Notes under the pieces: generated by a model
What the model saw: the letters and a program-made list of their open reading frames with translations, nothing else
Told to the model about the DNA's origin: nothing
Databases searched by the model: none
In this document: in pieces, positions 1 to 64,000 of the stretch
How positions within the stretch are numbered: position 1 is the stretch's first letter
Layout: every line of letters begins with the position of its first letter
Translations under genes and position numbers: made by a program
Assembly: GCF_012689525.1 (NCBI RefSeq)
Contig: NZ_CP051514.1
Location: 744,001 to 808,000 of the forward strand
Length of the DNA stretch: 64,000 nt
DNA from: Paraburkholderia aromaticivorans
GTDB taxonomy: Bacteria > Pseudomonadota > Gammaproteobacteria > Burkholderiales > Burkholderiaceae
Reading direction: 5' to 3'

Positions 1-233
1 CGGTGATCGTGAAGAGCATTCAGGCTAATCCATTTCACCGTGCTGCGGAAGGCGCGGCCATCATCGTTGACCGACTCGATGATCACCCGCTGGCCGCGCG
101 CTTCGGCGATCACACGCACGATCCGCTCGCCATAGCACATCAGCGCGCCGATCGGCGGGCAGGTGGGCGCCTTGCGCCCGGCTAGCCCGGCCCGCCCGGA
201 CCGCATTTTCCGCACGCAAGGTTTTTGTTCCAT
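1..233 (-). CDS. Small plasmid-type protein of unknown function, incomplete at window edge
   Basis: An open frame starts at the ATG at 231-233 and runs off the left edge (77 codons visible). The N-terminus is short and basic. From about residue 32 it reads MCYGERIVRVIAEARGQ and then a hydrophilic beta-like stretch ending FRSTVKWISLNALHDH. It begins 5 nt after the stop of the kfrA-like gene on the same strand, which suggests co-transcription. I do not recognise a named family. A shorter start at the ATG at 138-140 is possible. The coordinate is partial at the left. Confidence 0.55.
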   Translation of the reverse strand, partial: MEQKPCVRKMRSGRAGLAGRKAPTCPPIGALMCYGERIVRVIAEARGQRVIIESVNDDGRAFRSTVKWISLNALHDH

Positions 234-238
234 CGCGC

Positions 239-1294
239 CTACCCCCGCTTCTTCGGGCGCGCGGCGGTCTTGCCGGATGGCACGGAAGCTGGCGGGACCT
301 TGCGTGCAGGGCCCGGTGTTCGTGCCGGACGGGCCGCGGACTGGCGGGCAGGCGCGGTCTTCGCGCGGGCTGCAGGGGCAATGCTGTCCGCCTCGCGTCG
401 TGCCGCCAGCTCCTCCTGCAGCGTCTCATTCGTCCCCTGCGCGGCATCGAGCCGCCCCTGCAGCACGCCCGTCTGATGGCGCGCGTCGCCGAGCTGGGTC
501 TGCATCGCCTCGACCGCACGGCGATGCTCAGCCTCCCGCCGGTCGGCCCGCTTGGCCGTCTCGTCCAGTTCCTTCTGCAGCTTCGCGGCGGCGCCGCGCT
601 CGCGGTCGATCTCGAGCAGCGCACGCTTCTCCGACGCCCGGAGCCGCTCCTCCGCGCGCTCAGCCGCCTCCCGCTGCTTCGCCAGGTCCCGCGAAAACCC
701 TTCCGTCACCTCCTGGAGCTCGCGATCGCGCGCAGTGAGCGCCGCGCTAATCCGCGCCAGTTCTCCCTCGAGCGCCTATCGCTGCGCGTGACCTTCGGCC
801 TGCGCCCTGTCCAGCTCCCGGACCTCGACCTGCGCGACCAGCAGCGCGGCGGTGCGCTGTTCGAGTGCAGTCTCGACACGACCCAGTTCGTCGCGGGCGG
901 CGATCACTGACTGCTGCAATTCGGACCGCTGCGCCTCGACCTCGGTGCGCAGCGCGTCGAGCGCCGTTCCGGCCGACGCGGTGGCGCGCGTCCAGAGGGT
1001 CGCGACCAGTTCGCCGGCGGCCGCACAGAGATCGGCGGGCAGGTCCGGGTGCTCGATGCGTACCCGGCTCTTCTCGCGCAGTTCCGTCCAGAACTCACCG
1101 AGCACCGCGGTCGGCGTGCCCATGCTGCCGCGCTTCACAAGCTGGTGGATCCGGTTTGCGGTCGGCGTGATGCCATGGCGGAAGAACAGCAGCGCGCAGA
1201 CCTCGCGGTACAGCTCCCGGGTTTTCGGGAATTCGACCTTCAGCCGGTCGATTTCGGCGGCAATGCGGGTTTCGTCAGGGAGGACGTCGGACAT
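239..1294 (-). pseudogene. kfrA: KfrA-like plasmid DNA-binding coiled-coil protein, interrupted by an amber codon
   Basis: The frame starts at ATG 1292-1294 (MSDVLPDETRIAAEIDRL). An N-terminal helix-turn-helix region (about residues 1-120, with GITPTANRIHQLVKRGSMGT) matches the KfrA_N / plasmid replication region DNA-binding type. A long Glu/Arg/Ala-rich coiled coil follows, then a basic Pro/Ala tail ending PKKRG. KfrA proteins of IncP and Burkholderia plasmids bind their own promoter and support plasmid maintenance. The frame is continuous across 239-1294 except for one TAG at 776-778 in the coiled coil; both sides are in the same phase, so this is a nonsense change, not a frameshift. A truncated DNA-binding half could still be made. 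Confidence 0.8.
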
Positions 1295-1314
1295 GGCAGC
1301 AATGTCAGAGCGGC

Positions 1315-1690
1315 GCGGGCGCGGCCTGCCCGCCCTGCCCTCGCGGCATGAGGATACGCCGCTCGTGCCCCCCTTGGGCAAATCCATGAAGCCGCTGACG
1401 CGCGCCGCGCTGCACACGATCGTCAAGGGCATCTTTGCAGGCGCGGCCGGCCGGCTCCGGCTGCGCGGCGACGGCTTCGCGGAACAGGCCGATCTGCTCG
1501 ACACGGCCTCCGCCCACTGCCGACGCCACACCGCGGGATCGCACGTGGCGACGGCGGCACCGATCTGCGTACGGTGCGCGACGACCTGCACCACGCGTCG
1601 CTGACGAGCACGAACCCCTACCTGCATACACCCGACGACCGGCGTCAGCGGGAGACAGAAGAAACCGCCCCCCACCACCTTTACCCGTAA
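1315..1690 (+). pseudogene. Tyrosine recombinase (phage-type integrase) C-terminal remnant, frameshifted
   Basis: The + strand encodes MKPLTRAALHTIVKGIFAGA and then the catalytic HxxRH box as HCRRHTAGSH (about 1516-1545). After a one-base shift near 1550 it continues as DLRTVRDDLHHASLTSTNPY and LHTPDDRRQRETE to TAA at 1688-1690. This is the usual C-terminal half of a site-specific tyrosine integrase, with the nucleophile Tyr in the NPYLHT segment. The N-terminal half is absent and the frame is broken, so it is a relic. It lies back to back with the kfrA-like gene and fits an integration module that has decayed. Confidence 0.7.
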
Positions 1691-1720
1691 CCACTGTTGC
1701 CTTCCGTTCTTAGCGTCACA

Positions 1721-2083
1721 TCATTTACAAATGGCAGTTACAGCAGCAGAAATAGAAGACCAGCTCAATGGAAAATCCGCGGTAAAAGGTCGTGAGACGA
1801 ACACGATGACGAAGAGCACAGCGACACAAGCTAACAGCTGAGAGAAGCTCACACGTGCGGCTTTCTTCCGCGAAACTTTCTTGAAGTCACTATATATCAA
1901 CCACCGCTGCATTGCGATTTCACGAAGGTAGCAGTTGAACGGGTCTTTGTCGTCGAACTGAGGCACTATGCCGGGAGCGGCCGAATGGCAAGTCAGTACA
2001 TCGAATACATCCGTATCTAGGAAACCAGCATGTTCACGAATGCGTAGCGCGACGGGTTCTCCGAGTCGCTTACTCGATGCCAA
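1721..2083 (-). CDS. Hypothetical protein with one C-terminal membrane segment
   Basis: A 120-residue frame opens with TTG directly after an in-frame stop. It ends in a basic stretch (KKVSRKKAAR) followed by a hydrophobic segment (SQLLACVAVLFVIVFV) typical of a single transmembrane helix with a positive inside flank. An overlapping frame at 2070-2330 (with KVDVFRIVADAVTEDDRRG) may be the N-terminal part of the same gene after a frameshift. Base composition is less GC-rich than the neighbours. I do not recognise the family, and it may be a gene remnant. Confidence 0.35.
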   Translation of the reverse strand: MASSKRLGEPVALRIREHAGFLDTDVFDVLTCHSAAPGIVPQFDDKDPFNCYLREIAMQRWLIYSDFKKVSRKKAARVSFSQLLACVAVLFVIVFVSRPFTADFPLSWSSISAAVTAICK

Positions 2084-2367
2084 TCAGACTCCCACAGTTC
2101 ATTGCCGACTGATCGACAGCGAGCGTGCAACCTCGCCGATCATCTTCAGTCACCGCATCAGCGACAATTCGAAAAACATCGACCTTGTCAGTCAATTGCT
2201 TTGAGAAGTGTATCCGTGATCCAGGGCGTCTTGCATGGCCCCGGCGGACCGCACCTTCAATCGACTGAACCGCACTGCTCGCCCGGATTCCGGTGCAACT
2301 GATCAGCAGCGCTGAGAATTTACGCGGCAATCGGGTTGCGAGCTCGTACCACGCACGATTGAGGCAG

Positions 2368-2383
2368 TAAGCAAAAACCTGTA
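2368..2383 (+). promoter_or_regulatory. FixJ-type box upstream of the DUF4148-like gene
   Basis: TAAGCAAAAACCTGTA fits TAAG-N10-TA, and a second TAAGCA begins exactly 21 bp later at 2389. The same block, with the same 60-bp distance to a TAACCTGAC sequence (2428 here, 11799 there), precedes the Rieske ferredoxin gene. The ATG of the downstream gene is at 2487. It is probably bound by the response regulator encoded at 3008-3658. Confidence 0.6.
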
Positions 2384-2486
2384 CTCGCTAAGCAGTCTAC
2401 CCAATTCCCCGGCCCCAAGACCATCATTAACCTGACTCAGCGGCATCCCGCCTCGCCTTGTCCAACCAACCCCGAGAGTCACAACA

Positions 2487-2819
2487 ATGAGAATCCGATT
2501 CAGCAAGTTCGTGCAGTCAACCGTCGCGGCCGCGCTCGTAAGCGCATGCATGCCTTCCGCTTTCGCTCAGCCGTCCGCGAGCAATGCCGTCGTCGCGCAG
2601 GACGCCGCGAGCGCCGCCAACGTATCGAAGCGCAAGGCGCGCGAGGAAGCGAAAGCCCAGCGAAAAGCTGCCCGCAAGGCGGCGCGCGCGAAAAATTCAG
2701 CGGAAATCAAACGGCTCGAGGATGCGGGCTACACGCCGGGCGGTGACTTCTCAAACTATCCGCAGAACGCGCAGAATGCGCAAAAGAAAGCCGCCGAGCA
2801 CTCCGGCGCGAGCAAGTAA
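2487..2819 (+). CDS. Secreted DUF4148-like small basic protein
   Basis: 110 residues. There is a Sec signal peptide (MRIRFSKFVQSTVAAALVSA, then PSAFAQ) with likely cleavage near residue 27, followed by a Lys/Arg/Ala-rich helix and a C-terminal segment IKRLEDAGYTPGGDFSNYP. That segment resembles the repeat seen in Burkholderia DUF4148 proteins (compare ELVQLEQAGY in the gene at 31208). Function is unknown; it is presumably periplasmic. Its promoter region shares a spaced FixJ-type element with the Rieske ferredoxin operon, so it probably belongs to catabolic module 1. The response regulator gene starts 188 bp downstream. Confidence 0.75.
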   Translation: MRIRFSKFVQSTVAAALVSACMPSAFAQPSASNAVVAQDAASAANVSKRKAREEAKAQRKAARKAARAKNSAEIKRLEDAGYTPGGDFSNYPQNAQNAQKKAAEHSGASK

Positions 2820-3007
2820 TCCACGTGAAGCAGGCGGCGCTCGCGCCGCCATCGGCTTGCTTGGTGAGGATCTTCCCGCCTGTTTGCACGTTTATTGAAC
2901 CGCTACAATTTCATGGGCGGCTTTGCCGCGCCGCGCAAAGCCGGTCATCGAGGCGTAGTTCAAATCCGTCTGCCCCACAGACGGATCGTGCAGGAAAAGG
3001 AAATTCC

Positions 3008-3658
3008 ATGGAGAGACACTTATCGAGCCCCGTCTCGCCCCAGTGCGAGCCTACGGTCTATATCGTGGACGACGACGAGGCGGTGCGCGTTTCCTTGCGC
3101 TGGCTGTTCGAATCGGTCGGGTACAAGGTGGAAACATTCTCGAACGGGCGCGAATTTCTCGCGGGCGCCGACCCGCGCAAGCCCGGCTGTCTGCTGCTCG
3201 ACATCCGCATGCCGCTGATGGGCGGATTCGAGTTGCAGGACAGCCTGCGCGCGGCGGGCTTCCGGCTGCCGATCATCTTCCTGAGCGCGCATGGCGATAT
3301 TCCCATGACGGTGCGGGCGATGAAGAGCGGCGCTTACGACTTCCTCGAAAAGCCGTACAACGACCAGGACCTGATCGACAAGGTCGCGGACGCGCTCAAG
3401 GTCGGACTGCGCGAACACCATCGCGCCCAGGCGAACAAGACGACACAGGACCTGCTCAAGCAACTGTCCGCGCGCGAGCGCGAAGTGTTCAATCTGCTAA
3501 TCGTAGGCAAGGCGTCGAAGGTCATCGCCGCCGAGCTGAACATCAGCTACAAGACTGTCGAAGTGCATCGCGCCCACATCCGCGAGAAGCTCGGCGCGAC
3601 GTCCCTCGCCGAGCTCGTGCGCCTCGGCTTGCGCGAATCCGGGCGCGACGCGGACTGA
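3008..3658 (+). CDS. FixJ/NarL-family response regulator, module 1
   Basis: 216 residues, starting at ATG 3008 behind AGGAAAAGGAA. The N-terminal receiver domain (about 14-130) has the acidic DDD at 21-23, phospho-acceptor D65 (LLLDIRMP), S93 and K115 (EKPYND). The C-terminal LuxR/FixJ helix-turn-helix (about 148-210) has LSAREREVF and the recognition helix KTVEVHRAHIREKL, close to that of FixJ. It probably activates transcription when phosphorylated by the PAS kinase at 10299-11741. It is convergent with the permease gene. The closest relative in the window is the second copy at 16469-17125, with an almost identical recognition helix, so the two may cross-talk at the same boxes. Confidence 0.9.
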   Translation: MERHLSSPVSPQCEPTVYIVDDDEAVRVSLRWLFESVGYKVETFSNGREFLAGADPRKPGCLLLDIRMPLMGGFELQDSLRAAGFRLPIIFLSAHGDIPMTVRAMKSGAYDFLEKPYNDQDLIDKVADALKVGLREHHRAQANKTTQDLLKQLSAREREVFNLLIVGKASKVIAAELNISYKTVEVHRAHIREKLGATSLAELVRLGLRESGRDAD

Positions 3659-3727
3659 AAACGTCTCGCGGCCCGGCGTCCTCGACGAGAACGCGGCGGA
3701 CCGCGAGAGCGCGCACTGGAAGACCAA

Positions 3728-5146
3728 TCAGATCTGCGCGGGCTTCACGCGCCGCAGCATGCCCAGCCGCAGCACCGGATAGACGACGAACGACGTCACC
3801 AGCGAGGTGAAGAACTCGATTGGCACGATCTGGTTCAGTACGTAGTGCGCCAGCGCGAATCCCACCACCACGGTCGCGACACCCGCCCAGTTGATTTCCT
3901 CGTCTTCTGGCGCGGCCGCACCCAGCTTCGGCTTGACGAAGAAATAATCGGCGATGATGATGCCCGCGAAGCAGGTGGTCAGCACGCCGAGCACCGTGAT
4001 GAAGGAATTGAACCAGCTCAGGATGGAGCCGACGAGCATCAGGCAGGCCAGCACGTTCGCGAGCACGACGAACGTGAAGCGGCCGGGCCGCCAGCCGAAC
4101 AGCACGTCGGCGAGGTTGGTCAGCGAGAGCGAGGCGCTATACGTGTTGAGCACCTGTGCCTTCGATTGCGCGAACACCATCAGCAGCGTGCCGAGCACCC
4201 CGCCGAACACGATGAACGCCACGGCGACGCTGTCCGGGCTTTGCATCGCCAACGTGCGCGCCGCGGCCTCGGTCATGCCGCCCACCTTCATGTAATGCGC
4301 GACGAGCTGGTCCATCCCCGCGTACATGACGATGCCGCCCACCGCGACCATGACGATGTCCATGAAGACGTTGCCGATGACGGCCGCAATGGCAATATCG
4401 CGCGATGACTTCGCATATCGGCCGAGATCCGCGTCGATCAGCGCCAGTGCGCCCGCCGATCCGATCAGCACGTTCACGCAGAAGATGAACTTGCCGCCGT
4501 TTGTGTCAGCGCCAAGCGCATGGAGCGAGTCCGCCGGCAACTGCGCGCCAAACTGCATGACGGCACCCCAGCTTTGCCCAGACGTGGCGATCACGTCGAA
4601 CATCATGTAGACGAGCACCGCGAGGAACGCGATCAACGCGAGCGAAGAGACGCGCGCGACCAGCTTGAAGCCGAACGCCGTGAGCAGAATCCACGCGACC
4701 GACAAGCCGCCGTAGACGGCGACGCGCATGCCCAGCGTATCGGGCTCGCCAAGGTAGAACAAAAAGCCCTTGTAAAGCAGGGCGTTTTCGAGCGCGATGA
4801 AGCCGGTGATCATGAAGCCGAACACGAGCGCAAGCAACGCCGAACCCCGCGTGCCCAGTCCGTGACGGCGCGAGAGCACGGTGCTTGCGAGGCCGGTGCG
4901 AAACGCGATGTGACCGGCGCCCCAGCCGAGCAACGCGCCGACGATCGCGACGAACACGCCCGCGAGCAGGCCGATGCGAATGCCGGCGACGAAGGTGATG
5001 AGCGCGCCCACGAACAACTGGATCAGCGTGGTCACGATGCCCGCCGTGCTCCATGACAACTGGAGCCAGCTTTGGCGCTCGCTTTCAGGAACGGCTTCGA
5101 GCGCGTGGTCGTCGGTGCGCGCCGAGATATGGGTTTCGCTATGCAT
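3728..5146 (-). CDS. NCS1-family cytosine/purine-type permease, module 1
   Basis: 472 residues with about 12 hydrophobic segments. It belongs to the nucleobase:cation symporter-1 (CodB-like) family, with the family's N-terminal pattern ESERQSWLQLSWSTAG and internal runs such as LIQLFVGALITFVAGI. The ATG at 5144-5146 is preceded by CAGGAG, which decides the start over an upstream in-frame start. NCS1 proteins import nucleobases, hydantoins, allantoin and similar N-heterocycles with H+ or Na+. It lies 17 nt downstream of the porin gene, so outer- and inner-membrane uptake seem co-expressed. A homologue of the same type is at 23069-24511. The real substrate is unknown. Confidence 0.9.
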   Translation of the reverse strand: MHSETHISARTDDHALEAVPESERQSWLQLSWSTAGIVTTLIQLFVGALITFVAGIRIGLLAGVFVAIVGALLGWGAGHIAFRTGLASTVLSRRHGLGTRGSALLALVFGFMITGFIALENALLYKGFLFYLGEPDTLGMRVAVYGGLSVAWILLTAFGFKLVARVSSLALIAFLAVLVYMMFDVIATSGQSWGAVMQFGAQLPADSLHALGADTNGGKFIFCVNVLIGSAGALALIDADLGRYAKSSRDIAIAAVIGNVFMDIVMVAVGGIVMYAGMDQLVAHYMKVGGMTEAAARTLAMQSPDSVAVAFIVFGGVLGTLLMVFAQSKAQVLNTYSASLSLTNLADVLFGWRPGRFTFVVLANVLACLMLVGSILSWFNSFITVLGVLTTCFAGIIIADYFFVKPKLGAAAPEDEEINWAGVATVVVGFALAHYVLNQIVPIEFFTSLVTSFVVYPVLRLGMLRRVKPAQI

Positions 5147-5163
5147 GATGTGCTCCTGTTGAC

Positions 5164-6237
5164 TCAGAAGAGATGGCGCATGCCGACGCGCACGGCGGCC
5201 TGGTTGGATCCGGACGCAGCACCCGGCAAGCCGGCAATCCATGCCTGGGCGTTGTCGTTGCCGCTCGCGCGCTGGTAGACCACGCTCGTATAGACGCCGG
5301 TACGCTTCGAGAGCCAGTAATCGAGCGTCAAGCCGAACTGATGAGCCTTGTTGTTGCCCAACTGCTCGTTGCCCTTCATATACTGGTAATCGCCGTGCAG
5401 CGTCGTCGCCGCGTTGAAGCTGTAGTCGGCGCCGACCTGATACACGTCGATGTGCGCGCCGTTGAAGGTGTTATGCGTATTGGTATAGAGCGCGTCGAGC
5501 TGGAACTTGCCGAACGTGTAGCGCCCGCCGAAGCCCCAGTTGCGAATGCCGTCGTGGCCGTTATTGATCGACGGGTCCTTGGCGTCCGTGTACGCGGCGT
5601 TCAGGCTCAGTGGGCCGGTCGTGTAGTTGAGGCCCGCGCTGAGCGTGCTATTCGTGCCGAACGATCCGGCCACGCCACCGAAACCGTACATCACGCCGCC
5701 GCTCAGGCCGTGATAGTCGGGACTGACGTACTTCGCCGAATTGGGCGTTCGAAACGCACCTGCGATGCGGTTGAAGTCGAGACCGGCCGCCGGCGTGCCG
5801 ATTCCCTGGAACGGACCTTGTTGCAGGTTGTACAGACTGACGTAGCCGAGCGATTGACCGAGGCGATTGCCCGAAAGCGACTCGAACATGAACTCGTACT
5901 GATTGCCGAATGTGAGCGTGCCCCACGGGCTCGAAAGGCCGACATAAGTTTGCCGCCCGAACGTGCCGCCGCCAATGGACGCGCCGTTTTCGAGCCCGAA
6001 CTGGCCTTCGAGCTTGAAGATCGCCTTGAGCCCGCCGCCGAGATCCTCCGAACCCTGCAGACCGAACAGATTGGGAACATGGATGCCGGTGGCGAGCACG
6101 GTGTTGTGCCCGCCTGCCTGATTGGTGATGAACGTCACGCCTGCATCCATCAACCCATACAACGTGACGTTGCTCTGCGCCGCCGCGACGAGCGGCGAGC
6201 CCAATGCCGCCATCAATATCCACTTCGTTTGCTTCAC
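5164..6237 (-). CDS. Gram-negative general porin (Burkholderia type), module 1
   Basis: 357 residues. The start is GTG at 6235-6237, behind CAGGAGACT. The signal peptide (KQTKWILMAALGSPLVAAAQ) is followed by the classic mature start SNVTLYGLMDAGVTFITNQ. Many alternating beta strands end in the terminal aromatic motif VGMRHLF, with the C-terminal Phe needed for outer-membrane assembly. It forms a trimeric diffusion channel. It leads a two-gene operon with the NCS1 permease. A FixJ-type box lies 135 bp upstream on the same strand (6372-6387). Module 2 has no porin, but another porin of this family is cut by the right window edge. Confidence 0.92.
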   Translation of the reverse strand: MKQTKWILMAALGSPLVAAAQSNVTLYGLMDAGVTFITNQAGGHNTVLATGIHVPNLFGLQGSEDLGGGLKAIFKLEGQFGLENGASIGGGTFGRQTYVGLSSPWGTLTFGNQYEFMFESLSGNRLGQSLGYVSLYNLQQGPFQGIGTPAAGLDFNRIAGAFRTPNSAKYVSPDYHGLSGGVMYGFGGVAGSFGTNSTLSAGLNYTTGPLSLNAAYTDAKDPSINNGHDGIRNWGFGGRYTFGKFQLDALYTNTHNTFNGAHIDVYQVGADYSFNAATTLHGDYQYMKGNEQLGNNKAHQFGLTLDYWLSKRTGVYTSVVYQRASGNDNAQAWIAGLPGAASGSNQAAVRVGMRHLF

Positions 6238-6371
6238 TCTAAGTCTCCTGTATTGTCGATGTTGCGATCGATGCCCATTCAGGTCCGTGCCGGAATCTGG
6301 CGAGGGATCCAACCGCCTCAACGTTATGTACGCAAAAATCGCGAAGAAATTCGGCCGCGCATGTATCCGGC

Positions 6372-6387
6372 TAGATGGAATTACTTA
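6372..6387 (-). promoter_or_regulatory. FixJ-type box upstream of the porin-permease operon
   Basis: Read on the minus strand the site is TAAGTAATTCCATCTA. From memory the Sinorhizobium meliloti fixK site is TAAGTAATTTCCCTTA, which gives 12 of 16 identities. It points toward the porin start at 6237. Confidence 0.55.
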
Positions 6388-6438
6388 GCAGTCTGATGAA
6401 ACCCATGAGCGATGCGTCGTACAGGCCAAAAATCGGGC

Positions 6439-6463
6439 GAAAAAAACCGCTGCAATGCAGCGG
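6439..6463 (-). terminator. Rho-independent terminator after the module 1 oxygenase operon
   Basis: On the minus strand CCGCTGC-ATT-GCAGCGG forms a perfect 7-bp stem with a 3-nt loop, followed by a run of T. It lies 25 nt after the stop of the SnoaL-like gene and separates that operon from the porin-permease operon. Confidence 0.85.
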
Positions 6464-6487
6464 CCCGAATGAATCGATGGTGTCACG

Positions 6488-6991
6488 TCACGCTGTGCGC
6501 CCTGTTCTCCCGCGCGGAAACCAGGCCGCGTCGTGACGATGAATCAGCCGCATGTCGAGCAAGACGCTAGCGAAGTACCACCGCCCCTCCTCCAGCACCA
6601 CGCGCGTGTCATATTCGCCGCCCATCCAGTGCGCGGCGGGGGGCGCGGCGCCATCGTGCGGCTCGCGAACCTGCGCGAGCTCCCATAGGTGCCATCGGGC
6701 GCGCCCTTGCAACAGGTCCGCGTCGATCTCCACCACCGGCGCAGTCATGTAATGCAGGCTCCAGACGATCTGCTCCTCGCCAATACGCGCAAGCTCCCGC
6801 GCCACCTCGTCGCGTCCCTCGTAGCGCCCGAAGCCCCTCGCCTCCCAGATGGCGTCGCGACTGAAGAGCGGCGCCATGAGCGCGGGATCGTTCTGGCGGT
6901 CGGCACCCTGCGCATAACGGCCGATCAACTGGTTGACCTCCTCTATCGCTTCGAGCCGGGCAATGCGCCGTGCAAGGGTCGATGCGGCCAT
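6488..6991 (-). CDS. NTF2/SnoaL-fold protein, probable oxygenase beta-like subunit, module 1
   Basis: 167 residues. It opens with a helix (ARRIARLEAIEEVNQLIGRYAQGAD), then DPALMAPLFSRDAIWEARGF and a WSLHYMTAPVV strand, the usual SnoaL-like/NTF2 pattern. Beta subunits of aromatic-ring-hydroxylating dioxygenases share this fold and size, so the likely role is as partner of the Rieske alpha subunit two genes upstream; a small isomerase or cyclase-like role is the alternative. It is the last gene before a strong terminator. The homologue in module 2 is at 20552-21031, in the same relative position. Confidence 0.75.
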   Translation of the reverse strand: MAASTLARRIARLEAIEEVNQLIGRYAQGADRQNDPALMAPLFSRDAIWEARGFGRYEGRDEVARELARIGEEQIVWSLHYMTAPVVEIDADLLQGRARWHLWELAQVREPHDGAAPPAAHWMGGEYDTRVVLEEGRWYFASVLLDMRLIHRHDAAWFPRGRTGRTA

Positions 6992-7052
6992 CGGCGTGTC
7001 TCCTTGTAATGGGGCGTGCGGCGCCCGCGTGGGACGCCGCCGCTACGTCGCG

Positions 7053-7406
7053 CTATCGGTGCGCTCCGGATTGCAGTTCGCCGTGCTCGGCCACGAAGCG
7101 CGCTTCGTCAAAGCTGTGCGGCACCTTGGGATCGCCACCGTACAGCTCGATATGCGGCGCGACCTCGGCAAGCGACAGCGCGAGCGACATCAGCCGCGCC
7201 GCATCGGGCGGCACGTCGCCCAGCGGGAACTTGTCGAGATACGCGAGGATCGCGGGCAGGCGCGGCAGCATGTTGTCGTAGAGGTAGCGCAACTCGCCGC
7301 GCGTCGAGGCGATGCGGCGGCGCTGCCGCTCATTCTGTGTGGGCAGCGCCCAGGCCGTGACGAGCGGCTCGAGCATGTCGAATTCCTGGGGAAGTGATTG
7401 TTCCAT
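7053..7406 (-). CDS. Conserved ~117-residue protein of the Rieske module, module 1
   Basis: 117 residues from the ATG at 7404-7406, which has AAGGAG 9 nt upstream. An earlier in-frame ATG at 7424 overlaps the oxygenase stop codon, so translational coupling is possible. Mostly helical, with a conserved core shared with the module 2 copy at 20201: RGELRYLYDNMLPRLPAILAYL, then PHIELYGGDPKVPHSFDEAR and FVAEHG. No known domain is recognised. Its fixed place between the alpha subunit and the SnoaL-like gene in both modules suggests an accessory subunit, chaperone or substrate-handling protein of the oxygenase. Confidence 0.75.
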   Translation of the reverse strand: MEQSLPQEFDMLEPLVTAWALPTQNERQRRRIASTRGELRYLYDNMLPRLPAILAYLDKFPLGDVPPDAARLMSLALSLAEVAPHIELYGGDPKVPHSFDEARFVAEHGELQSGAHR

Positions 7407-7420
7407 TGCGTTCGTCTCCT

Positions 7421-8626
7421 TCATTGTTCCATGTATTGCTCGAGCACCTTGTAGCCGTGTCGAAGGAGAATCTCCTCGTCCTGCAGATACATGACGCTCT
7501 TGGCGCCCGATTCGAGCGCGGCGTGCGTGTCCTCCATCGTCGCCGTATCTTCGAGCCACGCGTTGCGCTGGAGCACCTGTGCGAACTCGACGGCCCATCG
7601 CTCGCTGTTCGTCTTCGGCGGCTTCACGTAGTACTTGCCTTCCCAGAGCGTCTTGTTGTGGGCGATCGGCCAGAACTGGTGCGTGAACCAAATGCCTTCC
7701 GAAATATGGATCAGGATGTTCGGGAAGACGGCGCTCAACTCGAACGAGAAGTCGCCCCGACGCTCCGGGTTCACGCCGGGCGGCAGCATCGACGAGCCGC
7801 GCTGCGCCACGAGCGACGCGCCCGAGATGCCGTTGGCGACGCCGGCCACCGGCGTCGGCGTGGCGTTGAGCGTGAGGCAGATGCCCGTCGTGCGATGTTC
7901 GCCGAACAACGCGACGTCGGTGAGCCCGCTCGAAAACACGTTGGGGAACGAGCCCGCATGAATGGTCGAGACGTGATACGCCTCGGAGAAAGCATCAAGC
8001 GCGATCTTCCAGTTGCAGTCCAGCAGGGTGTTGTAGCTGAAGCAGCGGCTCATCTCCTGGAACGGGAAGCCCGTAAGGTGACGCCCGAGGCCGCCCATGT
8101 ACTCATCGAGCGAGCGGTCCGGCTGGGCAGCCAGATTAATGAAGATGAAGCCTTCCCAGACGTCGGTATGAACGGGAGACAGGCCACCCGACGACTTCTC
8201 GAAGCACGGCGGAAAGCGCTCTTCCTCCGGCACCTGGACGAGCTTGCCTTGACCGTCGTAGACCCAGCCGTGAAAGCGGCACGTGACCACGGCGGCCTTG
8301 TTGCGGCCGAACGTTTCGTCGCCGTGCTCGACAATGACTTTGTTGCCGCGATGCGAGCAGGTGTTGTGAAAGCCGCGAATGCGCCCGTCCTTGCCGTGCA
8401 TCAGGATCACCGAGGTCTTCGCGAAGTGGATCTTCTTGACCTTGTAATCGCCGACTTTGGGAATCTCTTCAACACGGCCAACCTTCAGCCACGTATTCGA
8501 GAAGACGCGCGCTTTTTCGCGCTCGAAGAATTCGGGCGACACGCAGGGTTCCACGGGAATCGGCTCGGTGCCGAGGTCCGGGTACTTGCTCGCCCATCTC
8601 AGATTGTTGCGCGCTGCATCCATCAT
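7421..8626 (-). CDS. Rieske [2Fe-2S] aromatic-ring-hydroxylating oxygenase alpha subunit, module 1
   Basis: 401 residues, starting ATGATG behind AGAGGAG. The Rieske cluster ligands are C90-x-H92 (CSHRGN) and C116-x2-H119 (CRFHGW). The catalytic domain has the mononuclear-iron motif FSEAYHVSTIHAG, with H218 and H223 as iron ligands and E215 at the bridging position. It hydroxylates or cleaves an aromatic or heterocyclic substrate using electrons from the ferredoxin (11884) and reductase (12228). It lies 53 nt after the amidase and is followed by the ~117-residue protein and the SnoaL-like protein. Substrate cannot be read from sequence. The module 2 homologue is at 18948. Confidence 0.93.
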   Translation of the reverse strand: MMDAARNNLRWASKYPDLGTEPIPVEPCVSPEFFEREKARVFSNTWLKVGRVEEIPKVGDYKVKKIHFAKTSVILMHGKDGRIRGFHNTCSHRGNKVIVEHGDETFGRNKAAVVTCRFHGWVYDGQGKLVQVPEEERFPPCFEKSSGGLSPVHTDVWEGFIFINLAAQPDRSLDEYMGGLGRHLTGFPFQEMSRCFSYNTLLDCNWKIALDAFSEAYHVSTIHAGSFPNVFSSGLTDVALFGEHRTTGICLTLNATPTPVAGVANGISGASLVAQRGSSMLPPGVNPERRGDFSFELSAVFPNILIHISEGIWFTHQFWPIAHNKTLWEGKYYVKPPKTNSERWAVEFAQVLQRNAWLEDTATMEDTHAALESGAKSVMYLQDEEILLRHGYKVLEQYMEQ

Positions 8627-8679
8627 TGCTCCTCTGTCTGTATAAGTTCACCGCTGAATTCGTGGGCCACGGCGCCGGC

Positions 8680-10029
8680 TCAACGCGTGGCGTCAGGTTC
8701 ATGCGCCTCGCCGTCGAGCCCGTACTGCGCGCGCGCGAGATGCGCGATGCCGAGCCCTTCGAGGATCGCCATCGGACACAGAAACGTCACGCGCACGACG
8801 CCGGGCAGACGGCTGATCTCGATCGAGCCGGCGATCGTCGCGCGGTTGAGGATCTCGTCATAGGCAAGACCCGTTACGTCCGCCGCGCGTTGCAGGCCGT
8901 TTTTCGTCGCGTCGTTCAGCGTCGTTCCCGAGCCGATGAAAGTGATCGGCGCGTTCTCCTCGATCTCGCCCTGTCCATAACGCTGCGCGAGCCGCCGCAC
9001 GTGCGCGCGTTGCGTCGCGTTCATCGGACGCGCCATCGGCGGCAGATCGTCGGGGCGTTGCAGCAGGATCGGGCCGTCGAGCGACAGCCCCTTGATCACC
9101 TCCACCTGCAACTCGACTTCGCCAGCCACGTCGGTGGCGTGACCCGCGATTTCGCCGTTGCCTTGCTGCGCATGCATGTCGCCCATATAAACGCCCGCGC
9201 CCGGCACCTTGACGGGACAGATGACGATGGCGCCGTCCCGCACGCTGTTGGTGTCCATGTGGCCGTCGGTCTTGCTCGCGTCGAGCGTCGCCTTCGAGAG
9301 ACCGAACGCATGCGGCGCATCGACGAGGAACGCGCCGAAGTCGCCCGCGTTATGCGAGTCGGGCATGTCGACCGAAGGCAGGGTGCCGATGTTGCCGAGG
9401 AACGGCTGCATGTGGGCCGCGAGGCCGCTCAGGTCGGCGCGCGCGAGCGACAGGATCGAATGCTGCTCGGACAGTTCGGGCAGGCGCGCCATCTTGGCAG
9501 GCATGCCGGCGATGCGCTGGGCGGCGTCCTTGTCGACGGTGAGCGAGACACGGTTCTCGTGATCGAGCACGATCACATAGCCGTGGCTGAAGCGAAACGC
9601 GTTGACCTCCGCGCCGCAGACGCTGCAGTGGATCGCTTCGTCGCCGGTCCCTTCGACGTGGCTCGGCGGACTCTCCGTGCCGCACGCGGAGCAACGCTTG
9701 GCCACGAACGGATCGCCGACATAGCGGCCTTCGACGAACTCCATCACGCCCGACGAAGTCGCAAGCGAGGTCACGTCACAGCGCAGGATCTTGAGCGTGA
9801 CCGCATCGCCAACTTCGGCGCCCTCGACTGCAACTGGCTGCGTGACCTCGTGGCCGCCGCGAAAGACCGGCGTGATCATCGGGCCCCAGCAGCCGGGCGA
9901 CGTGCCGGTGACGATGCGTCCGCCGTTCCTGAGCGGCCCGAGCATCGCGAGTGTCGGGCCGATCACGCCTCGGGTATAGGCGCCGACCTCGACGACGTCC
10001 TGGGGCGACGTCGGCAACGGATGCGTCAT
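8680..10029 (-). CDS. Acetamidase/formamidase (FmdA_AmdA family) with zinc ribbon, module 1
   Basis: 449 residues. ATG 10029 is preceded by GCGAGGA; an in-frame ATG at 10056 lacks this. Family landmarks are GCWGPMITPVF, TSLATSSGVM, MPDSHNAGDFG, DGHMDTNSVRDG and YMGDMHAQQGNGEIAGHATD. A four-cysteine ribbon (KRCSACGTESP and HCSVCGAEV, about residues 145-185) sits in the middle of the chain and is also in the module 2 copy. FmdA enzymes hydrolyse short amides to acid plus ammonia in the cytoplasm. As first gene of the oxygenase operon, it probably removes a C-N bond before or after oxygenation. It is driven from a FixJ-type box at 10153-10168. Confidence 0.9.
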   Translation of the reverse strand: MTHPLPTSPQDVVEVGAYTRGVIGPTLAMLGPLRNGGRIVTGTSPGCWGPMITPVFRGGHEVTQPVAVEGAEVGDAVTLKILRCDVTSLATSSGVMEFVEGRYVGDPFVAKRCSACGTESPPSHVEGTGDEAIHCSVCGAEVNAFRFSHGYVIVLDHENRVSLTVDKDAAQRIAGMPAKMARLPELSEQHSILSLARADLSGLAAHMQPFLGNIGTLPSVDMPDSHNAGDFGAFLVDAPHAFGLSKATLDASKTDGHMDTNSVRDGAIVICPVKVPGAGVYMGDMHAQQGNGEIAGHATDVAGEVELQVEVIKGLSLDGPILLQRPDDLPPMARPMNATQRAHVRRLAQRYGQGEIEENAPITFIGSGTTLNDATKNGLQRAADVTGLAYDEILNRATIAGSIEISRLPGVVRVTFLCPMAILEGLGIAHLARAQYGLDGEAHEPDATR

Positions 10030-10152
10030 GAAAGTGTCCTCGCTTGAGTGGGGCACGAACCGGATAATCGCGGTCCGACTTCAGGTTGGTAGGTGGACTC
10101 AAGCGTAGGGAAATCGCCCGCGCGCCGTTATCCGGTCGGTTGATTAGCCCGC

Positions 10153-10168
10153 TACGGGATAACACTTA
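10153..10168 (-). promoter_or_regulatory. FixJ-type box upstream of the amidase-oxygenase operon, module 1
   Basis: On the minus strand the site is TAAGTGTTATCCCGTA, followed 22 bp from its first base by a second half-like TAATCA. The downstream part TAGCGGGCTAATCAACC resembles that of the ferredoxin promoter box. It is 124 bp upstream of the amidase start. Confidence 0.6.
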
Positions 10169-10298
10169 ACGCCGGGCGGGACGCGCTGCGCCGGTGCTAT
10201 GCTCACGACCATGTCAAGCCTGATCGCAGCGCCATGAGCACAGCCATTCACCAGAACGAGACTAACTACCGCGACGTCTTCGTCTACGCGAACACATC

Positions 10299-11741
10299 AT
10301 GGTGATCCACGATATGGATACCGGCGAGATTCTCGAAGCCAATCGCAAGGCCTGCGAGATGTACGGTCACCCGATCGAGGAACTGCGCGGCATGTCGATC
10401 GGCGAATTGACGCGCAATCACTTTCCGTACGACACGGAGGGCGGCTTGCGGCGCGTGCGCGAAGCCCGCGACTCCGGCGACTCCGTGATCTTCGAATGGG
10501 TCATCCGGCACGCGAATGACCAGGAAACGCCCGTCGAGGTCAGCCTCAAGCGCATCACGCTCAACGGCATCGACCGCGTGATCGCGGTGGCGCGCGACAT
10601 CACAGAGCGCAAGCAGGCCGTCGCGCAGCTCAAGGAGCGAGAGCGCTACTACCGCAGGCTGATCGAGAGTTCGTCGGACGGCATCGCGATCCTTTCGGCC
10701 GCAGGCATGATCCGCTTCGTGGGCCCGTCGATCTACGCGCTGCTGGGCGTTTCGGCGCGCGTGCTGACCGGGCGGTCGGTCTACGCGTTCATCGCGCCCG
10801 ACAACGTCGAATCGGTGCGCGAGGCCATCCATTCGCTCGCGCCGGGCGCAAGCGTCAACCTTGCCTATCGGATCCAGCATCGCAACGGCGGATGGCGCAT
10901 TCACGAGGCACGCTGCCGCAACCTGCTCGACGACCGTGCCGTCAACGGCATCCTCGTGAACTTCCGCGACGTCACGGAGCGCGTCAAGGCCGAGGAAACC
11001 GCGCGTGCGCGCGCGCTCGAACTGAGCCGCATCGCGCGCATTTCGACCACCGGAGAGATGGCCACCGCGCTCGCGCACGAACTGAATCAACCACTCTTCG
11101 CGATCGTGAACTTCGTCGCCGGCTGCCGGCGGCGCATCGGGTCGGGCAACTATTCAGCCGAAGACCTGATGCGCGTGCTGGAACTCACGCAAAACGAGGC
11201 CGAGCGTGCGGGAAGGATCATCAACAAGGTGCGGGAGTTCACGTGCAACCGTACCTATCGACGCCAGACGGTCGACGTCAGGAAGCTGATCCACGACATC
11301 TCGGACCTGATCGCGCTACGCGCGCGGCAGGACGACGTGACGGTCCACTATGAAATGGACGACACGCCCTGCGAAATCGAATGCGACGATGTGCTCATCC
11401 AGCAGGTCGTCATCAATCTCGCGATCAACGGCATCGAGGCGATGTCGGGTTCGTCTTCCGATCAGCGCGAGCTGCGGATATCCGCGTCGAAGCGGCCCGA
11501 CGGCGACGTGCAGATCACGGTGTCCGACACCGGGCCGGGCTTGCCGCGCGTGAGCCCCGAGCGCATCTTCGCGTCGCTCTTTTCGACCAAGCACGCCGGG
11601 CTCGGCATCGGCCTGTCGCTTTGCCACTCGATCGTCGAAACTCACGGCGGACGCCTGTGGGTCGCGAGCTCGGACGTGCCGCCCCGCACGCGATTTCACG
11701 TGATGCTGCCGCGCACACTCGCCGACGCCCCGCCGCGATAA
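10299..11741 (+). CDS. Soluble PAS-domain sensor histidine kinase, module 1 (5' end frameshifted)
   Basis: At least 480 residues. There are two PAS/PAC units (about 1-105 and 110-230), then a HisKA H-box ATALAHELNQPL, an N-box VVINLAINGIEAM, a G1 box VSDTGPGLP and a G2 region HAGLGIGLSLCHSIVETHGG. No membrane segment is present, so it senses a cytoplasmic signal, as in FixL/StyS-like kinases. The second kinase (21109) starts MSLQLNYYEVFKHANDSMLI; here the matching 5' part begins at ATG 10234 (MSTAIHQNETNYRDVFVYAN) but is one base out of phase, a one-nucleotide loss near 10296. Translation may start at 10299, or the gap is a sequencing error. Its partner is probably the regulator at 3008. Confidence 0.85.
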   Translation: MVIHDMDTGEILEANRKACEMYGHPIEELRGMSIGELTRNHFPYDTEGGLRRVREARDSGDSVIFEWVIRHANDQETPVEVSLKRITLNGIDRVIAVARDITERKQAVAQLKERERYYRRLIESSSDGIAILSAAGMIRFVGPSIYALLGVSARVLTGRSVYAFIAPDNVESVREAIHSLAPGASVNLAYRIQHRNGGWRIHEARCRNLLDDRAVNGILVNFRDVTERVKAEETARARALELSRIARISTTGEMATALAHELNQPLFAIVNFVAGCRRRIGSGNYSAEDLMRVLELTQNEAERAGRIINKVREFTCNRTYRRQTVDVRKLIHDISDLIALRARQDDVTVHYEMDDTPCEIECDDVLIQQVVINLAINGIEAMSGSSSDQRELRISASKRPDGDVQITVSDTGPGLPRVSPERIFASLFSTKHAGLGIGLSLCHSIVETHGGRLWVASSDVPPRTRFHVMLPRTLADAPPR

Positions 11742-11754
11742 GCAAAAACCTGTA
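11739..11754 (+). promoter_or_regulatory. FixJ-type box upstream of the ferredoxin-reductase operon, module 1
   Basis: TAAGCAAAAACCTGTA, identical to the box at 2368-2383, overlaps the kinase stop codon. A second TAAGCA follows at 21 bp and TAACCTGAC at 60 bp, the same geometry as at 2368. The ferredoxin start is at 11884. Confidence 0.65.
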
Positions 11755-11883
11755 GCCGCTAAGCAATCCATCCGATTTACCCTCGGCGAAGCGGCCACTA
11801 ACCTGACGCCACGACAACACGCATTCCGTCGATCGACGCCACCACGCGCCGGTCCGCGGAGTTCGACAATCAGGAGCGTCATC

Positions 11884-12213
11884 ATGACGGTAGCCGAGCA
11901 TACGATTCACATTCTCTGCAAAACTTCCGACGTGCCGCCGGGATGCGCGAAGCGCATCGAGCTGGCTGGCCGTCCGCCCCTCGCGGTCTTCAATCTTGAC
12001 GGCCGCTTCCATGTCACCGACGACACCTGCACGCACGGCGAGGCCTCGCTCTGCGACGGCGAAATCGACGGCGATGTGGTCGAGTGTCCGTTTCATCAGG
12101 GCGCATTCCACATTCGCACGGGCAAGGCGGTTGGCGCGCCCCGCACGATCGATCTGAAGACCTATGCCGCCGTTATCGAGAACGACGCGATCGGCGTGCG
12201 CATCGAGGATTGA
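11884..12213 (+). CDS. Rieske-type [2Fe-2S] ferredoxin, module 1
   Basis: 109 residues behind CAGGAG. The two-motif Rieske centre is C49-T-H51-G and C68-P-F-H71-Q-G. It is a small soluble electron carrier of dioxygenase systems (BphF/NdoA-like): it takes electrons from the reductase encoded 14 bp downstream and passes them to the alpha subunit at 7421. The gene is divergent from the oxygenase operon, and the kinase gene lies between. The module 2 copy at 15041 has equal length and aligned cysteines and histidines. Confidence 0.92.
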   Translation: MTVAEHTIHILCKTSDVPPGCAKRIELAGRPPLAVFNLDGRFHVTDDTCTHGEASLCDGEIDGDVVECPFHQGAFHIRTGKAVGAPRTIDLKTYAAVIENDAIGVRIED

Positions 12214-12227
12214 GGGAGACTATGGTC

Positions 12228-13244
12228 ATGTCAGAGATTCTGCTCGAAGGCGGGGCACACCGCTTCCACTGTGAACGGCACGACACCGTGCTCGGCGCAG
12301 GCTTGCGCGCCGGGCTGGGGCTGCCTTACGAATGCACGGTCGGCGCGTGCGGGACCTGCAAGTTCGAACTGCTGGAGGGCACCGTCGAGAGCTTGTGGGA
12401 GGATGCGCCGGGCCTGTCCGCGCGCGACCGCGCCAAAGGGCGAAAGCTGGCCTGCCAGAGCCGCCCGACGAGCGACTGCCGCATCAAGATCAGGCTCGAC
12501 GAGGCGTGCCGTCCACTCGATCCGCCGCGCAAACAGCCGGCCGTTTTCGTTTCGTCCGCGAACATCACACACGATATCCGCGAGTTTCGCTTTCGCACCG
12601 CTTCGCGTGCCGCGTTTCTGCCCGGACAGTTCGCTCTCCTTCATCTCGATGGGGTTGCCGGCGCACGCGCCTATTCGATGGCGAACCTCGCGAACGATGA
12701 AGGCGAGTGGCACTTCCAGGTGCGCCGGGTCGCACAGGGCGTCGGTACGTCGGTGCTGTTCGACACGCTCGAGCCCGGCGCGTGCGTCACACTCGACGGA
12801 CCATATGGCATGGCATATCTGCGCAAGGAACCCGTGCGCGACGTCGTGTGCGTGGCGGGCGGATCGGGCCTCGCCCCAATGCTCTCGATCGCGCGCGGCA
12901 TGGCTGATCTCGACATGCTGGCGACTCATCGTCTGCACTTCTTCTACGGTGCACGCACGCCGCGCGACGTATGCGGAGAAGCACAGCTGCGCGTGCTGGC
13001 GGGCTACGGCGACCGAATCGTGTTCCATCCCGCCGTATCGTCCGTCGAAGAAGCGGCGCGCGAAGCATGGATCGGATATACCGGCTTCGTGCATCACCAC
13101 GTCGAGGAAACGCTCGGCGCCGGCTTCACCGGCTACGAGTTCTACATGGCCGGCCCGCCGCCGATGATCCACGCGATGCAGGAGATGTTGCACGTCCGTC
13201 ATGCCGTGCCGGCCTCGCAGGTTCATTTCGACCGCTTCTTCTGA
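12228..13244 (+). CDS. Ferredoxin reductase: plant-type [2Fe-2S] plus FAD and NAD(P) domains, module 1
   Basis: 338 residues. The start at ATG 12228 gives the best spacing to GGGAG and the same N-terminus length as the module 2 copy; an ATG six bases earlier is less likely. The N-terminal plant-type cluster uses C36, C41, C44 and C76 (CTVGACGTC, LACQ). Next comes the FAD-binding domain with ARAYSMAN, then the NAD-binding domain with CVAGGSGLAPMLSIARG and a C-terminal QVHFDRFF. It moves electrons from NAD(P)H to the Rieske ferredoxin encoded just upstream. Confidence 0.92.
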   Translation: MSEILLEGGAHRFHCERHDTVLGAGLRAGLGLPYECTVGACGTCKFELLEGTVESLWEDAPGLSARDRAKGRKLACQSRPTSDCRIKIRLDEACRPLDPPRKQPAVFVSSANITHDIREFRFRTASRAAFLPGQFALLHLDGVAGARAYSMANLANDEGEWHFQVRRVAQGVGTSVLFDTLEPGACVTLDGPYGMAYLRKEPVRDVVCVAGGSGLAPMLSIARGMADLDMLATHRLHFFYGARTPRDVCGEAQLRVLAGYGDRIVFHPAVSSVEEAAREAWIGYTGFVHHHVEETLGAGFTGYEFYMAGPPPMIHAMQEMLHVRHAVPASQVHFDRFF

Positions 13245-13272
13245 CCACGGGTCACGTACGGGACAACACTCC

Positions 13273-13551
13273 ATGAACATGACCGACGCCATCGGCTTGA
13301 CGGCCGGCTTTCTGACGACGATCTCCTTCGTACCGCAGGTCGTCAAGATCTGGCGCTCAGCCTCCGCCCGCGATATTTCGTATGGCATGTACGCCTGCTT
13401 CATCGCGGGCGTCAGTCTGTGGCTCTGCTATGGACTGGCCATCGCCGCGCTGCCGCTCGTGATGAACAACGCGATCGTATTGGTCTTGGCCATCACGATC
13501 ATCGCGCTGAAATACCGCTTCGAGCGCGCACGCGGCCCGAACGTCGGGTGA
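13273..13551 (+). CDS. SemiSWEET / PQ-loop transporter
   Basis: 92 residues with three hydrophobic helices (GLTAGFLTTISFVPQVVKIW, then ISYGMYACFIAGVSLWLCYG, then MNNAIVLVLAITIIALKY) and the PQ motif in FVPQVVK. Bacterial SemiSWEETs form dimers that carry small sugars or similar solutes across the inner membrane. It starts 28 bp after the reductase gene on the same strand, so it may be the last gene of the operon, although a link with the oxygenase pathway is not evident. Module 2 has no counterpart. Confidence 0.85.
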   Translation: MNMTDAIGLTAGFLTTISFVPQVVKIWRSASARDISYGMYACFIAGVSLWLCYGLAIAALPLVMNNAIVLVLAITIIALKYRFERARGPNVG

Positions 13552-13639
13552 CGTTCTCGGCTAACACGCCGACCGCTTTCGAACCTGCCGTTGAAAAACG
13601 ACGCGCTGGTCACTGTGAAGGTAACCGGCGCGTTTTCCG

Positions 13640-14384
13640 GCATATTCGTCGCCTACTGCGCGGTGCCATCAGTTCGGCGATCGGCGAAAGTCCCTGCTCG
13701 GGCCACATCGCCGAGTAGCCGCCGTCGACGGCCAGATTGGTGCCGGTGATGAACGACGCCTTGTTGGAGACGAGGAAGAGCACCGCGTTGGCCACCTCTT
13801 CGGGTACCCCAATCCGCCCGAGCATGTGAAAAAGGCTTCCCCGCCGCATTGCGCGCGCCTTGTCGCCGCCGGATATCGCATCGAGCACGCCGGACCACGT
13901 CCAGCCCGGCGAGACAGCATTCACGCGAATATTGTCGGCGGCGAGATCGAGCGCCTGGCTGCGCGTCAATTGCACAATCGCGGTCTTGCTAGCCGGATAG
14001 AGCCAGCGGCCGGCTTGCGCCGCCGCCCGCCTCGCGCATGAACCGATGCGCCCCCGGAAGCAGCATGCATGCGCCGACGACGTTGACGTCGAACGCCGCG
14101 AGCCAATGCGCGCGTGTAGACGCGAGCGCATCGTCGATATAGGCACAGGCGACGTCGACCAGCATGTCGATGCGCCCGAAGCGCCCGTGCGCCGCCTGAA
14201 CACAGGCGCGCACCGCGTCGTCGTCGGCGAGGTCGGTTTCGGCGAACATCGCGCGCTCGCCCAGCGAGGCCGCGAGCGCGCCGCCTCGCTGGGCGTCCGT
14301 AGACTGCAGGACAGCCGGAATGATGCCCGCCGCGCCGTTGGTCGCTTCAGATTGCTCATTGTCGGATGATGAAACTGGGGACAA
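13640..14384 (-). pseudogene. Short-chain dehydrogenase/reductase remnant between the two modules
   Basis: Read on the minus strand there is a degraded Rossmann start (NGAAGIIPAVLQS) and then ERAMFAETDLADDDAVRACV and GRFGRIDMLVDVACAY, up to about 13990. After a frameshift and loss of the usual catalytic Ser segment it continues with the active-site YPASK, then NIRVNAVSPGWTWSGVL and ASFITGTNLAVDGGYSAMWP. This is a classical SDR that can no longer be made whole. It marks the border between module 1 and module 2. Confidence 0.75.
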
Positions 14385-14787
14385 GACTCTAACCGATTCC
14401 CCGTCTCTATTTGCACCAGATCCATCAAATCCAGCTTTCCAGACTGCCCGGCACGGTAAACGAGGAAATCTGGCTTACCCATGCCAGAAGGCCGCTTGCA
14501 GACCCGGCCTCGCGAAGTCGTCGGTTTCGAAAAAAAGCTGGCGTCATTCCCAGCGTAAGTCTGTTCAGCCAGGCTCCATGGTCACCCCGGTATGCGGAGC
14601 TGCTGCCGAGTCTTGGGCTGAATCTCCTGCCCTTCGGTATAAGCGCGACCTCGTGCCTCGGCGCAAGCTCGATGTGCCGGATTTACGCCATCAAGCTGCA
14701 AATTTCTGCCGACTTCACAACGCGTTTGCACAACCGACAACGCGGCTTCGCGTTGATTACTTCGGGATTCCAGTTGCCTTGTGCCTC
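14385..14787. other. Spacer without a recognisable gene
   Basis: Several open frames cross this stretch, but none has a family signature, a good ribosome site or coding-like composition. It may hold degraded coding sequence from the neighbouring SDR or small-protein genes. Confidence 0.4.
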
Positions 14788-14925
14788 ATGGAACAAGGTA
14801 AGGTCGTTGCTGTGAATGCCCGGCGGGGCTTCTTCATTGTCGCGATCGATCACGGCGATTACGCGGTGTTCGAACTCCTGTCGGACATCGACGCGAACGT
14901 GGCGGAAGGCTCGTGGCATAAGTGA
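14788..14925 (+). CDS. Small conserved-type protein, probably a truncated fragment
   Basis: 45 residues, MEQGKVVAVNARRGFFIVAI followed by DHGDYAVFELL. The pattern recalls a family of small Burkholderia proteins that start with a short beta-barrel and are normally longer. The frame ends soon after LLSDIDANVAEG, so this is probably the 5' part of a gene whose 3' end was lost when module 2 joined here. The last bases overlap the FixJ-type box of the ferredoxin operon. Confidence 0.35.
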   Translation: MEQGKVVAVNARRGFFIVAIDHGDYAVFELLSDIDANVAEGSWHK

Positions 14926-14934
14926 AAGCATCTA
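14919..14934 (+). promoter_or_regulatory. FixJ-type box upstream of the ferredoxin-reductase operon, module 2
   Basis: TAAGTGAAAGCATCTA fits TAAG-N10-TA, and a second TAAG begins exactly 21 bp downstream at 14940, the same spacing as in module 1. The ferredoxin start is at 15041. Confidence 0.6.
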
Positions 14935-15040
14935 CCCGATAAGAAAACGCGCCGATTTCGGAAACTATTCGCGGTGTTTATCCTGTTCATTAATATTCCG
15001 AGCCGGCCGTGGCGCGGACGTAAATGACGGGATGCTTGAA

Positions 15041-15370
15041 ATGAATGCTGCTAATCGAGTAATAAGAATCGTTTGCGAGACGGGCGACGTCGCGCATGGC
15101 TGCGCCAAACGGGTCGAGCGGGAAGGCCTTCCACCATTGGCCGTCTTTAACGTCGACGGCGAATTTTATGTCACCGACGACACCTGCACGCATGGTGACG
15201 CCTCACTATGTGAGGGCGAGGTCGAAGACGGCATCGTCGAATGCCCCTTCCATCAAGGTGCTTTTGACGTCCGCTCCGGCAAGGTTGTATCTGCTCCGTG
15301 CAGCATTCCTCTCAAGACATATGACGTCATCGTCACCAATGGAACAGTAGCCGTCGAGGTCGGGGAGTAA
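15041..15370 (+). CDS. Rieske-type [2Fe-2S] ferredoxin, module 2
   Basis: 109 residues when started at ATG 15041, which aligns residue by residue with the module 1 ferredoxin; an ATG nine bases earlier is possible. The ligands are CTHG at 49-52 and CPFHQG at 68-73. It has the same role as the copy at 11884, carrying electrons to the module 2 oxygenase (18948). Many third-position differences from module 1 and lower GC show the pair is not a recent duplication. The reductase starts 6 bp downstream. Confidence 0.92.
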   Translation: MNAANRVIRIVCETGDVAHGCAKRVEREGLPPLAVFNVDGEFYVTDDTCTHGDASLCEGEVEDGIVECPFHQGAFDVRSGKVVSAPCSIPLKTYDVIVTNGTVAVEVGE

Positions 15371-15376
15371 CGCGAT

Positions 15377-16381
15377 ATGAACAATATCACCATCGAACAG
15401 GCCGGCACGACATTTCGATGTGGTGACGGTGACACGATCTTGTCGGCTGGGCTGCGTAGTGGTCTGGGGATGCCACATGAATGCACGGTAGGTAACTGCG
15501 GGACGTGCAAATTCGAGCTCCTTGAGGGCAAGGTAGAAGTGCTGTGGCAGGACGCACCTGGCCTGTCTGAGCGGGATCGATCGAAGGGGCGGATGTTGGC
15601 GTGCCAGTGTCGCCCCGTCGAAGACTCCCGAATCAAAATCAGACTCGACGACGCATGCCGCCTGGTTCATCCGCCCAGAAAGATCGAGGCAATCCTGACC
15701 GGGACCACCGGTGTCACGCACGATATCCGGGAATTCAGATTCCAGTCTGGCAGTGAAGCCTCGTTCATTGCAGGGCAATTTGCGTTGATCAATCTTCCCG
15801 GAGTGATTGGTCCGCGCGCTTATTCGATGGCGAATCTGGGAAACAACGCGGGCGAATGGCATTTCCAGGTGCGCCGGGTTATGGGCGGCAGCGGCAGCAG
15901 TGTGCTTTTTGATCGTATGAACCTTGGGGATCGTGTCGAGCTGGATGGCCCCTATGGGCTTGCCTATCTCCGGACTGAGGTCAAACGGGATGTTGTATGT
16001 ATTGCCGGTGGCTCGGGGCTGGCGCCCATGCTTTCGATAGCCCGGGGCATCGTTGCATCCGGAATGACGCCGGAGACGAATTTGCATTTCTTCTACGGCG
16101 CGCGACAGACGCGCGACGTTTGCGGAGAGGAATATCTAAAGAGCTTGCCCGGCTTTGACCAGACGATTTTCTATCATCCGTCCGTGTCTTCTCCTGATGA
16201 CGGCTGGAATGGCCGGACGGGCTTCGTTCACGAAGCGTTGAAGGACGTGTTACCCGGAAATCTTGCCGATTACGAATACTACATGGCAGGGCCGTCACTC
16301 ATGATGCGGGCATCCGTCGAAATGCTGACCGGGCACTATCAGGTCCCACTGGGTCAGATTCATTTCGATAGTTTCTTTTAA
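15377..16381 (+). CDS. Ferredoxin reductase: plant-type [2Fe-2S] plus FAD and NAD(P) domains, module 2
   Basis: 334 residues behind GGGGAG. The plant-type cluster cysteines C36, C41, C44 and C76 (CTVGNCGTC, LACQ) are followed by the FAD-binding PRAYSMANLG and the NAD-binding CIAGGSGLAPMLSIARG, ending QIHFDSFF. Domain order and length match the copy at 12228. The 3' end faces the module 2 response regulator, and a short inverted repeat AAGGGC-AGAA-GCCCTT (16405-16420) lies between them without a T tract. Confidence 0.92.
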   Translation: MNNITIEQAGTTFRCGDGDTILSAGLRSGLGMPHECTVGNCGTCKFELLEGKVEVLWQDAPGLSERDRSKGRMLACQCRPVEDSRIKIRLDDACRLVHPPRKIEAILTGTTGVTHDIREFRFQSGSEASFIAGQFALINLPGVIGPRAYSMANLGNNAGEWHFQVRRVMGGSGSSVLFDRMNLGDRVELDGPYGLAYLRTEVKRDVVCIAGGSGLAPMLSIARGIVASGMTPETNLHFFYGARQTRDVCGEEYLKSLPGFDQTIFYHPSVSSPDDGWNGRTGFVHEALKDVLPGNLADYEYYMAGPSLMMRASVEMLTGHYQVPLGQIHFDSFF

Positions 16382-16468
16382 CTAGCCGAAAGGGCGGACT
16401 ATATAAGGGCAGAAGCCCTTGGTGATATGGGAGCGGAGCGACCGGATAATCATGTCGCTCAGTTGTAT

Positions 16469-17125
16469 TTAATCCTTGGTTTGCCGTTGATTGACTTCTT
16501 CTATGCCAAGCCGAACAAGTTCGGCCAAAGATGTCATGCGCAGTTTTTCGCGAATATGTGCTCGATGAACTTCGACAGTCTTGTGGCTGATACCCAACGC
16601 AATCGCAATCAATTTCGACGAATTTCCCTTTATTAGAAGTTCGAAAACCTCTCGTTCCCTTGCAGAAAGCTGTTTCAGAAGTTCCGAAGTCTGAGAATGA
16701 TTTTTGGCCTGCTGATGGAGTTGGCAGCTGATTTTCAATGCTTCCGAAACCTTATCAATCAATTGTTGATCGTTATACGGTTTCTCAAGAAAATCATAAG
16801 CGCCACTTTTTAGCGCACGCACGGTCATTGGAATATCACCATGAGCCGTGAGGAATATGATGGGCAATCTGAACCCTGTGGCGCGCAGGCTCTCCTGAAG
16901 TTCGAATCCTCCCATCTGCGGCATGCGAACATCCAGGAGCAGACATCCCGGAACGTTCGGCTTGGCGGCGGAGAGAAATTCCCGACCATTCGCATAGACT
17001 TCAACGGTGTGGCCGACAGATTCTAACAGCCAGCGAAGCGATACTCGGACCGATTCGTCGTCATCGACGATGTAAACTATCTTTCGGGATTCAGGTAAAT
17101 TGTAATGGGTGGTGGCAGTATTCAT
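16469..17125 (-). CDS. FixJ/NarL-family response regulator, module 2
   Basis: 218 residues. The receiver domain has DDD at 21-23, D65 (LLLDVRMP) and K115 (EKPYND). The FixJ/LuxR helix-turn-helix has LSAREREVFELL and KTVEVHRAHIREKL. Its start at ATG 17125 gives the same N-terminus length as the module 1 regulator; a longer start at 17182 is possible. The gene is divergent from the amidase gene. The kinase at 21109-22593 is its likely partner. The recognition helix is nearly identical to that of the module 1 regulator, which predicts overlapping target sites. Confidence 0.9.
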   Translation of the reverse strand: MNTATTHYNLPESRKIVYIVDDDESVRVSLRWLLESVGHTVEVYANGREFLSAAKPNVPGCLLLDVRMPQMGGFELQESLRATGFRLPIIFLTAHGDIPMTVRALKSGAYDFLEKPYNDQQLIDKVSEALKISCQLHQQAKNHSQTSELLKQLSAREREVFELLIKGNSSKLIAIALGISHKTVEVHRAHIREKLRMTSLAELVRLGIEEVNQRQTKD

Positions 17126-17272
17126 GGGGATCCCGCAGACAGCAAGTAGATCTAGCCTGCCCGTTCGGCAGTGCAACGACATGCAGAATTATAGCAGTCG
17201 GATGGCCCAGCAAAAATATAGCTTTTAATCGAGGAACGCACTGGTTAATTTTATTAATAAGGGTTTTCACTG

Positions 17273-17288
17273 TAAGTGACCCTTCTTA
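17273..17288 (+). promoter_or_regulatory. FixJ-type box upstream of the amidase gene, module 2
   Basis: TAAGTGACCCTTCTTA is palindromic at its ends (TAAG...CTTA), as is the S. meliloti fixK site. A TAGTTG follows 21 bp from its first base (17294). The amidase start is at 17381. Confidence 0.55.
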
Positions 17289-17380
17289 TTGGGTAGTTGT
17301 TCAGGCTTATATCCAATGGCATTGCGGCTATTTATGATGAAGTTTCATCACTTCAACGAACTATTGAGAGTGGACTGTAT

Positions 17381-18712
17381 ATGGCTACGCCGCATAGCAC
17401 TGTAGAATCATCCGAAGCTCAAGACCTGATTGATGTTACTACCTATACGAGAGGGACGATCGGTCCCTCGATAAAAATGCTCGGGCCTCTGCGCGATGGC
17501 GGCACCATCATAGCCGGTACTCCGCCGGGCTGTTGGGGGCCCATGATTACCCCGATTTTCCAGGGCGGTCATGAAGTCTCGCAGCCCGTTTTCATTGAAG
17601 GCGCTGACGTGGGAGATGCTGTCGCAATCCACATCGAGCGATGCGAACCGACCTCGCTGGCGACGTCATCGGGGGTGATGACGTTCGTGGACGGGCGGTA
17701 TCTGGGCGACCCGTTTGTCGCGAAGCAATGCTCGAGTTGCGGTACCGAGGCTCCCGCCAGTCATATCGAAGGCATCGGCGACGAGGCCATTCATTGCGAC
17801 GTGTGTGGCGCGGAGGTGAGCGCATTTCGCTTCAGCAACGGCTACGTGATCGTTCTCGACAAGGAGCATGGCGTCTCTCTGACCGTGAACAAAAGCATAG
17901 CGGACAGACTCGCGCGTACGCCGAATGAGAGCGCGTTGATTCCGCCGAGTTCGGAGCAGCACTCGATTCTTGCGCTGGCGCGAGCCGACTTCGATGGTTT
18001 GGGTGCGCATATGCGTCCGTTTCTGGGAAATATTGGTACGACCCCAGCCGTCGATATGCCGGATTCGCACAACGCAGGTGATTTTGGCTCCTTCCTCAAG
18101 GGCGCGCCACACGCCTTTGGATTGACGCCCGAAGTGCTGCAGGCGGCGAAAACCGACGGGCACATGGATACCAACTCGGTCCGCGACGGCGCCATTTTGG
18201 TTTGCCCCGTCAAGGTCCCCGGTGCGGGCGTCTATATGGGCGACATGCATGCGCAGCAGGGCAACGGAGAAATTGCCGGTCATGCCACCGACGTCTCCGG
18301 CATTACCCGGGTTCGAGTCGATGTGATCAAGGGCCTGATGCTCGATGGTCCGATCCTGTTTCAGCGCCTCGATGATCTGCCACCGATGGCTCGCCCATTT
18401 AGCGCGGAGCAGCGACAGCATCTTCGCCGGCTCGCCGATAAATACGGGCAAAAGGACATTGAGGAGAACGCGCCGATCACCTTCATTGGCTCGGCGGAAA
18501 ACCTCAACGACGCCACAAAGAACGGCCTGCAGCGTGCTGCGGACGTTACCGGGTTGCCCTATGACGAAATCCTGAATCGCGCCACGATCGCCGGGTCTAT
18601 CGAAATTAGCCGCTTGCCGGGCGTGATACGGGTGACGTTCATGTGCCCTCTGTCGATCCTCGACAAGATCGGCCTCGGGAAAATCGCCCGCGCGCAGTAC
18701 GGAATTCAATAA
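17381..18712 (+). CDS. Acetamidase/formamidase (FmdA_AmdA family) with zinc ribbon, module 2
   Basis: 443 residues. ATG 17381 follows GAGAGTGGA; the upstream frame to 17297 has no homology with module 1 and crosses the promoter box. It keeps all family landmarks (GCWGPMITPIF, TSLATSSGVM, MPDSHNAGDFG, DGHMDTNSVRDG, YMGDMHAQQGNGEIAGHATD) and the central four-cysteine ribbon (KQCSSCGTEAP, HCDVCGAEV). The predicted reaction is short-chain amide hydrolysis. It is transcribed in the same direction as the Rieske alpha gene but separated from it by 235 bp with its own candidate box, unlike the tight operon of module 1. Confidence 0.9.
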   Translation: MATPHSTVESSEAQDLIDVTTYTRGTIGPSIKMLGPLRDGGTIIAGTPPGCWGPMITPIFQGGHEVSQPVFIEGADVGDAVAIHIERCEPTSLATSSGVMTFVDGRYLGDPFVAKQCSSCGTEAPASHIEGIGDEAIHCDVCGAEVSAFRFSNGYVIVLDKEHGVSLTVNKSIADRLARTPNESALIPPSSEQHSILALARADFDGLGAHMRPFLGNIGTTPAVDMPDSHNAGDFGSFLKGAPHAFGLTPEVLQAAKTDGHMDTNSVRDGAILVCPVKVPGAGVYMGDMHAQQGNGEIAGHATDVSGITRVRVDVIKGLMLDGPILFQRLDDLPPMARPFSAEQRQHLRRLADKYGQKDIEENAPITFIGSAENLNDATKNGLQRAADVTGLPYDEILNRATIAGSIEISRLPGVIRVTFMCPLSILDKIGLGKIARAQYGIQ

Positions 18713-18738
18713 AGACGGTCACGAGCCACGCACAGCTG

Positions 18739-18764
18739 TGTGACTCTCGAACCATCGAGTCACA
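18739..18764. repeat. Inverted repeat between the amidase and oxygenase genes, module 2
   Basis: TGTGACTC and GAGTCACA are perfect 8-bp inverted arms around a 10-bp loop, with no T tract. It could be an operator or a hairpin that trims read-through from the amidase gene. Confidence 0.4.
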
Positions 18765-18780
18765 TCGCTTGGCGGCTCAA

Positions 18781-18796
18781 TAAGTAGATCTTCGTA
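18781..18796 (+). promoter_or_regulatory. Candidate FixJ-type box upstream of the oxygenase operon, module 2
   Basis: TAAGTAGATCTTCGTA fits TAAG-N10-TA and lies 167 bp upstream of the alpha subunit start. There is no clear second half site, so it is weaker than the others. Confidence 0.4.
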
Positions 18797-18947
18797 GATC
18801 GATATCGATTGCTCCGGATGTTGCGGAGAAATGGAACCAGATACTGTGGTGACAGCCTTCCAATCGAAGGTCGATCAATAACTATTGACGCCAGAGCTCA
18901 GGAAGTTCAGCTGTCAGTTTACTTGCAAATACAGAGGAGTCGCTAAA

Positions 18948-20201
18948 ATGGAAACCGTGCAAGATCTGCAAGGATCTTCAAAGCGAACGCTGCCGATCCA
19001 CTCGACGGAAGAGATCCGTCAAATGCTGGGGACCAAACCCGTGAATCTCGACATCATTCGGGATCCGGCGGTCTACAGGCAGGAGCAGGAAAAGATCTTC
19101 CGCCGGACCTGGCTGAAAGTGGCCACGACCTGGGAGGTGGCCAATCCTGGCGACTGGAAGGTCAAGGAGCTGGCTGTCTGTGATGCCTCGGTCATCATTG
19201 CGCGTGGCAAAGACGGCGTAATCCGGGCGTTCCATAACGTCTGTACTCACCGCGGCAATAAAGTCATTCCGACCACGGAGTTCGAGACGTTTGGCCACTC
19301 GCGCGCCAACGTCATGACATGCCGATTCCACGGATGGGTGTTCGGTACGAATGGCGATCTGCGCTCGGTGCCCATGAAGGAGGAGTTTGCGGAGATCGAT
19401 ACCAAGTGTCTTAGCCTTCGGGAAATCCAGTGCGACGTGTGGGAAGGCTTCGTTTTCATCAACTTTGACAGGAAACCGGAACAGTCACTGAAGGAATACC
19501 TGGGTGGTTTCGGGGAGCTGTTTGCTGGCTATCCCTACGCGGAATCGACCACGGCCTATCGCTATTCGACGGTGCTCGACTGCAACTGGAAGGTTGCCCT
19601 GTATGCCTTCAGTGAAGGCTATCACGTGCCCACGATCCACGCGGGTTCCTTGCCTGGCTTTTCCGGTATCGAGCACACCAATTACCGGATTCTGGGTCCC
19701 CATGCGTCGTCGGCCATCTATGGCGGCGGGATGGATACGGCAGATTCGACGCAGAAATTTGCCACGCTGCTGCATGGCGCCGAGACCCATAAGCCTCATC
19801 CTGAGCAGTTGCCGAGTGGCATCAACCCGGCAGGTCGTTCCGATTTCCAGTTCGAGCTGCCGTCGGTGTTTCCCAATTTCATCATCCATCTCGCCTCGGG
19901 TTGCGGCTACCCCGGATTGTCGTACTTCACGCATCAGTTTTGGCCGCTGGGTCATGGCAAGACGCTGTGGGAAGGCATCAATTACTTCAAGCCGGCGCAG
20001 AACGCCGCTGAAGACATCGCGCAGCGCCATGTCAACGCGCTGCATCGCAATGCATGGCTTGAGGATACCGCCACGATGGAAGACACGTTCTTCGGCATCA
20101 TGTCGGGCGCCATCGACGAAATGCATCTGATGGATCGTGAGTTCCTGATTCGACATGGTGTCGAAACGCTTAACCGTTATCTCAGCGAGGTGGAGGCATG
20201 A
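18948..20201 (+). CDS. Rieske [2Fe-2S] aromatic-ring-hydroxylating oxygenase alpha subunit, module 2
   Basis: 417 residues. ATG 18948 has AGAGGAG upstream, which decides against the longer frame from 18885. The Rieske ligands are C99-x-H101 (CTHRGN) and C125-x2-H128 (CRFHGW). The mononuclear iron site is FSEGYHVPTIHAG with H226 and H231. It is about 16 residues longer than the module 1 enzyme and clearly diverged, so the two may act on related but different substrates. It overlaps the next gene at ATGA, which implies translational coupling. Confidence 0.93.
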   Translation: METVQDLQGSSKRTLPIHSTEEIRQMLGTKPVNLDIIRDPAVYRQEQEKIFRRTWLKVATTWEVANPGDWKVKELAVCDASVIIARGKDGVIRAFHNVCTHRGNKVIPTTEFETFGHSRANVMTCRFHGWVFGTNGDLRSVPMKEEFAEIDTKCLSLREIQCDVWEGFVFINFDRKPEQSLKEYLGGFGELFAGYPYAESTTAYRYSTVLDCNWKVALYAFSEGYHVPTIHAGSLPGFSGIEHTNYRILGPHASSAIYGGGMDTADSTQKFATLLHGAETHKPHPEQLPSGINPAGRSDFQFELPSVFPNFIIHLASGCGYPGLSYFTHQFWPLGHGKTLWEGINYFKPAQNAAEDIAQRHVNALHRNAWLEDTATMEDTFFGIMSGAIDEMHLMDREFLIRHGVETLNRYLSEVEA

Positions 20202-20542
20202 TGACCGAGTTCAAACTTCCGGAAGCTTTTGCGGATCTGACCGAAACCGCGGCCTTTTGGGCGAAGCCGACCGAATATCAACGCAGCACGCTGCGCTGGA
20301 ACGCAAGTAAAGAGGATTTTGCGGTTCTTTACAACACGATCATGCCGCGCCTCGACGCGATTCTGTCATACATGGAATCCCTCCCTGTGAAACCGGTGCA
20401 AGAGGAGGACCGGAATCTGTACTGGCTGGCCTGTGCCTTTGCGGAAGCCTCACCGCATCACGAACTTTATGAGGGCAGCGCGCAGGTGCCTCACAGTTTC
20501 GTAGCTGAACGATTTGTTGCCGCGCATGGCAACGCATCCTGA
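20201..20542 (+). CDS. Conserved ~113-residue protein of the Rieske module, module 2
   Basis: 113 residues from ATG 20201, 4 nt after GGAGG; the ATG three bases earlier is almost on top of the ribosome site. It matches the module 1 protein at 7053 in length, position and core motifs (LYNTIMPRLDAILSYMESLP, then SPHHELYEGSAQVPHSFVAE). No known domain is recognised. Overlap with the alpha-subunit stop suggests fixed stoichiometry with it. Confidence 0.78.
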   Translation: MTEFKLPEAFADLTETAAFWAKPTEYQRSTLRWNASKEDFAVLYNTIMPRLDAILSYMESLPVKPVQEEDRNLYWLACAFAEASPHHELYEGSAQVPHSFVAERFVAAHGNAS

Positions 20543-20551
20543 GGATCGCAG

Positions 20552-21031
20552 ATGAATCCGGAGCTCACCAGGAGAATCGAGCGACTTGAGGCCGAGTCGG
20601 GGATTCAGGCACTGATCGCCCGGCTGGCACGCGCGTTCGATGATGGTCCTTCGCGCGAGGGCTTGCTGAGCGTGTTTGCGAAGGATGCAGTTTTCCAGAT
20701 CGATCAATATGGCGTGCTGACCGGGGCGGAGGCCATTGCCGACGGCGTGGTCTCGAATTCGGAGGCAGGCTTTCGATGGACCTTGCACTTCTTGGTGTCT
20801 CCGATCATTACGCTGAACGATGACTGCAAGAGCGGCGCCGTCGAATTTATGCTTTTCGAGCCGGCGACTGCTGGTAGCGGGCAAGCGTACTGGATTGGAG
20901 GTCGATACACCGCAGATGTCGTCTATGCAGGTGAGACGTGGCGATTCCAACGGCTTGAGTTGTCGGCGGAATTGATTTCCCGCTACGACGAGGGCTGGCG
21001 CAGCAAGCCGGACTCGTTGGCAAAGGCCTGA
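20552..21031 (+). CDS. NTF2/SnoaL-fold protein, probable oxygenase beta-like subunit, module 2
   Basis: 159 residues behind GAGGATCGCAG. It has the same layout as the module 1 protein: helix RRIERLEAESGIQALIARLA, then EGLLSVFAKDAVFQID, WTLHFLVSPII and YWIGGRYTADVVY. The fold and size match beta subunits of ring-hydroxylating oxygenases, which supports an alpha-beta enzyme; a separate catalytic role cannot be excluded. It is the last gene of the three-gene operon and converges with the kinase gene. Confidence 0.75.
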   Translation: MNPELTRRIERLEAESGIQALIARLARAFDDGPSREGLLSVFAKDAVFQIDQYGVLTGAEAIADGVVSNSEAGFRWTLHFLVSPIITLNDDCKSGAVEFMLFEPATAGSGQAYWIGGRYTADVVYAGETWRFQRLELSAELISRYDEGWRSKPDSLAKA

Positions 21032-21108
21032 GTCCGGCAATCACTGGAAAACTGCTCCCCAGCGTGTGTTTCACCAATGCCTGGCTCGCTCCCGTTACAT
21101 GGATCGAG

Positions 21109-22593
21109 TCAGGCATTTCTGCATCCGGCGATGATCGGAAGTGCAAATGAAAATCGGGTACCAGCGGCCCCCGTTCGCTCTGAATTCAGACTGCCACCAT
21201 GCGATTCCATAATCGAATGGCACAGCAACAGACCAATTCCGACGCCTTGCTCCTTGGTAGTAAAGAAATCGCCGTTGCGCCGCCTGACGGTGTCGCCCGC
21301 CACGCCTTTTCCACTGTCTTCCACGGAAATGATAATTTCCTTGCCTTCCCGCTTTGTGGTGATCAGCAAGCGACGGTTTTCCTCTGGCAAATCGGCCATC
21401 GCCTCAATACCGTTAACGGCGAGGTTGGTAATCACCTGCTGTATCAATACATCATCACATTCGACCAGTGCATCATCGACGATGTCGATGAATGGCATGA
21501 CCGAGTCCTGTGCGGCCCGGATTTCGATAAAGCACCCGATTCCTTCAACGATTGCACGTACCGAGTGAACCCGCCGCGACGTGGTCCGATTGGCGGTGAA
21601 ATTCCGTATCGAATGCACAATGCGGCCGGCGCGCTCCAACTCTTTCTGGGCTAGGTCCAGGGCGACATTGATCTCCGAGACGCTACCTCCGGCCTCAAGG
21701 CGCCGTCGACAGCCTGCAAAGAAATTAACTGCGGCACATAACGGTTGATTGACCTCGTGGGCTAGCGCGGCAGCCGTCTCACCAGCAATGGATAGTCGCG
21801 CGTAGTGATTGATTTGGCGCTCATATTCTCTTGCAGTTTCCTCCTGCTGAACGCGAGCGGTCACGTCGCGGAAGTTCACCAGAATTGCACCAAATAGCGG
21901 ATCGCTCAGAAGATTTTTGAATACCGCTTCGTGATTCCTCCATTTTCCATCGCGATGCAATATCTTGTATTCGAACGTGCCGCCGGTAAGCTTCGCGCGT
22001 CGCACTTTGGCGAGAATGGAGACCGCCTTTTTCGAATCGCTTACGTCTAGGAAGTCGAAAATTGACCTCCCGATGGCTGATCTGGCGCGATATCCCAGGA
22101 TACCCCTGAGCGATTCACCTACATATTGAATGCCCCCCGTTTCATTGATAAGCGCGACGCCGTCGGACGAATTCCGGCTGAGTTCTTCAAAATAACGTCC
22201 CCGTTCACGCAGTCGAGCTTCCGCGAGCCGACGCTCAGAAATATCTCTAGAGATTGCCAGCACCATCGGGGTGGCGGCGCCCTTAATCAGTTTAAGGTTT
22301 CCCTCGATCGGAATTATCTTCCCGGTGCTGTGGCGGATATGCCATTCGTAATTGAACAGCCCACCAAGCCGTGCCGCACTTTGAATGTAATTAATGGCGG
22401 TATCCAGGTTGTAGATTTCGTCCCCGGCTGATAGCTGCCCAATAGTCATCGAGCTCAGCTCTCTCACAGTGCGTCCAAACAGTCGGCAGGCCGCCTCGTT
22501 CGCTTCGAGGATGGCGCCAGTGACGCCGTCGTGAATCAGCATTGAGTCATTGGCGTGCTTGAAGACTTCGTAATAATTTAGCTGCAGTGACAT
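21109..22593 (-). CDS. Soluble PAS-domain sensor histidine kinase, module 2
   Basis: 494 residues, intact. PAS 1 (about 8-110) and PAS 2 (about 130-250) are each followed by PAC-like segments (ISRDISERRLAEARLRERGR, NFRDVTARVQQEE). The H-box is AALAHEVNQPLCAAVNFFAG, the N-box VITNLAVNGIEAM, and the ATP-lid region EQGVGIGLLLCHSIMESHGG. There are no membrane helices. It probably phosphorylates the regulator at 16469; the signal, perhaps the pathway substrate, is unknown. It gives the intact model for the frameshifted 5' end of the module 1 kinase. Confidence 0.9.
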   Translation of the reverse strand: MSLQLNYYEVFKHANDSMLIHDGVTGAILEANEAACRLFGRTVRELSSMTIGQLSAGDEIYNLDTAINYIQSAARLGGLFNYEWHIRHSTGKIIPIEGNLKLIKGAATPMVLAISRDISERRLAEARLRERGRYFEELSRNSSDGVALINETGGIQYVGESLRGILGYRARSAIGRSIFDFLDVSDSKKAVSILAKVRRAKLTGGTFEYKILHRDGKWRNHEAVFKNLLSDPLFGAILVNFRDVTARVQQEETAREYERQINHYARLSIAGETAAALAHEVNQPLCAAVNFFAGCRRRLEAGGSVSEINVALDLAQKELERAGRIVHSIRNFTANRTTSRRVHSVRAIVEGIGCFIEIRAAQDSVMPFIDIVDDALVECDDVLIQQVITNLAVNGIEAMADLPEENRRLLITTKREGKEIIISVEDSGKGVAGDTVRRRNGDFFTTKEQGVGIGLLLCHSIMESHGGSLNSERTGAAGTRFSFALPIIAGCRNA

Positions 22594-23068
22594 TTCAATT
22601 CCAATCTGTCAAGCCCGTATTTTCTCTAGGGCGATGTCGCGTTTTCGGGTAATCCCGCCTCTCTAACGCTTCACCCGATCGTCCGACCCATAGGGTGATA
22701 AGTAAGTGTACCTATATCGCTAAATATTGAACGCAATGTTCGACATTGTGCGGCCAACTTATCATAAATCACGCTGATCTCGCTGCGATTTTTAACCCGA
22801 AACGTCTCGTGAGCGGCGCAATGGAGACGTAGAGATTCATCCAAATTTTGGTCAACTTTCGAAACGAACCCAAGTGTATCTGTTTGGTATAACACAACGT
22901 TCCAGCTACCGGCTCGCATCCGCTGCTCGAAGGTTCGTTCGACCCGTACGGCGCGGATGCATCAGGCGATCAAAACCTCAGCATTGTTCGAGTGGGTATG
23001 CGGACGGTTTTCTAAAAGTCTGATCCGCAATGACTTGTTTAATCCCTGTTTTTTATTGGTGAGACACC
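22594..23068. other. Divergent intergenic region between the kinase and the permease, module 2
   Basis: AT-richer than the neighbours. I see no convincing gene; an 82-codon minus-strand frame (22671-22919) has no family signal. It holds a candidate FixJ-type box at 22699-22714 (next entry) and must contain promoters for both flanking genes. Confidence 0.5.
22699..22714 (+). promoter_or_regulatory. Candidate FixJ-type box in the kinase-permease intergenic region
   Basis: TAAGTAAGTGTACCTA fits TAAG-N10-TA, with CGCTAAATA beginning near 22719, similar to the second half (CGCTAAGCA) of the module 1 ferredoxin box. It is 355 bp from the permease start, so a role for the permease is less certain. 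Confidence 0.4.
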
Positions 23069-24511
23069 ATGAACAATACATCTATTGCTGAATCTCGGAG
23101 CGAAGATCACGCACTAAATTCAGTTCCCGACGCCGAACGGAAGGGCTGGGTGGCCTTGAGTTGGACCACCACTGGCCTGGTCACCGGGCTGGTGCAGCTA
23201 TTTCTGGGTGCACTGATTACCTTTGTTGCGGGCTTCAAGGTTGCTCTGGCGGCCGGCATTCTGGTTACCGTCGTGGGTGCCTTGATGGGCTGGGGATGCG
23301 GGCACATCGCTTACCGCTCCGGTCTTTCCTCGACGGTTTTGTCGAGAAAGTTTGGCTTCGGCCACAAAGGCTCCATCGTTTCGTCCGTGATCTTTGCCTT
23401 CATGATCATTGGTTTTCTGGCGATCGAAAATGCCTTGTTGTATAGCGGCTTCGTCTTCTATTTCCACCTCCACGACACGATCACCACGCGGGTTGTCGTC
23501 TATGGCCTGATGACCTTCGCGTGGGTGCTGTTGACCGCCTACGGGTTCAATCTGGTCGCGCGCGTCTCAACCTATACGCTTGCCGCGTTCCTGGTTGTGC
23601 TGGCGTATATCACGTATCTGGTGATCTCGGGATCGTCCGAGTCGCTGTCAACGGTCGCTTCGTTTCCGTCGCAATTCCCTGCAGCTGCGTTGCAGGGGAT
23701 GGGCATCACTTCGGAATGGGGCAAATTTATTTTTGCCGTCAATATGCTGATCGGTTCGGCCGGGGCGCTCGCGCTGGTGGATGCTGACATCGGTCGATAT
23801 GCCAAGCGTTCCCGCGATATTGGTATCGCAGCCTTGTTCGGCAATGTGGCGATGGACATTTTCATGCTGTCGCTCGGCGGCATCATCATGCATGCCGGTG
23901 CGGCGCAACTGATCGCGTACTACCAAAGCAATGGCATGTCGCTCGAGGCCGCGCAACAAGCTTCGCTGGCTGGTCCGGACAGCATCACGGCGGCGTTTAT
24001 CGTGTTTTCGGGTGGCTTCGGTGCGCTGCTGATGGTGCTTGCGCAAAGCAAAACCCAGGTGCTGAACACCTATAGCGCCTCTCTGTCGCTGTCGAATCTC
24101 GCGGACGTGCTGAGCGGATGGCGGCCGGGCCGCATCCTGTTCGTCGTCGTTGCGAACATCATCGGCCTCGTGATGCTGTATGGAAAGCTCCTGTCACTCG
24201 TGAACTCCTATGTGACGCTGCTTGGCGTTCTGACCACCGCGTTTGCCGGCGTGATCATTGCCGACTACTTCATTGTCCGACCGCAGCAGAGAAAGCAGGG
24301 CACAGAGCCGAAGACCGTTGATGCCTGCAATTTTGCCGGCGTCGCGACCACGGTCATTGCCTTCGTCCTGTCGCACTGGGTGCTGAACACAATCGTGCCG
24401 ATCGAATTTGTGACGACGGTGACGGTGTGTCTGATCGTCTATCCGGTGCTGCGTTTATGGGTGCTGCGACCGTCACTGTCTCTGGTGGGAGGCGACCCAC
24501 GAGGCGCTTAA
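23069..24511 (+). CDS. NCS1-family cytosine/purine-type permease, module 2
   Basis: 480 residues with about 12 hydrophobic segments. The N-terminus DAERKGWVALSWTTTG and the first helices (VQLFLGALITFVAGF) align with the module 1 permease at 3728. The family imports nucleobases and related N-heterocycles by cation symport. It follows a GGTGAG ribosome site. Here it stands alone, without a porin. The following 100 bp contain no terminator hairpin I could find before the muconate cycloisomerase-like remnant. Confidence 0.9.
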   Translation: MNNTSIAESRSEDHALNSVPDAERKGWVALSWTTTGLVTGLVQLFLGALITFVAGFKVALAAGILVTVVGALMGWGCGHIAYRSGLSSTVLSRKFGFGHKGSIVSSVIFAFMIIGFLAIENALLYSGFVFYFHLHDTITTRVVVYGLMTFAWVLLTAYGFNLVARVSTYTLAAFLVVLAYITYLVISGSSESLSTVASFPSQFPAAALQGMGITSEWGKFIFAVNMLIGSAGALALVDADIGRYAKRSRDIGIAALFGNVAMDIFMLSLGGIIMHAGAAQLIAYYQSNGMSLEAAQQASLAGPDSITAAFIVFSGGFGALLMVLAQSKTQVLNTYSASLSLSNLADVLSGWRPGRILFVVVANIIGLVMLYGKLLSLVNSYVTLLGVLTTAFAGVIIADYFIVRPQQRKQGTEPKTVDACNFAGVATTVIAFVLSHWVLNTIVPIEFVTTVTVCLIVYPVLRLWVLRPSLSLVGGDPRGA

Positions 24512-24618
24512 CCCATTGTTGGAACGGGCGCTGTGCCATCGGTGCAGATGCTGGGGGCGCGCCCGTTCCCATCAATACATTGACCATTCCTTCCGTACCA
24601 CTTCAATTCACTCCGGTC

Positions 24619-25180
24619 ATGACTGCACCGACGATCGAACGTATTGAAACCCGCCTCGTCGATTTGCCGACAATCCGTCCGCACAAGCTCTCAGTTGCCA
24701 CGATGGATGGGCACACGCTGATGCTCTTGAAGATCTATTGCAGCGATGGGGTGGTAAGGATTGGCGAGGGCACCCCGATTGCCGGCATGGCCTATTGGCC
24801 GGAAAGCCCGGAATCGATGAAGCTCGCGATCGATGCGTGTTCCGCACCGGCGATGATCGGCACGGATGCGACACGTATCGAGCGATTAATGGGGGACGTT
24901 GGCAAACTGCTGAAATTCACTCATTTTTCGAACAGTACGCTCGACACCGCGCTGCTCGATGCACACGGCAAGCGCCTGAGTGTGCCGGTCAGCGAACTAC
25001 TCGGTGGCCGCCACGTTGATCATGCTTATCCACGTACGTATGGATGTGAATATCCCGGGCGACATGGCGGCCGGGGTCGCCGACGAGATCAAGGCGCGCG
25101 AAAAAAAGCCTATTCACAGGAGCTGCAGCGTAGCGGCAAATGGGCGCCATATCTGGCGCTGGTGGGCGAATACGGGAATT
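24619..25180 (+). pseudogene. Muconate cycloisomerase-like (enolase superfamily) gene, truncated by IS6
   Basis: From ATG 24619 the protein begins TIERIETRLVDLPTIRPHKL, then CSDGVVRIGEGTPI and LDTALLDAHGKRLSVPVSEL LGGR, the N-terminal capping domain of CatB-type muconate/chloromuconate cycloisomerases. After LLGGRHVDH (about 25020) the frame degenerates and the IS6 end at 25181 follows, so the catalytic barrel is lost. Muconate cycloisomerases act in the beta-ketoadipate pathway on ring-cleaved catechols, so this may once have been a lower-pathway gene of module 2. Confidence 0.75.
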
Positions 25181-26010
25181 GGCATTGTCAACTTGCCGAT
25201 TGCGAGACGGCACGATGGCAGATGCGACGACGGGTCAGAAGGTAGTCGAGGGATTTTGGGCGAGTTCGGCGAATTCGCGCCATGCAGCGAACCGGGCTGC
25301 GAGTTCTTTGCGATAAAGTGAGGCGCGTAGCAAGTGCCGCTTCAGTGCGAAATGTTGCCGGATTGGCCCGAAGCACGAGAGGAATTCTTGCGTGCGTTTC
25401 GGGTCGCGAAAGCCGCGCATGCGACGCTCGCGTTCGCGTGTTGGTTGGTGGCTGTTCTCCGCGCGGTTGTTCAGGCGGGCGGCCGCTTTGACGAACACAT
25501 GCTTCACGCTCGCCAACTCTGGAATTTCGGCCTTCGCGGCCGGATAACTTCGCAGCTGATCGGTGACGATCTTGCGCGGCATCGGGCTCGAGCGCAGCAC
25601 ACGCTTGAAGAACCGCTTGGCTGCGGCCTTGTCGCGCCGCTTTTGTAGCAGGATGTCGAGTTCGGCGCCGTGCTCGTCGACCGCACGCCACAGCAGGTAC
25701 GGTTCGCCACGCAGCGTGACGAACATCTCGTCGAGGTGCCACGTGCTACCCGGCTTGCGTCGCGCTGCTTTTACCCGATGCGCAAAGCCCTTACCAAACT
25801 TGTCACACCAGCATCGGATCGTTTCATATGTCACGGTTACACCGCGCTCGAAGAGCAGTTCCTCGATGTCGCGCAAGCTCAACTGGAATCGAAAATACCA
25901 GCGAACTGCATGGCAGATGACCGATGCTGGGAAACGATGACTGTGGTAAATCTATTTTGCTTTCTTCATCACGCCATCTTACGCGACCGGCCCGCCAACC
26001 TGACAACGCC
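25181..26010 (-). mobile_element. IS6-family insertion sequence, 830 bp
   Basis: The element is bounded by imperfect terminal repeats: GGCATTGTCAACTTGCCG at 25181 and, inverted, CGCCAACCTGACAACGCC ending at 26010 (14 of 18 match). It encodes one IS6 DDE transposase on the minus strand. No 8-bp target duplication is visible. A 265-bp part of the same element, in the same orientation, lies at 29402. Confidence 0.8.
25235..25969 (-). pseudogene. IS6-family DDE transposase with an early amber codon
   Basis: The family start MKKAK is at ATG 25969, but TAG at 25952-25954 follows as codon 6. The frame then continues without break through YHSHRFPA, WYFRFQLSLRDIEELLFERG, the DDE residues in WHLDEMFV, VTDQLRSYPA and NRAENSHQPT, and RRMRGFRDPKRTQ, to NPSTTF. 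It is otherwise full length (about 244 residues). Re-initiation at an internal TTG at 25882 would lose about 30 N-terminal residues of the zinc-finger/HTH region, so activity is doubtful. Confidence 0.8.
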
Positions 26011-26136
26011 TGCAGAAGGTCATTCGCGCAAATAGCCGCTTAAGTTCCAAACAGAATGGAACACTACACTTCTATGGGGCAAGGTGATCTGCTGCTGAGT
26101 CTCGCCTGCAACTTCGCCGTTGCTGGGGCTCGATCT

Positions 26137-27156
26137 TTAAGATTTGCCTCCGCTGGCCGCCTGCAGCGCGGCCAGGACCGTGGAAACCGCTGCGCTATGC
26201 GGCTCCGCAGTCAACACGCCGATTTTCCGTGCCGCGGTCGACAGGCTCAATGGCAATTGCCGCAACTCGCTATTCAGATCCGTTTCACCGCGGCGAAGCC
26301 TTGTCGACACAAACAGGCACGGAACGCGCCGCGCCACGGCGCAGTTGCTCAGGTGCGAGGTCGACTCCATCAGGATTCGAGGCATGGCGACCCCAGCCTG
26401 CGCGAACTCCACTTCAAGCGCCATCCGCATGGGTGAACCCATTGGCGGCATGATCCACGGATAGGTAGAAGCGTCACGCCAGGTGACACGGCTGAGCTGC
26501 TGCAGTGGATGATCCTTCGGTGCGACTATCACGATTTCATCGCTATAAAGCTCGGTAACCGAAAAGCCCGAGGTCAGTGCCGTCGCGTCCAGTCGGCACA
26601 CGACCATGTCGAGTTCCCGACGTTGCATGAGCGGCAGCAGATAGTCGAGAGTGTTCTCTGAAAAATTGATCTGAAGCGTGGGAGCGAGCCTGGAAAGATG
26701 TTCAATGACGCCAGGCAGCAGGCGCATGGAGATGTACGGCAGCATGCCGATTTTCAGCGGCAGGCTTGTGCCGCGCGTCAATGCATCGAACGCCGGCTGA
26801 ACCGTTCGCAGGTCGGTCAGGATCCGGGCGATGCACTCGAGCATGGATTCGCCGTACGCAGTCGGGGCCACCCGCCGCGAGGTGCGCTCGAAGAGCGGCA
26901 GCCCGAGTGTGTCTTCCAGTTCCCGCAGCCATTTCGATAGCGCCGGCTGAGTGATCGATGCTTCTTCGGCGGTGCGCGCGAAGCTGCGATAGCGCCCCAG
27001 CCAGTCAAGCGTCTCCAGATCGCGTATCCGCAACTTTCGCAGCACGTGCGGCAAATGTTCGATGCGGCTCTTGTCGGCACCCGGCGGAACCACGACAGGA
27101 AGCGAGGCGGACTGCCTTTTCGTTACGGTCATCAGGGACCTCTTATTCATTACCAT
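26137..27156 (-). CDS. LysR-type transcriptional regulator divergent from the sulfatase
   Basis: 339 residues. An extended N-terminus of about 40 residues precedes the winged helix-turn-helix (LDWLGRYRSFARTAEEASIT QPALSKWLREL). The effector-binding domain follows (PLKIGMLPYISMRLLPGVIE, then ELDMVVCRLDATALTSGF and YPWIMPPMGSPMRMALEVEF). It is transcribed away from the Tat sulfatase across a 119-bp intergenic region and is its likely regulator. The gene start lies just inside the IS6-bracketed segment. The true start could be a later ATG (27132), because the first residues are not typical of the family. Confidence 0.88.
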   Translation of the reverse strand: MVMNKRSLMTVTKRQSASLPVVVPPGADKSRIEHLPHVLRKLRIRDLETLDWLGRYRSFARTAEEASITQPALSKWLRELEDTLGLPLFERTSRRVAPTAYGESMLECIARILTDLRTVQPAFDALTRGTSLPLKIGMLPYISMRLLPGVIEHLSRLAPTLQINFSENTLDYLLPLMQRRELDMVVCRLDATALTSGFSVTELYSDEIVIVAPKDHPLQQLSRVTWRDASTYPWIMPPMGSPMRMALEVEFAQAGVAMPRILMESTSHLSNCAVARRVPCLFVSTRLRRGETDLNSELRQLPLSLSTAARKIGVLTAEPHSAAVSTVLAALQAASGGKS

Positions 27157-27275
27157 GAGGTTATGGATCGGTGTCGATTTTTCATCGAAGCGTACCGCAT
27201 ATTGCTGGACAATGAATCATGCGGCGCGAGATGAACTGTTTGAAACAGTGCTGAATAAAACGTGGAGACAACTGT

Positions 27276-29111
27276 ATGGACGATCGAAAAACCGTGGACG
27301 CCAAAGTCCCGGACCAACCAGAAAGCGAACGCAGGCGGCACTTTCTGAAAGTGGCGGGCGCGGGTGCGGCCGTGGCGGCGGCGGGCATCGCCAAATCGGC
27401 AGAGGCCGTCACGCAGCATCTCGATCTGGCCTCGAATTCGCTTCGTACCGCGCCAGACAGCGCACCAGCCGGCTACAACATTCTCTTCATCCTGACCGAT
27501 CAGGAACGGTACTTCGAAACCTGGCCGTTTCCCGTTCCAGGCCGTGAAGCGATGCGCCGCGAAGGCATTACGTTCACCCGGCATCAAATCGCTTCCTGTG
27601 TCTGCTCACCGTCACGTTCGACCATTTACACGGGCCAGCACACGCAACACACAGGCGTGCTCGACAACGCAGGCGTCCCCTGGCAAACCGATATGTCGAC
27701 GGACATCCGCACGGTCGGCCACATGATGCGCGACGCCGGCTACTATGCCGCGTACCTCGGCAAATGGCACCTAAGCGCGAACCTTCATGAAACAAAGAGT
27801 CCGTACAACGCGCCTGTCTCCGACTACAACCACAGGATCAAGGAATACGGATTCGACGACTACTTCGGCGTGGGCGATCTGGTCGGCGAGGTTCGCGGCG
27901 GCTACAACTATGATGGCATCACGACCGAGTCGGCAGTCAGCTGGATGCGCACCCGTGCGCCGCAGTTGGCAAAGGACCGCAAACCCTGGTTTCTCGCGGT
28001 CAATCTGGTCAATCCGCACGACGTGATGTTCGTGAACACGGACCCGCCTGGGTCGGACCTGCAGCGCGCCAACACAATGATCATCGGCAATGCGCCCCCG
28101 CCGCAGGACGCGCTGTACCAGCGAGGCTGGAGCCAGGTTCCGCTCGCTGCTTCGAGGCGCCAGCCGTATGACGACCCTGGGCGCCCGCCCGCTCACGGCA
28201 TGTATGCCGATGCGCACGTCAATCTGGTGGGACGTTTTCCGTTCACCGACGAGCGGGTTCGCGTCTACCAGAACAATTACTTCAACTGCATCCGCGATTG
28301 CGACACGCAGGTCGTGAGGCTTTTGCAGGCGCTCCAGACACTCGGCCTTGATGAGCGGACGATCGTCGTGATGACAGCGGACCACGGCGATCACGTTGGC
28401 GCGCACCAACTGGTCGACAAGGGCGCGACGACTTATCAGCCGCAGAATCACGTGCCCTTCGTCATCCGCCACCCGGCCTATCCTGGTGGCAAGCAGTGCG
28501 GCGCGTTGACATCGCATGTCGACATTACGCCGACCCTGCTCGGCCTGACCGGGCTCGATGAAGGCCGCCTGCAGAAGATCGGCGGCGACGCGTTGAAGGG
28601 GCATGACCTTACCGGCCTGCTCGGCAAGCCCGAGGCGGCCAAGGTCGACACCGTGCGTTCGACTGCGCTGTTTAACTACGCCATGCTGCTTTACTACGAC
28701 AGCGAGTGGATGCTGAAGGAATTCAGGACGTTGCACGAAAAAGGCGTGCCGCAGGAGGAGATTCGTCGGCGGGCGCTCGCGCAACAGCCCGATTTCAGGC
28801 TGCGCGGAACCATACGGAGTGTGTTTGACGGGCGTTATCGATTTAGCCGCTATTTCTCGCCGCTCGAGTTCAATCGTCCAACCACGCTCGAAACGCTATT
28901 CGCCAGGAACGACGTTGAAGTCTATGATCTGGTCAACGATCCCGGGGAGATGCGCAATCTCGCCGTCGACCGCAAGCGCAACGGCGAGCTGCTGCTCGCG
29001 TTGAACGACAAGCTGAATGAAGCGATCGACACGGAGGTCGGCGAGGATAGCCCCGACGTGATGCCGATTCGCGACGGCAAGGTGCAACTGCAGACAAGGG
29101 AAGCCATCTAG
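27276..29111 (+). CDS. Tat-exported sulfatase (alkaline phosphatase superfamily)
   Basis: 611 residues behind GTGGAGAC. A twin-arginine signal (RRHFLK at 20-25, then a hydrophobic Ala/Gly run ending SAEA) predicts folded export to the periplasm. The sulfatase signature C110-S-P-S-R114 (CSPSRSTIYTGQ) carries the cysteine converted to formylglycine. Metal-binding segments include LFILTDQ, LGKWHLS, MTADHGDHVGAHQLVDKG and HVDITPTLLGL. It hydrolyses a sulfate ester, or possibly a phosphonate/phosphate ester; the substrate is unknown. The maturation enzyme is not in the window. A LysR gene is divergent, and a terminator follows. Confidence 0.9.
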   Translation: MDDRKTVDAKVPDQPESERRRHFLKVAGAGAAVAAAGIAKSAEAVTQHLDLASNSLRTAPDSAPAGYNILFILTDQERYFETWPFPVPGREAMRREGITFTRHQIASCVCSPSRSTIYTGQHTQHTGVLDNAGVPWQTDMSTDIRTVGHMMRDAGYYAAYLGKWHLSANLHETKSPYNAPVSDYNHRIKEYGFDDYFGVGDLVGEVRGGYNYDGITTESAVSWMRTRAPQLAKDRKPWFLAVNLVNPHDVMFVNTDPPGSDLQRANTMIIGNAPPPQDALYQRGWSQVPLAASRRQPYDDPGRPPAHGMYADAHVNLVGRFPFTDERVRVYQNNYFNCIRDCDTQVVRLLQALQTLGLDERTIVVMTADHGDHVGAHQLVDKGATTYQPQNHVPFVIRHPAYPGGKQCGALTSHVDITPTLLGLTGLDEGRLQKIGGDALKGHDLTGLLGKPEAAKVDTVRSTALFNYAMLLYYDSEWMLKEFRTLHEKGVPQEEIRRRALAQQPDFRLRGTIRSVFDGRYRFSRYFSPLEFNRPTTLETLFARNDVEVYDLVNDPGEMRNLAVDRKRNGELLLALNDKLNEAIDTEVGEDSPDVMPIRDGKVQLQTREAI

Positions 29112-29115
29112 ATTC

Positions 29116-29156
29116 CTTGACTGAATTGATTTCGTAGCAATTGAGTCAGGTTTTTC
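29116..29156 (+). terminator. Rho-independent terminator after the sulfatase gene
   Basis: An imperfect stem (CCTTGACTGAATTG pairing with CAATTGAGTCAGG) with a short loop is followed by GTTTTTC, directly after the sulfatase stop codon. Confidence 0.75.
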
Positions 29157-29400
29157 TATGCAGCGATTTTCGCTTCGTCGCACCATGTGTTGACGGCCTG
29201 TTCGGCGGAGCGGAAGCTGCGCTGCAATGATGCTGGTGAGGCCGCAGGTGCCTGAGGGCTGATCAATGCGAGGCCGGGCCGCAGGATGCGCGAGTACACG
29301 CGTGTATAGAACAGGGCGGTCTGCAAGCCCAGGTCCGTAAGGTGATAGCGGTCGGTCCGGGGACTCGTTCGATCAGGCCATGCAGGCGCAGGCGTCGCAA
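29156..29400 (-). pseudogene. Winged-helix C-terminal fragment of an unidentified protein
   Basis: The minus strand encodes RRLRLHGLIERVPG and, after a one-base loss, DRYHLTDLGLQTALFYTRVY and SRILRPGLALI, ending in NTWCDEAKIAA. The first part reads like a winged-helix recognition domain (LHGLIER, then RYHLTDLG). The N-terminal portion is missing next to the IS6 fragment at 29402. I do not recognise the parent family. Confidence 0.45.
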
Positions 29401-29401
29401 C

Positions 29402-29666
29402 GGCATTGTCAACTTGCCGATTGCGAGACGGCACGATGGCAGATGCGACGACGGGTCAGAAGGTAGTCGAGGGATTTTGGGCGAGTTCGGCGAATTCGCG
29501 CCATGCAGCGAACCGGGCTGCGAGTTCTTTGCGATAAAGTGAGGCGCGTAGCAAGTGCCGCTTCAGTGCGAAATGTTGCCGGATTGGCCCGAAGCACGAG
29601 AGGAATTCTTGCGTGCGTTTCGGGTCGCGAAAGCCGCGCATGCGACGCTCGCGTTCGCGTGTTGGT
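29402..29666 (-). mobile_element. Partial copy of the IS6 element at 25181
   Basis: About 265 bp appear identical to 25181-25445, from the GGCATTGTCAACTTG terminal repeat through the transposase C-terminus (RRMRGFRDPKRTQEFLSCFG to NPSTTF). The rest of the element is gone. It has the same orientation as the first copy and brackets the LysR-sulfatase segment with it. Confidence 0.85.
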
Positions 29667-29979
29667 GCGGAGCGCAAACGCAAGAAGCCAAAGCTGACGC
29701 TTCGCGATTGCGCGTTCGGCGCGCGTTTTTTCGCTACTGGAACGGTGGGCCGCACAGTATAGGGATTGACGAGAGGCGCGCCGAAGTCCGACTGTGTCCA
29801 AGGCTACGCCAGAGTAAATACCACAGTCTCGCAGTCGGCGATGTGCATGAAGCTTAGAATAAGCCGGTACGCCTGGTTTACCGATTGTTATCCGGTTCGC
29901 GCCCGCCTCCGTTCAATGGGCTGTGAATGATGCCCTCCTGCTTATAGACGACGCTCATTGTTTGGTCTCTGTGGTGTCG

Positions 29980-30551
29980 TTATTGCCCGGCTTTTCTGCG
30001 GAGACGCTGGATGGTCGCGCGGCTGGTTTTGAATTCTCGCGCGATCTGCGAGAGCGGCACGCCGTTGAGAAGCTTCTTCATTGCGTCGGCCTGACCGGCG
30101 TCGGTAAGTGCGGGCCTGCGGCCCAGCTGCGTCCCCTCGGCGCGTGCGAGTCCAGCCTGAGTGCGCTCGATGAGCAGATCCCTTTCAAATTCGGCGACGG
30201 CGGACAACACCTGCATCGTCATACGGCCCGCTGGCGAGCCCAGGTCGACGCCGTCAAGGGCGAAACAGTAGACGCGCATACCGTCGTCGGCCCGGCGCCC
30301 GACAGTCGTCCGCGCACATCGATCGCGTTGCGTCCGAGTCTATCCAGCCTGGTCACGATCAGGACGTCTCCCTCCTCGAGGCGATCGGGCAGCCTGGCGA
30401 ATCCCCTGCGCTCGACGGCGGCGACGGATCCGGAAACGCCCCCGGTGACGATGCGCCGCCTGTTGATGGCAAACCCGGCGCTCTGGATCTCGATCACCTG
30501 GTTGTCGGTTGTTTGATCGGGGGTGCTCACGCGACAGTAGGCGAAGGTGCG
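29980..30551 (-). pseudogene. Serine recombinase (Tn3 resolvase/invertase type), frameshifted and without a start
   Basis: The N-terminal part reads [15 protein letters not shown] (catalytic Ser in RVST), then [20 protein letters not shown]. After a frameshift near 30265 it continues [40 protein letters not shown] and a C-terminal HTH LSQIAREFKTSRATIQRLRR. No ATG fits ahead of AYCRVS, and a stop lies close upstream. It probably comes from a transposon or invertible element and is inactive. Confidence 0.8.
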
Positions 30552-30566
30552 GGAGATTGCGATGTC

Positions 30567-30782
30567 TCAGTGCTTGATGTTGTGAGTGCTGGCCCATTCG
30601 ACATGGAAGATGGCGATTGCCAGGGCTCGAGCTGCGGTGTCGAATGGTGCGCGGTGCTTGATGCCGCTTTCGAGGTCGACGACAAAGTCCCGCAGGTCCT
30701 GCGTCCCGTCGCGAAGTGCAGTCAGATAAATCGCTGCAGCGCCTTTGACCTTTGCGCGGATGACAATCTCGGGTTGAACCAT
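30567..30782 (-). CDS. Small conserved-looking protein next to the resolvase
   Basis: 71 residues, MVQPEIVIRAKVKGAAAIYL, then TALRDGTQDLRDFVVDLESG. It has a good ribosome site (AGGA, 8-9 nt before ATG 30782) and coding-like composition. It is probably cytosolic and mixed alpha/beta. Function is not recognised; its place just upstream of the resolvase gene suggests it belonged to the same transposon or plasmid unit. Confidence 0.55.
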   Translation of the reverse strand: MVQPEIVIRAKVKGAAAIYLTALRDGTQDLRDFVVDLESGIKHRAPFDTAARALAIAIFHVEWASTHNIKH

Positions 30783-30956
30783 GTTGTTTCGTCCTGGTGG
30801 GTGCTCGGAATCGGCGATCGGAATATAGCGGGCGCTCGAAATACGGCAACGCTTATTTTCGATCCCCCTTGTTTTGACGGGCTCGAAACCGGTCGTTTTC
30901 GGACGATCAACGTGCGCTCATTCGTGCATGTGACAACGCGCCGCATCATCGCCTCG

Positions 30957-31043
30957 CGAATCAGGGTTTATACTTATTCTCGTCTCCTCCATGTCTCCTC
31001 GGAATATGGATTAAGCCCGCCCTTGTTGGCGGGCTTTTTTTTT
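30957..31043 (+). ncRNA. Candidate small RNA with anti-ribosome-site sequences
   Basis: A strong intrinsic terminator at 31014-31043 is not preceded by any + strand gene. The 80 bp before it contain two pyrimidine-rich repeats (GTCTCCTCCATGTCTCCTC) able to pair with Shine-Dalgarno sequences. An AATCAGGGTTTA followed by CTCCTCCA is repeated about 110 bp later (31064-31103). No clear -10/-35 was fixed. Inference only. Confidence 0.35.
31014..31043 (+). terminator. Strong Rho-independent terminator
   Basis: AGCCCGCC-CTTGTT-GGCGGGCT is a perfect 8-bp GC-rich stem followed by a run of nine T. Confidence 0.9.
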
Positions 31044-31149
31044 AGGCGGCTGCCACCCGCGAAAATCAGGGTTTACCCAAATCCTGCAACAATCTCCTCC
31101 AGACATTGGCCTTAATCTTAAGCGTCTGCTTATCTAGACTGTAGTCATG

Positions 31150-31172
31150 GTTACGAACAAGGTGTTCGTAAC
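31150..31172. promoter_or_regulatory. Palindromic operator candidate upstream of the DUF4148 gene
   Basis: Perfect 9-bp arms GTTACGAAC and GTTCGTAAC are separated by 5 bp, 36 bp before the start of the gene at 31208. The arrangement is typical of a repressor site, or could be a stem in the leader RNA. Confidence 0.55.
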
Positions 31173-31207
31173 AAGACAAGACAAGACCAAATCTGGAGGT
31201 AAGTATC

Positions 31208-31528
31208 ATGAAGTCGCTTGTTCAAGCCATTGTCGTTGCCGCTGCCCTTGCAGCTCCGGTTGCCGTGTTCGCCCAATCGAACCAGCCGGTGACCCGTGCG
31301 CAGGTGCGCGCTGAACTGGTCCAGCTCGAACAGGCCGGTTATCACGTCGGTGACGGCGACAACGCACACTATCCCGACGCAATTCAGGCTGCCGAAGGCA
31401 AGGTGGCTGCACAGAACGGCGCAGCAAGTGGTTACGGCGGCGTCATGAGTGGTTCGTCGGCATCGGGCGCACCCACAGTTCGCCCTGCTGCCAACGACGG
31501 CATGAAGCCGATCTACTTCGGCAATTAA
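31208..31528 (+). CDS. Secreted DUF4148 protein
   Basis: 106 residues behind TGGAGG. A signal peptide (MKSLVQAIVVAAALAAPVAV, then FAQ) is followed by the DUF4148 core VTRAQVRAELVQLEQAGYHV and YPDAIQAAEGKV, then a Gly/Ser/Ala-rich tail. These abundant small periplasmic proteins are characteristic of Burkholderia; their function is unknown. A perfect palindrome and a candidate small RNA lie upstream, so expression is probably regulated. Confidence 0.85.
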   Translation: MKSLVQAIVVAAALAAPVAVFAQSNQPVTRAQVRAELVQLEQAGYHVGDGDNAHYPDAIQAAEGKVAAQNGAASGYGGVMSGSSASGAPTVRPAANDGMKPIYFGN

Positions 31529-31914
31529 ACCGTCACGTTGGCGAGCCGCTGGTGCCCTACCGGGTCGCTGGGCATCGCCCTCCAGGCGCGCAGTACCGCT
31601 GCGCGCTACATTCAAGAACTGGCAGCAACTGGCTCGCTACCGCGGTCAAATCCGCGAGCGCGCCAATTTCATTTCGAATACCTCCGCCATCGGGCTCCCG
31701 ATGGCTTCGCCTGGACCTTCACGGTCTGGGCGCTTTTTCTCACCCTAACAAACATCAGGCGATTACCCATAGGGCGTCTTCCCTGTCAACTGGTTGCCAG
31801 TTTCGTGGCTCGCGGCATCGAAGGGTGCCGGCGACATTCACGAACCTGTGAAGCAGGATGGATAGTTAAACGAAATGGCGCTAATCTTGTAGGGTCGAGA
31901 ACTGGCGCGCGCAC
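31529..31914. other. Spacer without a recognisable gene
   Basis: No frame with family similarity or a ribosome site was found. It lies between the DUF4148 gene and the inferred 3' end of the group II intron and may contain the intron's 3' exon. Confidence 0.4.
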
Positions 31915-31998
31915 GTTAGGCTCCGGTGGCAGTTCCACTGCTTTCGCAGTGGGCCTCAGTCCGGCTGCCGTGGCCACGTTTCCAGCTCCCGCCTCATC

Positions 31999-32031
31999 GA
32001 ACGCAGCGGGCCGTTTTCCGGCACTACGCTC
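31999..32031 (-). ncRNA. Group II intron domain V
   Basis: On the minus strand GAGCGTAGTGCCG-GAAA-ACGGC is followed by CCGCTGCGTTC. This is a ~33-nt hairpin with a GNRA-type loop, a 2-nt bulge and the AG-containing catalytic stem expected of domain V, 36 nt after the maturase stop. Confidence 0.75.
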
Positions 32032-32066
32032 TCCTGCCTGCTTCATGTCAACGCTTATGGGACCTA

Positions 32067-33371
32067 TCATGCCGGGGACGCTTTCGACGCGGTCTGGTAG
32101 CGAACCTTGTAGCCATTGAATAGCTTCAGTTCGCGATACAGCCACCGCTTACTCCACGTCTCCCAGCCGAAGCCCTGTCGTTGCCGGGATCGCTGAATGT
32201 GACGCCTGACCTTCTTTTCCACCCGGTCTTTCACGAAGCTGAAGCACTCACTGGAATGTCCAATAGCAAAGTAGTTCACCCAGCCACGTAGCACCGGGTT
32301 GATCAATTCGACAACACGGCCCACCGGCTGCGACCTATATCGCCTGAACACATCCTTGAGCTTTCGCAGTAACGCCGTTCGCTTCTTCAGCTTGGGCGTG
32401 TACTGCGGTCGCCACACCTTGTTCCGGATGCTTCGGATGCGACGGAAGTCGAAACCCAGAAAGCCGAAGCTCTCTCCACATGCCAGATTCACAGTGCGGC
32501 TCTTCTCTTCATTGACTTCGACCTGCAGTTTGGCAAATTCCTCCCGAAGGCGTCGGGTGACGGCCCCGAGCAACCACGCATGACGCGGATCGGCATAGAT
32601 AAGCACGACAAGATCATCAGCAAAACGGGCATACTCGACGTAGGTGTACTTCCCGTTGCGCGTGGTTTCTTTCGCTCTCTCCAGCATTTGATCCACCTCT
32701 GTGAGATAGATATTGCTGAGTAGCGGCGAAATTACCCCGCCCTGCGGAACGCCTTGTTTGCCCGATGCAGTCAGCATCAGCTTTAGCAGATGCATTACAT
32801 CCCGATCATTGATCCGCCGCGCCACCTTGTCGAGCAGCAGGTGATGCCGCACGGTGTCAAAGTAGGCGCGTAGATCCAGATCTATGACCTGTGTTTTCGC
32901 CTGCACGATCGCCGTTGCCACTCGCTGCACCGCTTCATGTGCGGTCCTCTTGGGACGATAGCCATACGACCCCGGCTGGAAATCTGCCTCGAATATCGGC
33001 TCCAGTATCAGCTTGAGCGCACCCTGAACCACTCGATCACGGATAGCGGGTATCGATAGGACGCGGAATTTCCCCCCGTCCTTGGGTATCTCCCTCCTCC
33101 GTGCCGGCAGTGGCCGGTAGGTACGTTCAACCAGTTCGACCCGTATCTGCTCCACGAACGCCTCCACGCCCTGCGCCTCGATGACCTCGAACGTCACGCC
33201 GTCAATGCCCGGCGCGCCGTTGTTGAGTCTGGCCAACTCGTACGCTTCGCGTAGTGTTTCCATCTTGCAGACATGGACGTACAAACCCCAGAAACGCCAG
33301 GACGGTTCAGCCTTCGCCTTGACGTATAGTCCCCGCCTCAGGTCCTGCAAACTAACGGACGTCTTTGTCAT
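32067..33371 (-). CDS. Group II intron reverse transcriptase/maturase (LtrA family)
   Basis: 434 residues from ATG 33371, behind AAGGACGAG; an upstream in-frame start at 33431 is possible. Reverse transcriptase blocks follow the family order: NNGAPGIDGVT, then YRPLPARRREIPK and FRVLSIPAIRDRVVQGAL, YGYRPKRTAHEAVQ, VIDLDLRAYFDTVRH, GVPQGGVISPLLSNIYL and the catalytic YARFADDLVV. The maturase X domain ends with NPVLRGWVNYFAIGHSS. It helps splicing and retrohoming of the intron. The reading frame is intact, so the intron may still be active. Confidence 0.93.
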   Translation of the reverse strand: MTKTSVSLQDLRRGLYVKAKAEPSWRFWGLYVHVCKMETLREAYELARLNNGAPGIDGVTFEVIEAQGVEAFVEQIRVELVERTYRPLPARRREIPKDGGKFRVLSIPAIRDRVVQGALKLILEPIFEADFQPGSYGYRPKRTAHEAVQRVATAIVQAKTQVIDLDLRAYFDTVRHHLLLDKVARRINDRDVMHLLKLMLTASGKQGVPQGGVISPLLSNIYLTEVDQMLERAKETTRNGKYTYVEYARFADDLVVLIYADPRHAWLLGAVTRRLREEFAKLQVEVNEEKSRTVNLACGESFGFLGFDFRRIRSIRNKVWRPQYTPKLKKRTALLRKLKDVFRRYRSQPVGRVVELINPVLRGWVNYFAIGHSSECFSFVKDRVEKKVRRHIQRSRQRQGFGWETWSKRWLYRELKLFNGYKVRYQTASKASPA

Positions 33372-33886
33372 CTCGTCCTTGCCTCCCATGTTGTTGAGGA
33401 CGTTACAAACAGCAGGGCCCCTTCGCTCCATCGGCGTTACCCGACTTCATAGCTACTACGGACCCATCCGCCACCCTCTCGCCTTCGATCCACTTCCCGG
33501 GTTCTCCGGTTATAGGACCTACCTTGCTCCGGCGATTTCCCACCGGGACGAGGAGGGCTTCTCCAGTTGCTTAGCATGTCCTTGTCATCGTGCCGTCGCT
33601 TACACCCCGCCGAAGTGAAGTAGCCGTGTCGGTCAGATTTCGGCTACCCATGCTGCCTTCGCCTACACAGTGAGGGCTCGGCCTTCGGGCCTAATTATTT
33701 TCGAGGCCACATCCGCGTTCACTTTCGTTACGGCCCGACGACTCGCGCGGCCCCCAAGGGGCCGTCTGTCGATAGGCTTCAGAGTCTTGGTTTCCCGCCA
33801 CCCTGCTATTCAAGCTACGGGGCGCCTGACTTTTACCCCGGCAGGACTGGCTCCTGCTGAACATGCCAGCCTTGGCTGGACGCACA

Positions 33887-35375
33887 CTGTGTCATAAAAT
33901 TAACAATGGCGATGTTGCTGTGTTTGCCTGCATATAATGAGGATACCCAGGCATAGAGCGAGAAGCAATGGACGCACAAATGCGTTTTGAGCAGTACATT
34001 GAGCATCTGGCTGGCGGCCTGGGTCATGCGGATCGCCACTCAGGACTGAGGGCGTACTGCACAGGCCTGATGTTGCCGTTGACGCGCAAGAGCGTCGAGC
34101 CGATGGCCGCAAGCGTGGATCCGCTTCACGCCAGCGCCCGGCATCAGGCTTTGCACCACTTTGTGGCCAAAGCCGACTGGTCGGACGACGAGCTACTTCT
34201 CCGGGTCAGCCAGTGGGTCGTGCCGCGGATGGATTTTTCCGGCGGCGGCTTCTGGATTGTGGACGACACGGGATTTCCAAAGAAGGGCCGCCATTCCGTA
34301 GGTGTGGCGCGTCAATAGTGCGGGGTGCTGGGGAAACAGGATAATTGCCAGGTCGCGGTCAGTGTGTCACTGGCCTGCGAGCAGGCCAGCATTCCGGTTG
34401 CGTGGCAGCTCTATGTGCCGCGTGAATGGGCAGAGGACGATGAGCGGCGCGAGAAAGCCGGCATTCCCGCGCAGATCGGGTTTGAGACGAAGGCGCAGAT
34501 TGCATTGCGACAGATTGAGGCCCTGCTGGCTGCCGGTGCGCCCCGACATTGCGTACTGGCCGATGCAGGCTATGGAATAGATAACGCCTTCCGGCAACGT
34601 CTGGACGATCTGGGCTTGTCTTATGTGGTCGGCATCACATCGGCTCTCGTGGTCTGGCCGCCGGGCGTCGAACCATTGCCGCCCAAACCGTATGGCGGCA
34701 TGGGCCGCCCGCCCGTGGTACCGCGCCGCACACGCGCCCGACAGCCGGTGAACGTGAAGGACCTGGCGCATTCACTGCCTGCTACTGCCTTCACCACGCT
34801 CAGTTGGCGGGAGGGTTCGAACGAAACACTCAGCGGACGTTTCGCCGCGGTGCGCGTGCGTCACGCGGGCGGCAATACCGGCAACGCGAGATTGCGCCCC
34901 GAGCAATGGCTGCTCATCGAGTGGCCCGCCGGCGACGCTGACCCGCTGAAATACTATCTGTCCAACCTGCCGGCTGATACTGCGCTGGAGCAACTTGTGG
35001 CGCATGCACACATGCGTTGGCGTATCGAACTTGATTACCAGGATCTGAAGCAGGAGCTGGGGCTGGGACACTACGAAGGCCGGGGATGGCGTGGGTTTCA
35101 CCACCACGCTGCACTGGCGATCGCGGCCTACGGGTTCCTGCTCTCAGAGCGTCTCGCTACCGGTACCCCGGTCAGCGCCAAAAAAAACTTCGCAGCACGC
35201 CAGACACCTGCAGTTCCCGACGATTACATTGCGCGGGGAAGTCCGGCGCGCACAGCGCCACACGGCTGACTCGATTGCCACCATCCGCTACGAACTTACG
35301 GTCCGACTGGTCGCGGGGCTCGACGCGTGTCCATGCTGCCAAAGTCTGGGAAGACGTCTTTATTTTATGGCACAG
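33887..35375 (+). mobile_element. IS701-family insertion sequence, about 1.49 kb, decayed
   Basis: The terminal repeats CTGTGTCATAAAAT (33887) and, inverted, CTGTGCCATAAAAT (ending 35375) differ at one base in 14. The transposase gene between them is broken twice. No clear target duplication is seen, in part because the group II intron directly abuts the left end. Confidence 0.75.
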
Positions 35376-35378
35376 TAA
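33968..35378 (+). pseudogene. IS701-family DDE transposase with an amber codon and a frameshift
   Basis: The N-terminal part MDAQMRFEQYIEHLAGGLGH runs to the first catalytic Asp in WIVDDTGFPKKG and VGVARQ, then TAG at 34316-34318 where the family normally has Tyr, then CGVLGKQDNCQVAVSVSLAC in the same phase. A run of eight A at about 35179-35186 coincides with a frame change; beyond it the C-terminus AQRHTADSIATIRYELTVRL ends in DACPCC. Two lesions make it inactive. Confidence 0.85.
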
Positions 35379-35515
35379 GACTAACTGGCCTCTTAGCAAT
35401 ATGCTCCATGCCGATTGCGTTGGCTGGTTTTCCCGCCATTTATCGCTGAAGATCACAGTGCAACTCCCCGGGGCTAATTACCACCAAGCAATCTTCGTGA
35501 TTCCGGCACACCGTA

Positions 35516-36448
35516 TCATCGACGACGACCGGAGCGCGCAGGCGCAACGGCGACTTCCCACGGCGGTCTCTTAAACGCCTCTACAAGAAAATCGACGAGG
35601 CACCGGACTTTCAGCGGCAGTTGCTTGCGGCTCGGATAGACGGCATAGATTCCCAGCTTGCGCGAGCGGTATTCCGGCAGCACCTTGATCAGGTTGCCCC
35701 GCCTCAGATCGTCCGACACCATAAAGCTCGGCTGCAGGATAATGCCCGCGTCGCCGAGCGCCATCGCGCGGCAAGTATCGCCGTTATTCGAATAGACGCG
35801 TGCCCGCGTGCGGACGACGGCCTCTCCGTCCGGGCCTTCGAATCGCCATTCGTCCTTGCCAGATAGCCCGGTGTAAGCCAACACGCGATGTTGCGCGAGG
35901 TCTCCCGGATGCTCAGGCGCGCCGTAATGCGCCAGATAGCCCGGCGAAGCACACGCCAGCATCTCCGTCGTCGCCAGTTTTCGGCTGACCAGCGACGAGT
36001 CTGGCAGCGAACTGATGCGCACGGCGAGGTCGTAGCCCTCGTCGACAAGGTCGACAAGCCGGTCGTTGAGCGCGACATCGAGATCGATCTGCGGATACGC
36101 CGCCATGAATCGCCCCCAAAGCGGCGCAAGATGGGACACGCCGAAACTCAGCGGAACGTTCACGCGGATCAACCCGCTCGGCGCCTGCGTTCGCAAACTG
36201 ACCTCCGCCTCGGCATCATCCATCGCGGTCAGGATGTCGCGGGCGCGCTGGTAGAAGATGCGCCCCTCCTCAGTCAACGACAGCCGTCGCGTGGTCCGGT
36301 GCAGCAGGCGCACGTCGATGCGCTGCTCCAGCGCATCGACATATCTCGACACCGCGGTCTTCGAGATCCGAAGCGTATCGGCGGCGGCCACAAAGCTGCC
36401 CGCATCAACGACGGCCGCGAAGGCGGCCATTTCCATGCTTCTGTCCAT
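35516..36448 (-). CDS. LysR-type transcriptional regulator
   Basis: 310 residues. The helix-turn-helix is MEMAAFAAVVDAGSFVAAAD with KTAVSRYVDALE, and the effector domain has PSGLIRVNVPLSFGVSHLAP and YDLAVRISSLPDSSLVSRKL. This is the common CrgA-like LysR subgroup, often divergent from oxidoreductase genes, as here. The gene starts 106 bp from the NADP-binding protein gene and probably controls the operon 36555-39385. It reads through intact. Confidence 0.9.
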   Translation of the reverse strand: MDRSMEMAAFAAVVDAGSFVAAADTLRISKTAVSRYVDALEQRIDVRLLHRTTRRLSLTEEGRIFYQRARDILTAMDDAEAEVSLRTQAPSGLIRVNVPLSFGVSHLAPLWGRFMAAYPQIDLDVALNDRLVDLVDEGYDLAVRISSLPDSSLVSRKLATTEMLACASPGYLAHYGAPEHPGDLAQHRVLAYTGLSGKDEWRFEGPDGEAVVRTRARVYSNNGDTCRAMALGDAGIILQPSFMVSDDLRRGNLIKVLPEYRSRKLGIYAVYPSRKQLPLKVRCLVDFLVEAFKRPPWEVAVAPARSGRRR

Positions 36449-36554
36449 TGATTGACCCTATTTTCGGGATTATTAATCCTCGATAGCGCAGTTTATCGCG
36501 CTTTTGGTTGTCAATAGAATGGCCTCATTCCATCGCACATTTGAGGAGTGAAGC

Positions 36555-37183
36555 ATGAAGATCACAGTCATCGGCACGGGCAATATGGGCTCGGCGTTTC
36601 TCAAGCAACTGTCGCAGGCAGGCCACACGGTGCGTGTTACCGGCCGCGACGCGGCCAAGGCGCAAGCAGTCGCCGCGCAATATCCGGGCGTCGAAGCCGT
36701 CGCCTCTGCGGACGCGGCGAGCGAGAGCGATGTCGTCATCCTCGCGACCGGCTACGCGACGCCGTCGAAGCGCTGCGCTCCGTCGGCGACCTGAGTGGGA
36801 AAGCCGTTGTCGATATCACCAATCCGCTGACCGCTGACTACATGGGCCTCACCCTCGGCCACGACACTTCGGCCGCGGAAGAAATCGCGCGTGCCGTGCC
36901 GGACGCCCAGATCGTGAAGGCATTCAATACCCTCTTCGCGCAGGTGCTCGCCGATGGCCCAGTGTTCGCCAACGGCCAGCGCGCCAGCGTGTTCTTCGCA
37001 GGTGACGGTACGGCCGCCACGGCGCGCGTGAAGTCGCTGATCGACAGCCTCGGCTTCCAGCCCGTCGATGCAGGCGGCTTGAAGAACGCGCGTTATCTGG
37101 AGCCGCTTGCCGGCCTGAACATCTACCTCGGCTACGGCGCGGGCATGGGCACGTCCGTCGCCCCAGCGTGGATCGCGAAGTAA
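36555..37183 (+). pseudogene. NADP-binding F420-dependent reductase-like protein with a one-base deletion
   Basis: The N-terminus MKITVIGTGNMGSAFLKQLS has the Rossmann GxGxxG motif, and SDVVILATGYA precedes the break. After a one-base loss near 36765 the second frame continues EALRSVGDLSGKAVVDITNP LTADYMGLTLGHDTSAAEEI ARAVPDAQIVKAFNT and ends MGTSVAPAWIAK. The family (NADPH-dependent F420 reductase-like / NAD(P)-binding) has about 205-210 residues, and the two parts add up to this. All else is conserved, so a recent mutation or a sequencing error is likely. Confidence 0.8.
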
Positions 37184-37203
37184 CCGGACGCACAGGGGCA
37201 CTT

Positions 37204-37897
37204 ATGGACAGCACGCAACACGACGACGCCTCCGGTCTCCCGTACCGGGTGCGCGCAGCGAACGGCCGCCCGGTCGCTCGCCTCTTCCTTCTGCATGGCG
37301 TGGGGCGGAAATGAAACGAATCTGATGCCGCTCGCGAGCGAATTGCCCGAGCAACTCGAGCTCGTGTTCGTGCGCGGGCCGCTCACGCTCGGCCCCGGAC
37401 AACACGCGTGGTTTCAGGTGCGCTTCGGCGCCGACGGCCCCGTCATCAATGCAGATCAGGCCAACGCGAGCCGCATTCGCCTGCGCGACCTGGTTTGCTC
37501 GATGCGCAAAACCGACGGATCCGAGCCCGTTCCCTCGCTGATGGCTGGCTTCAGCCAGGGCGGCATCCTCAGCGCCAGCGTGGCGCTCTCGGCGCCCGAC
37601 GACGTCGCGCGCTTTGCAATCCTGAGCGGACGCATTCTGCCGGAGCTCGAGCTACATCTCGCGGTGCGCGAAAAGCTCGCGCAGGTTTCGGCTTTCATTG
37701 CGCATGGCGAGTACGACGACAAGCTGCGCGTCGCATTCGCCGGGCATGCCGATGCGTGGTTGACCGCGCTCGGCGTGCCGCACGAAACGCGCCTTTACCC
37801 CATCGGTCATTCGCTGAGCGCGGACGTCGTACGGGATTTTTCGCGCTGGCTAAAACAGCAGATCAACATCGACCAACCCGAACTCGAGGTTTCATGA
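37204..37897 (+). pseudogene. Alpha/beta-hydrolase (carboxylesterase/phospholipase type) with a one-base insertion
   Basis: From ATG 37204 the protein reads DDASGLPYRVRAANGRPVAR LFLLHG, then one extra G in the GTGGGG run near 37300 shifts the frame; it continues GGNETNLMPLASELPEQ. The nucleophile elbow is AGFSQGG, the acid is in HGEYDDKL and the histidine in YPIGHSLS. The frame ends by overlapping the DoxX start (ATGA). The remainder is intact at about 230 residues, so a sequencing error is possible. Confidence 0.8.
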
Positions 37898-38298
37898 GCG
37901 ACACCCACACCGCACCCTATGCAGCATTCGTGCTGCGTCTCGCACTCGGCATCATGTTCGCGACGCATGGCCTGACCAAGCTGCTCGTCTTTACGCCGGC
38001 CGGCACGGCGAAGTTCTTCGAGTCCGTCGGCTTTGCCGGCTGGTTCGCCTGGCCAATCATCGCGTTTGAAATCGTCGCCGGCTTGATGCTGCTCCTCGGC
38101 GTCTACGCGAGGTCGGTCGCGGCGCTGGCCGCTATCGAGTTGTTCGCCGCCGCTACCGTGCACTTCGGCAACGGCTGGATGTTCACCAACGCAAACGGCG
38201 GCTGGGAATATCCCGTGTTTCTCGCGGTGGCCGCCGCCGTGCTCGCACTCGCCGGCGATGGCGCCTTCGCGCTGAAGCCGACGCTGCGTAGCGCCTGA
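37894..38298 (+). CDS. DoxX-family membrane protein
   Basis: 134 residues with four hydrophobic helices, including VLRLALGIMFATHGLTKLLV and PIIAFEIVAGLMLLLGVYAR, the DoxX signature. It overlaps the preceding gene by four bases and lies 34 bp before the luciferase-like gene, which indicates one operon. DoxX-type proteins are inner-membrane components of small redox systems; the exact role here is unknown. Confidence 0.9.
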   Translation: MSDTHTAPYAAFVLRLALGIMFATHGLTKLLVFTPAGTAKFFESVGFAGWFAWPIIAFEIVAGLMLLLGVYARSVAALAAIELFAAATVHFGNGWMFTNANGGWEYPVFLAVAAAVLALAGDGAFALKPTLRSA

Positions 38299-38332
38299 TG
38301 GCAACGTCATGACGACAATCGGGGAAGCAAAC

Positions 38333-39385
38333 ATGGAATTTGGCATCTACACGTTCGGTGATCTCGCGTACGGCACGTCCGATCCGGCGAGCGCGCGCAG
38401 ACGCATCGATGAGATCGTCGCGGCGGCGAAGTTCGCTGACGAAGCGGGCATCGATGTGTTTGGTGTCGGCGAGCATCACCGGCGCGATTTCGCTATCTCG
38501 GCGCCGTCCGTGGTCCTGGCCGCGATTGCGGCCGTCACGCGTCGCATGCGCCTGACGAGTGCCGTGAGCATTCTCAGCTCCGACGATCCAGTGCGCCTGT
38601 ACCAGCAATTCGCCACGCTGGACCTCGTCTCGGTGGGCCGCGCCGAATTGCTCGTCGGTCGCGGCGCGTATATCGAATCGTTTCCGCTGTTCGGCCATGC
38701 GCTCGCTGATTATGAGTCGCTGTTCGACGAAAAACTCGCGCTGCTCAACGCCATCAACGACGAGGCGGTCGTGACATGGGAAGGCCGCCACCGCCCCGCC
38801 ATTAACGCGGCCGCGATCATGCCGCGACCATTGAAAGGCCGTCTCCCGATCTGGATCGCAGCGGGCGGCACGCCCTCGAGCGCGATCCGCGCCGGGCGTG
38901 CGGGCCTGCCGCTCAATCTCGCGAATATCGGCGGCATGCCGGAGCGCTTCGTGCCGTTCATCGATTTGTATCGCCAAAGCGGTATCGAAGCCGGGCATCG
39001 GCGGGAAACACTGAAAGTGGCCATTTCCGGACACTTTCATGTACAGCGTGACGGCCAGCGGGCGCGTGACGCATTCTTTCCGTACTACCGCCGCTACATG
39101 GCCAACAATCTGCCGCGCGGCCACGCTGAAATGTCGAGGCAGGAATACGACGCGCTCGCGTCGCCGCGCGGCCCGCTGTTCGTGGGTAGCGTGCAGGAAA
39201 TCGTCGACAAGGTGCTAATGGAACACGAGCTGTTTGGCCATCAGCGCTACATGGCGCAGATGGACATTGGCGGCATCCCCTTCGAGAAAGTCAGGGAATC
39301 GATAGAGTTGCTGGCCACGAAGGTCGCGCCTGCGGTGCGGCAAGCGCTTCACCAAACATCAACCGTCAGCTCATCCTCTCCGTAG
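38333..39385 (+). CDS. Luciferase-like flavin monooxygenase (LLM class)
   Basis: 350 residues from ATG 38333, behind GGGGAAG; the upstream in-frame ATG at 38309 lacks a site. Bacterial-luciferase fold segments include MEFGIYTFGDLAYGT, ADEAGIDVFGVGEHHRRDFA, TSAVSILSSDDPVRLYQQFA, VGRAELLVGRGAYIESFPLF and PIWIAAGGTPSSAIRAGRAG. These F420- or FMNH2-dependent enzymes oxidise small organic substrates. It is the last gene of the LysR-controlled operon, whose first gene is an F420-reductase-like protein, a plausible cofactor link. Confidence 0.9.
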   Translation: MEFGIYTFGDLAYGTSDPASARRRIDEIVAAAKFADEAGIDVFGVGEHHRRDFAISAPSVVLAAIAAVTRRMRLTSAVSILSSDDPVRLYQQFATLDLVSVGRAELLVGRGAYIESFPLFGHALADYESLFDEKLALLNAINDEAVVTWEGRHRPAINAAAIMPRPLKGRLPIWIAAGGTPSSAIRAGRAGLPLNLANIGGMPERFVPFIDLYRQSGIEAGHRRETLKVAISGHFHVQRDGQRARDAFFPYYRRYMANNLPRGHAEMSRQEYDALASPRGPLFVGSVQEIVDKVLMEHELFGHQRYMAQMDIGGIPFEKVRESIELLATKVAPAVRQALHQTSTVSSSSP

Positions 39386-39832
39386 GCCGGTCCGACGGTA
39401 AGGCGAGCACCGGCCAGTTGACGCCTTGGCCACTGACATCCGGTCGAACAACCGGATAAGGTGAGAGCGGTCGTTGGCACGCCGGCGAATCGAATAACGG
39501 CAACGGGTCGATGTTGTTGAAAAAGTCGCCGTTGGTCTCTCTTGCGAAGTTTTCAGGGGTCTTCATACCCTTGACCGATGGTCGCTAGCGGCTTGCAGGG
39601 CGATCTGAGAGGTCGATTTTTGCGCGAGCGAACGGAAAAAATCACGAAGCGACTTTTTCAACAGCATCGGTCGACAAGAGGCGGTCGTGCCTGCCCTGCA
39701 GCGGCCATTCATCAAACCCGCATTGAGGTAGGGACGCACTGTCTCCGTTATAAATCGTCGCGAAAATGGCAAAGCTTCCGCGTGCCGACGATAACGGATA
39801 ATGTAATCCGCATTCAGACAGAAAGAGTACCC
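39386..39832. other. Spacer without a recognisable gene
   Basis: Only short frames without family signals. No terminator hairpin with a T tract was found after the operon. It may contain remnants of mobile DNA. Confidence 0.4.
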
Positions 39833-40009
39833 GTGCGTGTAGGTCGCCCGATCAAGGCGTTACCTCAGCCGTTATGCGATTATTGCGGCGCTCGCGCCGC
39901 GCTCGTGAAATGCAGTGTGGCGTCGTATCCCTACCACGAGGACCACGGTGCGTTATGGGTCTGCACACCGTGTCAGGCGTGGATCGGCGCCTGGCGATCA
40001 CTGGCTTGA
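39833..40009 (+). pseudogene. Small zinc-finger (DUF3268-like) protein, 3' end replaced by IS5 remnant
   Basis: From GTG 39833: RVGRPIKALPQPLCDYCGAR, then CSVASYPYHEDHGALWVCTP CQAWIG. The CxxC...CxxC arrangement and this text match a small plasmid/phage zinc-finger family. After WIG the frame enters the IS5-family remnant and stops, so the C-terminus is lost. Confidence 0.5.
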
Positions 40010-40502
40010 TGCCGCGCACGCCGCGACTCGGCGGGATCGCGTCGATAAGTGGCAGCAACTGGGTGACGTCGTTGCGATTCGCACCGGTCAGGATCGCGCT
40101 GACAGAAACGCCATTGGCGTCTACGAGGATGTGGTGTTTGGAACCGAATCGCGCGCGATCCGTGGGGTTCGGACCAGACGACGAATCGACCGCAGCACGA
40201 GAGAAGTCGATCTGACCGGCCTCGCGCAACCTTGCGAGCAGCAAGTCGTGCAGACGGTCCAACACACCAGCTTTTTTCCAGTCGTGCAATCGACGCCAGG
40301 ACGTTGCGCCGGAGCTAGAGCCCTATCGGGTTGGCAAGTGGTTCCAGCGCAGTCCTGTCTTGAACATGAACAGGATGCCGTCCAGCGCCGCCCGATCCGA
40401 TACGGGAAGGCGGCGCGGATTCTTCCTGCGTTGTGGTTTCGGTGACGGCAGCAACGGCGCGATCAGTGTCTACAATTCGTCGTCGATGATCGGCGCTTGC
40501 AT
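40000..40502 (-). pseudogene. IS5-family transposase remnant with two amber codons
   Basis: The start is at ATG 40502 (MQAPIIDDEL), TAG follows at 40470-40472 where the family has Trp, then TLIAPLLPSPKPQRRKNPRR, GILFMFKTGLRWNHLPTR, a second TAG at 40323-40325, and HDWKKAGVLDRLHDLLLARL. The first catalytic Asp is in AAVDSSS, and RARFGSKHHILVDANGVSVS AILTGANRND follows. It ends about 40000 by fusion to the zinc-finger gene, so the C-terminal third is missing. Confidence 0.75.
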
Positions 40503-40662
40503 TCCTTGGGATCCGTTGTTCTGGTATCCAGGGTTAATAGTTCGCCAAGAAAGTAGGCAGCCCTTCGTGCTCTTTTTGAACTGGGGTTTTCCTGACGGAC
40601 CCGGACCGATAAACGCCCCGTTGCAAAGCGCACTGATCTTCCGCGCTGAATCTACGCGTCCC

Positions 40663-42086
40663 GAGTTAAAGTCAAATGTGGTGTACGGGCGGCAGGCATG
40701 ATCAGGCGGCCAACGGTTGCTGGGCCGGTGTGCTGTCGGTCACCGGTACGCCATCCTTGAAAGGGATTCCTTCAAGCAGCGAGGCGATCTTCTCTGGTGC
40801 GCGAATGCGTCGCCACGATTGCTCGGCCGACTCGATCAGCTTGAATGCCAGACCGAGAAAGGTCGCTCGCGAAACACAATTGCGCGTGCGCGTCGTGCGA
40901 TGCCGGACGGTTGCAAACGTCGATTCAATGGGGTTTGTGGTCCGCAAGTGCTGCCAGTGCTCCCCGGGAAAATCGTAGAAGGCCAGCAACTCATTGCGAT
41001 CGTTTGTGAGCTTCCCGGCGGCTTTCGGATATTTGGCCGAATAGACGTCGACGAAACGGTTGAAGGCCGCGAGCGCGTCTTCGCGCGTGGCGGCTTGCCA
41101 GATTTCCTGTAGTCCTTCCTTGGCCCGGCTGTGCTGCGATTTCGGTAATGCGTTGAGCACGTTGCCGGTCTTGTGAAACCAGCAGCGCTGGTGCCGCGTC
41201 TGCGGGAACACTTCGGCCAATGCTGCCCACAACCCCATGGCACCGTCCCCGCTTGCCAGCATCGGGCCGCCTTGCAGGCCACGCGCCTTCAGATCAAGCA
41301 ACACGTCGCGCCACGCGTCCTTCGATTCGCGATAGCCGTCGGCGATCGCCACGCGCTCCTTCGTTCCGTCCGGCTTCACGCCGATGATCACCAGCAGGCA
41401 CTGGCCCTCGGAATCGTCGCTGCGCAGTCCGGTATGAATGCCGTCAGCCCACCAGTAGACCCAGCGCGCGTCTGCTAGGTCGCGTCGGTTCCATAACAGG
41501 TGCTCCTCGGCCCATTGCGCCTTCAGGCGGCTGACTACGTTCGGCGAAAGCCCTTTCGCCTGCTCGCCCAGCAGCACGCTGAGCGCCTCACTCATGTTGC
41601 CGGTCGACACGCCGCGCAGGTAGAGCCACGGCAGCGCCGCCGACACCCGTGGTGACTTGCGGATGTAGGGCGGCACAATGTTCGAATTGAACTTCACGCC
41701 CGAGCCTGAGCGGTCGCGTACCTTCGGCACTTTGACTGGGACCGGACCGATCGCCGTGACGACCTCACGCTCCGGCAGATAGCCGTTGCGCACCACGGCG
41801 CGCCGGCCGTCGAGTGTCTTCACGTTCCCGTACTGTTCGAGCAATGTTGCCAATTCTGCCTCGATCGCCTGCTGGATGATCTGTCGCGCGCCTTGCTGGA
41901 TCAGCTCATCAAGGCTACCAACGCTTGCTGCTGCTTTACCGTCGTTCGTTTCTTCCGTAAACTTCTTCATGGTGGTGGATTCCGGTTCGCTGGTTCGTTA
42001 CTCTCGACAAGCAACATTCTCAGCTAACCGCCGCCGCCTTCTCAAATCCCCGACTCATCCCCGTACACCACTTCTGACGATAACTC
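40663..42086 (-). mobile_element. IS256-family insertion sequence, copy 1 (1424 bp)
   Basis: Imperfect ~27-bp terminal repeats begin GAGTTAAAGTCAAATGTGGT (left) and, inverted, GAGTTATCGTCAGAAGTGGT (right). A perfect 9-bp target duplication ACGCGTCCC flanks it (40654-40662 and 42087-42095). It appears identical to copy 2 at 53952-55375. It sits in DNA with no evident gene, just upstream of the DODA-type dioxygenase. Confidence 0.95.
40702..41970 (-). CDS. IS256-family transposase, copy 1
   Basis: 422 residues, intact. It has family features EAELATLLEQYGNVKTLDGR RAVVRNGYLPEREV, the first Asp region WVYWWADGIHTGLR, GCxxHK-like RCWFHKTGNVLNALPKS, and the C-terminal HLRTTNPIESTFATVRHRTT. Mutator/IS256 enzymes use a DDE active site and copy-out transposition through a circle. 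Two identical copies in one window suggest recent activity. Confidence 0.95.
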   Translation of the reverse strand: MKKFTEETNDGKAAASVGSLDELIQQGARQIIQQAIEAELATLLEQYGNVKTLDGRRAVVRNGYLPEREVVTAIGPVPVKVPKVRDRSGSGVKFNSNIVPPYIRKSPRVSAALPWLYLRGVSTGNMSEALSVLLGEQAKGLSPNVVSRLKAQWAEEHLLWNRRDLADARWVYWWADGIHTGLRSDDSEGQCLLVIIGVKPDGTKERVAIADGYRESKDAWRDVLLDLKARGLQGGPMLASGDGAMGLWAALAEVFPQTRHQRCWFHKTGNVLNALPKSQHSRAKEGLQEIWQAATREDALAAFNRFVDVYSAKYPKAAGKLTNDRNELLAFYDFPGEHWQHLRTTNPIESTFATVRHRTTRTRNCVSRATFLGLAFKLIESAEQSWRRIRAPEKIASLLEGIPFKDGVPVTDSTPAQQPLAA

Positions 42087-42177
42087 ACGCGTCCCCGAAT
42101 CTACCGTTAGACTGTTGCGAAAGACAAGAACACGCGACACCCAACCCGTAAGCCAACTCATTCAGGCCGGTTAATCC

Positions 42178-42996
42178 ATGAATACCACGAAACGATTGCC
42201 CACGTTCTTCATTTCCCATGGCGGCGGCCCGTGGCCATGGATGCATGGAATGGTCGACGGCCCCTACGCGCGACTGGCTGCGGCCCTACGGCGCATGCCG
42301 AAAGACGCAGGAGGCGCGCCGCGCGCCGTTTTGATGGTGTCGGCGCACTGGGAGGCGCCGGCCTTCACCGTGCAGACTCACCCACACCCGCCCATGATCT
42401 ACGACTACTATGGGTTCCCAGAACACACCTACGGGATTCAGTACGCCGCTCCGGGAGCGCCAGCGCTTGCGACTCGCGTAACCGAACTGCTGCGTGATGC
42501 GGGACTGCCAGTCACCGTCGACGCGCAAAGAGGCTACGACCACGGCATGTACGCACCGATGGAAGTTGCGTACCCGAATGCGGATATGCCAACGGTTCAG
42601 CTCTCACTTCTGGCCGGACTGGACCCACAAGCGCATATCGAATTGGGGCGCGCACTGGCACCGCTGCGCGACGAAGGAGTCCTGCTGGTCGGTAGTGGCC
42701 TGAGTTACCACAACTTACGGGCGTTCGGCCCAGCGGCTACGCAACCCTCCGCCACGTTCGACGCCTGGCTGCATCGGACGATCGCGTTACCTCCCGCCGA
42801 ACGGGCCGCGGCACTGACAAGATGGGCAGATGCGCCTTCCGCACGGCAAGCGCATCCGCGAGAAGAACATCTGCTGCCATTAATGTTCGCCATCGGCGCC
42901 GCGGAGCACGAAGCCGCCCACGTGGTCTATCACGAGCCGGCGTTCATGGGCGGCGTCACCGTGTCGAGCTTCCGGTTCGGCCCATCTGCCACCTGA
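42178..42996 (+). CDS. DODA-type extradiol ring-opening dioxygenase (LigB family)
   Basis: 272 residues, intact. It starts KRLPTFFISHGGGPWPW with the iron-ligand His in SHGGG; other family segments are VLMVSAHWEAPAFTVQTHP, IYDYYGFPEHTYGIQY, DHGMYAPMEVAYPNADMPTV QLSLL, VGSGLSYHNLRAFGP and a late HPREEHLLPLMFAIGAAE. This group (YgiD/DODA) opens catechol-type rings with ferrous or zinc metal. The IS256 copy 1 insertion 92 bp upstream may affect its promoter. It is an isolated gene among IS debris. Confidence 0.9.
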   Translation: MNTTKRLPTFFISHGGGPWPWMHGMVDGPYARLAAALRRMPKDAGGAPRAVLMVSAHWEAPAFTVQTHPHPPMIYDYYGFPEHTYGIQYAAPGAPALATRVTELLRDAGLPVTVDAQRGYDHGMYAPMEVAYPNADMPTVQLSLLAGLDPQAHIELGRALAPLRDEGVLLVGSGLSYHNLRAFGPAATQPSATFDAWLHRTIALPPAERAAALTRWADAPSARQAHPREEHLLPLMFAIGAAEHEAAHVVYHEPAFMGGVTVSSFRFGPSAT

Positions 42997-43007
42997 GCGG
43001 CCGCATT

Positions 43008-43190
43008 GGCGCTGTTGCAGTAGTGCGTTCCGCCATGATGTGCAGAACGACACGAAACTGAAAGCTCGATGAAGACGTTGAATCCGGCGGTGTCCCGAAT
43101 GCTCAAACGCCTGCACCATCCACTCGACGTGATCCTGACCTGCGTGCGCTGATACGTGGCCTATCCGCTGAGCCTGCGGAACCTCGAAAC
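43008..43190 (+). mobile_element. 5' end of an IS6-family element
   Basis: GGCGCTGTTGCAG (43008-43020) resembles an IS6 terminal repeat. From ATG 43069 the transposase N-terminus reads MLKRLHHPLDVILTCVR, then TGA where the family has Trp, then YVAYPLSLRNLE, and stops by fusion to another transposase remnant. Confidence 0.65.
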
Positions 43191-43752
43191 ATCCACACTG
43201 GCAACCCGTCATGCACTGTTCGCGTTTGTCGTCGATGAGCTTCATCAACGCGAGCCTGAAGATCCATCACGCATCGGCACGATGCGCGTCGCCCTGCAGA
43301 ACCAGCGCGACGACCTGCTCGCCTTCGTCGGCGTGCTCGATGACAAGCTGGCCGCCATCGCACGCACGGCGGCAGTGCCGGACTATCCGGTCCGCGAGAC
43401 CTGTCTGCTGCATCGCAAGCCCGACACCTCGCGCGCCTTCTGGCAACGCTGGAACCGGCTGCATGCCGCCATGGGCCGCAAGTTCTACGGGGTCTGGCGC
43501 GCGGTCTCGCAAGCCATGGAGAGCACGCCACGCAGCAGCTCGCCGGTTGACGCTGCGGTGTCATCTGAACGGTAGCCGCGCCTGGCTGGGCCTGCTGCAG
43601 TTCTACTTCAATCACCGCCGCTTCATGCGCAGCCGATCGGCAAGCGGCTCGGCAAAAGTCCGCGCGAAGCGATGACGAAGGAAGATCATTCGCACTGACT
43701 GACGCTACTCGGACTCGGACCGCTCCAGCCCCGGCAAAGTTGATCGCCTGAG
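43190..43752 (+). pseudogene. Transposase C-terminal remnant of uncertain family
   Basis: Encodes LATRHALFAFVVDELHQREP, DDLLAFVGVLDDKLAAIA, LLHRKPDTSRAFWQRWNRLH, MGRKFYGVWRAVSQAMESTP, then across frameshifts LGLLQFYFNHRRFMRSR, LGKSPREAMTKED and LTLLGLGPLQP. This tail (NHRRFMRS, GKSP, LLGLG) is common at the end of certain Burkholderia transposases, but I cannot name the family. Confidence 0.5.
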
Positions 43753-44328
43753 GTCACAGACCTAAAACTGATTCGTATTCCATATTAATTCAGCCTGAAA
43801 ATGCAGGACGAGTCAACTCTTCTGTGTAACGCAAAAAACACGGGTTTTGAACCACGCCCAGCCGCCCGTACACCACATTTGACTTTAGCGCGCGTGAGTT
43901 GCGGAAAAGTGGAAAGTCGCCGGGGGCCGAGCGCTTCGCGCCCGGCGAACCATGAAAGAAGAGAAGAAAGAAAGCGGAACGACAACAATCCGTCGGGTAA
44001 CATTCCTTCGTGAGGCAACACGGCCGGACGTAGTCCTTGTCGCTGCTCAGTGCCCCAAGGACAAACCGAGCGAAGAACGCTACGTTCTCCCCGTTGATAC
44101 CGCATCCGACTCCAAAGCCACCACCATTTCGCGCGCGGCGATCTGTAGCTCCGGGGACATACCGCCGTCTTGCTTCGGCCAGCGTGACCGCGCGCGAAAG
44201 AAAGACGACGTTGAGACTCGCGAGCACGCGCTCGCGTGAGACGATTGCGACTGCAACGGAGCCGATCTTGCTCTGAGCCGCCCAATCGCCGTGGTTGGAA
44301 CTGAACCCATCGGTACGCACGCGTTGGA
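43753..44328. other. IS debris without a recognisable gene, containing an IS256 end relic
   Basis: No frame shows a family signature. At 43861-43887 there are 27 bases matching the left end of the IS256 element (inverted orientation), without the rest of the element. The remaining frames look like shadows. Confidence 0.5.
43861..43887. repeat. Solo terminal repeat relic of the IS256 element
   Basis: CCGTACACCACATTTGACTT and its flanks match the reverse complement of the left 27 bases of the IS256 copies at 40663 and 53952. The outermost bases (AACTC) are lost. Confidence 0.75.
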
Positions 44329-45372
44329 GGTTCTGTCGCAGTAAGCCGGTCTGCTATGGTGGTCGGTCCCGAGACGAGCGATGTAACGAATGATCAAGGC
44401 CCCGAACGCCGCTGTGAGCAAGGTGCTCAAGCGGCTACATTACCCGCTGGACATAATGCTGACATGCGTACGTTGGTACGTCGCCTACCCGTTGAGTCTG
44501 CGTCATCTGGAAGAATGAAATGAACGTCCCCACCCGGCACATGTGAGACGGTGAAGGGAAGTGACCCTCAAGGAGCCGACGGCACCAGAGTGCCAAAATG
44601 GAAGACCATAGAGATCTTCACAGGCGAACCAGAGGGTCCATCATGAAGCATACGACAGTAGGTGTAGATATCGCAAAGAGCGTCATCCAGTTGCACTGGG
44701 TCGAGCCAGATACTGGCGAGATCGTAAGTAGGCAGATTAAGCGGGCGGCATTTCTCGAACACTTTGCGAACCGTGCGCCGTGCCTGATCGGAATGGAAGC
44801 CTGCGGCGGGGCGCAGCACTGGGCGCGGCGGCTGATCGGGATGGGCCATCAAGTAAAGCTGATGCCGGGAAAGTTCGTCAAGGCGTTTAACATCGGCAAC
44901 AAGAACGATGCAGCGGATGCGCGTGCGATCTGGATGGCTGTGCAGCAACCCGGCAAGGCCGTCGCGGTGAAGACCGAGGCGCAACAGGCGGTGCTGGCAC
45001 TCCACCGGATGCGACAGCAACTGGTGAAGTTCCGCACAATGCAGATCAACAGTTTGCGCGGCTTGCTCACCGAATACGGCGAAGTGATGGGTAGAGGGCG
45101 AGTCGCATTGGACCAAGCGATGCCTGGCGTGCGGGCGAAACTGGCCGAGCGCTTGCCGGCGGTGCTGATCGACACGTTGCGCGTGCAATGGAAAGGGTTG
45201 GAAGAGCTGGACAAGCAGATTAGCGATATTGAGCGGCGCCTTCACGACTGGATGAAGCAGGACAAGGCATGCAAGGCGATCGCTGCAATACCCGGTGTGG
45301 GTCTGCTGACGGCGACGGCGGCTGTCGCGACGATGGGAGATGCGAAGTCGTTCAGATCGGGAAGAGAATTCT

Positions 45373-46782
45373 GCCTCTTTTGAATTTGGAGTGGGTGGGT
45401 TTGGCGGGTCAAGGGCGGGCGTGAGCCCGGCGCAGCGAACCCTTGAGGCGCAGTCACCCAGTAAGATGAGTCTTGGGTGATTGCGGCAGAATGCGGGAAT
45501 CACCCATGTAAAGCCAATCAGCTATGACGAATCAATTGTTCGAATCCGCCCTCGGTATCACGGCTCCTTGGTATGTCCGAAGTGTTGACTTCGATGCTGC
45601 TCAGCGGCACCTCAACATCGCCGTTGACTTTGTTGCAGGCAGCCGGTTTGGCTATGCTGGAGTGGCCGGCGAGAATCCCGTGCACGACACGCAAATCAAG
45701 CGCCTGCGGCATCTGAATTTCTTCCAGCACGAGTGCTTCCTCGAAGTGCGGGTGCCCAGGGTGCGCCTGCCCGATGGTTCAGTGCGTTTGGTTGAGCCAG
45801 ATTGGGTGGGCCAGCTCAGCGGCTTCACATTGCTGTTCGAAGCGCTCGTGCTGATGCTCGCGCAGCAGATGCCGTTCGCCGCCGTTGCACGCGCGGTCAA
45901 TCTGTCGTGGCATCGAGTACATGCCATCTGTTCGCGGTATGTGGAGCTCGCACTCGCGGCGGCCGACCTGTCGGGTGTGACGGCGCTGGCGATTGACGAA
46001 ACCTCGTACCGTCGCGGTCATGAGTATCTGACGCTGGTCGCCGACATGCAGGCGCGGCGGGTCGCGTTCGTCACCACAGGCAAGGATGCCAGCACGATAG
46101 AGCGCTTTGCCACGTATCTGGGCGAGCATGGCGGCTCGCCCGGGCAAGTAAGCTCGGTCAGCATCGACATGTCGCCAGCTTTCATCAAGGGCGTCAATGA
46201 ACATCTCCCCGAAGCGCGAGTTACCTTTGACAAGTTCCACGTCGTCGCTCACGCGTCCAAGGCGCTCGACGCAGTACGTCGCCAGCAGCAGAAACTCGAC
46301 CCTCAGCTTAAAGGCATGCGTTGGACGTTGCTGAAGGACGCCGACAAACTGAACCTCGCGCAACTCACCGACCTTGAAGCGTTGGTCAGTCAGTACACGA
46401 CCAATCGCACCGCGCGAGCCTGGCTTTACCGGGAACAATTGCGCGACATTCTCGAGCGCAAACAAATCAATGTCGTCTCCGAGATGCTGCACCAGTGGTG
46501 CACGAACGTCATGCGCTCCAAGGTCGAGCCCATGAAGGATGTCGTCAGCCTGATTCGCAGACATTTCGATGGAATCGTTGCCTGGACCCAGACCCGTCAG
46601 ACCAACGGTTTCATCGAGGCCATCAACGGCCTGTTTCAGGCAGCAAAGCGCAAGGCTCGTGGATATGCACGCTTTGAAACCATGCGCACGGTCTTGTTTC
46701 TCATTGCTGGAAAACTTAACTTCGCCGCGTTCAACGCGCATGCCCGCTGAGCCGCATTACCCACTGAGTTTTCAAAAGAGCC
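45373..46782 (+). mobile_element. ISL3-family insertion sequence, 1410 bp, intact
   Basis: Terminal repeats GCCTCTTTTGAA (left) and, inverted, GGCTCTTTTGAA (right) are flanked by a perfect 8-bp duplication AGAATTCT (45365-45372 and 46783-46790). It is the youngest element of the three-level nest. Confidence 0.93.
45524..46750 (+). CDS. ISL3-family transposase
   Basis: 408 residues, intact. It has the zinc-finger-poor N-terminus, WGLSWHR-like NLSWHRVHAICSRYVE, the DDE core VTALAIDETSYRRGHEYLTL VADM, SVSIDMSPAFIKGVNEHLPE, FDKFHVVAHASKALDAVRRQ and QTNGFIEAINGLFQAAKRKA RGY. Its frame is complete and its target duplication perfect, so it may still be active. Confidence 0.95.
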   Translation: MTNQLFESALGITAPWYVRSVDFDAAQRHLNIAVDFVAGSRFGYAGVAGENPVHDTQIKRLRHLNFFQHECFLEVRVPRVRLPDGSVRLVEPDWVGQLSGFTLLFEALVLMLAQQMPFAAVARAVNLSWHRVHAICSRYVELALAAADLSGVTALAIDETSYRRGHEYLTLVADMQARRVAFVTTGKDASTIERFATYLGEHGGSPGQVSSVSIDMSPAFIKGVNEHLPEARVTFDKFHVVAHASKALDAVRRQQQKLDPQLKGMRWTLLKDADKLNLAQLTDLEALVSQYTTNRTARAWLYREQLRDILERKQINVVSEMLHQWCTNVMRSKVEPMKDVVSLIRRHFDGIVAWTQTRQTNGFIEAINGLFQAAKRKARGYARFETMRTVLFLIAGKLNFAAFNAHAR

Positions 46783-47995
46783 AGAATTCTCTGCGTGGCT
46801 CGGTCTGGTACCCGGACAAACGGGCTCAGGCGGGAAGGTCCAGTTACTGGGCATCAGCAAGAGAGGCGACACCTATTTACGGACGTTACTGATTCATGGC
46901 GCTCGCAGTGTGCTAGCTCACGCTACGGAACCCGGCGAATGGATTAGACAGATGGCAAAGCGGCGACCACCAAATGTGTTGACAGTAGCGCTGGCCAACA
47001 AGATGGCCCGGATGATCTGGGCCATCCTGGCTCACGATAGGCCATATCAGAAGGGCTATGTGAGCGTCAAACCGCGCTGATGGTTAGCGCTGCGTAGGAG
47101 ATCAATGCTTCACACAGGACGACAGTTTAAAAGGTTGCGTTGGCAATCAGGGTGTGATGACAAAACAGGTCGGACCGGGACTCGCCAAACCTGAATCATT
47201 TCGAGAGCATCGAGCTCGTTGGAAGAATGAGGCACGAGTCAGCGGATTTCATCGGGGCCCGCAGCGAATCAGGCTGCAACAAGGCCGAATATAGAGCTGC
47301 AACCTGTCCTGTTCATCAGCACACACGAAAACCTGGCGCAAACGGGGACGTTCATATAGAAATGATGTCCGAGCGGGCAGTGTCGGTCGATCATTCGACG
47401 GTGCACCGGTGGGCTATCAAGTTGCTGCCTGCGCTCGGTAAGGCATTCGGATCGCGCAAGCAAGGGGTCGGTCGAAGTTGGCGAATGGATGAGACCTACA
47501 TCAAGGTCAAAGGCGAATGGAAGTATCTGTATCGGGCCGTCGATAAGGCCGGCGACACGGTGGACTTCCTGTTCCGCGCCAAGCGGGACAAGGCCGCGGC
47601 CCGGCGCTATTTCGAAAACGCGATCGCTGGAAACGGCGTACCGGAGACGGTGACGATCGACAAGAGCGGGGCGAATCTCGCAGGGCTAAATGCGATCAAT
47701 GCTGATCGAGAAGTGCCGATCAGAATTCGGCAATCGAAGTATCTGAACAACGTGGTGGAGCAGGACCATCGAGCGATCAAACGCATCGTACGGCCAATGC
47801 TAGGATTCAAGAGCTTTCGTTGCGCCCGCATCATTTTAGGCGGCATCGAACTCATGCACATGATATCGAAACGGCAGATGAAGAGTGACGATGGACAGCA
47901 TCGCTCAGTCCCCGAGCAGTTCTACGATCTTGTGAAATAAGCATTCCTATTCGTTCCGCCGAGATTTTTCCTGATTTCCTTACTGCGACAGAACC

Positions 47996-48286
47996 GCTGA
48001 TGGTCCAGGTCGGCCCCGGATAGCCGTAAAGACCTGGTGAGTGTTTGATAGCGCTAACGAGCCAGCTTTCCGAAGCATTATCCAGTCGCGGGACGCCCCC
48101 GTGGATGCGAAGGTGAGCTAGGGCCTCCGGCCCGCCCCTCTCAACCAGGTTCTTATATTTGCTCACGGTGGGAAGGCTTAGTTGAGCCACTCTTGATACT
48201 TCGCTAATCCCCACTCCTTTCAGCAGAAGCTTGACGGCAAGAGCCCTTCGGTCTGGAAGAGGGAGATCGTCTATCAGTTTGCCCAT
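47996..48286 (-). pseudogene. IS630-type transposase N-terminal fragment
   Basis: From ATG 48286: MGKLIDDLPLPDRRALAVKL, then VGISEVSRVAQLSLPTVSKY KNLVERGG, a helix-turn-helix typical of IS630-family N-termini. It ends at GYPGPTW where the IS6 right end (47995) begins. No C-terminal part was found in the window. Confidence 0.55.
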
Positions 48287-48386
48287 CGTCGTCGCAAATT
48301 AACGTTTATTGTGCCGCATCGCGGTCCGATATTTATACACGATCCAAACCGAATTTCGGGAAGGCTTGACGGTTTCTCGACCAGGT

Positions 48387-48743
48387 ATGCGCCTGGAAGG
48401 TCTAACGAAAGAAATGAATCATGCCCACTGGCAATGCAACCGCATCATGCCGGACTTTGAATATCTTGAGCCGAAAGCTCTTCGGTCGTTCAATCCCTGC
48501 AGGTGGGTGACGGTTCATGGCCGCACGTTGCCTGTCGCGGCCGACGACAGGCGTCCCCGCTTCTGCCGATTGTGCGAGATCCACGACTGGCCGTTTCTCT
48601 GCGCGATGGACAGTGCTGCAAATCGGCTGCTTTGCGCTGCATCAAAGCGGCTTGAACGCAAGCATCTGCCAAGCCCAACGCGGGCGCATACGGTGACAGC
48701 CCCTGGCGTTTCAGGCGACCGGCTTGCGCCACACGCTGGCTAG
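48387..48743 (+). CDS. Hypothetical protein, weakly supported
   Basis: 118 residues, MRLEGLTKEMNHAHWQCNRI, later RFCRLCEIHDWPFLC with clustered Cys/His. There is no clear ribosome site and no known family. Its 3' end overlaps the methyltransferase gene on the other strand by 33 bp, which lowers confidence. Confidence 0.25.
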   Translation: MRLEGLTKEMNHAHWQCNRIMPDFEYLEPKALRSFNPCRWVTVHGRTLPVAADDRRPRFCRLCEIHDWPFLCAMDSAANRLLCAASKRLERKHLPSPTRAHTVTAPGVSGDRLAPHAG

Positions 48744-49343
48744 CCACGGCTGCCGCTCACGCGGCAAGCCGGCGGGCCGGTAATAGTGCTCAATTTCGAC
48801 GAATCCCGCGCCCGCCATATATCGGCGCCATGCTTCGAGATCATGGAAGACGCCGTAGCGGCCGTGGCTCCAGCCTTCCTGATTCGTGCCGCGCGGGTTG
48901 GAGCTGAACAGCACGCCGCCGAGCTTCAGTGTCGCGTGCAATTGCCGCAACACGCGCGGCAACGCCTGACTCGGGACATGGAACAGCGCGGCGTTGGCGA
49001 AAATGCCGTCAAAGTGCGCAGCCGGCAAATCGAGATGCAGGAAATCCTGCTGCCAGACGTCGCAGCCAGTCGCGTCACGCGCCATTGCAACGAAGCGCTC
49101 GGCGCCATCGAGGCCGACCGCGCAATGGCCGAGTGTAGTGAAGGCCTTGAGATCTCGCCCCGGCCCGCAGCCGAAATCCAGGATCGTAAGAGGGGGCTCG
49201 ACTTCGATATGGTGCAGCAGCGCCGCGATGTTCTGCGTGACGTCGTGGTCGTACGTGCCGGCGCGGAAATCTTCCGCATGCGCGTCGTAGTGCTGCAACG
49301 TGACGGCACTGATTTTATCGAGGTCGCGGGGGTCGAGTTCCAT
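48711..49343 (-). CDS. SAM-dependent methyltransferase (class I)
   Basis: 210 residues from ATG 49343 (MELDPRDLDKISAVTLQHYD); longer frames upstream lack family similarity. The SAM-binding motif I is LTILDFGCGPGRDLKAF, motif II region HCAVGLDGAERFVAMARD, then DFLHLDLPAAHFDGIFANAA LFHVP and LRQLHATLKLGGVLFSSNPR. The family methylates small molecules; the substrate is unknown. A standalone intact gene between IS fragments. Confidence 0.88.
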   Translation of the reverse strand: MELDPRDLDKISAVTLQHYDAHAEDFRAGTYDHDVTQNIAALLHHIEVEPPLTILDFGCGPGRDLKAFTTLGHCAVGLDGAERFVAMARDATGCDVWQQDFLHLDLPAAHFDGIFANAALFHVPSQALPRVLRQLHATLKLGGVLFSSNPRGTNQEGWSHGRYGVFHDLEAWRRYMAGAGFVEIEHYYRPAGLPRERQPWLASVWRKPVA

Positions 49344-49396
49344 GCAGGAAGTATATCTCGGGGCATTTCCCGCACGACTACGTCGTACCTCCGCTG

Positions 49397-49612
49397 TCAT
49401 CGGCCGTGGTCGGTTGCGTGCCGAACAAGATGAACAACGCGATTCCGTGTGCGCAACTGATTCCTCTTCGGTTTCCGAGGAACGCGCACGGTATCAGGCG
49501 AACCGCTGGAGATGGGCCGTACCTTGCCCATCGGCCCGCCGAGGTCTCCTATCAATGACGGCACCATCACGCGTGCAATATGCGCGATGTCCTGGTCAAA
49601 GAACATGCCCAT
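49397..49612 (-). CDS. Hypothetical small protein, weakly supported
   Basis: 71 residues, MGMFFDQDIAHIARVMVPSL, then IGDLGGPMGKVRPISSG. GGGGGCGCAC precedes the ATG. The C-terminal third is Arg-rich and looks non-native, so this may be a truncated gene. No family recognised. Confidence 0.3.
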   Translation of the reverse strand: MGMFFDQDIAHIARVMVPSLIGDLGGPMGKVRPISSGSPDTVRVPRKPKRNQLRTRNRVVHLVRHATDHGR

Positions 49613-49858
49613 GTGCGCCCCCTTGTGTGTGGTTTTGACCTGCGCCTTGTTGTTTACGTCTGATAAATACTGTAGACCAGTTTTCGCGGCATGCCGAATA
49701 TTGGGATATATGGCGGTACTGCTTAGACAACTGTCTCGCGGGCCTTTTTGGCGGTCTGAGAGCGTTGGTCGCCCCTTCAGCGGCCGGAATATTCGCCGTC
49801 CCCGCTCATTGCCATCACCTAAGATATAGGTATGCTCGCGACGAGCAAGGAGACGACC

Positions 49859-50017
49859 ATGGTCGAGTCACTTTCGGTAATGTTGCTTGGGGTCATCGTC
49901 CTGATCATGGCTGCTATCCTGGTTGCGGAGCGCTACAGACGCGAACATCACAGGATTCAGCAACTTCGCTGGCTGGACACGCACCCTATGCGCGACTGGT
50001 TACACCGTAGGCCGTGA
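49859..50017 (+). CDS. Small single-span membrane protein
   Basis: 52 residues with a good AAGGAG site 7 nt upstream. One hydrophobic helix (SVMLLGVIVLIMAAILVA) is followed by a basic tail ERYRREHHRIQQLRWL. The topology is probably N-out, C-in. Function unknown. A minus-strand terminator begins 13 bp after its stop. Confidence 0.55.
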   Translation: MVESLSVMLLGVIVLIMAAILVAERYRREHHRIQQLRWLDTHPMRDWLHRRP

Positions 50018-50030
50018 CGCAGGCAGGGAC

Positions 50031-50054
50031 AAAAAGCCCCGCGCAAAGCGGGGC
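50031..50054 (-). terminator. Rho-independent terminator for the small secreted protein gene
   Basis: On the minus strand GCCCCGC-TTTGC-GCGGGGC is a perfect 7-bp stem followed by TTTTT, 17 nt after the stop of the gene at 50072-50212. Confidence 0.85.
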
Positions 50055-50071
50055 AGATCAGGCGAAACCGG

Positions 50072-50212
50072 TTAATGGCAGCGATTTTGCCAGTGGCCGT
50101 GTACCTTCACTTTGTGGCAGACGCGATGATGTTGGTGATCGTCGGCGTGTGCACGTGCGACTGCGCTGAGGGTTGCAACTACTGCTGCGAGCGCGGGAAA
50201 TCCGTTCTTCAT
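50072..50212 (-). CDS. Small secreted His/Cys-containing protein
   Basis: 46 residues. A signal peptide (MKNGFPALAAVVATLSAVAR AHA) is followed by a short mature peptide DDHQHHRVCHKVKVHGHWQN RCH, with two Cys and six His. Small exported proteins of this CHKVxVHGHW type occur in Burkholderia; the function is unknown, metal binding is possible. It has its own terminator, which supports real expression. Confidence 0.6.
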   Translation of the reverse strand: MKNGFPALAAVVATLSAVARAHADDHQHHRVCHKVKVHGHWQNRCH

Positions 50213-50291
50213 CGTGTAACCTTCGAGTGGAACGGGGGATGGGCATCCTATCAAGGCCGCATTACGATGCACTGAAAGGGCGGGTTCGTAG

Positions 50292-50408
50292 CGGCTCTGA
50301 TAATCATATAACCGGCCTCCCCTCCGTCGGGTCGAACCGCTGGCGTAGAGTCGAGGTGCGAACAGCGACGTGACGCACAGGAGGCCGGCTATATGATTAT
50401 CAGAGCCG
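50292..50408. repeat. MITE-like element with 29-bp terminal inverted repeats
   Basis: The left arm 50292-50320 (starting CGGCTCTGATAATCATATA) and the right arm 50380-50408 are inverted copies with one mismatch in 29; 59 bp lie between. No coding capacity. A 14-base piece of the right arm (GCCGGCTATATGAT) also occurs near 60106. No target duplication was recognised. Confidence 0.7.
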
Positions 50409-50813
50409 GAAACTTCGCGCTGTGAAGTCGGCACTCTGCGCGTACACAATTCCTCTGCTACAGCGACCAGTAGTGATGCAACGATCCGAGCGACCGTTAG
50501 GTCGCGTGCGCGGCAAGTTATGGCGTGGCAGAGGCGACGCGGCGATAGAAATCGTACGCACGCTCATCGCTTCTCTCGAATAGGACGGGAAGCTTGGCTG
50601 CCCAAGCGATCACAGTGATTACTGGTCTTGGGTACGGGGAGATATTTCTGTAAAAGGCGCAAACAGTTTTATGCAAACCAATGGCGTGTTGGCGCAATGC
50701 ACAATTAGGATTACTACATTTCACATAAAAGGAATTATCAACATTTGAGCGATCGTGCTTTTTTATATGGCAATCGTGCATCGATCTGGCAGTCATTGTC
50801 CGGTGACGTTCGG
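50409..50813. other. AT-richer spacer without a convincing gene
   Basis: A minus-strand frame (50518-50847) has no family signal and overlaps the DUF1488 gene. Nothing else was seen. Confidence 0.4.
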
Positions 50814-51083
50814 TCACCGCGTCACGAAGTCGCTGGCGGTCAACCACAACGGCTCGACCGGTCGCGCAAGCAGCTTTCTTTGTGCTACCGCGACAATCCG
50901 GTCGCGACCGTTCGCGAAAGTCCTGAGCATGCGTGCCGCGTCGGCGTCAGGCGGAAGCCAGAAATGTTCTTCGAGAGCGGCACGGGCAACCGTGCCTTCA
51001 AAGTCGCGTCCGCGGGCGGACAAGATGAAAACCACAGCGCGTCCGTCCGGCGAGACGGCGGGCGCGCGATCAAGAACTTCCAT
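50814..51083 (-). CDS. DUF1488-family protein
   Basis: 89 residues from ATG 51083 with GAGG 7 nt upstream. MEVLDRAPAVSPDGRAVVFI, then LSARGRDFEGTVARAALEEH FWLPP and FANGRDRIVAVAQRKLLARP match the pattern of the small DUF1488 family common in Burkholderia. Function unknown. It is flanked by unannotated spacer and a hemerythrin remnant. Confidence 0.75.
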   Translation of the reverse strand: MEVLDRAPAVSPDGRAVVFILSARGRDFEGTVARAALEEHFWLPPDADAARMLRTFANGRDRIVAVAQRKLLARPVEPLWLTASDFVTR

Positions 51084-51479
51084 GACACACCTCAACGAGA
51101 TCATTCGCGGTCTTTGTATTTGTACCGCGCCGCGTAACGATGAATTTACCAGAAGTGGCAAGCAGTGCGGTCGTCGCCGGTTTCACGATTCAGCTCGGCC
51201 CGGCGTCGGTAAACGAAGACCATCATGGAGTGTTCGTTGCGCGCCCCGTCCCCCCGTAACCCCTCTGTCGTAACCGGGTTTTTGGATTACTGCGCACATA
51301 GCCGGCATTGACGGGTAGTCTCCGACTGGGAGTCGACATTCCTCATGACGGCGAGCTTTCTGGGGAGACGCCGTGTGGCCGATCCCCGGCGAGCACCCCG
51401 GCATGGCACCTTGAAAATACAGCCAATCCTGTGTCTGTCATCGCGAACGCAGTAGTCGCTTCTGAAGAAGCGTACTCAA
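51084..51479. other. Spacer without a recognisable gene
   Basis: Short frames only, none with family or ribosome-site support. Confidence 0.4.
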
Positions 51480-51832
51480 ATCGCGGCGCGTATTCATCAG
51501 TCCGATCGCGCAGCGGTGTGGACAGGTAACGATCCTCTTTAGGATGATGCACCTGCTGGGGGTATTCGCGGATGTAATAAAGCATTGCCCCGTAACACCA
51601 TAAGGCCCGGAGTGGGCGTGCCTGCTGCCAGCAGATGCACGAAGCGCTGCATGCCCTCTACCACGGTCGACATCTGCTGGTGTTCATGAAGGATGACGGC
51701 TATGGCACTACGCGGTCCCTGAGACTGAATATCAAACTCCGCGGCAGAATATGAAAGGCATCGACGAACCGATTTGCTGCTCATCCCAGCGGGATGAGCA
51801 GGAAGCTGCGCCGATACATTAATGCTAGCCAT
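51480..51832 (-). pseudogene. Hemerythrin HHE-domain protein remnant
   Basis: On the minus strand SAIAVILHEHQQMSTVVEGM QRFVHLLAAG is followed, after a one-base frameshift near 51580, by MLYYIREYPQQVHHPKEDRY L and TPLRDRTDEY, the iron-ligand His/Glu pattern of HHE domains. Beyond that the sequence no longer resembles the family, so the C-terminal half is lost. Such proteins bind oxygen or handle nitrosative stress. Confidence 0.65.
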
Positions 51833-51910
51833 CGGCCCATGGACATCAAAGCGAGCAACGCCACTGCATTGATGGATATCAACGGTGGTACGGACATGGT
51901 GTCCATCGGG

Positions 51911-52114
51911 TCAGCGCGTGCATCGAGCAGGCCGTCCACACGATGGATCACGAACCGCGACCGCCACTTCGAAACCGTTTTCTGTGTGTCCCGCCAAGAC
52001 GACGCGCGCCCGCAATGCCAGGGCCTGCGCGGTCTTGCGTCGCTTCGTCAGCGATTGCAGGTCTTCGCGCTCCGAATCGCTCAGCACGAGGTCCCCTTTG
52101 GACCGTCCACTCAT
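51911..52114 (-). pseudogene. IS630-family transposase N-terminal fragment
   Basis: From ATG 52114: LVLSDSEREDLQSLTKRRKT AQALALRARVVLAGHT matches the start of IS630 transposases; it then degenerates. Only about 40 residues are recognisable. Confidence 0.65.
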
Positions 52115-52187
52115 CGTCGCCTCCGCGTATCAAGTGCTACACAGAACACTTTAGTACGTGATCGGCATCATTCAATGAATTTTTAAC

Positions 52188-53213
52188 TCAGGACACTGGG
52201 TGGCGGTCCCCATTCGCACGATGAGCCGTCCGGTATTCCGTCGGCGTCTGCGATAAGCGCCTGCGAAAAACCCGCGAAATATGCTCGCCACTGCCCATCC
52301 CGCACCGCCGTGCAATCTTATCGACTGGAAGAGTTGTCTCCTGGAGAAGCCGACAGACCATTTCGAATCGGACATCCAGAAGATATTCAGATGGAGTCTT
52401 GCCCGTTACAACCTTGAAATGCCGCAGAAAAGTTCGCTCACTCATTCCAGCCACCTCCGCCACTCGCGCAATTGAGATTGAGCGCCTGCAATTCTTGCGA
52501 AGCCATTCCACCGCCGAATGAACTCTATCCGTCACGCTCACCTCGTTGAGCGCGTCCTCATCGACACAGGACAGATCGAAGCCGGGCACAATTACATGCC
52601 GGTTAATTCGGTGTGCGATCTCAATAGAAAGATTCCATGGAATAAAGGATAGTGCGGCGGCAAGCGAACTGCTCATACCGCAACCAACGGTTGACTTCTT
52701 ATTTCCCGAGGAACCTTGTTCCCGACGACATGATTCGAACCTGCCTCCCGCACCTGCCGAAGGGGGTTTGTAACCTGAAGCCGCGATGATCTCCCATCCC
52801 TGCTCGCTCCACTTCACCAGGTCCGCATTCAAAAGCACTTTACGCAATGCGCGAAGATCCGCTGGGTCGATCGAGGCGGCATTCTCGGAGTCCCCACCAA
52901 AAACGAAGACCCCATCAAAACGTTCGAATAAGTGCTCGTCGATTGCGTCGGTCTTGATGCGAACCGATAGCGAATTTGTAACGTAGCCTCCGCGCGAGGA
53001 AAGCATCGTGACTGAAGCACAATTGTCAATCGAGCGTGCAATGTCTGAAACCTGATTAACTTGCCGAAACACCTCAGCTACCAGACTAACGTCAAGCAGG
53101 GAGAAACCGTCGCACAAGACGATTGCCACATTGGCAGCCGGCGTCGGCGGGTTGACCACTACACACTGATCCACTATCCCCCGTTGCCCCTTAGGGTTTA
53201 TTTGTGTCTGCAT
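52188..53213 (-). CDS. GlxA-type transcriptional regulator (DJ-1/PfpI plus AraC domains)
   Basis: 341 residues from ATG 53213; an in-frame ATG at 53234 is an alternative. The N-terminal amidotransferase-like domain is NVAIVLCDGFSLLDVSLVAE VF with DGVFVFGGDSE; the C-terminal AraC tandem HTH is ISIARVAEVAGMSERTFLRH FKVVTGKTPSEYLLDVRFEM VCRLLQ. Lower GC than the neighbours suggests acquisition. The target is unknown; no catabolic gene is adjacent. Confidence 0.88.
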   Translation of the reverse strand: MQTQINPKGQRGIVDQCVVVNPPTPAANVAIVLCDGFSLLDVSLVAEVFRQVNQVSDIARSIDNCASVTMLSSRGGYVTNSLSVRIKTDAIDEHLFERFDGVFVFGGDSENAASIDPADLRALRKVLLNADLVKWSEQGWEIIAASGYKPPSAGAGGRFESCRREQGSSGNKKSTVGCGMSSSLAAALSFIPWNLSIEIAHRINRHVIVPGFDLSCVDEDALNEVSVTDRVHSAVEWLRKNCRRSISIARVAEVAGMSERTFLRHFKVVTGKTPSEYLLDVRFEMVCRLLQETTLPVDKIARRCGMGSGEHISRVFRRRLSQTPTEYRTAHRANGDRHPVS

Positions 53214-53748
53214 AAACCGCACTCTCACCGGCAATTCATCTTGTCTTCGCTAACCTGTCGAATGACACATTTTCGATCAAGCAATAATTGAGCGTGGCAT
53301 TGATTCGCAGTGTTTTGTCGGAACATGCGCGGGCGATCGAGGCGTATCGCGCGACGTTGCGGCCACGGTTTCGCACTACATTTCCTTAAAATTGACGTTT
53401 TTACGCATCCTTTCAAGATGACTTCCTCCTTTCGAAAACGGTGCTTCTACTAGCTCTGGTTCAACGCACATAAAGATGGCGCAAATGCGCAGGGTCGTGG
53501 CGGAGAGAGATACTTTGTCAATCCACTTTCCGCGAATAGGTCCGGCACTCTTGCCCAATACCGCCCGAGATCAAAAAGACTAGTTAGGAGTTTTGCAATA
53601 ATCGCCACTGGTATGCGGAGCGCCGAGATCCTTTCGCTGACCGGCGTCCGGCTACCGCTGATGACGTACGCCGCTGCATGGTTCAGGTGCAGATAGGAAA
53701 ATAGGTCGAGAGTCTTCTTAGGGTAATCGTACCTTTAGTGCAATTTAT
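53214..53748. other. Spacer without a recognisable gene
   Basis: AT-richer, with only short frames. It contains the promoter region of the GlxA-type regulator at its left end and ends at the IS6 left repeat (53749). Confidence 0.4.
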
Positions 53749-53951
53749 GGTTCTGTCGCGATAAGGTCATCTGGATGAGCAGACCCGAAATGACAAGGAC
53801 CGCTCACGTAACCATCGAATAGAACTGCTCGGCGGCGGACAGATGGGTTCCATTCTCAGTTCATTTGTCCCTTCCTGATCATATGCATTACTTCGATGCC
53901 GGACAGGATGATGCGGGCGAAGCGAAAATCCTTGAAGCCCAGCATCGGTCG

Positions 53952-55375
53952 GAGTTAAAGTCAAATGTGGTGTACGGGCGGCAGGCATGATCAGGCGGCC
54001 AACGGTTGCTGGGCCGGTGTGCTGTCGGTCACCGGTACGCCATCCTTGAAAGGGATTCCTTCAAGCAGCGAGGCGATCTTCTCTGGTGCGCGAATGCGTC
54101 GCCACGATTGCTCGGCCGACTCGATCAGCTTGAATGCCAGACCGAGAAAGGTCGCTCGCGAAACACAATTGCGCGTGCGCGTCGTGCGATGCCGGACGGT
54201 TGCAAACGTCGATTCAATGGGGTTTGTGGTCCGCAAGTGCTGCCAGTGCTCCCCGGGAAAATCGTAGAAGGCCAGCAACTCATTGCGATCGTTTGTGAGC
54301 TTCCCGGCGGCTTTCGGATATTTGGCCGAATAGACGTCGACGAAACGGTTGAAGGCCGCGAGCGCGTCTTCGCGCGTGGCGGCTTGCCAGATTTCCTGTA
54401 GTCCTTCCTTGGCCCGGCTGTGCTGCGATTTCGGTAATGCGTTGAGCACGTTGCCGGTCTTGTGAAACCAGCAGCGCTGGTGCCGCGTCTGCGGGAACAC
54501 TTCGGCCAATGCTGCCCACAACCCCATGGCACCGTCCCCGCTTGCCAGCATCGGGCCGCCTTGCAGGCCACGCGCCTTCAGATCAAGCAACACGTCGCGC
54601 CACGCGTCCTTCGATTCGCGATAGCCGTCGGCGATCGCCACGCGCTCCTTCGTTCCGTCCGGCTTCACGCCGATGATCACCAGCAGGCACTGGCCCTCGG
54701 AATCGTCGCTGCGCAGTCCGGTATGAATGCCGTCAGCCCACCAGTAGACCCAGCGCGCGTCTGCTAGGTCGCGTCGGTTCCATAACAGGTGCTCCTCGGC
54801 CCATTGCGCCTTCAGGCGGCTGACTACGTTCGGCGAAAGCCCTTTCGCCTGCTCGCCCAGCAGCACGCTGAGCGCCTCACTCATGTTGCCGGTCGACACG
54901 CCGCGCAGGTAGAGCCACGGCAGCGCCGCCGACACCCGTGGTGACTTGCGGATGTAGGGCGGCACAATGTTCGAATTGAACTTCACGCCCGAGCCTGAGC
55001 GGTCGCGTACCTTCGGCACTTTGACTGGGACCGGACCGATCGCCGTGACGACCTCACGCTCCGGCAGATAGCCGTTGCGCACCACGGCGCGCCGGCCGTC
55101 GAGTGTCTTCACGTTCCCGTACTGTTCGAGCAATGTTGCCAATTCTGCCTCGATCGCCTGCTGGATGATCTGTCGCGCGCCTTGCTGGATCAGCTCATCA
55201 AGGCTACCAACGCTTGCTGCTGCTTTACCGTCGTTCGTTTCTTCCGTAAACTTCTTCATGGTGGTGGATTCCGGTTCGCTGGTTCGTTACTCTCGACAAG
55301 CAACATTCTCAGCTAACCGCCGCCGCCTTCTCAAATCCCCGACTCATCCCCGTACACCACTTCTGACGATAACTC
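53952..55375 (-). mobile_element. IS256-family insertion sequence, copy 2 (1424 bp)
   Basis: Appears identical to copy 1 at 40663-42086, including the terminal repeats. A perfect 9-bp target duplication CATCGGTCG flanks it (53943-53951 and 55376-55384). It interrupts the IS6 transposase between its ARPM and LGFKD segments. Confidence 0.95.
53991..55259 (-). CDS. IS256-family transposase, copy 2
   Basis: 422 residues, the same protein as at 40702-41970 over its full length. Intact frame, same orientation. Identity of two copies 13 kb apart makes homologous deletion of the segment between them possible. Confidence 0.95.
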   Translation of the reverse strand: MKKFTEETNDGKAAASVGSLDELIQQGARQIIQQAIEAELATLLEQYGNVKTLDGRRAVVRNGYLPEREVVTAIGPVPVKVPKVRDRSGSGVKFNSNIVPPYIRKSPRVSAALPWLYLRGVSTGNMSEALSVLLGEQAKGLSPNVVSRLKAQWAEEHLLWNRRDLADARWVYWWADGIHTGLRSDDSEGQCLLVIIGVKPDGTKERVAIADGYRESKDAWRDVLLDLKARGLQGGPMLASGDGAMGLWAALAEVFPQTRHQRCWFHKTGNVLNALPKSQHSRAKEGLQEIWQAATREDALAAFNRFVDVYSAKYPKAAGKLTNDRNELLAFYDFPGEHWQHLRTTNPIESTFATVRHRTTRTRNCVSRATFLGLAFKLIESAEQSWRRIRAPEKIASLLEGIPFKDGVPVTDSTPAQQPLAA

Positions 55376-56021
55376 CATCGGTCGGGCGATGCGTTTGATG
55401 GCCCGATTGTCCTGCTCGACCACCTTATCCAGGTACTTGACTTGACGAATCGTGATGGGCGTCTCCCGCTCGGCGTTCAACGCGTGCAGCGCGGCCAAAT
55501 TAGAGCCGCTTTTGTCGATGGTTACCGTCTCAGGCACACCATTCTGAGCAATCGACTTTTCAACGAAGCGCCGTGCTGCCACCTTGTCCCGCTTGGCTCT
55601 GAACAGGAAGTCAATGGTTTTGCCTGCCTTGTCCACCGCCGGTAGAGGTACTTCCACTGGCCTTTGACTTTGATATACGTTTCGTCCATCCGCCAGCCCT
55701 TTGGTACCGGCAGCTTGTACTTACGGAATGCCTTCTCGAACAGCGGCACCAACTTGATCACCCAACGATGCACCTTGAATGATCGACGTCAATACCGCGC
55801 TCGGCCATCATTTCTTCGAGATTACGCAAACTCAGTGAGTAGGCGACGTACCACCGCACGCAAAGCAACATCATATCAAGCGGATAGTGAAGGCGCTTTA
55901 GCACTCGGGCGATGCCTGCGGCAAGCGTTCTTTCGCGGTGTTTGGGTCTTCTTCATCGGGTCAGCCAAAGCATATTTGTCAGGCTCGAATACTACCTCTC
56001 CCGCCATAACGCGACAAAACC

Positions 56022-56400
56022 AAAAAGCTTGCCACCGTCGCCGCGGATGCCCATGTCGACCTGAAAGTCGATGGTCCTCAGCAAATGCGGATTTTCGGCT
56101 TTCGGCACTACAAGGCCAAGTAATCCAGGGCTGTCGGCAAGTGTGCCGAGGTCCGCATCTAACCACTCCGTTCCGGCCGCATGATACGTACCAACCCTCG
56201 GCCGCGATTCGCGAGCCAATGCTGTACGCATCACGTGCCCGGGTTTTCGCAGCGGGCGCAACTGCCTCCTCCAGGTCGAAGGTAACGGGATCGGCTCCAG
56301 AGCTATATGCTTTGGCGAAACGTTCGGGGCGGTCCCCGGGAACGGACAGATACGATTTCGGAAACATACGGGTTTTCCGCTTACGAGGGCGCACACTCTC
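56022..56400 (-). pseudogene. HpcH/HpaI aldolase / citrate lyase beta (CitE-like) remnant
   Basis: Minus strand: PKSYLSVPGDRPERFAKAYS SGADPVTFDLEEAVAPAAKT RARDA is the start of CitE-like CoA-ester lyases. After a frameshift near 56190 it continues GTEWLDADLGTLADSPGLLG LVVPKAENPHLL and stops at the IS6 element. The rest of the barrel is absent. Not functional. Confidence 0.75.
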
Positions 56401-56457
56401 TACCGCGTCCTCTCCTGAGGTCATCTTTCGCTTCAGTCGATCGCGTCATGTTACGGA

Positions 56458-56694
56458 CTAGTAACAGCGCATGGCCGGCCGTTCCCGAGCCGGTGGGAAC
56501 ACGCCCCAACTGCCGTCGGGGTGATGAAAGAACAGCAATGCGACAGGCCCCTCGGGCCGCATGGTCTCGACGCGCACATAGCATTCGCGCGTCGATCGTC
56601 CGTGTCTGAACTCGGTGACTCGCACACGCATGGCAGCAGCGGGTGCAAGCCAGTACGAGACCATCTGGCGAAGTGACTTTCCGGAGCAGGCCAT
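56458..56694 (-). CDS. Small conserved-looking protein of unknown function
   Basis: 78 residues behind AGGGAGAATCAG. MACSGKSLRQMVSYWLAPAA, then VRVTEFRHGRSTRECYVRVE TMRPEGPVALLFFHHPDGSW GVFPP, which looks like a compact beta-rich domain. GC-rich third positions support coding. Family not recognised. Confidence 0.55.
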   Translation of the reverse strand: MACSGKSLRQMVSYWLAPAAAMRVRVTEFRHGRSTRECYVRVETMRPEGPVALLFFHHPDGSWGVFPPARERPAMRCY

Positions 56695-56706
56695 CTGATT
56701 CTCCCT

Positions 56707-56931
56707 TCAATTCGTGTGACGCGCTAGCGTGGCTGTCAGGCGACACGTGACTCGTTTATAGCGTTCCATCGCGGTTGAAGCAGGGACGTTGCGTCGCGAA
56801 CCGGCGTCGAAGGCCCGAGACGGGTCGCCATCAGTGAACTCACGAAGGACCTTTGCCCGCCACGTCTCGTGCTGAACGAACTGACGGGGCTTCCTGTCGC
56901 GCGCCCGTGTGTTGATGGACGAACTGGTCAT
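56707..56931 (-). CDS. Small basic protein downstream of an operator-like palindrome
   Basis: 74 residues, rich in Arg and Ser, MTSSSINTRARDRKPRQFVQ, then HETWRAKVLREFTDGDPSRA F. It has no clear ribosome site. It starts 32 bp from the palindrome at 56963-56983 and is directed away from it. No family recognised; it may be the start of a truncated gene. Confidence 0.3.
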   Translation of the reverse strand: MTSSSINTRARDRKPRQFVQHETWRAKVLREFTDGDPSRAFDAGSRRNVPASTAMERYKRVTCRLTATLARHTN

Positions 56932-56962
56932 TGCTCAATGCGATACTTCCTCGTGGCTTCTG

Positions 56963-56983
56963 ATAATACATTATGCATTATAT
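56963..56983. promoter_or_regulatory. Palindromic operator, site A
   Basis: ATAATACATTATGCATTAT matches the shared consensus ATAATGCATNATGCATTAT at all but one defined position. Two further sites are at 59854 and 60058. Confidence 0.6.
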
Positions 56984-57032
56984 AGTTATTTGTCAAGGAA
57001 ATTTAAATTGACGAGATATCCTCGGATCCGGT

Positions 57033-57582
57033 TTACGGGAGTTCAGGCGGGAGATAACTGGGAGAAGGAGGCAAGCATCGAGTCGACGCATCCAAGTAGA
57101 ACCAGGCCTCATTGCGGCAAGCGCCCGGCTTACTCGACCCGCGCCACATCCAGGGGTCTTCAGAAGCCAGAATCGCTTCGCGCGAACTCAGGAAAGGCTT
57201 GTCGCCGAGCGCTGCCATGACGGCTTCGACCACATCGTCGTCGCTGCAATCGTCGCAGGTATTTCCTGTGCCTCCTGCATCGGGCCGATATGAGGAAAAA
57301 AACGTGCTCGCCGCTGCGCGTGACGAGACCCGACTCGCGTGCGCAGAATTCGCGTGCGCGTTCGTAGACCACCTCCCCGACGCGGAGCGCAATGTCGTGG
57401 CCGTAAGCGCTCTCGATCTGCGCAAAATTGCCAATCGACGCCGCAATGCACATGGTCCTGACGGGACCGGCACCCTTGGAAGGCCCCCCAGTTCGCAAAG
57501 TCTCGTCCGCAATGGTTTTTTCCTTGGGCGTGCGCAAGCTGCCTTGCATCGAGGGAACGAGGTAGAGGCGTTGGCTCACCAC
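57033..57582 (-). pseudogene. Unidentified cytosolic protein gene with a frameshift at a T run
   Basis: Frame 1 (57582 onward) reads MCIAASIGNFAQIESAYGHD IALRVGEVVYERAREFCARE and SGLVTRSGEHVFF, weakly like a GGDEF-type domain. At a run of seven T near 57298 the reading frame changes, and the second frame gives DDCSDDDVVEAVMAALGDKP FLSSREAILASEDPWMWR. Composition is coding-like on both sides. The family is not certain. Confidence 0.4.
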
Positions 57583-57730
57583 AGCCCCCCGTTGGCTGGC
57601 ACCACACAGAAAAACAGCTGTCGGCAGAGAGCTACATCCTATCTTGGAAACAATGTGTCCCCCTGCCAGGGCGCCCCATGAGCGTGCATTGCGGCGGCGG
57701 AAGGCTTAGTGACCGTGATTTGATCCATAT

Positions 57731-58060
57731 TCAATTTTTCATTTTTGTTAAATTTAATTTAGCAACCGATAATGCGTCCCGCGCACAGCTGTCGGTCACT
57801 TCTCGTATTACCTTGCGTTCATCCGGTATCGCGGTTTCTTGATCATGCCGCCTGGCACGAAGTCTTTGAATCCGCGAATCCTCATCGTCAACAATAAGGG
57901 CGAGCCAATTCTCGTTCCAACGGGACAAGACCCGGATCCAAGCAACCTCATCAGGCAATTGGCGTTGACCGCTAGGGTCACTTCCGCTCGACGACTTGTA
58001 TAAGATCCAAGATGGCGCGCGTCCGCCTAGATGTCCCGCAGAAGATATGTTTTCGGGCAC
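57731..58060 (-). CDS. Hypothetical protein, weakly supported
   Basis: 109 residues, containing LPDEVAWIRVLSRWNENWLA LIVDDEDSRIQRLRARRHDQ. No ribosome site or family signal found. It overlaps nothing and lies between the gene remnant at 57033 and panD. Possibly a fragment. Confidence 0.25.
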   Translation of the reverse strand: MPENISSAGHLGGRAPSWILYKSSSGSDPSGQRQLPDEVAWIRVLSRWNENWLALIVDDEDSRIQRLRARRHDQETAIPDERKVIREVTDSCARDALSVAKLNLTKMKN

Positions 58061-58109
58061 CGCAATCGCGCAATCTGCCGCAGGGACTCGACATCTGCAG
58101 AACGTCTCA

Positions 58110-58502
58110 TCATTTTGCAGCCGAACGTTGGGTTGGCACGTGATCGCGGCTGCTCTTGATCTTGTTGTTCGCTTCGACGAACAACAGGTCCGGCTTCCAG
58201 CCTGCCTTCAGTTCCGCTTCGTCGACCACCGCGAACGCCGCGATGATCACCAGATCGCCCAGTTGCGCGCGTCGCGCCGCCGAACCGTTCAGCGAAATCA
58301 TGCCGCTGCCGCGTTCGCCCTTGATCGCGTAGGTCGAGAAACGCTCGCCATTGTTGATGTTCCAGATGTCGATCCGTTCGTTTTCGACGATGTTCGCCGC
58401 TTCCAGCAGATCTTCGTCGATCGCGCACGAGCCTTCGTAGTGCAGCTCGCAGTGCGTGACCGCGACGCGGTGAATCTTCGACTTCAGCATGTTGCGTTGC
58501 AT
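58110..58502 (-). CDS. panD: Aspartate 1-decarboxylase
   Basis: 130 residues. It starts [29 protein letters not shown], with G24-S25, the self-cleavage site that makes the pyruvoyl cofactor; the [10 protein letters not shown] segment also matches the family. It decarboxylates L-aspartate to beta-alanine for pantothenate and CoA synthesis. The start is ATG 58502; a TTG two codons earlier has better spacing to AAGG. It lies 53 bp after panC on the same strand. The last residues (QRSAAK) differ from the usual ending, which may reflect a rearranged 3' end. Confidence 0.95.
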
Positions 58503-58555
58503 GGCCAATCAATCCTTGTAGCTTCTTAGGCGTGTCTTCGCTGTCTAGGACAGCT

Positions 58556-59425
<870 letters not shown>

Positions 59426-59457
59426 TTACAATGTTGAAAATGGCGTCCCGCCGTCTC

Positions 59458-59676
59458 TTAATCTATTGCGCTCAAGGGTCGCTGCCAGCATTTTCTCGGG
59501 AAGACACCCGGCGCTATGATGTTGGCGGTGATGTGCCGCGACGCACGATGGCGCGTCAGGTGATCGAGGGCAGCCTTGGAACCCGAATATGCATAGTCTG
59601 GTGTCCGGGCACCATCGGTCGAGCCGACAATGATGATTCGCCCAGGATCAAGAGTTAGATCCAGGATTTCTTCCAA
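59458..59676 (-). pseudogene. Short-chain dehydrogenase C-terminal fragment
   Basis: Contains GRIIIVGSTDGARTPDYAYS GSKAALDHLTRH and RHITANIIAPGVFPRKC, with the SDR active-site YSGSK and the Ser in VGST. The N-terminal Rossmann half and the far C-terminus are missing. Family assignment is clear; the gene is not functional. Confidence 0.7.
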
Positions 59677-59708
59677 AAGTCGCGACGGGTCCTATAGCCG
59701 TTACTCTT

Positions 59709-59855
59709 CTATAGCCGACAAGTGCACGGGTACGAGTACTGCAACTCCTCAATGTTGTGCAGCTCGATACTCTCGATAATCGCGTCGATATCCACCGCAA
59801 GCTCCCGCACATTGACCCTCAACTCCATGCACGTTCGAATCATCGGCCAAATCAT
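59709..59855 (-). CDS. Small ORF under operator site B, weakly supported
   Basis: 48 residues, MIWPMIRTCMELRVNVRELA, then VDIDAIIESIELHNIEELQY. The start codon overlaps the palindrome at 59854-59876. It may be the 5' remnant of a regulated gene now lost. Confidence 0.3.
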   Translation of the reverse strand: MIWPMIRTCMELRVNVRELAVDIDAIIESIELHNIEELQYSYPCTCRL

Positions 59856-59876
59856 ATAATGCATCATGCATTATAT
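59854..59876. promoter_or_regulatory. Palindromic operator, site B
   Basis: Perfect 11-bp inverted arms ATATAATGCAT / ATGCATTATAT around one central base. It has the core ATAATGCATNATGCATTAT shared with sites A and C and the look of a GntR-type operator. Confidence 0.65.
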
Positions 59877-60057
59877 CCCTACGCGTGTCAACCTGTTTTT
59901 CTGAAATCACCCCCCCACAAGCGCCTCTTTTGAGCACGTGAGTCGGCGCCCCACTAGCCTGAACGCCGAAAAGGGATCAACATCTCCACCAAAGCCCCGA
60001 ACTGTATGCATTATTTTCATCAACGGTAAGGCAAAGTGGCGCGAGCTTCAGTTATAC

Positions 60058-60076
60058 TTTACGCATTATGCATTAT
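60058..60076. promoter_or_regulatory. Palindromic operator, site C, upstream of the MFS transporter
   Basis: TTTACGCATTATGCATTAT keeps most of the consensus. It lies directly after a TATACT that could be the -10 box (60053-60058), a position suited to repression. An additional half site TATGCATTAT is at 60005-60014. The MFS start is at 60253. Confidence 0.55.
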
Positions 60077-60252
60077 TATTCCGCTACACCATACTTAGCC
60101 CCGAGCCGGCTATATGATGCCCCCAGGCGATGCTTGACTGGAGACGCGCCGGCAGGTCGTCCGCTGACACGGAGAACGCGAAATTTGAACGTAAGCCTCC
60201 GCCGATACACGGACTCCAGTACTTCGATTCACCGAAACGATACGGACACCTG

Positions 60253-61554
60253 ATGTCGACACACCTCACGAGCGTAGATAGCGCGACGAGCATGAACAAA
60301 AAGGCAATCTTCTTCACGGTGCTAGGGAATGCGCTTGAATGGATTGACTTCGCGAGCTACGCATATTTCGCAACCATCATCGCTCACCAATTCTTCCCCA
60401 CACAGGATCGCTCGACAGCATTGATCAGCACATTTGCGGTCTTTGGAGTTGGTCTGATCGCCAGACCACTCGGCGCAGTGTTCTTTGGACGTCTTGGGGA
60501 TGTACACGGCCGCAAGGCCGCGCTGATGTTAGCCATGCCAATGATGGGTTTGGGTACGTTGCTCATTGGCCTTATGCCGACCTACGAGCAAGTCGGTATT
60601 GCCGCACCAATATGCCTTGTCATTTGCCGACTATTGCAAGGCTTTTCCGCCGGTGGCGAGGCTGGCAACGCCATCACTTTCCTGATTGAATGGGCTCCGC
60701 CGAAGCGGCGCGCACTCTATGCATGCCTTCAGCAGGCTAGCGGTGTGTTTGGTACGGTGTTTGGTTCGGCCGTTGCTGCCATGCTGTCAACAACCATGAG
60801 TCATGATGCGCTCGAAAGTTTCGGATGGAGAATCCTGTTTCTCGTTGGCGGCGCGGTGATTGCGCCTGTGGCGTTCTATCTGCGTGCAAAAATTGACGAG
60901 ACTCCCGCCTTCCTCGCGCATCAACATATCGCCCCGGTCAAACAGAAGCAACGCTCGACCAGCACCATCTCCGTATGGCTGGCTTGTTTCCGGGCTATCG
61001 GAATGACGATGGTGTGGATCGCGTCGTACTACGTGTTTCTCTCTTACCTGCCAGCCTTCCTGTCAACTCACGCGCAGATTCCGAGTAGCGTCGCCCTCTG
61101 GGTCAATACCGCTGGGTTACTCACCATGGCGACATCTATCGTACTGTCGGCGGCGATCTCGGATGTCATCGGGCGCAAGCCGCTGCTGATTGCTGTGGCC
61201 CTTGCATTCATCGTATTGCCATATCCACTGTTCACCTTCTTCTTAAGCGGCGCATCTGCCCCGCTGATGGTGATTTCGTTAATCGTTGTCGGTGCTCTGG
61301 TCGGCGTCTTTGCGGGCGTATTCCCGGCAACAATGGCGGAAATGTTCCCGACACGTCTGCGCTCCGGCAGCGTATCTCTTGCATTTGGCCTCGCCACAGC
61401 AGTTTTCGGTGGATTCGGATCTTTGATTTCGGAGGCATTGATCAAATTTACCGGATCTCATCTCTCGCCGAGCTATTACGTAATCTTTTCTGCACTTATC
61501 TCACTCCCTATCATTCTGTCGTTAAAAGAGACAGCGCATCAGCCTCTCAAGTAA
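60253..61554 (+). CDS. MFS transporter, metabolite:H+ symporter (MHS) type
   Basis: 433 residues from ATG 60253; the longer frame from 60130 has no family match upstream. It has about 12 hydrophobic helices. Family marks are the first helix TVLGNALEWIDFASYAYFAT, the loop GRLGDVHGRKAALMLAMPMM G and LLQGFSAGGEAGNAITFLIE W. It is like the transporters of dicarboxylates, shikimate, proline or betaine. The substrate is unknown. Its promoter carries operator site C, so a GntR-type repressor is expected, but none is encoded in the window. Confidence 0.9.
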   Translation: MSTHLTSVDSATSMNKKAIFFTVLGNALEWIDFASYAYFATIIAHQFFPTQDRSTALISTFAVFGVGLIARPLGAVFFGRLGDVHGRKAALMLAMPMMGLGTLLIGLMPTYEQVGIAAPICLVICRLLQGFSAGGEAGNAITFLIEWAPPKRRALYACLQQASGVFGTVFGSAVAAMLSTTMSHDALESFGWRILFLVGGAVIAPVAFYLRAKIDETPAFLAHQHIAPVKQKQRSTSTISVWLACFRAIGMTMVWIASYYVFLSYLPAFLSTHAQIPSSVALWVNTAGLLTMATSIVLSAAISDVIGRKPLLIAVALAFIVLPYPLFTFFLSGASAPLMVISLIVVGALVGVFAGVFPATMAEMFPTRLRSGSVSLAFGLATAVFGGFGSLISEALIKFTGSHLSPSYYVIFSALISLPIILSLKETAHQPLK

Positions 61555-61618
61555 GTGCTCCTGGTAAAACCGTTTGACTCAGGCTAACCTGGCGTTTTGG
61601 TCGCTTCCGGGGTCGTGG

Positions 61619-62420
61619 ATGAAGTGTGTCGTTGTGGTCAAGGCAGTCGAGGAGTTGACGTTGCAGCAGATGTCGATCAATCACCCTCATCGGGATGCGC
61701 GAACACGCGCGGCAGGCCTGCTGATGCTCGGACGTGGCCTCAAGCCACGTGCCATCGCGGCTCAACTGGCCGTGAGTGGCCAGAGCGTCTAGAACTGGTC
61801 GCACGCATGGCGCGAGCGGGGATATGTGGCTTGATGGGCGCACATAACGGCGGCCGGCATGCGCTGCTGACTGAAAGCCAGATCGCCGAGGTTGAGGTTG
61901 AAGGCGCCGAACCCTGACCTTGGGGCGCATCGCCCAGCGGCAGAAGCCGCGCTCAACGAACCTTTGCCCTGCAAGGTCGAAACGCTGGGTAAAGCACTCA
62001 AGCGCAACGGCTTTTCGTTCAAACGCAACCGCTTCGCGCTCAAAAAAAGCGTAATGAAGAAGCGTTCGCCGTGAAATGCCGCGCTCGAGAAGCTCCAGCA
62101 CGCCGCGCGCGCGGGTGCCGTGTGGGGTCGCTGCCTCTTGATGAGGCGGCCTTTCATGGATCGCGGCCGGTTCGGCGTAGCTGGTCACCGCGAGGCTTGC
62201 CCCATCAAGTCGAACCGAATCATCATTGCCGTCGGAGCGTGATCGGCGCGCTGGACTTAGGCGAGAACACGCTGATCCACGCCGCGCATAGCGGGACTAT
62301 CAAAGCCCCGAACGTCGAGCACTTCATCGACGGCGTGTGCTTGCGGGTGCCGCCAGTATGCCCACTGTGATCGTCCCGGACATGCGAGCATCCATCACGG
62401 TATCAGCGAGGCAACGCAAG
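61619..62420 (+). pseudogene. IS630-family transposase remnant
   Basis: The start MKCVVVVKAVEELTLQQMSI and NHPHRDARTRAAGLLMLGRG LKPRAIAAQLAVSGQSV are followed by TAG (61790-61792) where the family has Tyr, then NWSHAW, frame changes, ETLGKALKRNGFSFKRNRFA LKK and, later, LDEAAFHGSRPVRR and SVIGALDLGENTLIHAAHSG TIKAPNVEHFID. Several stops and shifts make it inactive. Confidence 0.8.
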
Positions 62421-62474
62421 CCTTCAATCCAGTCAACGATGTCCAGGCGCACCTTGCACGGGTTTCGTATCGCA

Positions 62475-63457
62475 TCAGGTAAAGCCGTTCAACTTTGAGC
62501 GTTTTGAAGAAGCTTTGCATTGAGCGTTATCATAGCCGTTCGCCCGCCGGCCCATCGAGGCCTTCGAGCCAAGGTCGGATGCTAAAGCCGGGTATGCCCG
62601 CCTGGCGTACTGACTGCTCCTGCCCGAATGTATGATCGGTCCAGGTGGCGGTCTGCGATACCAATACGCGCTGCGCAGGGCTTGGCAGACCAGCCCGGCC
62701 GGCATGCGTTCCGACATCGACCAGCCGACGATACGCCGGCTGGCGAGGTCCAGTGCTGCAGCCAGCAAAAAGCATCCTTCATTGGTGGCAATGAACGTGA
62801 TGTCGCTGACTCAAGTGCGATTCGCAGCCACCCTTCGCAGCGGCGCCCCCAGCAGATTGGGCGCTACCGGCAGATGATGATCTGAGTCCGTCGTTACCCG
62901 ATATGGGCGTTTGTAGACCGCACGGAGCCCACGTCGCCGCAAGCTGCGCCGCACGCGTTACGCTCTGACTCGCTGCCCTGTGCCCGCAACAGCCGGATGA
63001 GACGCGGGCGTTCGTAACCCCCAGGCTGTCCCGGTGAATGGCCGCCACCTGTTCAACCAGTTCAGCGTTGGCCACGGCGCGCCGGCTTGGAGGGCGGGTG
63101 CGCCACTGGCAATACCCGCTGCGCGAAACACCAAGAATCTGGCTTAGTCGGGTGACGCTGTACTGGTCGCGGTGCTCGTCGATCCATGCGTCCCGTCGCG
63201 AAGTACGCCGTCGCTTTTTGACGAATTTCGAAATCGAGCTTCGCACTGGCGAGTTGCTTGCGCAGCTGGCTGTTCTCCGCTTCAAGTTCGCTGATCGGGC
63301 GCGTTGTTCGGGCGGTGCCCGCTTCACGGGCGCCCGCCTCGCTAATGTGACCGGAACTGCGGCTACGCCGACTCCAGTTGCCCGACCTTGCCACCGGCAC
63401 ACAAAGCCTGCGCGCCGCCTCGTGCTGCAACCCTCCGTACAAACAGGAAATTACCAA
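62475..63457 (-). pseudogene. IS3-family orfA/orfB remnant
   Basis: Minus strand: an orfA-like RTTRPISELEAENSQLRKQL ASAKLDFEIRQKATAYFA, then orfB pieces AWIDEHRDQYSVTRLSQILG VSRSGYCQWR, AAALDLASRRIVGWSMSERM and NGYDNAQCKASSKRSK. It is broken by several frameshifts and deletions, with no intact frame. Confidence 0.75.
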
Positions 63458-63526
63458 TACTTCTGTCGTGCGCGAAATCGAGGCATGGTCATCCCCCTGC
63501 TGTCCGGTCGGAGCGCGTCATAGCCT

Positions 63527-64000
63527 CTAGAACTTGTGCTGAATGCCCGCCGATAAAGCCAGTTGCCTGTCGGTCGACGAAGGCGTGAGATAACCGAGCT
63601 GCGCAACGGCGCGATGGCCGAGCGAATCGACGCCGCTCGCGTGCTGGAAGGCCGCGGTCACGTACAGATCGGTTCGCTTGGACAACGAATACCCTGACGC
63701 GAGGTTGAACTGCGTGTATTTTGCGCCGCCCGAGTCGTTGACATTGCCGCCCGCCGTGTAATCGATACCGGCGCCAAAGCGCAGCGCTGGCGTGGCCTGA
63801 TAGCGCACGCTCGCGCTGAACGTGCTGAGGTTCGTCGAGCCGCTGTAGCTCAGTCGATTAAGCGTCGAACCGGCGCCCGCGTTGAAGTCGCGGTACTGCG
63901 TGTTCGTATAGGCCACGCCGAGAATCGCCGAGCCGACTGTATACGTCACGGCGACGGCGGCAGTTTGCTGGGACGTCGCCGAAGCGAATCCCGCGATCGA
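63527..64000 (-). CDS. Gram-negative porin, C-terminal part, incomplete at window edge
   Basis: At least 157 codons lie in the window and the frame stays open to the right edge (SIAGFASATSQQTAAVAVTY TVGSAILGVAYTNTQY). Alternating strands, SGYSLSKRTDLYVTAAFQHA SG, and the terminal GIQHKF with C-terminal Phe mark a Burkholderia-type trimeric porin. It is a different gene from the porin at 5164. The 5' end is outside the window. Confidence 0.9.
   Translation of the reverse strand, partial: SIAGFASATSQQTAAVAVTYTVGSAILGVAYTNTQYRDFNAGAGSTLNRLSYSGSTNLSTFSASVRYQATPALRFGAGIDYTAGGNVNDSGGAKYTQFNLASGYSLSKRTDLYVTAAFQHASGVDSLGHRAVAQLGYLTPSSTDRQLALSAGIQHKF

Follow-up and report, generated by a model that had tools for sequence, protein, structure and literature searches.

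Eight FixJ-type promoter boxes in two amidase-Rieske modules of Paraburkholderia aromaticivorans, probable targets of two FixJ-like response regulators

The 64-kb stretch of P. aromaticivorans DNA analysed here (the window) carries two neighbouring gene modules, A and B, each with a response regulator and a histidine kinase of its own. Both modules probably serve the degradation of N-containing ring compounds; as to the substrate, a literature search gave no cluster matching the amidase-Rieske modules. Are the two modules governed separately, or do both regulators read one promoter signature? A preliminary description had proposed the latter, on the basis of a TAAG-N10-TA box resembling the FixJ site. 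The genes concerned are as follows.

3008-3658, + strand: RR-A, FixJ-like response regulator (receiver and GerE HTH)
3728-5242, - strand: NCS1-type permease A
5164-6237, - strand: porin A
6488-10029, - strand: operon A, with FmdA/AmdA amidase (8680-10029), Rieske alpha (7421-8626), small protein (about 7053-7406) and SnoaL-like protein (6488-6991)
10299-11741, + strand: HK-A, PAS-PAS histidine kinase with FixL-like kinase core
11884-13244, + strand: ferredoxin-reductase operon A, with Rieske ferredoxin (11884-12213) and FAD/NAD reductase (about 12222-13244)
15041-16381, + strand: operon B, with Rieske ferredoxin (15041-15370) and reductase (15377-16381)
16469-17125, - strand: RR-B, FixJ-like response regulator (start codon chosen; frame open to 17182)
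17381-18712, + strand: FmdA/AmdA amidase B
18948-21031, + strand: module B Rieske operon, with Rieske alpha B (18948-20201), small protein (20198-20542) and SnoaL-like protein (20552-21031)
21109-22593, - strand: HK-B, PAS-PAS histidine kinase
23069-24511, + strand: NCS1-type permease B

A recent plasmid copy of the modules was considered and rejected: matches to positions 2300-25300 amounted to no more than about 1.2 kb (74-77% identity, 6 records), and 14400-24600 gave no plasmid match.

All eight 16-mers that had been quoted were found at their coordinates and on their strands, and each is placed upstream of a gene. They are named below by the first base of TAAG.

Box 2368 (2368-2433, + strand): element 2 at 2389, -10 TAACCT at 2428-2433; upstream of a gene for a small exported-looking protein (2487-2819), then RR-A
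Box 6387 (6321-6387, - strand): element 2 at 6365, -10 TAACGT at 6326-6321; upstream of porin and permease A
Box 10168 (10102-10168, - strand): element 2 at 10146, -10 TACGCT at 10107-10102; upstream of the amidase-Rieske alpha operon A, divergent from HK-A
Box 11739 (11739-11804, + strand): element 2 at 11760, -10 TAACCT at 11799-11804; upstream of ferredoxin-reductase operon A
Box 14919 (14919-14984, + strand): element 2 at 14940, -10 TATCCT at 14979-14984; upstream of ferredoxin-reductase operon B
Box 17273 (17273-17338, + strand; weaker): element 2 at 17294, -10 TATGAT at 17333-17338; upstream of amidase B
Box 18781 (18781-18847, + strand; weaker): element 2 at 18803, -10 TACTGT at 18842-18847; upstream of Rieske alpha B
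Box 22699 (22699-22765, + strand): element 2 at 22721, -10 TATCAT at 22760-22765; upstream of NCS1-type permease B, divergent from HK-B

The TAA of the TAAG in box 11739 is the stop codon of HK-A, and box 17273 overlaps a promoter-like -35 of the divergent RR-B gene. Throughout the window, TAAG-N10-TA occurred 12 times against 3.92 expected, a count reached by none of 100 shuffles. A second TAAG, said to begin exactly 21 bp on in three boxes, was indeed observed there (2368, 11739 and 14919), and TAGTTG occupies the same place at 17273, as claimed. For boxes 6387, 10168, 18781 and 22699, element 2 begins with TA at +22, not +21. The signature is longer than first described: TAAG-N10-TA, a TA-element 21 or 22 bp on, which ends in a CCSRATT-like stretch, and then a TANNNT -10; both this stretch and the -10 are absent from the preliminary description. 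The -10 lies exactly 39 bp past the start of element 2 in all eight boxes and in none of the four other TAAG-N10-TA matches; counted from TAAG, its position is +60 in boxes with element 2 at +21 and +61 in those with element 2 at +22. The chance of finding TANNNT at 60/61 in eight of eight was about 2e-15, given the TANNNT frequency of these intergenic stretches and with the offsets picked post hoc.

A sigma70 consensus scan of positions 2000-21999 gave no consensus -35 on the own strand of seven boxes, 22699 lying outside that range. With a -10 in all eight, a poor -35 and a predicted activator site adjoining the -35 place, the boxes have the features of class II activator-dependent sigma70 promoters. 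This bears on a different account, that promoters, either ordinary or the targets of some other regulator, were copied between operons and that there is no FixJ-type regulon. Boxes 2368 and 11739 do look like copies, having a common 16-mer and much of the remainder alike. The missing -35 at seven boxes speaks against such copying, as does the distribution of the box in other genomes (below), and we consider it highly unlikely.

In PMC4999443, the FixJ site of the fixK promoter is TAAGTAATTTCCCTTA, just as the preliminary description gave it; the same paper places TAAG near -64 and CSNAATWT near -33 in fixK promoters. The fixK promoters of FixJ (S. meliloti, A. caulinodans, B. japonicum) resemble the eight boxes in their 16-bp TAAG...TA site and two elements, with CSNAATWT near -33 there and the CCSRATT-like stretch here. 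The fit to CSNAATWT is exact in box 6387 and approximate in the other seven. The fixK-type arrangement of TAAG-N10-TA, TA element and -10 at fixed spacing was found in eight of eight, the distances to the start sites being estimated ones.

The presence of a FixJ-family regulator with KTVEVHRA in each module was confirmed for RR-A and RR-B, both of which have the Pfam domains Response_reg and GerE, that is, a receiver and a GerE/LuxR HTH. Their TVEVHRA recognition helix is that of FixJ 1x3u and not that of StyR; together with the FixL-like kinase core of HK-A, it is among the features that the present system shares with FixJ/FixL. FixJ sensu stricto (NCBIfam NF006900) is the best family for both regulators, at 209.4 and 211.9 bits, below the cut-off of 255. 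HK-A, the kinase scanned, reached 202 bits against a cut-off of 850 for FixL (NF041777), and is not FixL by score; its PDB matches (E<=1e-5) include FixL-kinase chimeras only and no heme-PAS chain of FixL. The systems differ also in that FixJ controls fixK/nifA, whereas the boxes of the window precede catabolic and transport genes, and in that the FixJ-type regulon seen here belongs mostly to beta-proteobacteria.

Two-component systems with a NarL/FixJ-family regulator, StyS/StyR and TodS/TodT, likewise turn on aromatic oxygenase operons, and in PMC2442086 the high-affinity StyR site lies at about -40. Could the boxes be operators of this type? The modules look aromatic-catabolic, and in the PDB the best match of RR-B, taken at full length, is StyR (180 bits; FixJ, 145 bits). 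When the DNA-binding domain of RR-A was searched alone, however, FixJ came first (5xso, 46.4 bits; 1x3u, 44.7 bits), ahead of StyR (34.7 bits). StyR-type regulators may read ATAAACN4GTTTAT through putative contacts Lys175, Val176 and His179 (PMC5874301); RR-A and RR-B have Glu, Val and Ala at these positions. The motif has no match in the window at <=2 mismatches, and at 3 mismatches it gave 11 matches against 6.85 expected. Lacking both the operator and the Lys-Val-His residues, the regulators were not assigned to the StyR/TodT group, and we give this reading hardly any credence. TdiS/TdiR (anaerobic toluene, Azoarcus), a two-component system of beta-proteobacteria, likewise activates a catabolic cluster; its proposed palindrome is GGTGTTCGCACC, not TAAG.

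Both the recognition helix and the arrangement shared with fixK promoters speak for FixJ-type recognition. Judging from sequence, it appears very probable that the FixJ-like RR-A and RR-B bind the eight boxes and that these are promoters dependent on an activator, and FixJ-like activators most likely drive both modules from promoters of the class II type. A phosphorylated regulator dimer is predicted to bind TAAG-N8-NNTA, an imperfect inverted repeat of 16 bp. Two turns further downstream (21-22 bp), a second dimer would occupy the TA...CCSRATT element, which adjoins the place of the non-consensus -35, and would recruit sigma70 RNA polymerase to the -10 (TANNNT). If the start is assumed about 7 bp past the -10, the two sites would be near -64 and -43. 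The predicted regulon comprises the porin/permease, amidase, Rieske oxygenase and ferredoxin/reductase genes of both modules. Its sensors would be the two diverged PAS kinases, which probably sense pathway compounds rather than oxygen.

The preliminary description had named a matrix that matches coding and intergenic DNA alike as an outcome against the box. Such a matrix, trained on 12 boxes from other genomes and none from the window, did not behave in that way. The eight boxes took the first ranks, with scores from 46.2 down to 16.3; behind them came 6387 again, shifted by one base (15.6), and then the next window site at 6.3. The best background score in 400 kb of the same genome was 12.7. 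Site 1 and element 2 without the -10 separated the window boxes from this background in part. Profile R1, whose training included the window boxes, found in the 10.8-Mb own genome only the eight boxes at E<0.01, each with an E below 0.001. Its ninth match (13.6 bits, E 0.76) falls by eye between luxR-/luxI-like frames; it was read as a chance overlap with a lux-type repeat and rejected as a regulon member. The proposal of one regulon is well supported. A weaker result, which remains against the FixJ-box reading, came from profile R2, built on the 12 foreign boxes only: with 150 of 2474 own-genome candidates scored, it recovered one of the eight boxes (6387) and two weak matches elsewhere (E 0.26 and 1.24), and in a second search 6387 was the sole window match. 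We read this as a limit of the filter, because the same 12 boxes used as a matrix find all eight.

Of 398 family genomes, 8 had R1 matches at E<=0.01, 31 in all. Thirty of these lie in seven genomes, which are exactly those with an HK-A homologue (E<=1e-100); the remaining one is on a module-B fragment of the eighth. The other 390 genomes had no match, which argues against promoter copying. The box at 14919 was also found in a genome without RR-B (G332; best relative 52%), which counts against the main reading, as does the weakness of boxes 17273 and 18781. In 76 related loci, a composite score of >=25 was reached in 19 of 27 with the regulator and in 1 of 49 without it, that one being a 5.9-kb contig. 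The 49 hold a Rieske alpha gene, yet only one has the box, again contrary to copying. Also against it, eight regulator-bearing loci (Xanthobacter, Zavarzinia, Acinetobacter) scored <25; these have, by eye, related but altered boxes at the operon head.

Counterparts of individual boxes were seen before the porin (cf. 6387; L009-L013, L019), fmd (cf. 10168; L009-L015, L019) and fd genes (cf. 11739; L009-L014, L019). Further points against the main reading are that the -10 was displaced by one base at the L009 amidase site, that two sites of L058 had no -10, and that no strong box preceded the RR or HK genes of relatives (best 21.0, before HK in L016). R1, run over 57 of the 76 loci, gave two partial matches, both in L058, and a box at L014 15942, with no clear module gene behind it, was discarded. 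In seven module-A relatives (L009-L013, L015, L019) the same box also stands at the head of an operon that had not been sought, for a StyA-type monooxygenase, a flavin reductase and an SDR. The monooxygenase is close to PDB 7z4x (VpIndA1), and the operons resemble indole-monooxygenase clusters (iif/ind). Monooxygenase and reductase are absent from the window, and no FixJ-type box was seen for such clusters in the literature searched.

Does each regulator then serve its own module? RR-A could act on module A only and RR-B on module B only, through subtle box differences or insulation of the kinases, giving two parallel regulons. HK-A and HK-B are only 44% identical, the two modules have different origins (HK-B and amidase B group with a Burkholderiales MAG), and the B boxes 17273 and 18781 score below the A boxes in the window-free matrix. 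Against this, RR-A and RR-B are 74% identical with an identical KTVEVHRAHIREKL helix, two of the B boxes, 14919 and 22699, take second and third place among the eight in that matrix, and boxes from different genera with different regulators have one consensus. We think such a separation rather unlikely. Cross-regulation between the modules, as first suggested, is plausible in view of the same recognition helix and of boxes that do not sort by module. One tree did not resolve RR-B; a second placed it beside L038 with weak support (57/88), and grouping it with the A-type regulators is not rejected either (p 0.38), so we do not claim that RR-B was acquired from an A-type module.

Since eight promoters of both modules carry the same signature, it is probable that two related sensor systems turn on a single set of genes. 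It is quite possible, though we lean slightly against it, that kinases of such divergence and different source converge on one interchangeable FixJ-type promoter set, because their regulators still have an identical recognition helix and first receiver helices that are nearly the same, and that the horizontally acquired module B thereby joined the regulon of module A on arrival. If so, two inducers would feed an OR-gate, and catabolic modules in general could bring their control together by this route. The TAAG signature, known mainly from nitrogen-fixation genes, is found here on catabolic modules. With dozens of boxes in several genera at near-fixed geometry, the FixJ-type code is therefore readable and testable outside nitrogen fixation. 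From the regulon one can predict how an uncharacterised amidase-Rieske pathway is controlled, and its paralogous two-component systems offer a natural test of cross-talk.

The boxes, named by the position of their TAAG, belong to two neighbouring Rieske-amidase gene sets, each with a FixJ-like response regulator (RR-A, RR-B) and a PAS-PAS histidine kinase (HK-A, HK-B):

Module A (boxes 2368, 6387, 10168 and 11739): RR-A, NCS1-type permease, porin, SnoaL-like protein, small protein, Rieske alpha, FmdA/AmdA amidase, HK-A, Rieske ferredoxin, reductase
Module B (boxes 14919, 17273, 18781 and 22699): ferredoxin, reductase, RR-B, amidase, Rieske alpha, small protein, SnoaL-like protein, HK-B, permease
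776-1678 (-): gene for a KfrA-like plasmid protein, to the left of module A
2487-2819 (+): small basic exported-looking protein; its box nearly duplicates that of the ferredoxin
7053-7406 (-) and 20198-20542 (+): conserved protein of about 115 aa, adjoining Rieske alpha in both modules
13655-14312 (-): SDR remnant, truncated and frame-broken, just left of module B

Between the modules, identity was 74% for the regulators, 73% for the amidases, 60% for the ferredoxins and for the reductases, 58% for the permeases, 45% for alpha, 44% for the kinases and 30% for the SnoaL-like proteins. No Pfam match was found for the 115-aa protein of either module, which also lies next to Rieske alpha in most related loci. 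The protein at 2487-2819 has six more relatives in its own genome; for the 76 related loci none was listed.

All eight 16-mers quoted in the preliminary description lie at the positions it gave. TAAG-N10-TA occurs 12 times in the window (3.92 expected; at least 12 in 0 of 100 shuffles). Eight of these matches are upstream of module genes, each 5' of a start codon on the same strand; the others are at 16797 (within RR-B), 60192 and, as reverse matches, 17288 and 17309. When the eight boxes were aligned on TAAG, a second element beginning with TA was observed in every one, at +21 in four and +22 in four, and all share a CCSRATT-like stretch; this common layout, with the TANNNT described next, goes beyond the earlier account. 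TANNNT stands at +60 or +61 in all eight and in none of the other four matches; it shifts together with element 2, so that element 2 and this -10 are 39 bp apart in every window box. The chance of eight such hits (~2e-15) is a post hoc figure, because the offsets were picked after inspection. The 39-bp spacing recurs in 17 foreign training sites, partly through selection, since these were chosen for TANNNT at 59-62. The amidase B start codon is probably 17381, because the TTG listed at 17297 comes before the predicted start of transcription. The HK-A stop codon TAA (11739-11741) is also the TAA of the next operon's box.

A matrix was trained on 12 boxes outside the window (eight amidase-operon heads, three monooxygenase-operon heads and one orphan). 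It placed the eight window sites on top (46.2 to 16.3), followed by a one-base-shifted copy of 6387 (15.6) and the next window site at 6.3; the top score in 400 kb of the same genome was 12.7. Neither the first element nor element 2 alone separated the window sites in this test, and hence the compound signature holds the information. A profile including the window sites retrieved from the 10.84-Mb own genome only these eight, and then a 13.6-bit match at E 0.76. In 398 family genomes it found 31 sites at E<=0.01, spread over 8 genomes; 30 were in exactly the seven genomes whose HK-A homologue reaches E<=1e-100, and the last in G332. Of the eight sites, a profile built on the 12 foreign boxes retrieved just 6387 at E<=10 in the own genome, plus two weak matches elsewhere; this poor recovery, counted as evidence against, is put down to the filter.

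Related loci (76) were fetched via Rieske alpha, annotated by tblastn and scored with the composite matrix, leaving out the scored locus and retaining close relatives. Six Paraburkholderia, Burkholderia and Pandoraea loci showed exactly four matches of at least 40, and none else of at least 10, per 21 kb: at the ferredoxin, the amidase, the porin and a StyA-type monooxygenase/flavin reductase/SDR operon. Zoogloea, Ideonella and Rhodocyclaceae loci have a single strong box, upstream of the amidase. At score 25, a box was present in 19/27 loci with a regulator versus 1/49 (a 5.9-kb contig) without; the loci are phylogenetically non-independent, and regulator absence means none at 40% identity inside the locus, so a distant one may exist. 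The eight regulator-bearing loci lacking a box at this score are from Xanthobacter, Zavarzinia and Acinetobacter. By eye, operon heads carry related boxes, TTAGGGAAAACCCCTA-like in the first two and in Acinetobacter TAAG/TAGG-N8-CCTA palindromes. The relaxed pattern is present at other places in these AT-rich loci too, versus 6 occurrences in 807,638 bases of loci lacking a regulator. In locus L038, a box at 12934 (score 29.9) lies directly 5' of frame 12957-14195; by eye this frame resembles a luciferase-type flavin monooxygenase and the next one a flavin reductase, and apparently a monooxygenase of another type stands behind a box of this kind. A strong box in a Lampropedia locus (L014:15942-16015) has no obvious module gene downstream.

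The site cited in the preliminary description, TAAGTAATTTCCCTTA, is reported as the determined FixJ site in PMC4999443. The same paper gives, for fixK promoters of three rhizobia, a common CSNAATWT at -33 and TAAG around -64, with FixJ protection from -69 to -44 and -57 to -31; the window promoters have the same plan. The FixJ-like recognition helix claimed for both regulators was borne out (TVEVHRA, as in S. meliloti FixJ, 1x3u). The DNA-binding domain of RR-A is closer to FixJ than to StyR, whereas full-length RR-B is closer to StyR. StyR-type regulators are said, in PMC5874301, to use Lys175, Val176 and His179 in reading ATAAACN4GTTTAT; RR-A and RR-B instead have Glu, Val and Ala, and the window holds no match to that site at up to two mismatches. 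A description of this regulon was not found in the literature searched, most subscription journals lying outside its coverage.

By its score HK-A is not FixL, and a scan covering HK-A gave no heme-PAS match. The signal is more likely to be a compound of the pathway. A sigma70-like -35 for RR-B, of a kind equally common in shuffles, overlaps box 17273, through which RR-B could repress its own gene. Cross-regulation between RR-A and RR-B is plausible from sequence, because they have the same recognition helix and almost all of the first receiver helix in common, and the boxes do not sort by module in their foreign-box matrix scores.

The regulator tree did not place the origin of RR-B; HK-B and amidase B cluster with a MAG from the Burkholderiales. 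G332, from another genus of the same family, has the left edge of module B (14798-15494), box included, as a 697-bp fragment at 97.7% identity; it lies at a contig end (locus L131), close to frames that by eye resemble transposases. This edge was probably transferred horizontally in recent times. Neither RR-B nor alpha B turned up in G332, where the best RR-B relative has 52% identity. The stretch 25346-25683 possibly marks module B on its right side; its similarity to a transposase-like sequence of L131 is 77%.

The StyA-type monooxygenase under a box in module A relatives has as its nearest PDB chain 7z4x (323 bits), which we take to be the indole monooxygenase VpIndA1; this suggests indole-like N-heteroaromatics as pathway substrates. 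The monooxygenase gene was not found in the window or the own genome, nor its flavin reductase in the window, and the SDR remnant matches, at 84% and 75% identity, the SDR encoded in the monooxygenase operon of related locus L010. With the monooxygenase missing and the remnant beside it, module B seems to have replaced the monooxygenase/flavin reductase/SDR operon.
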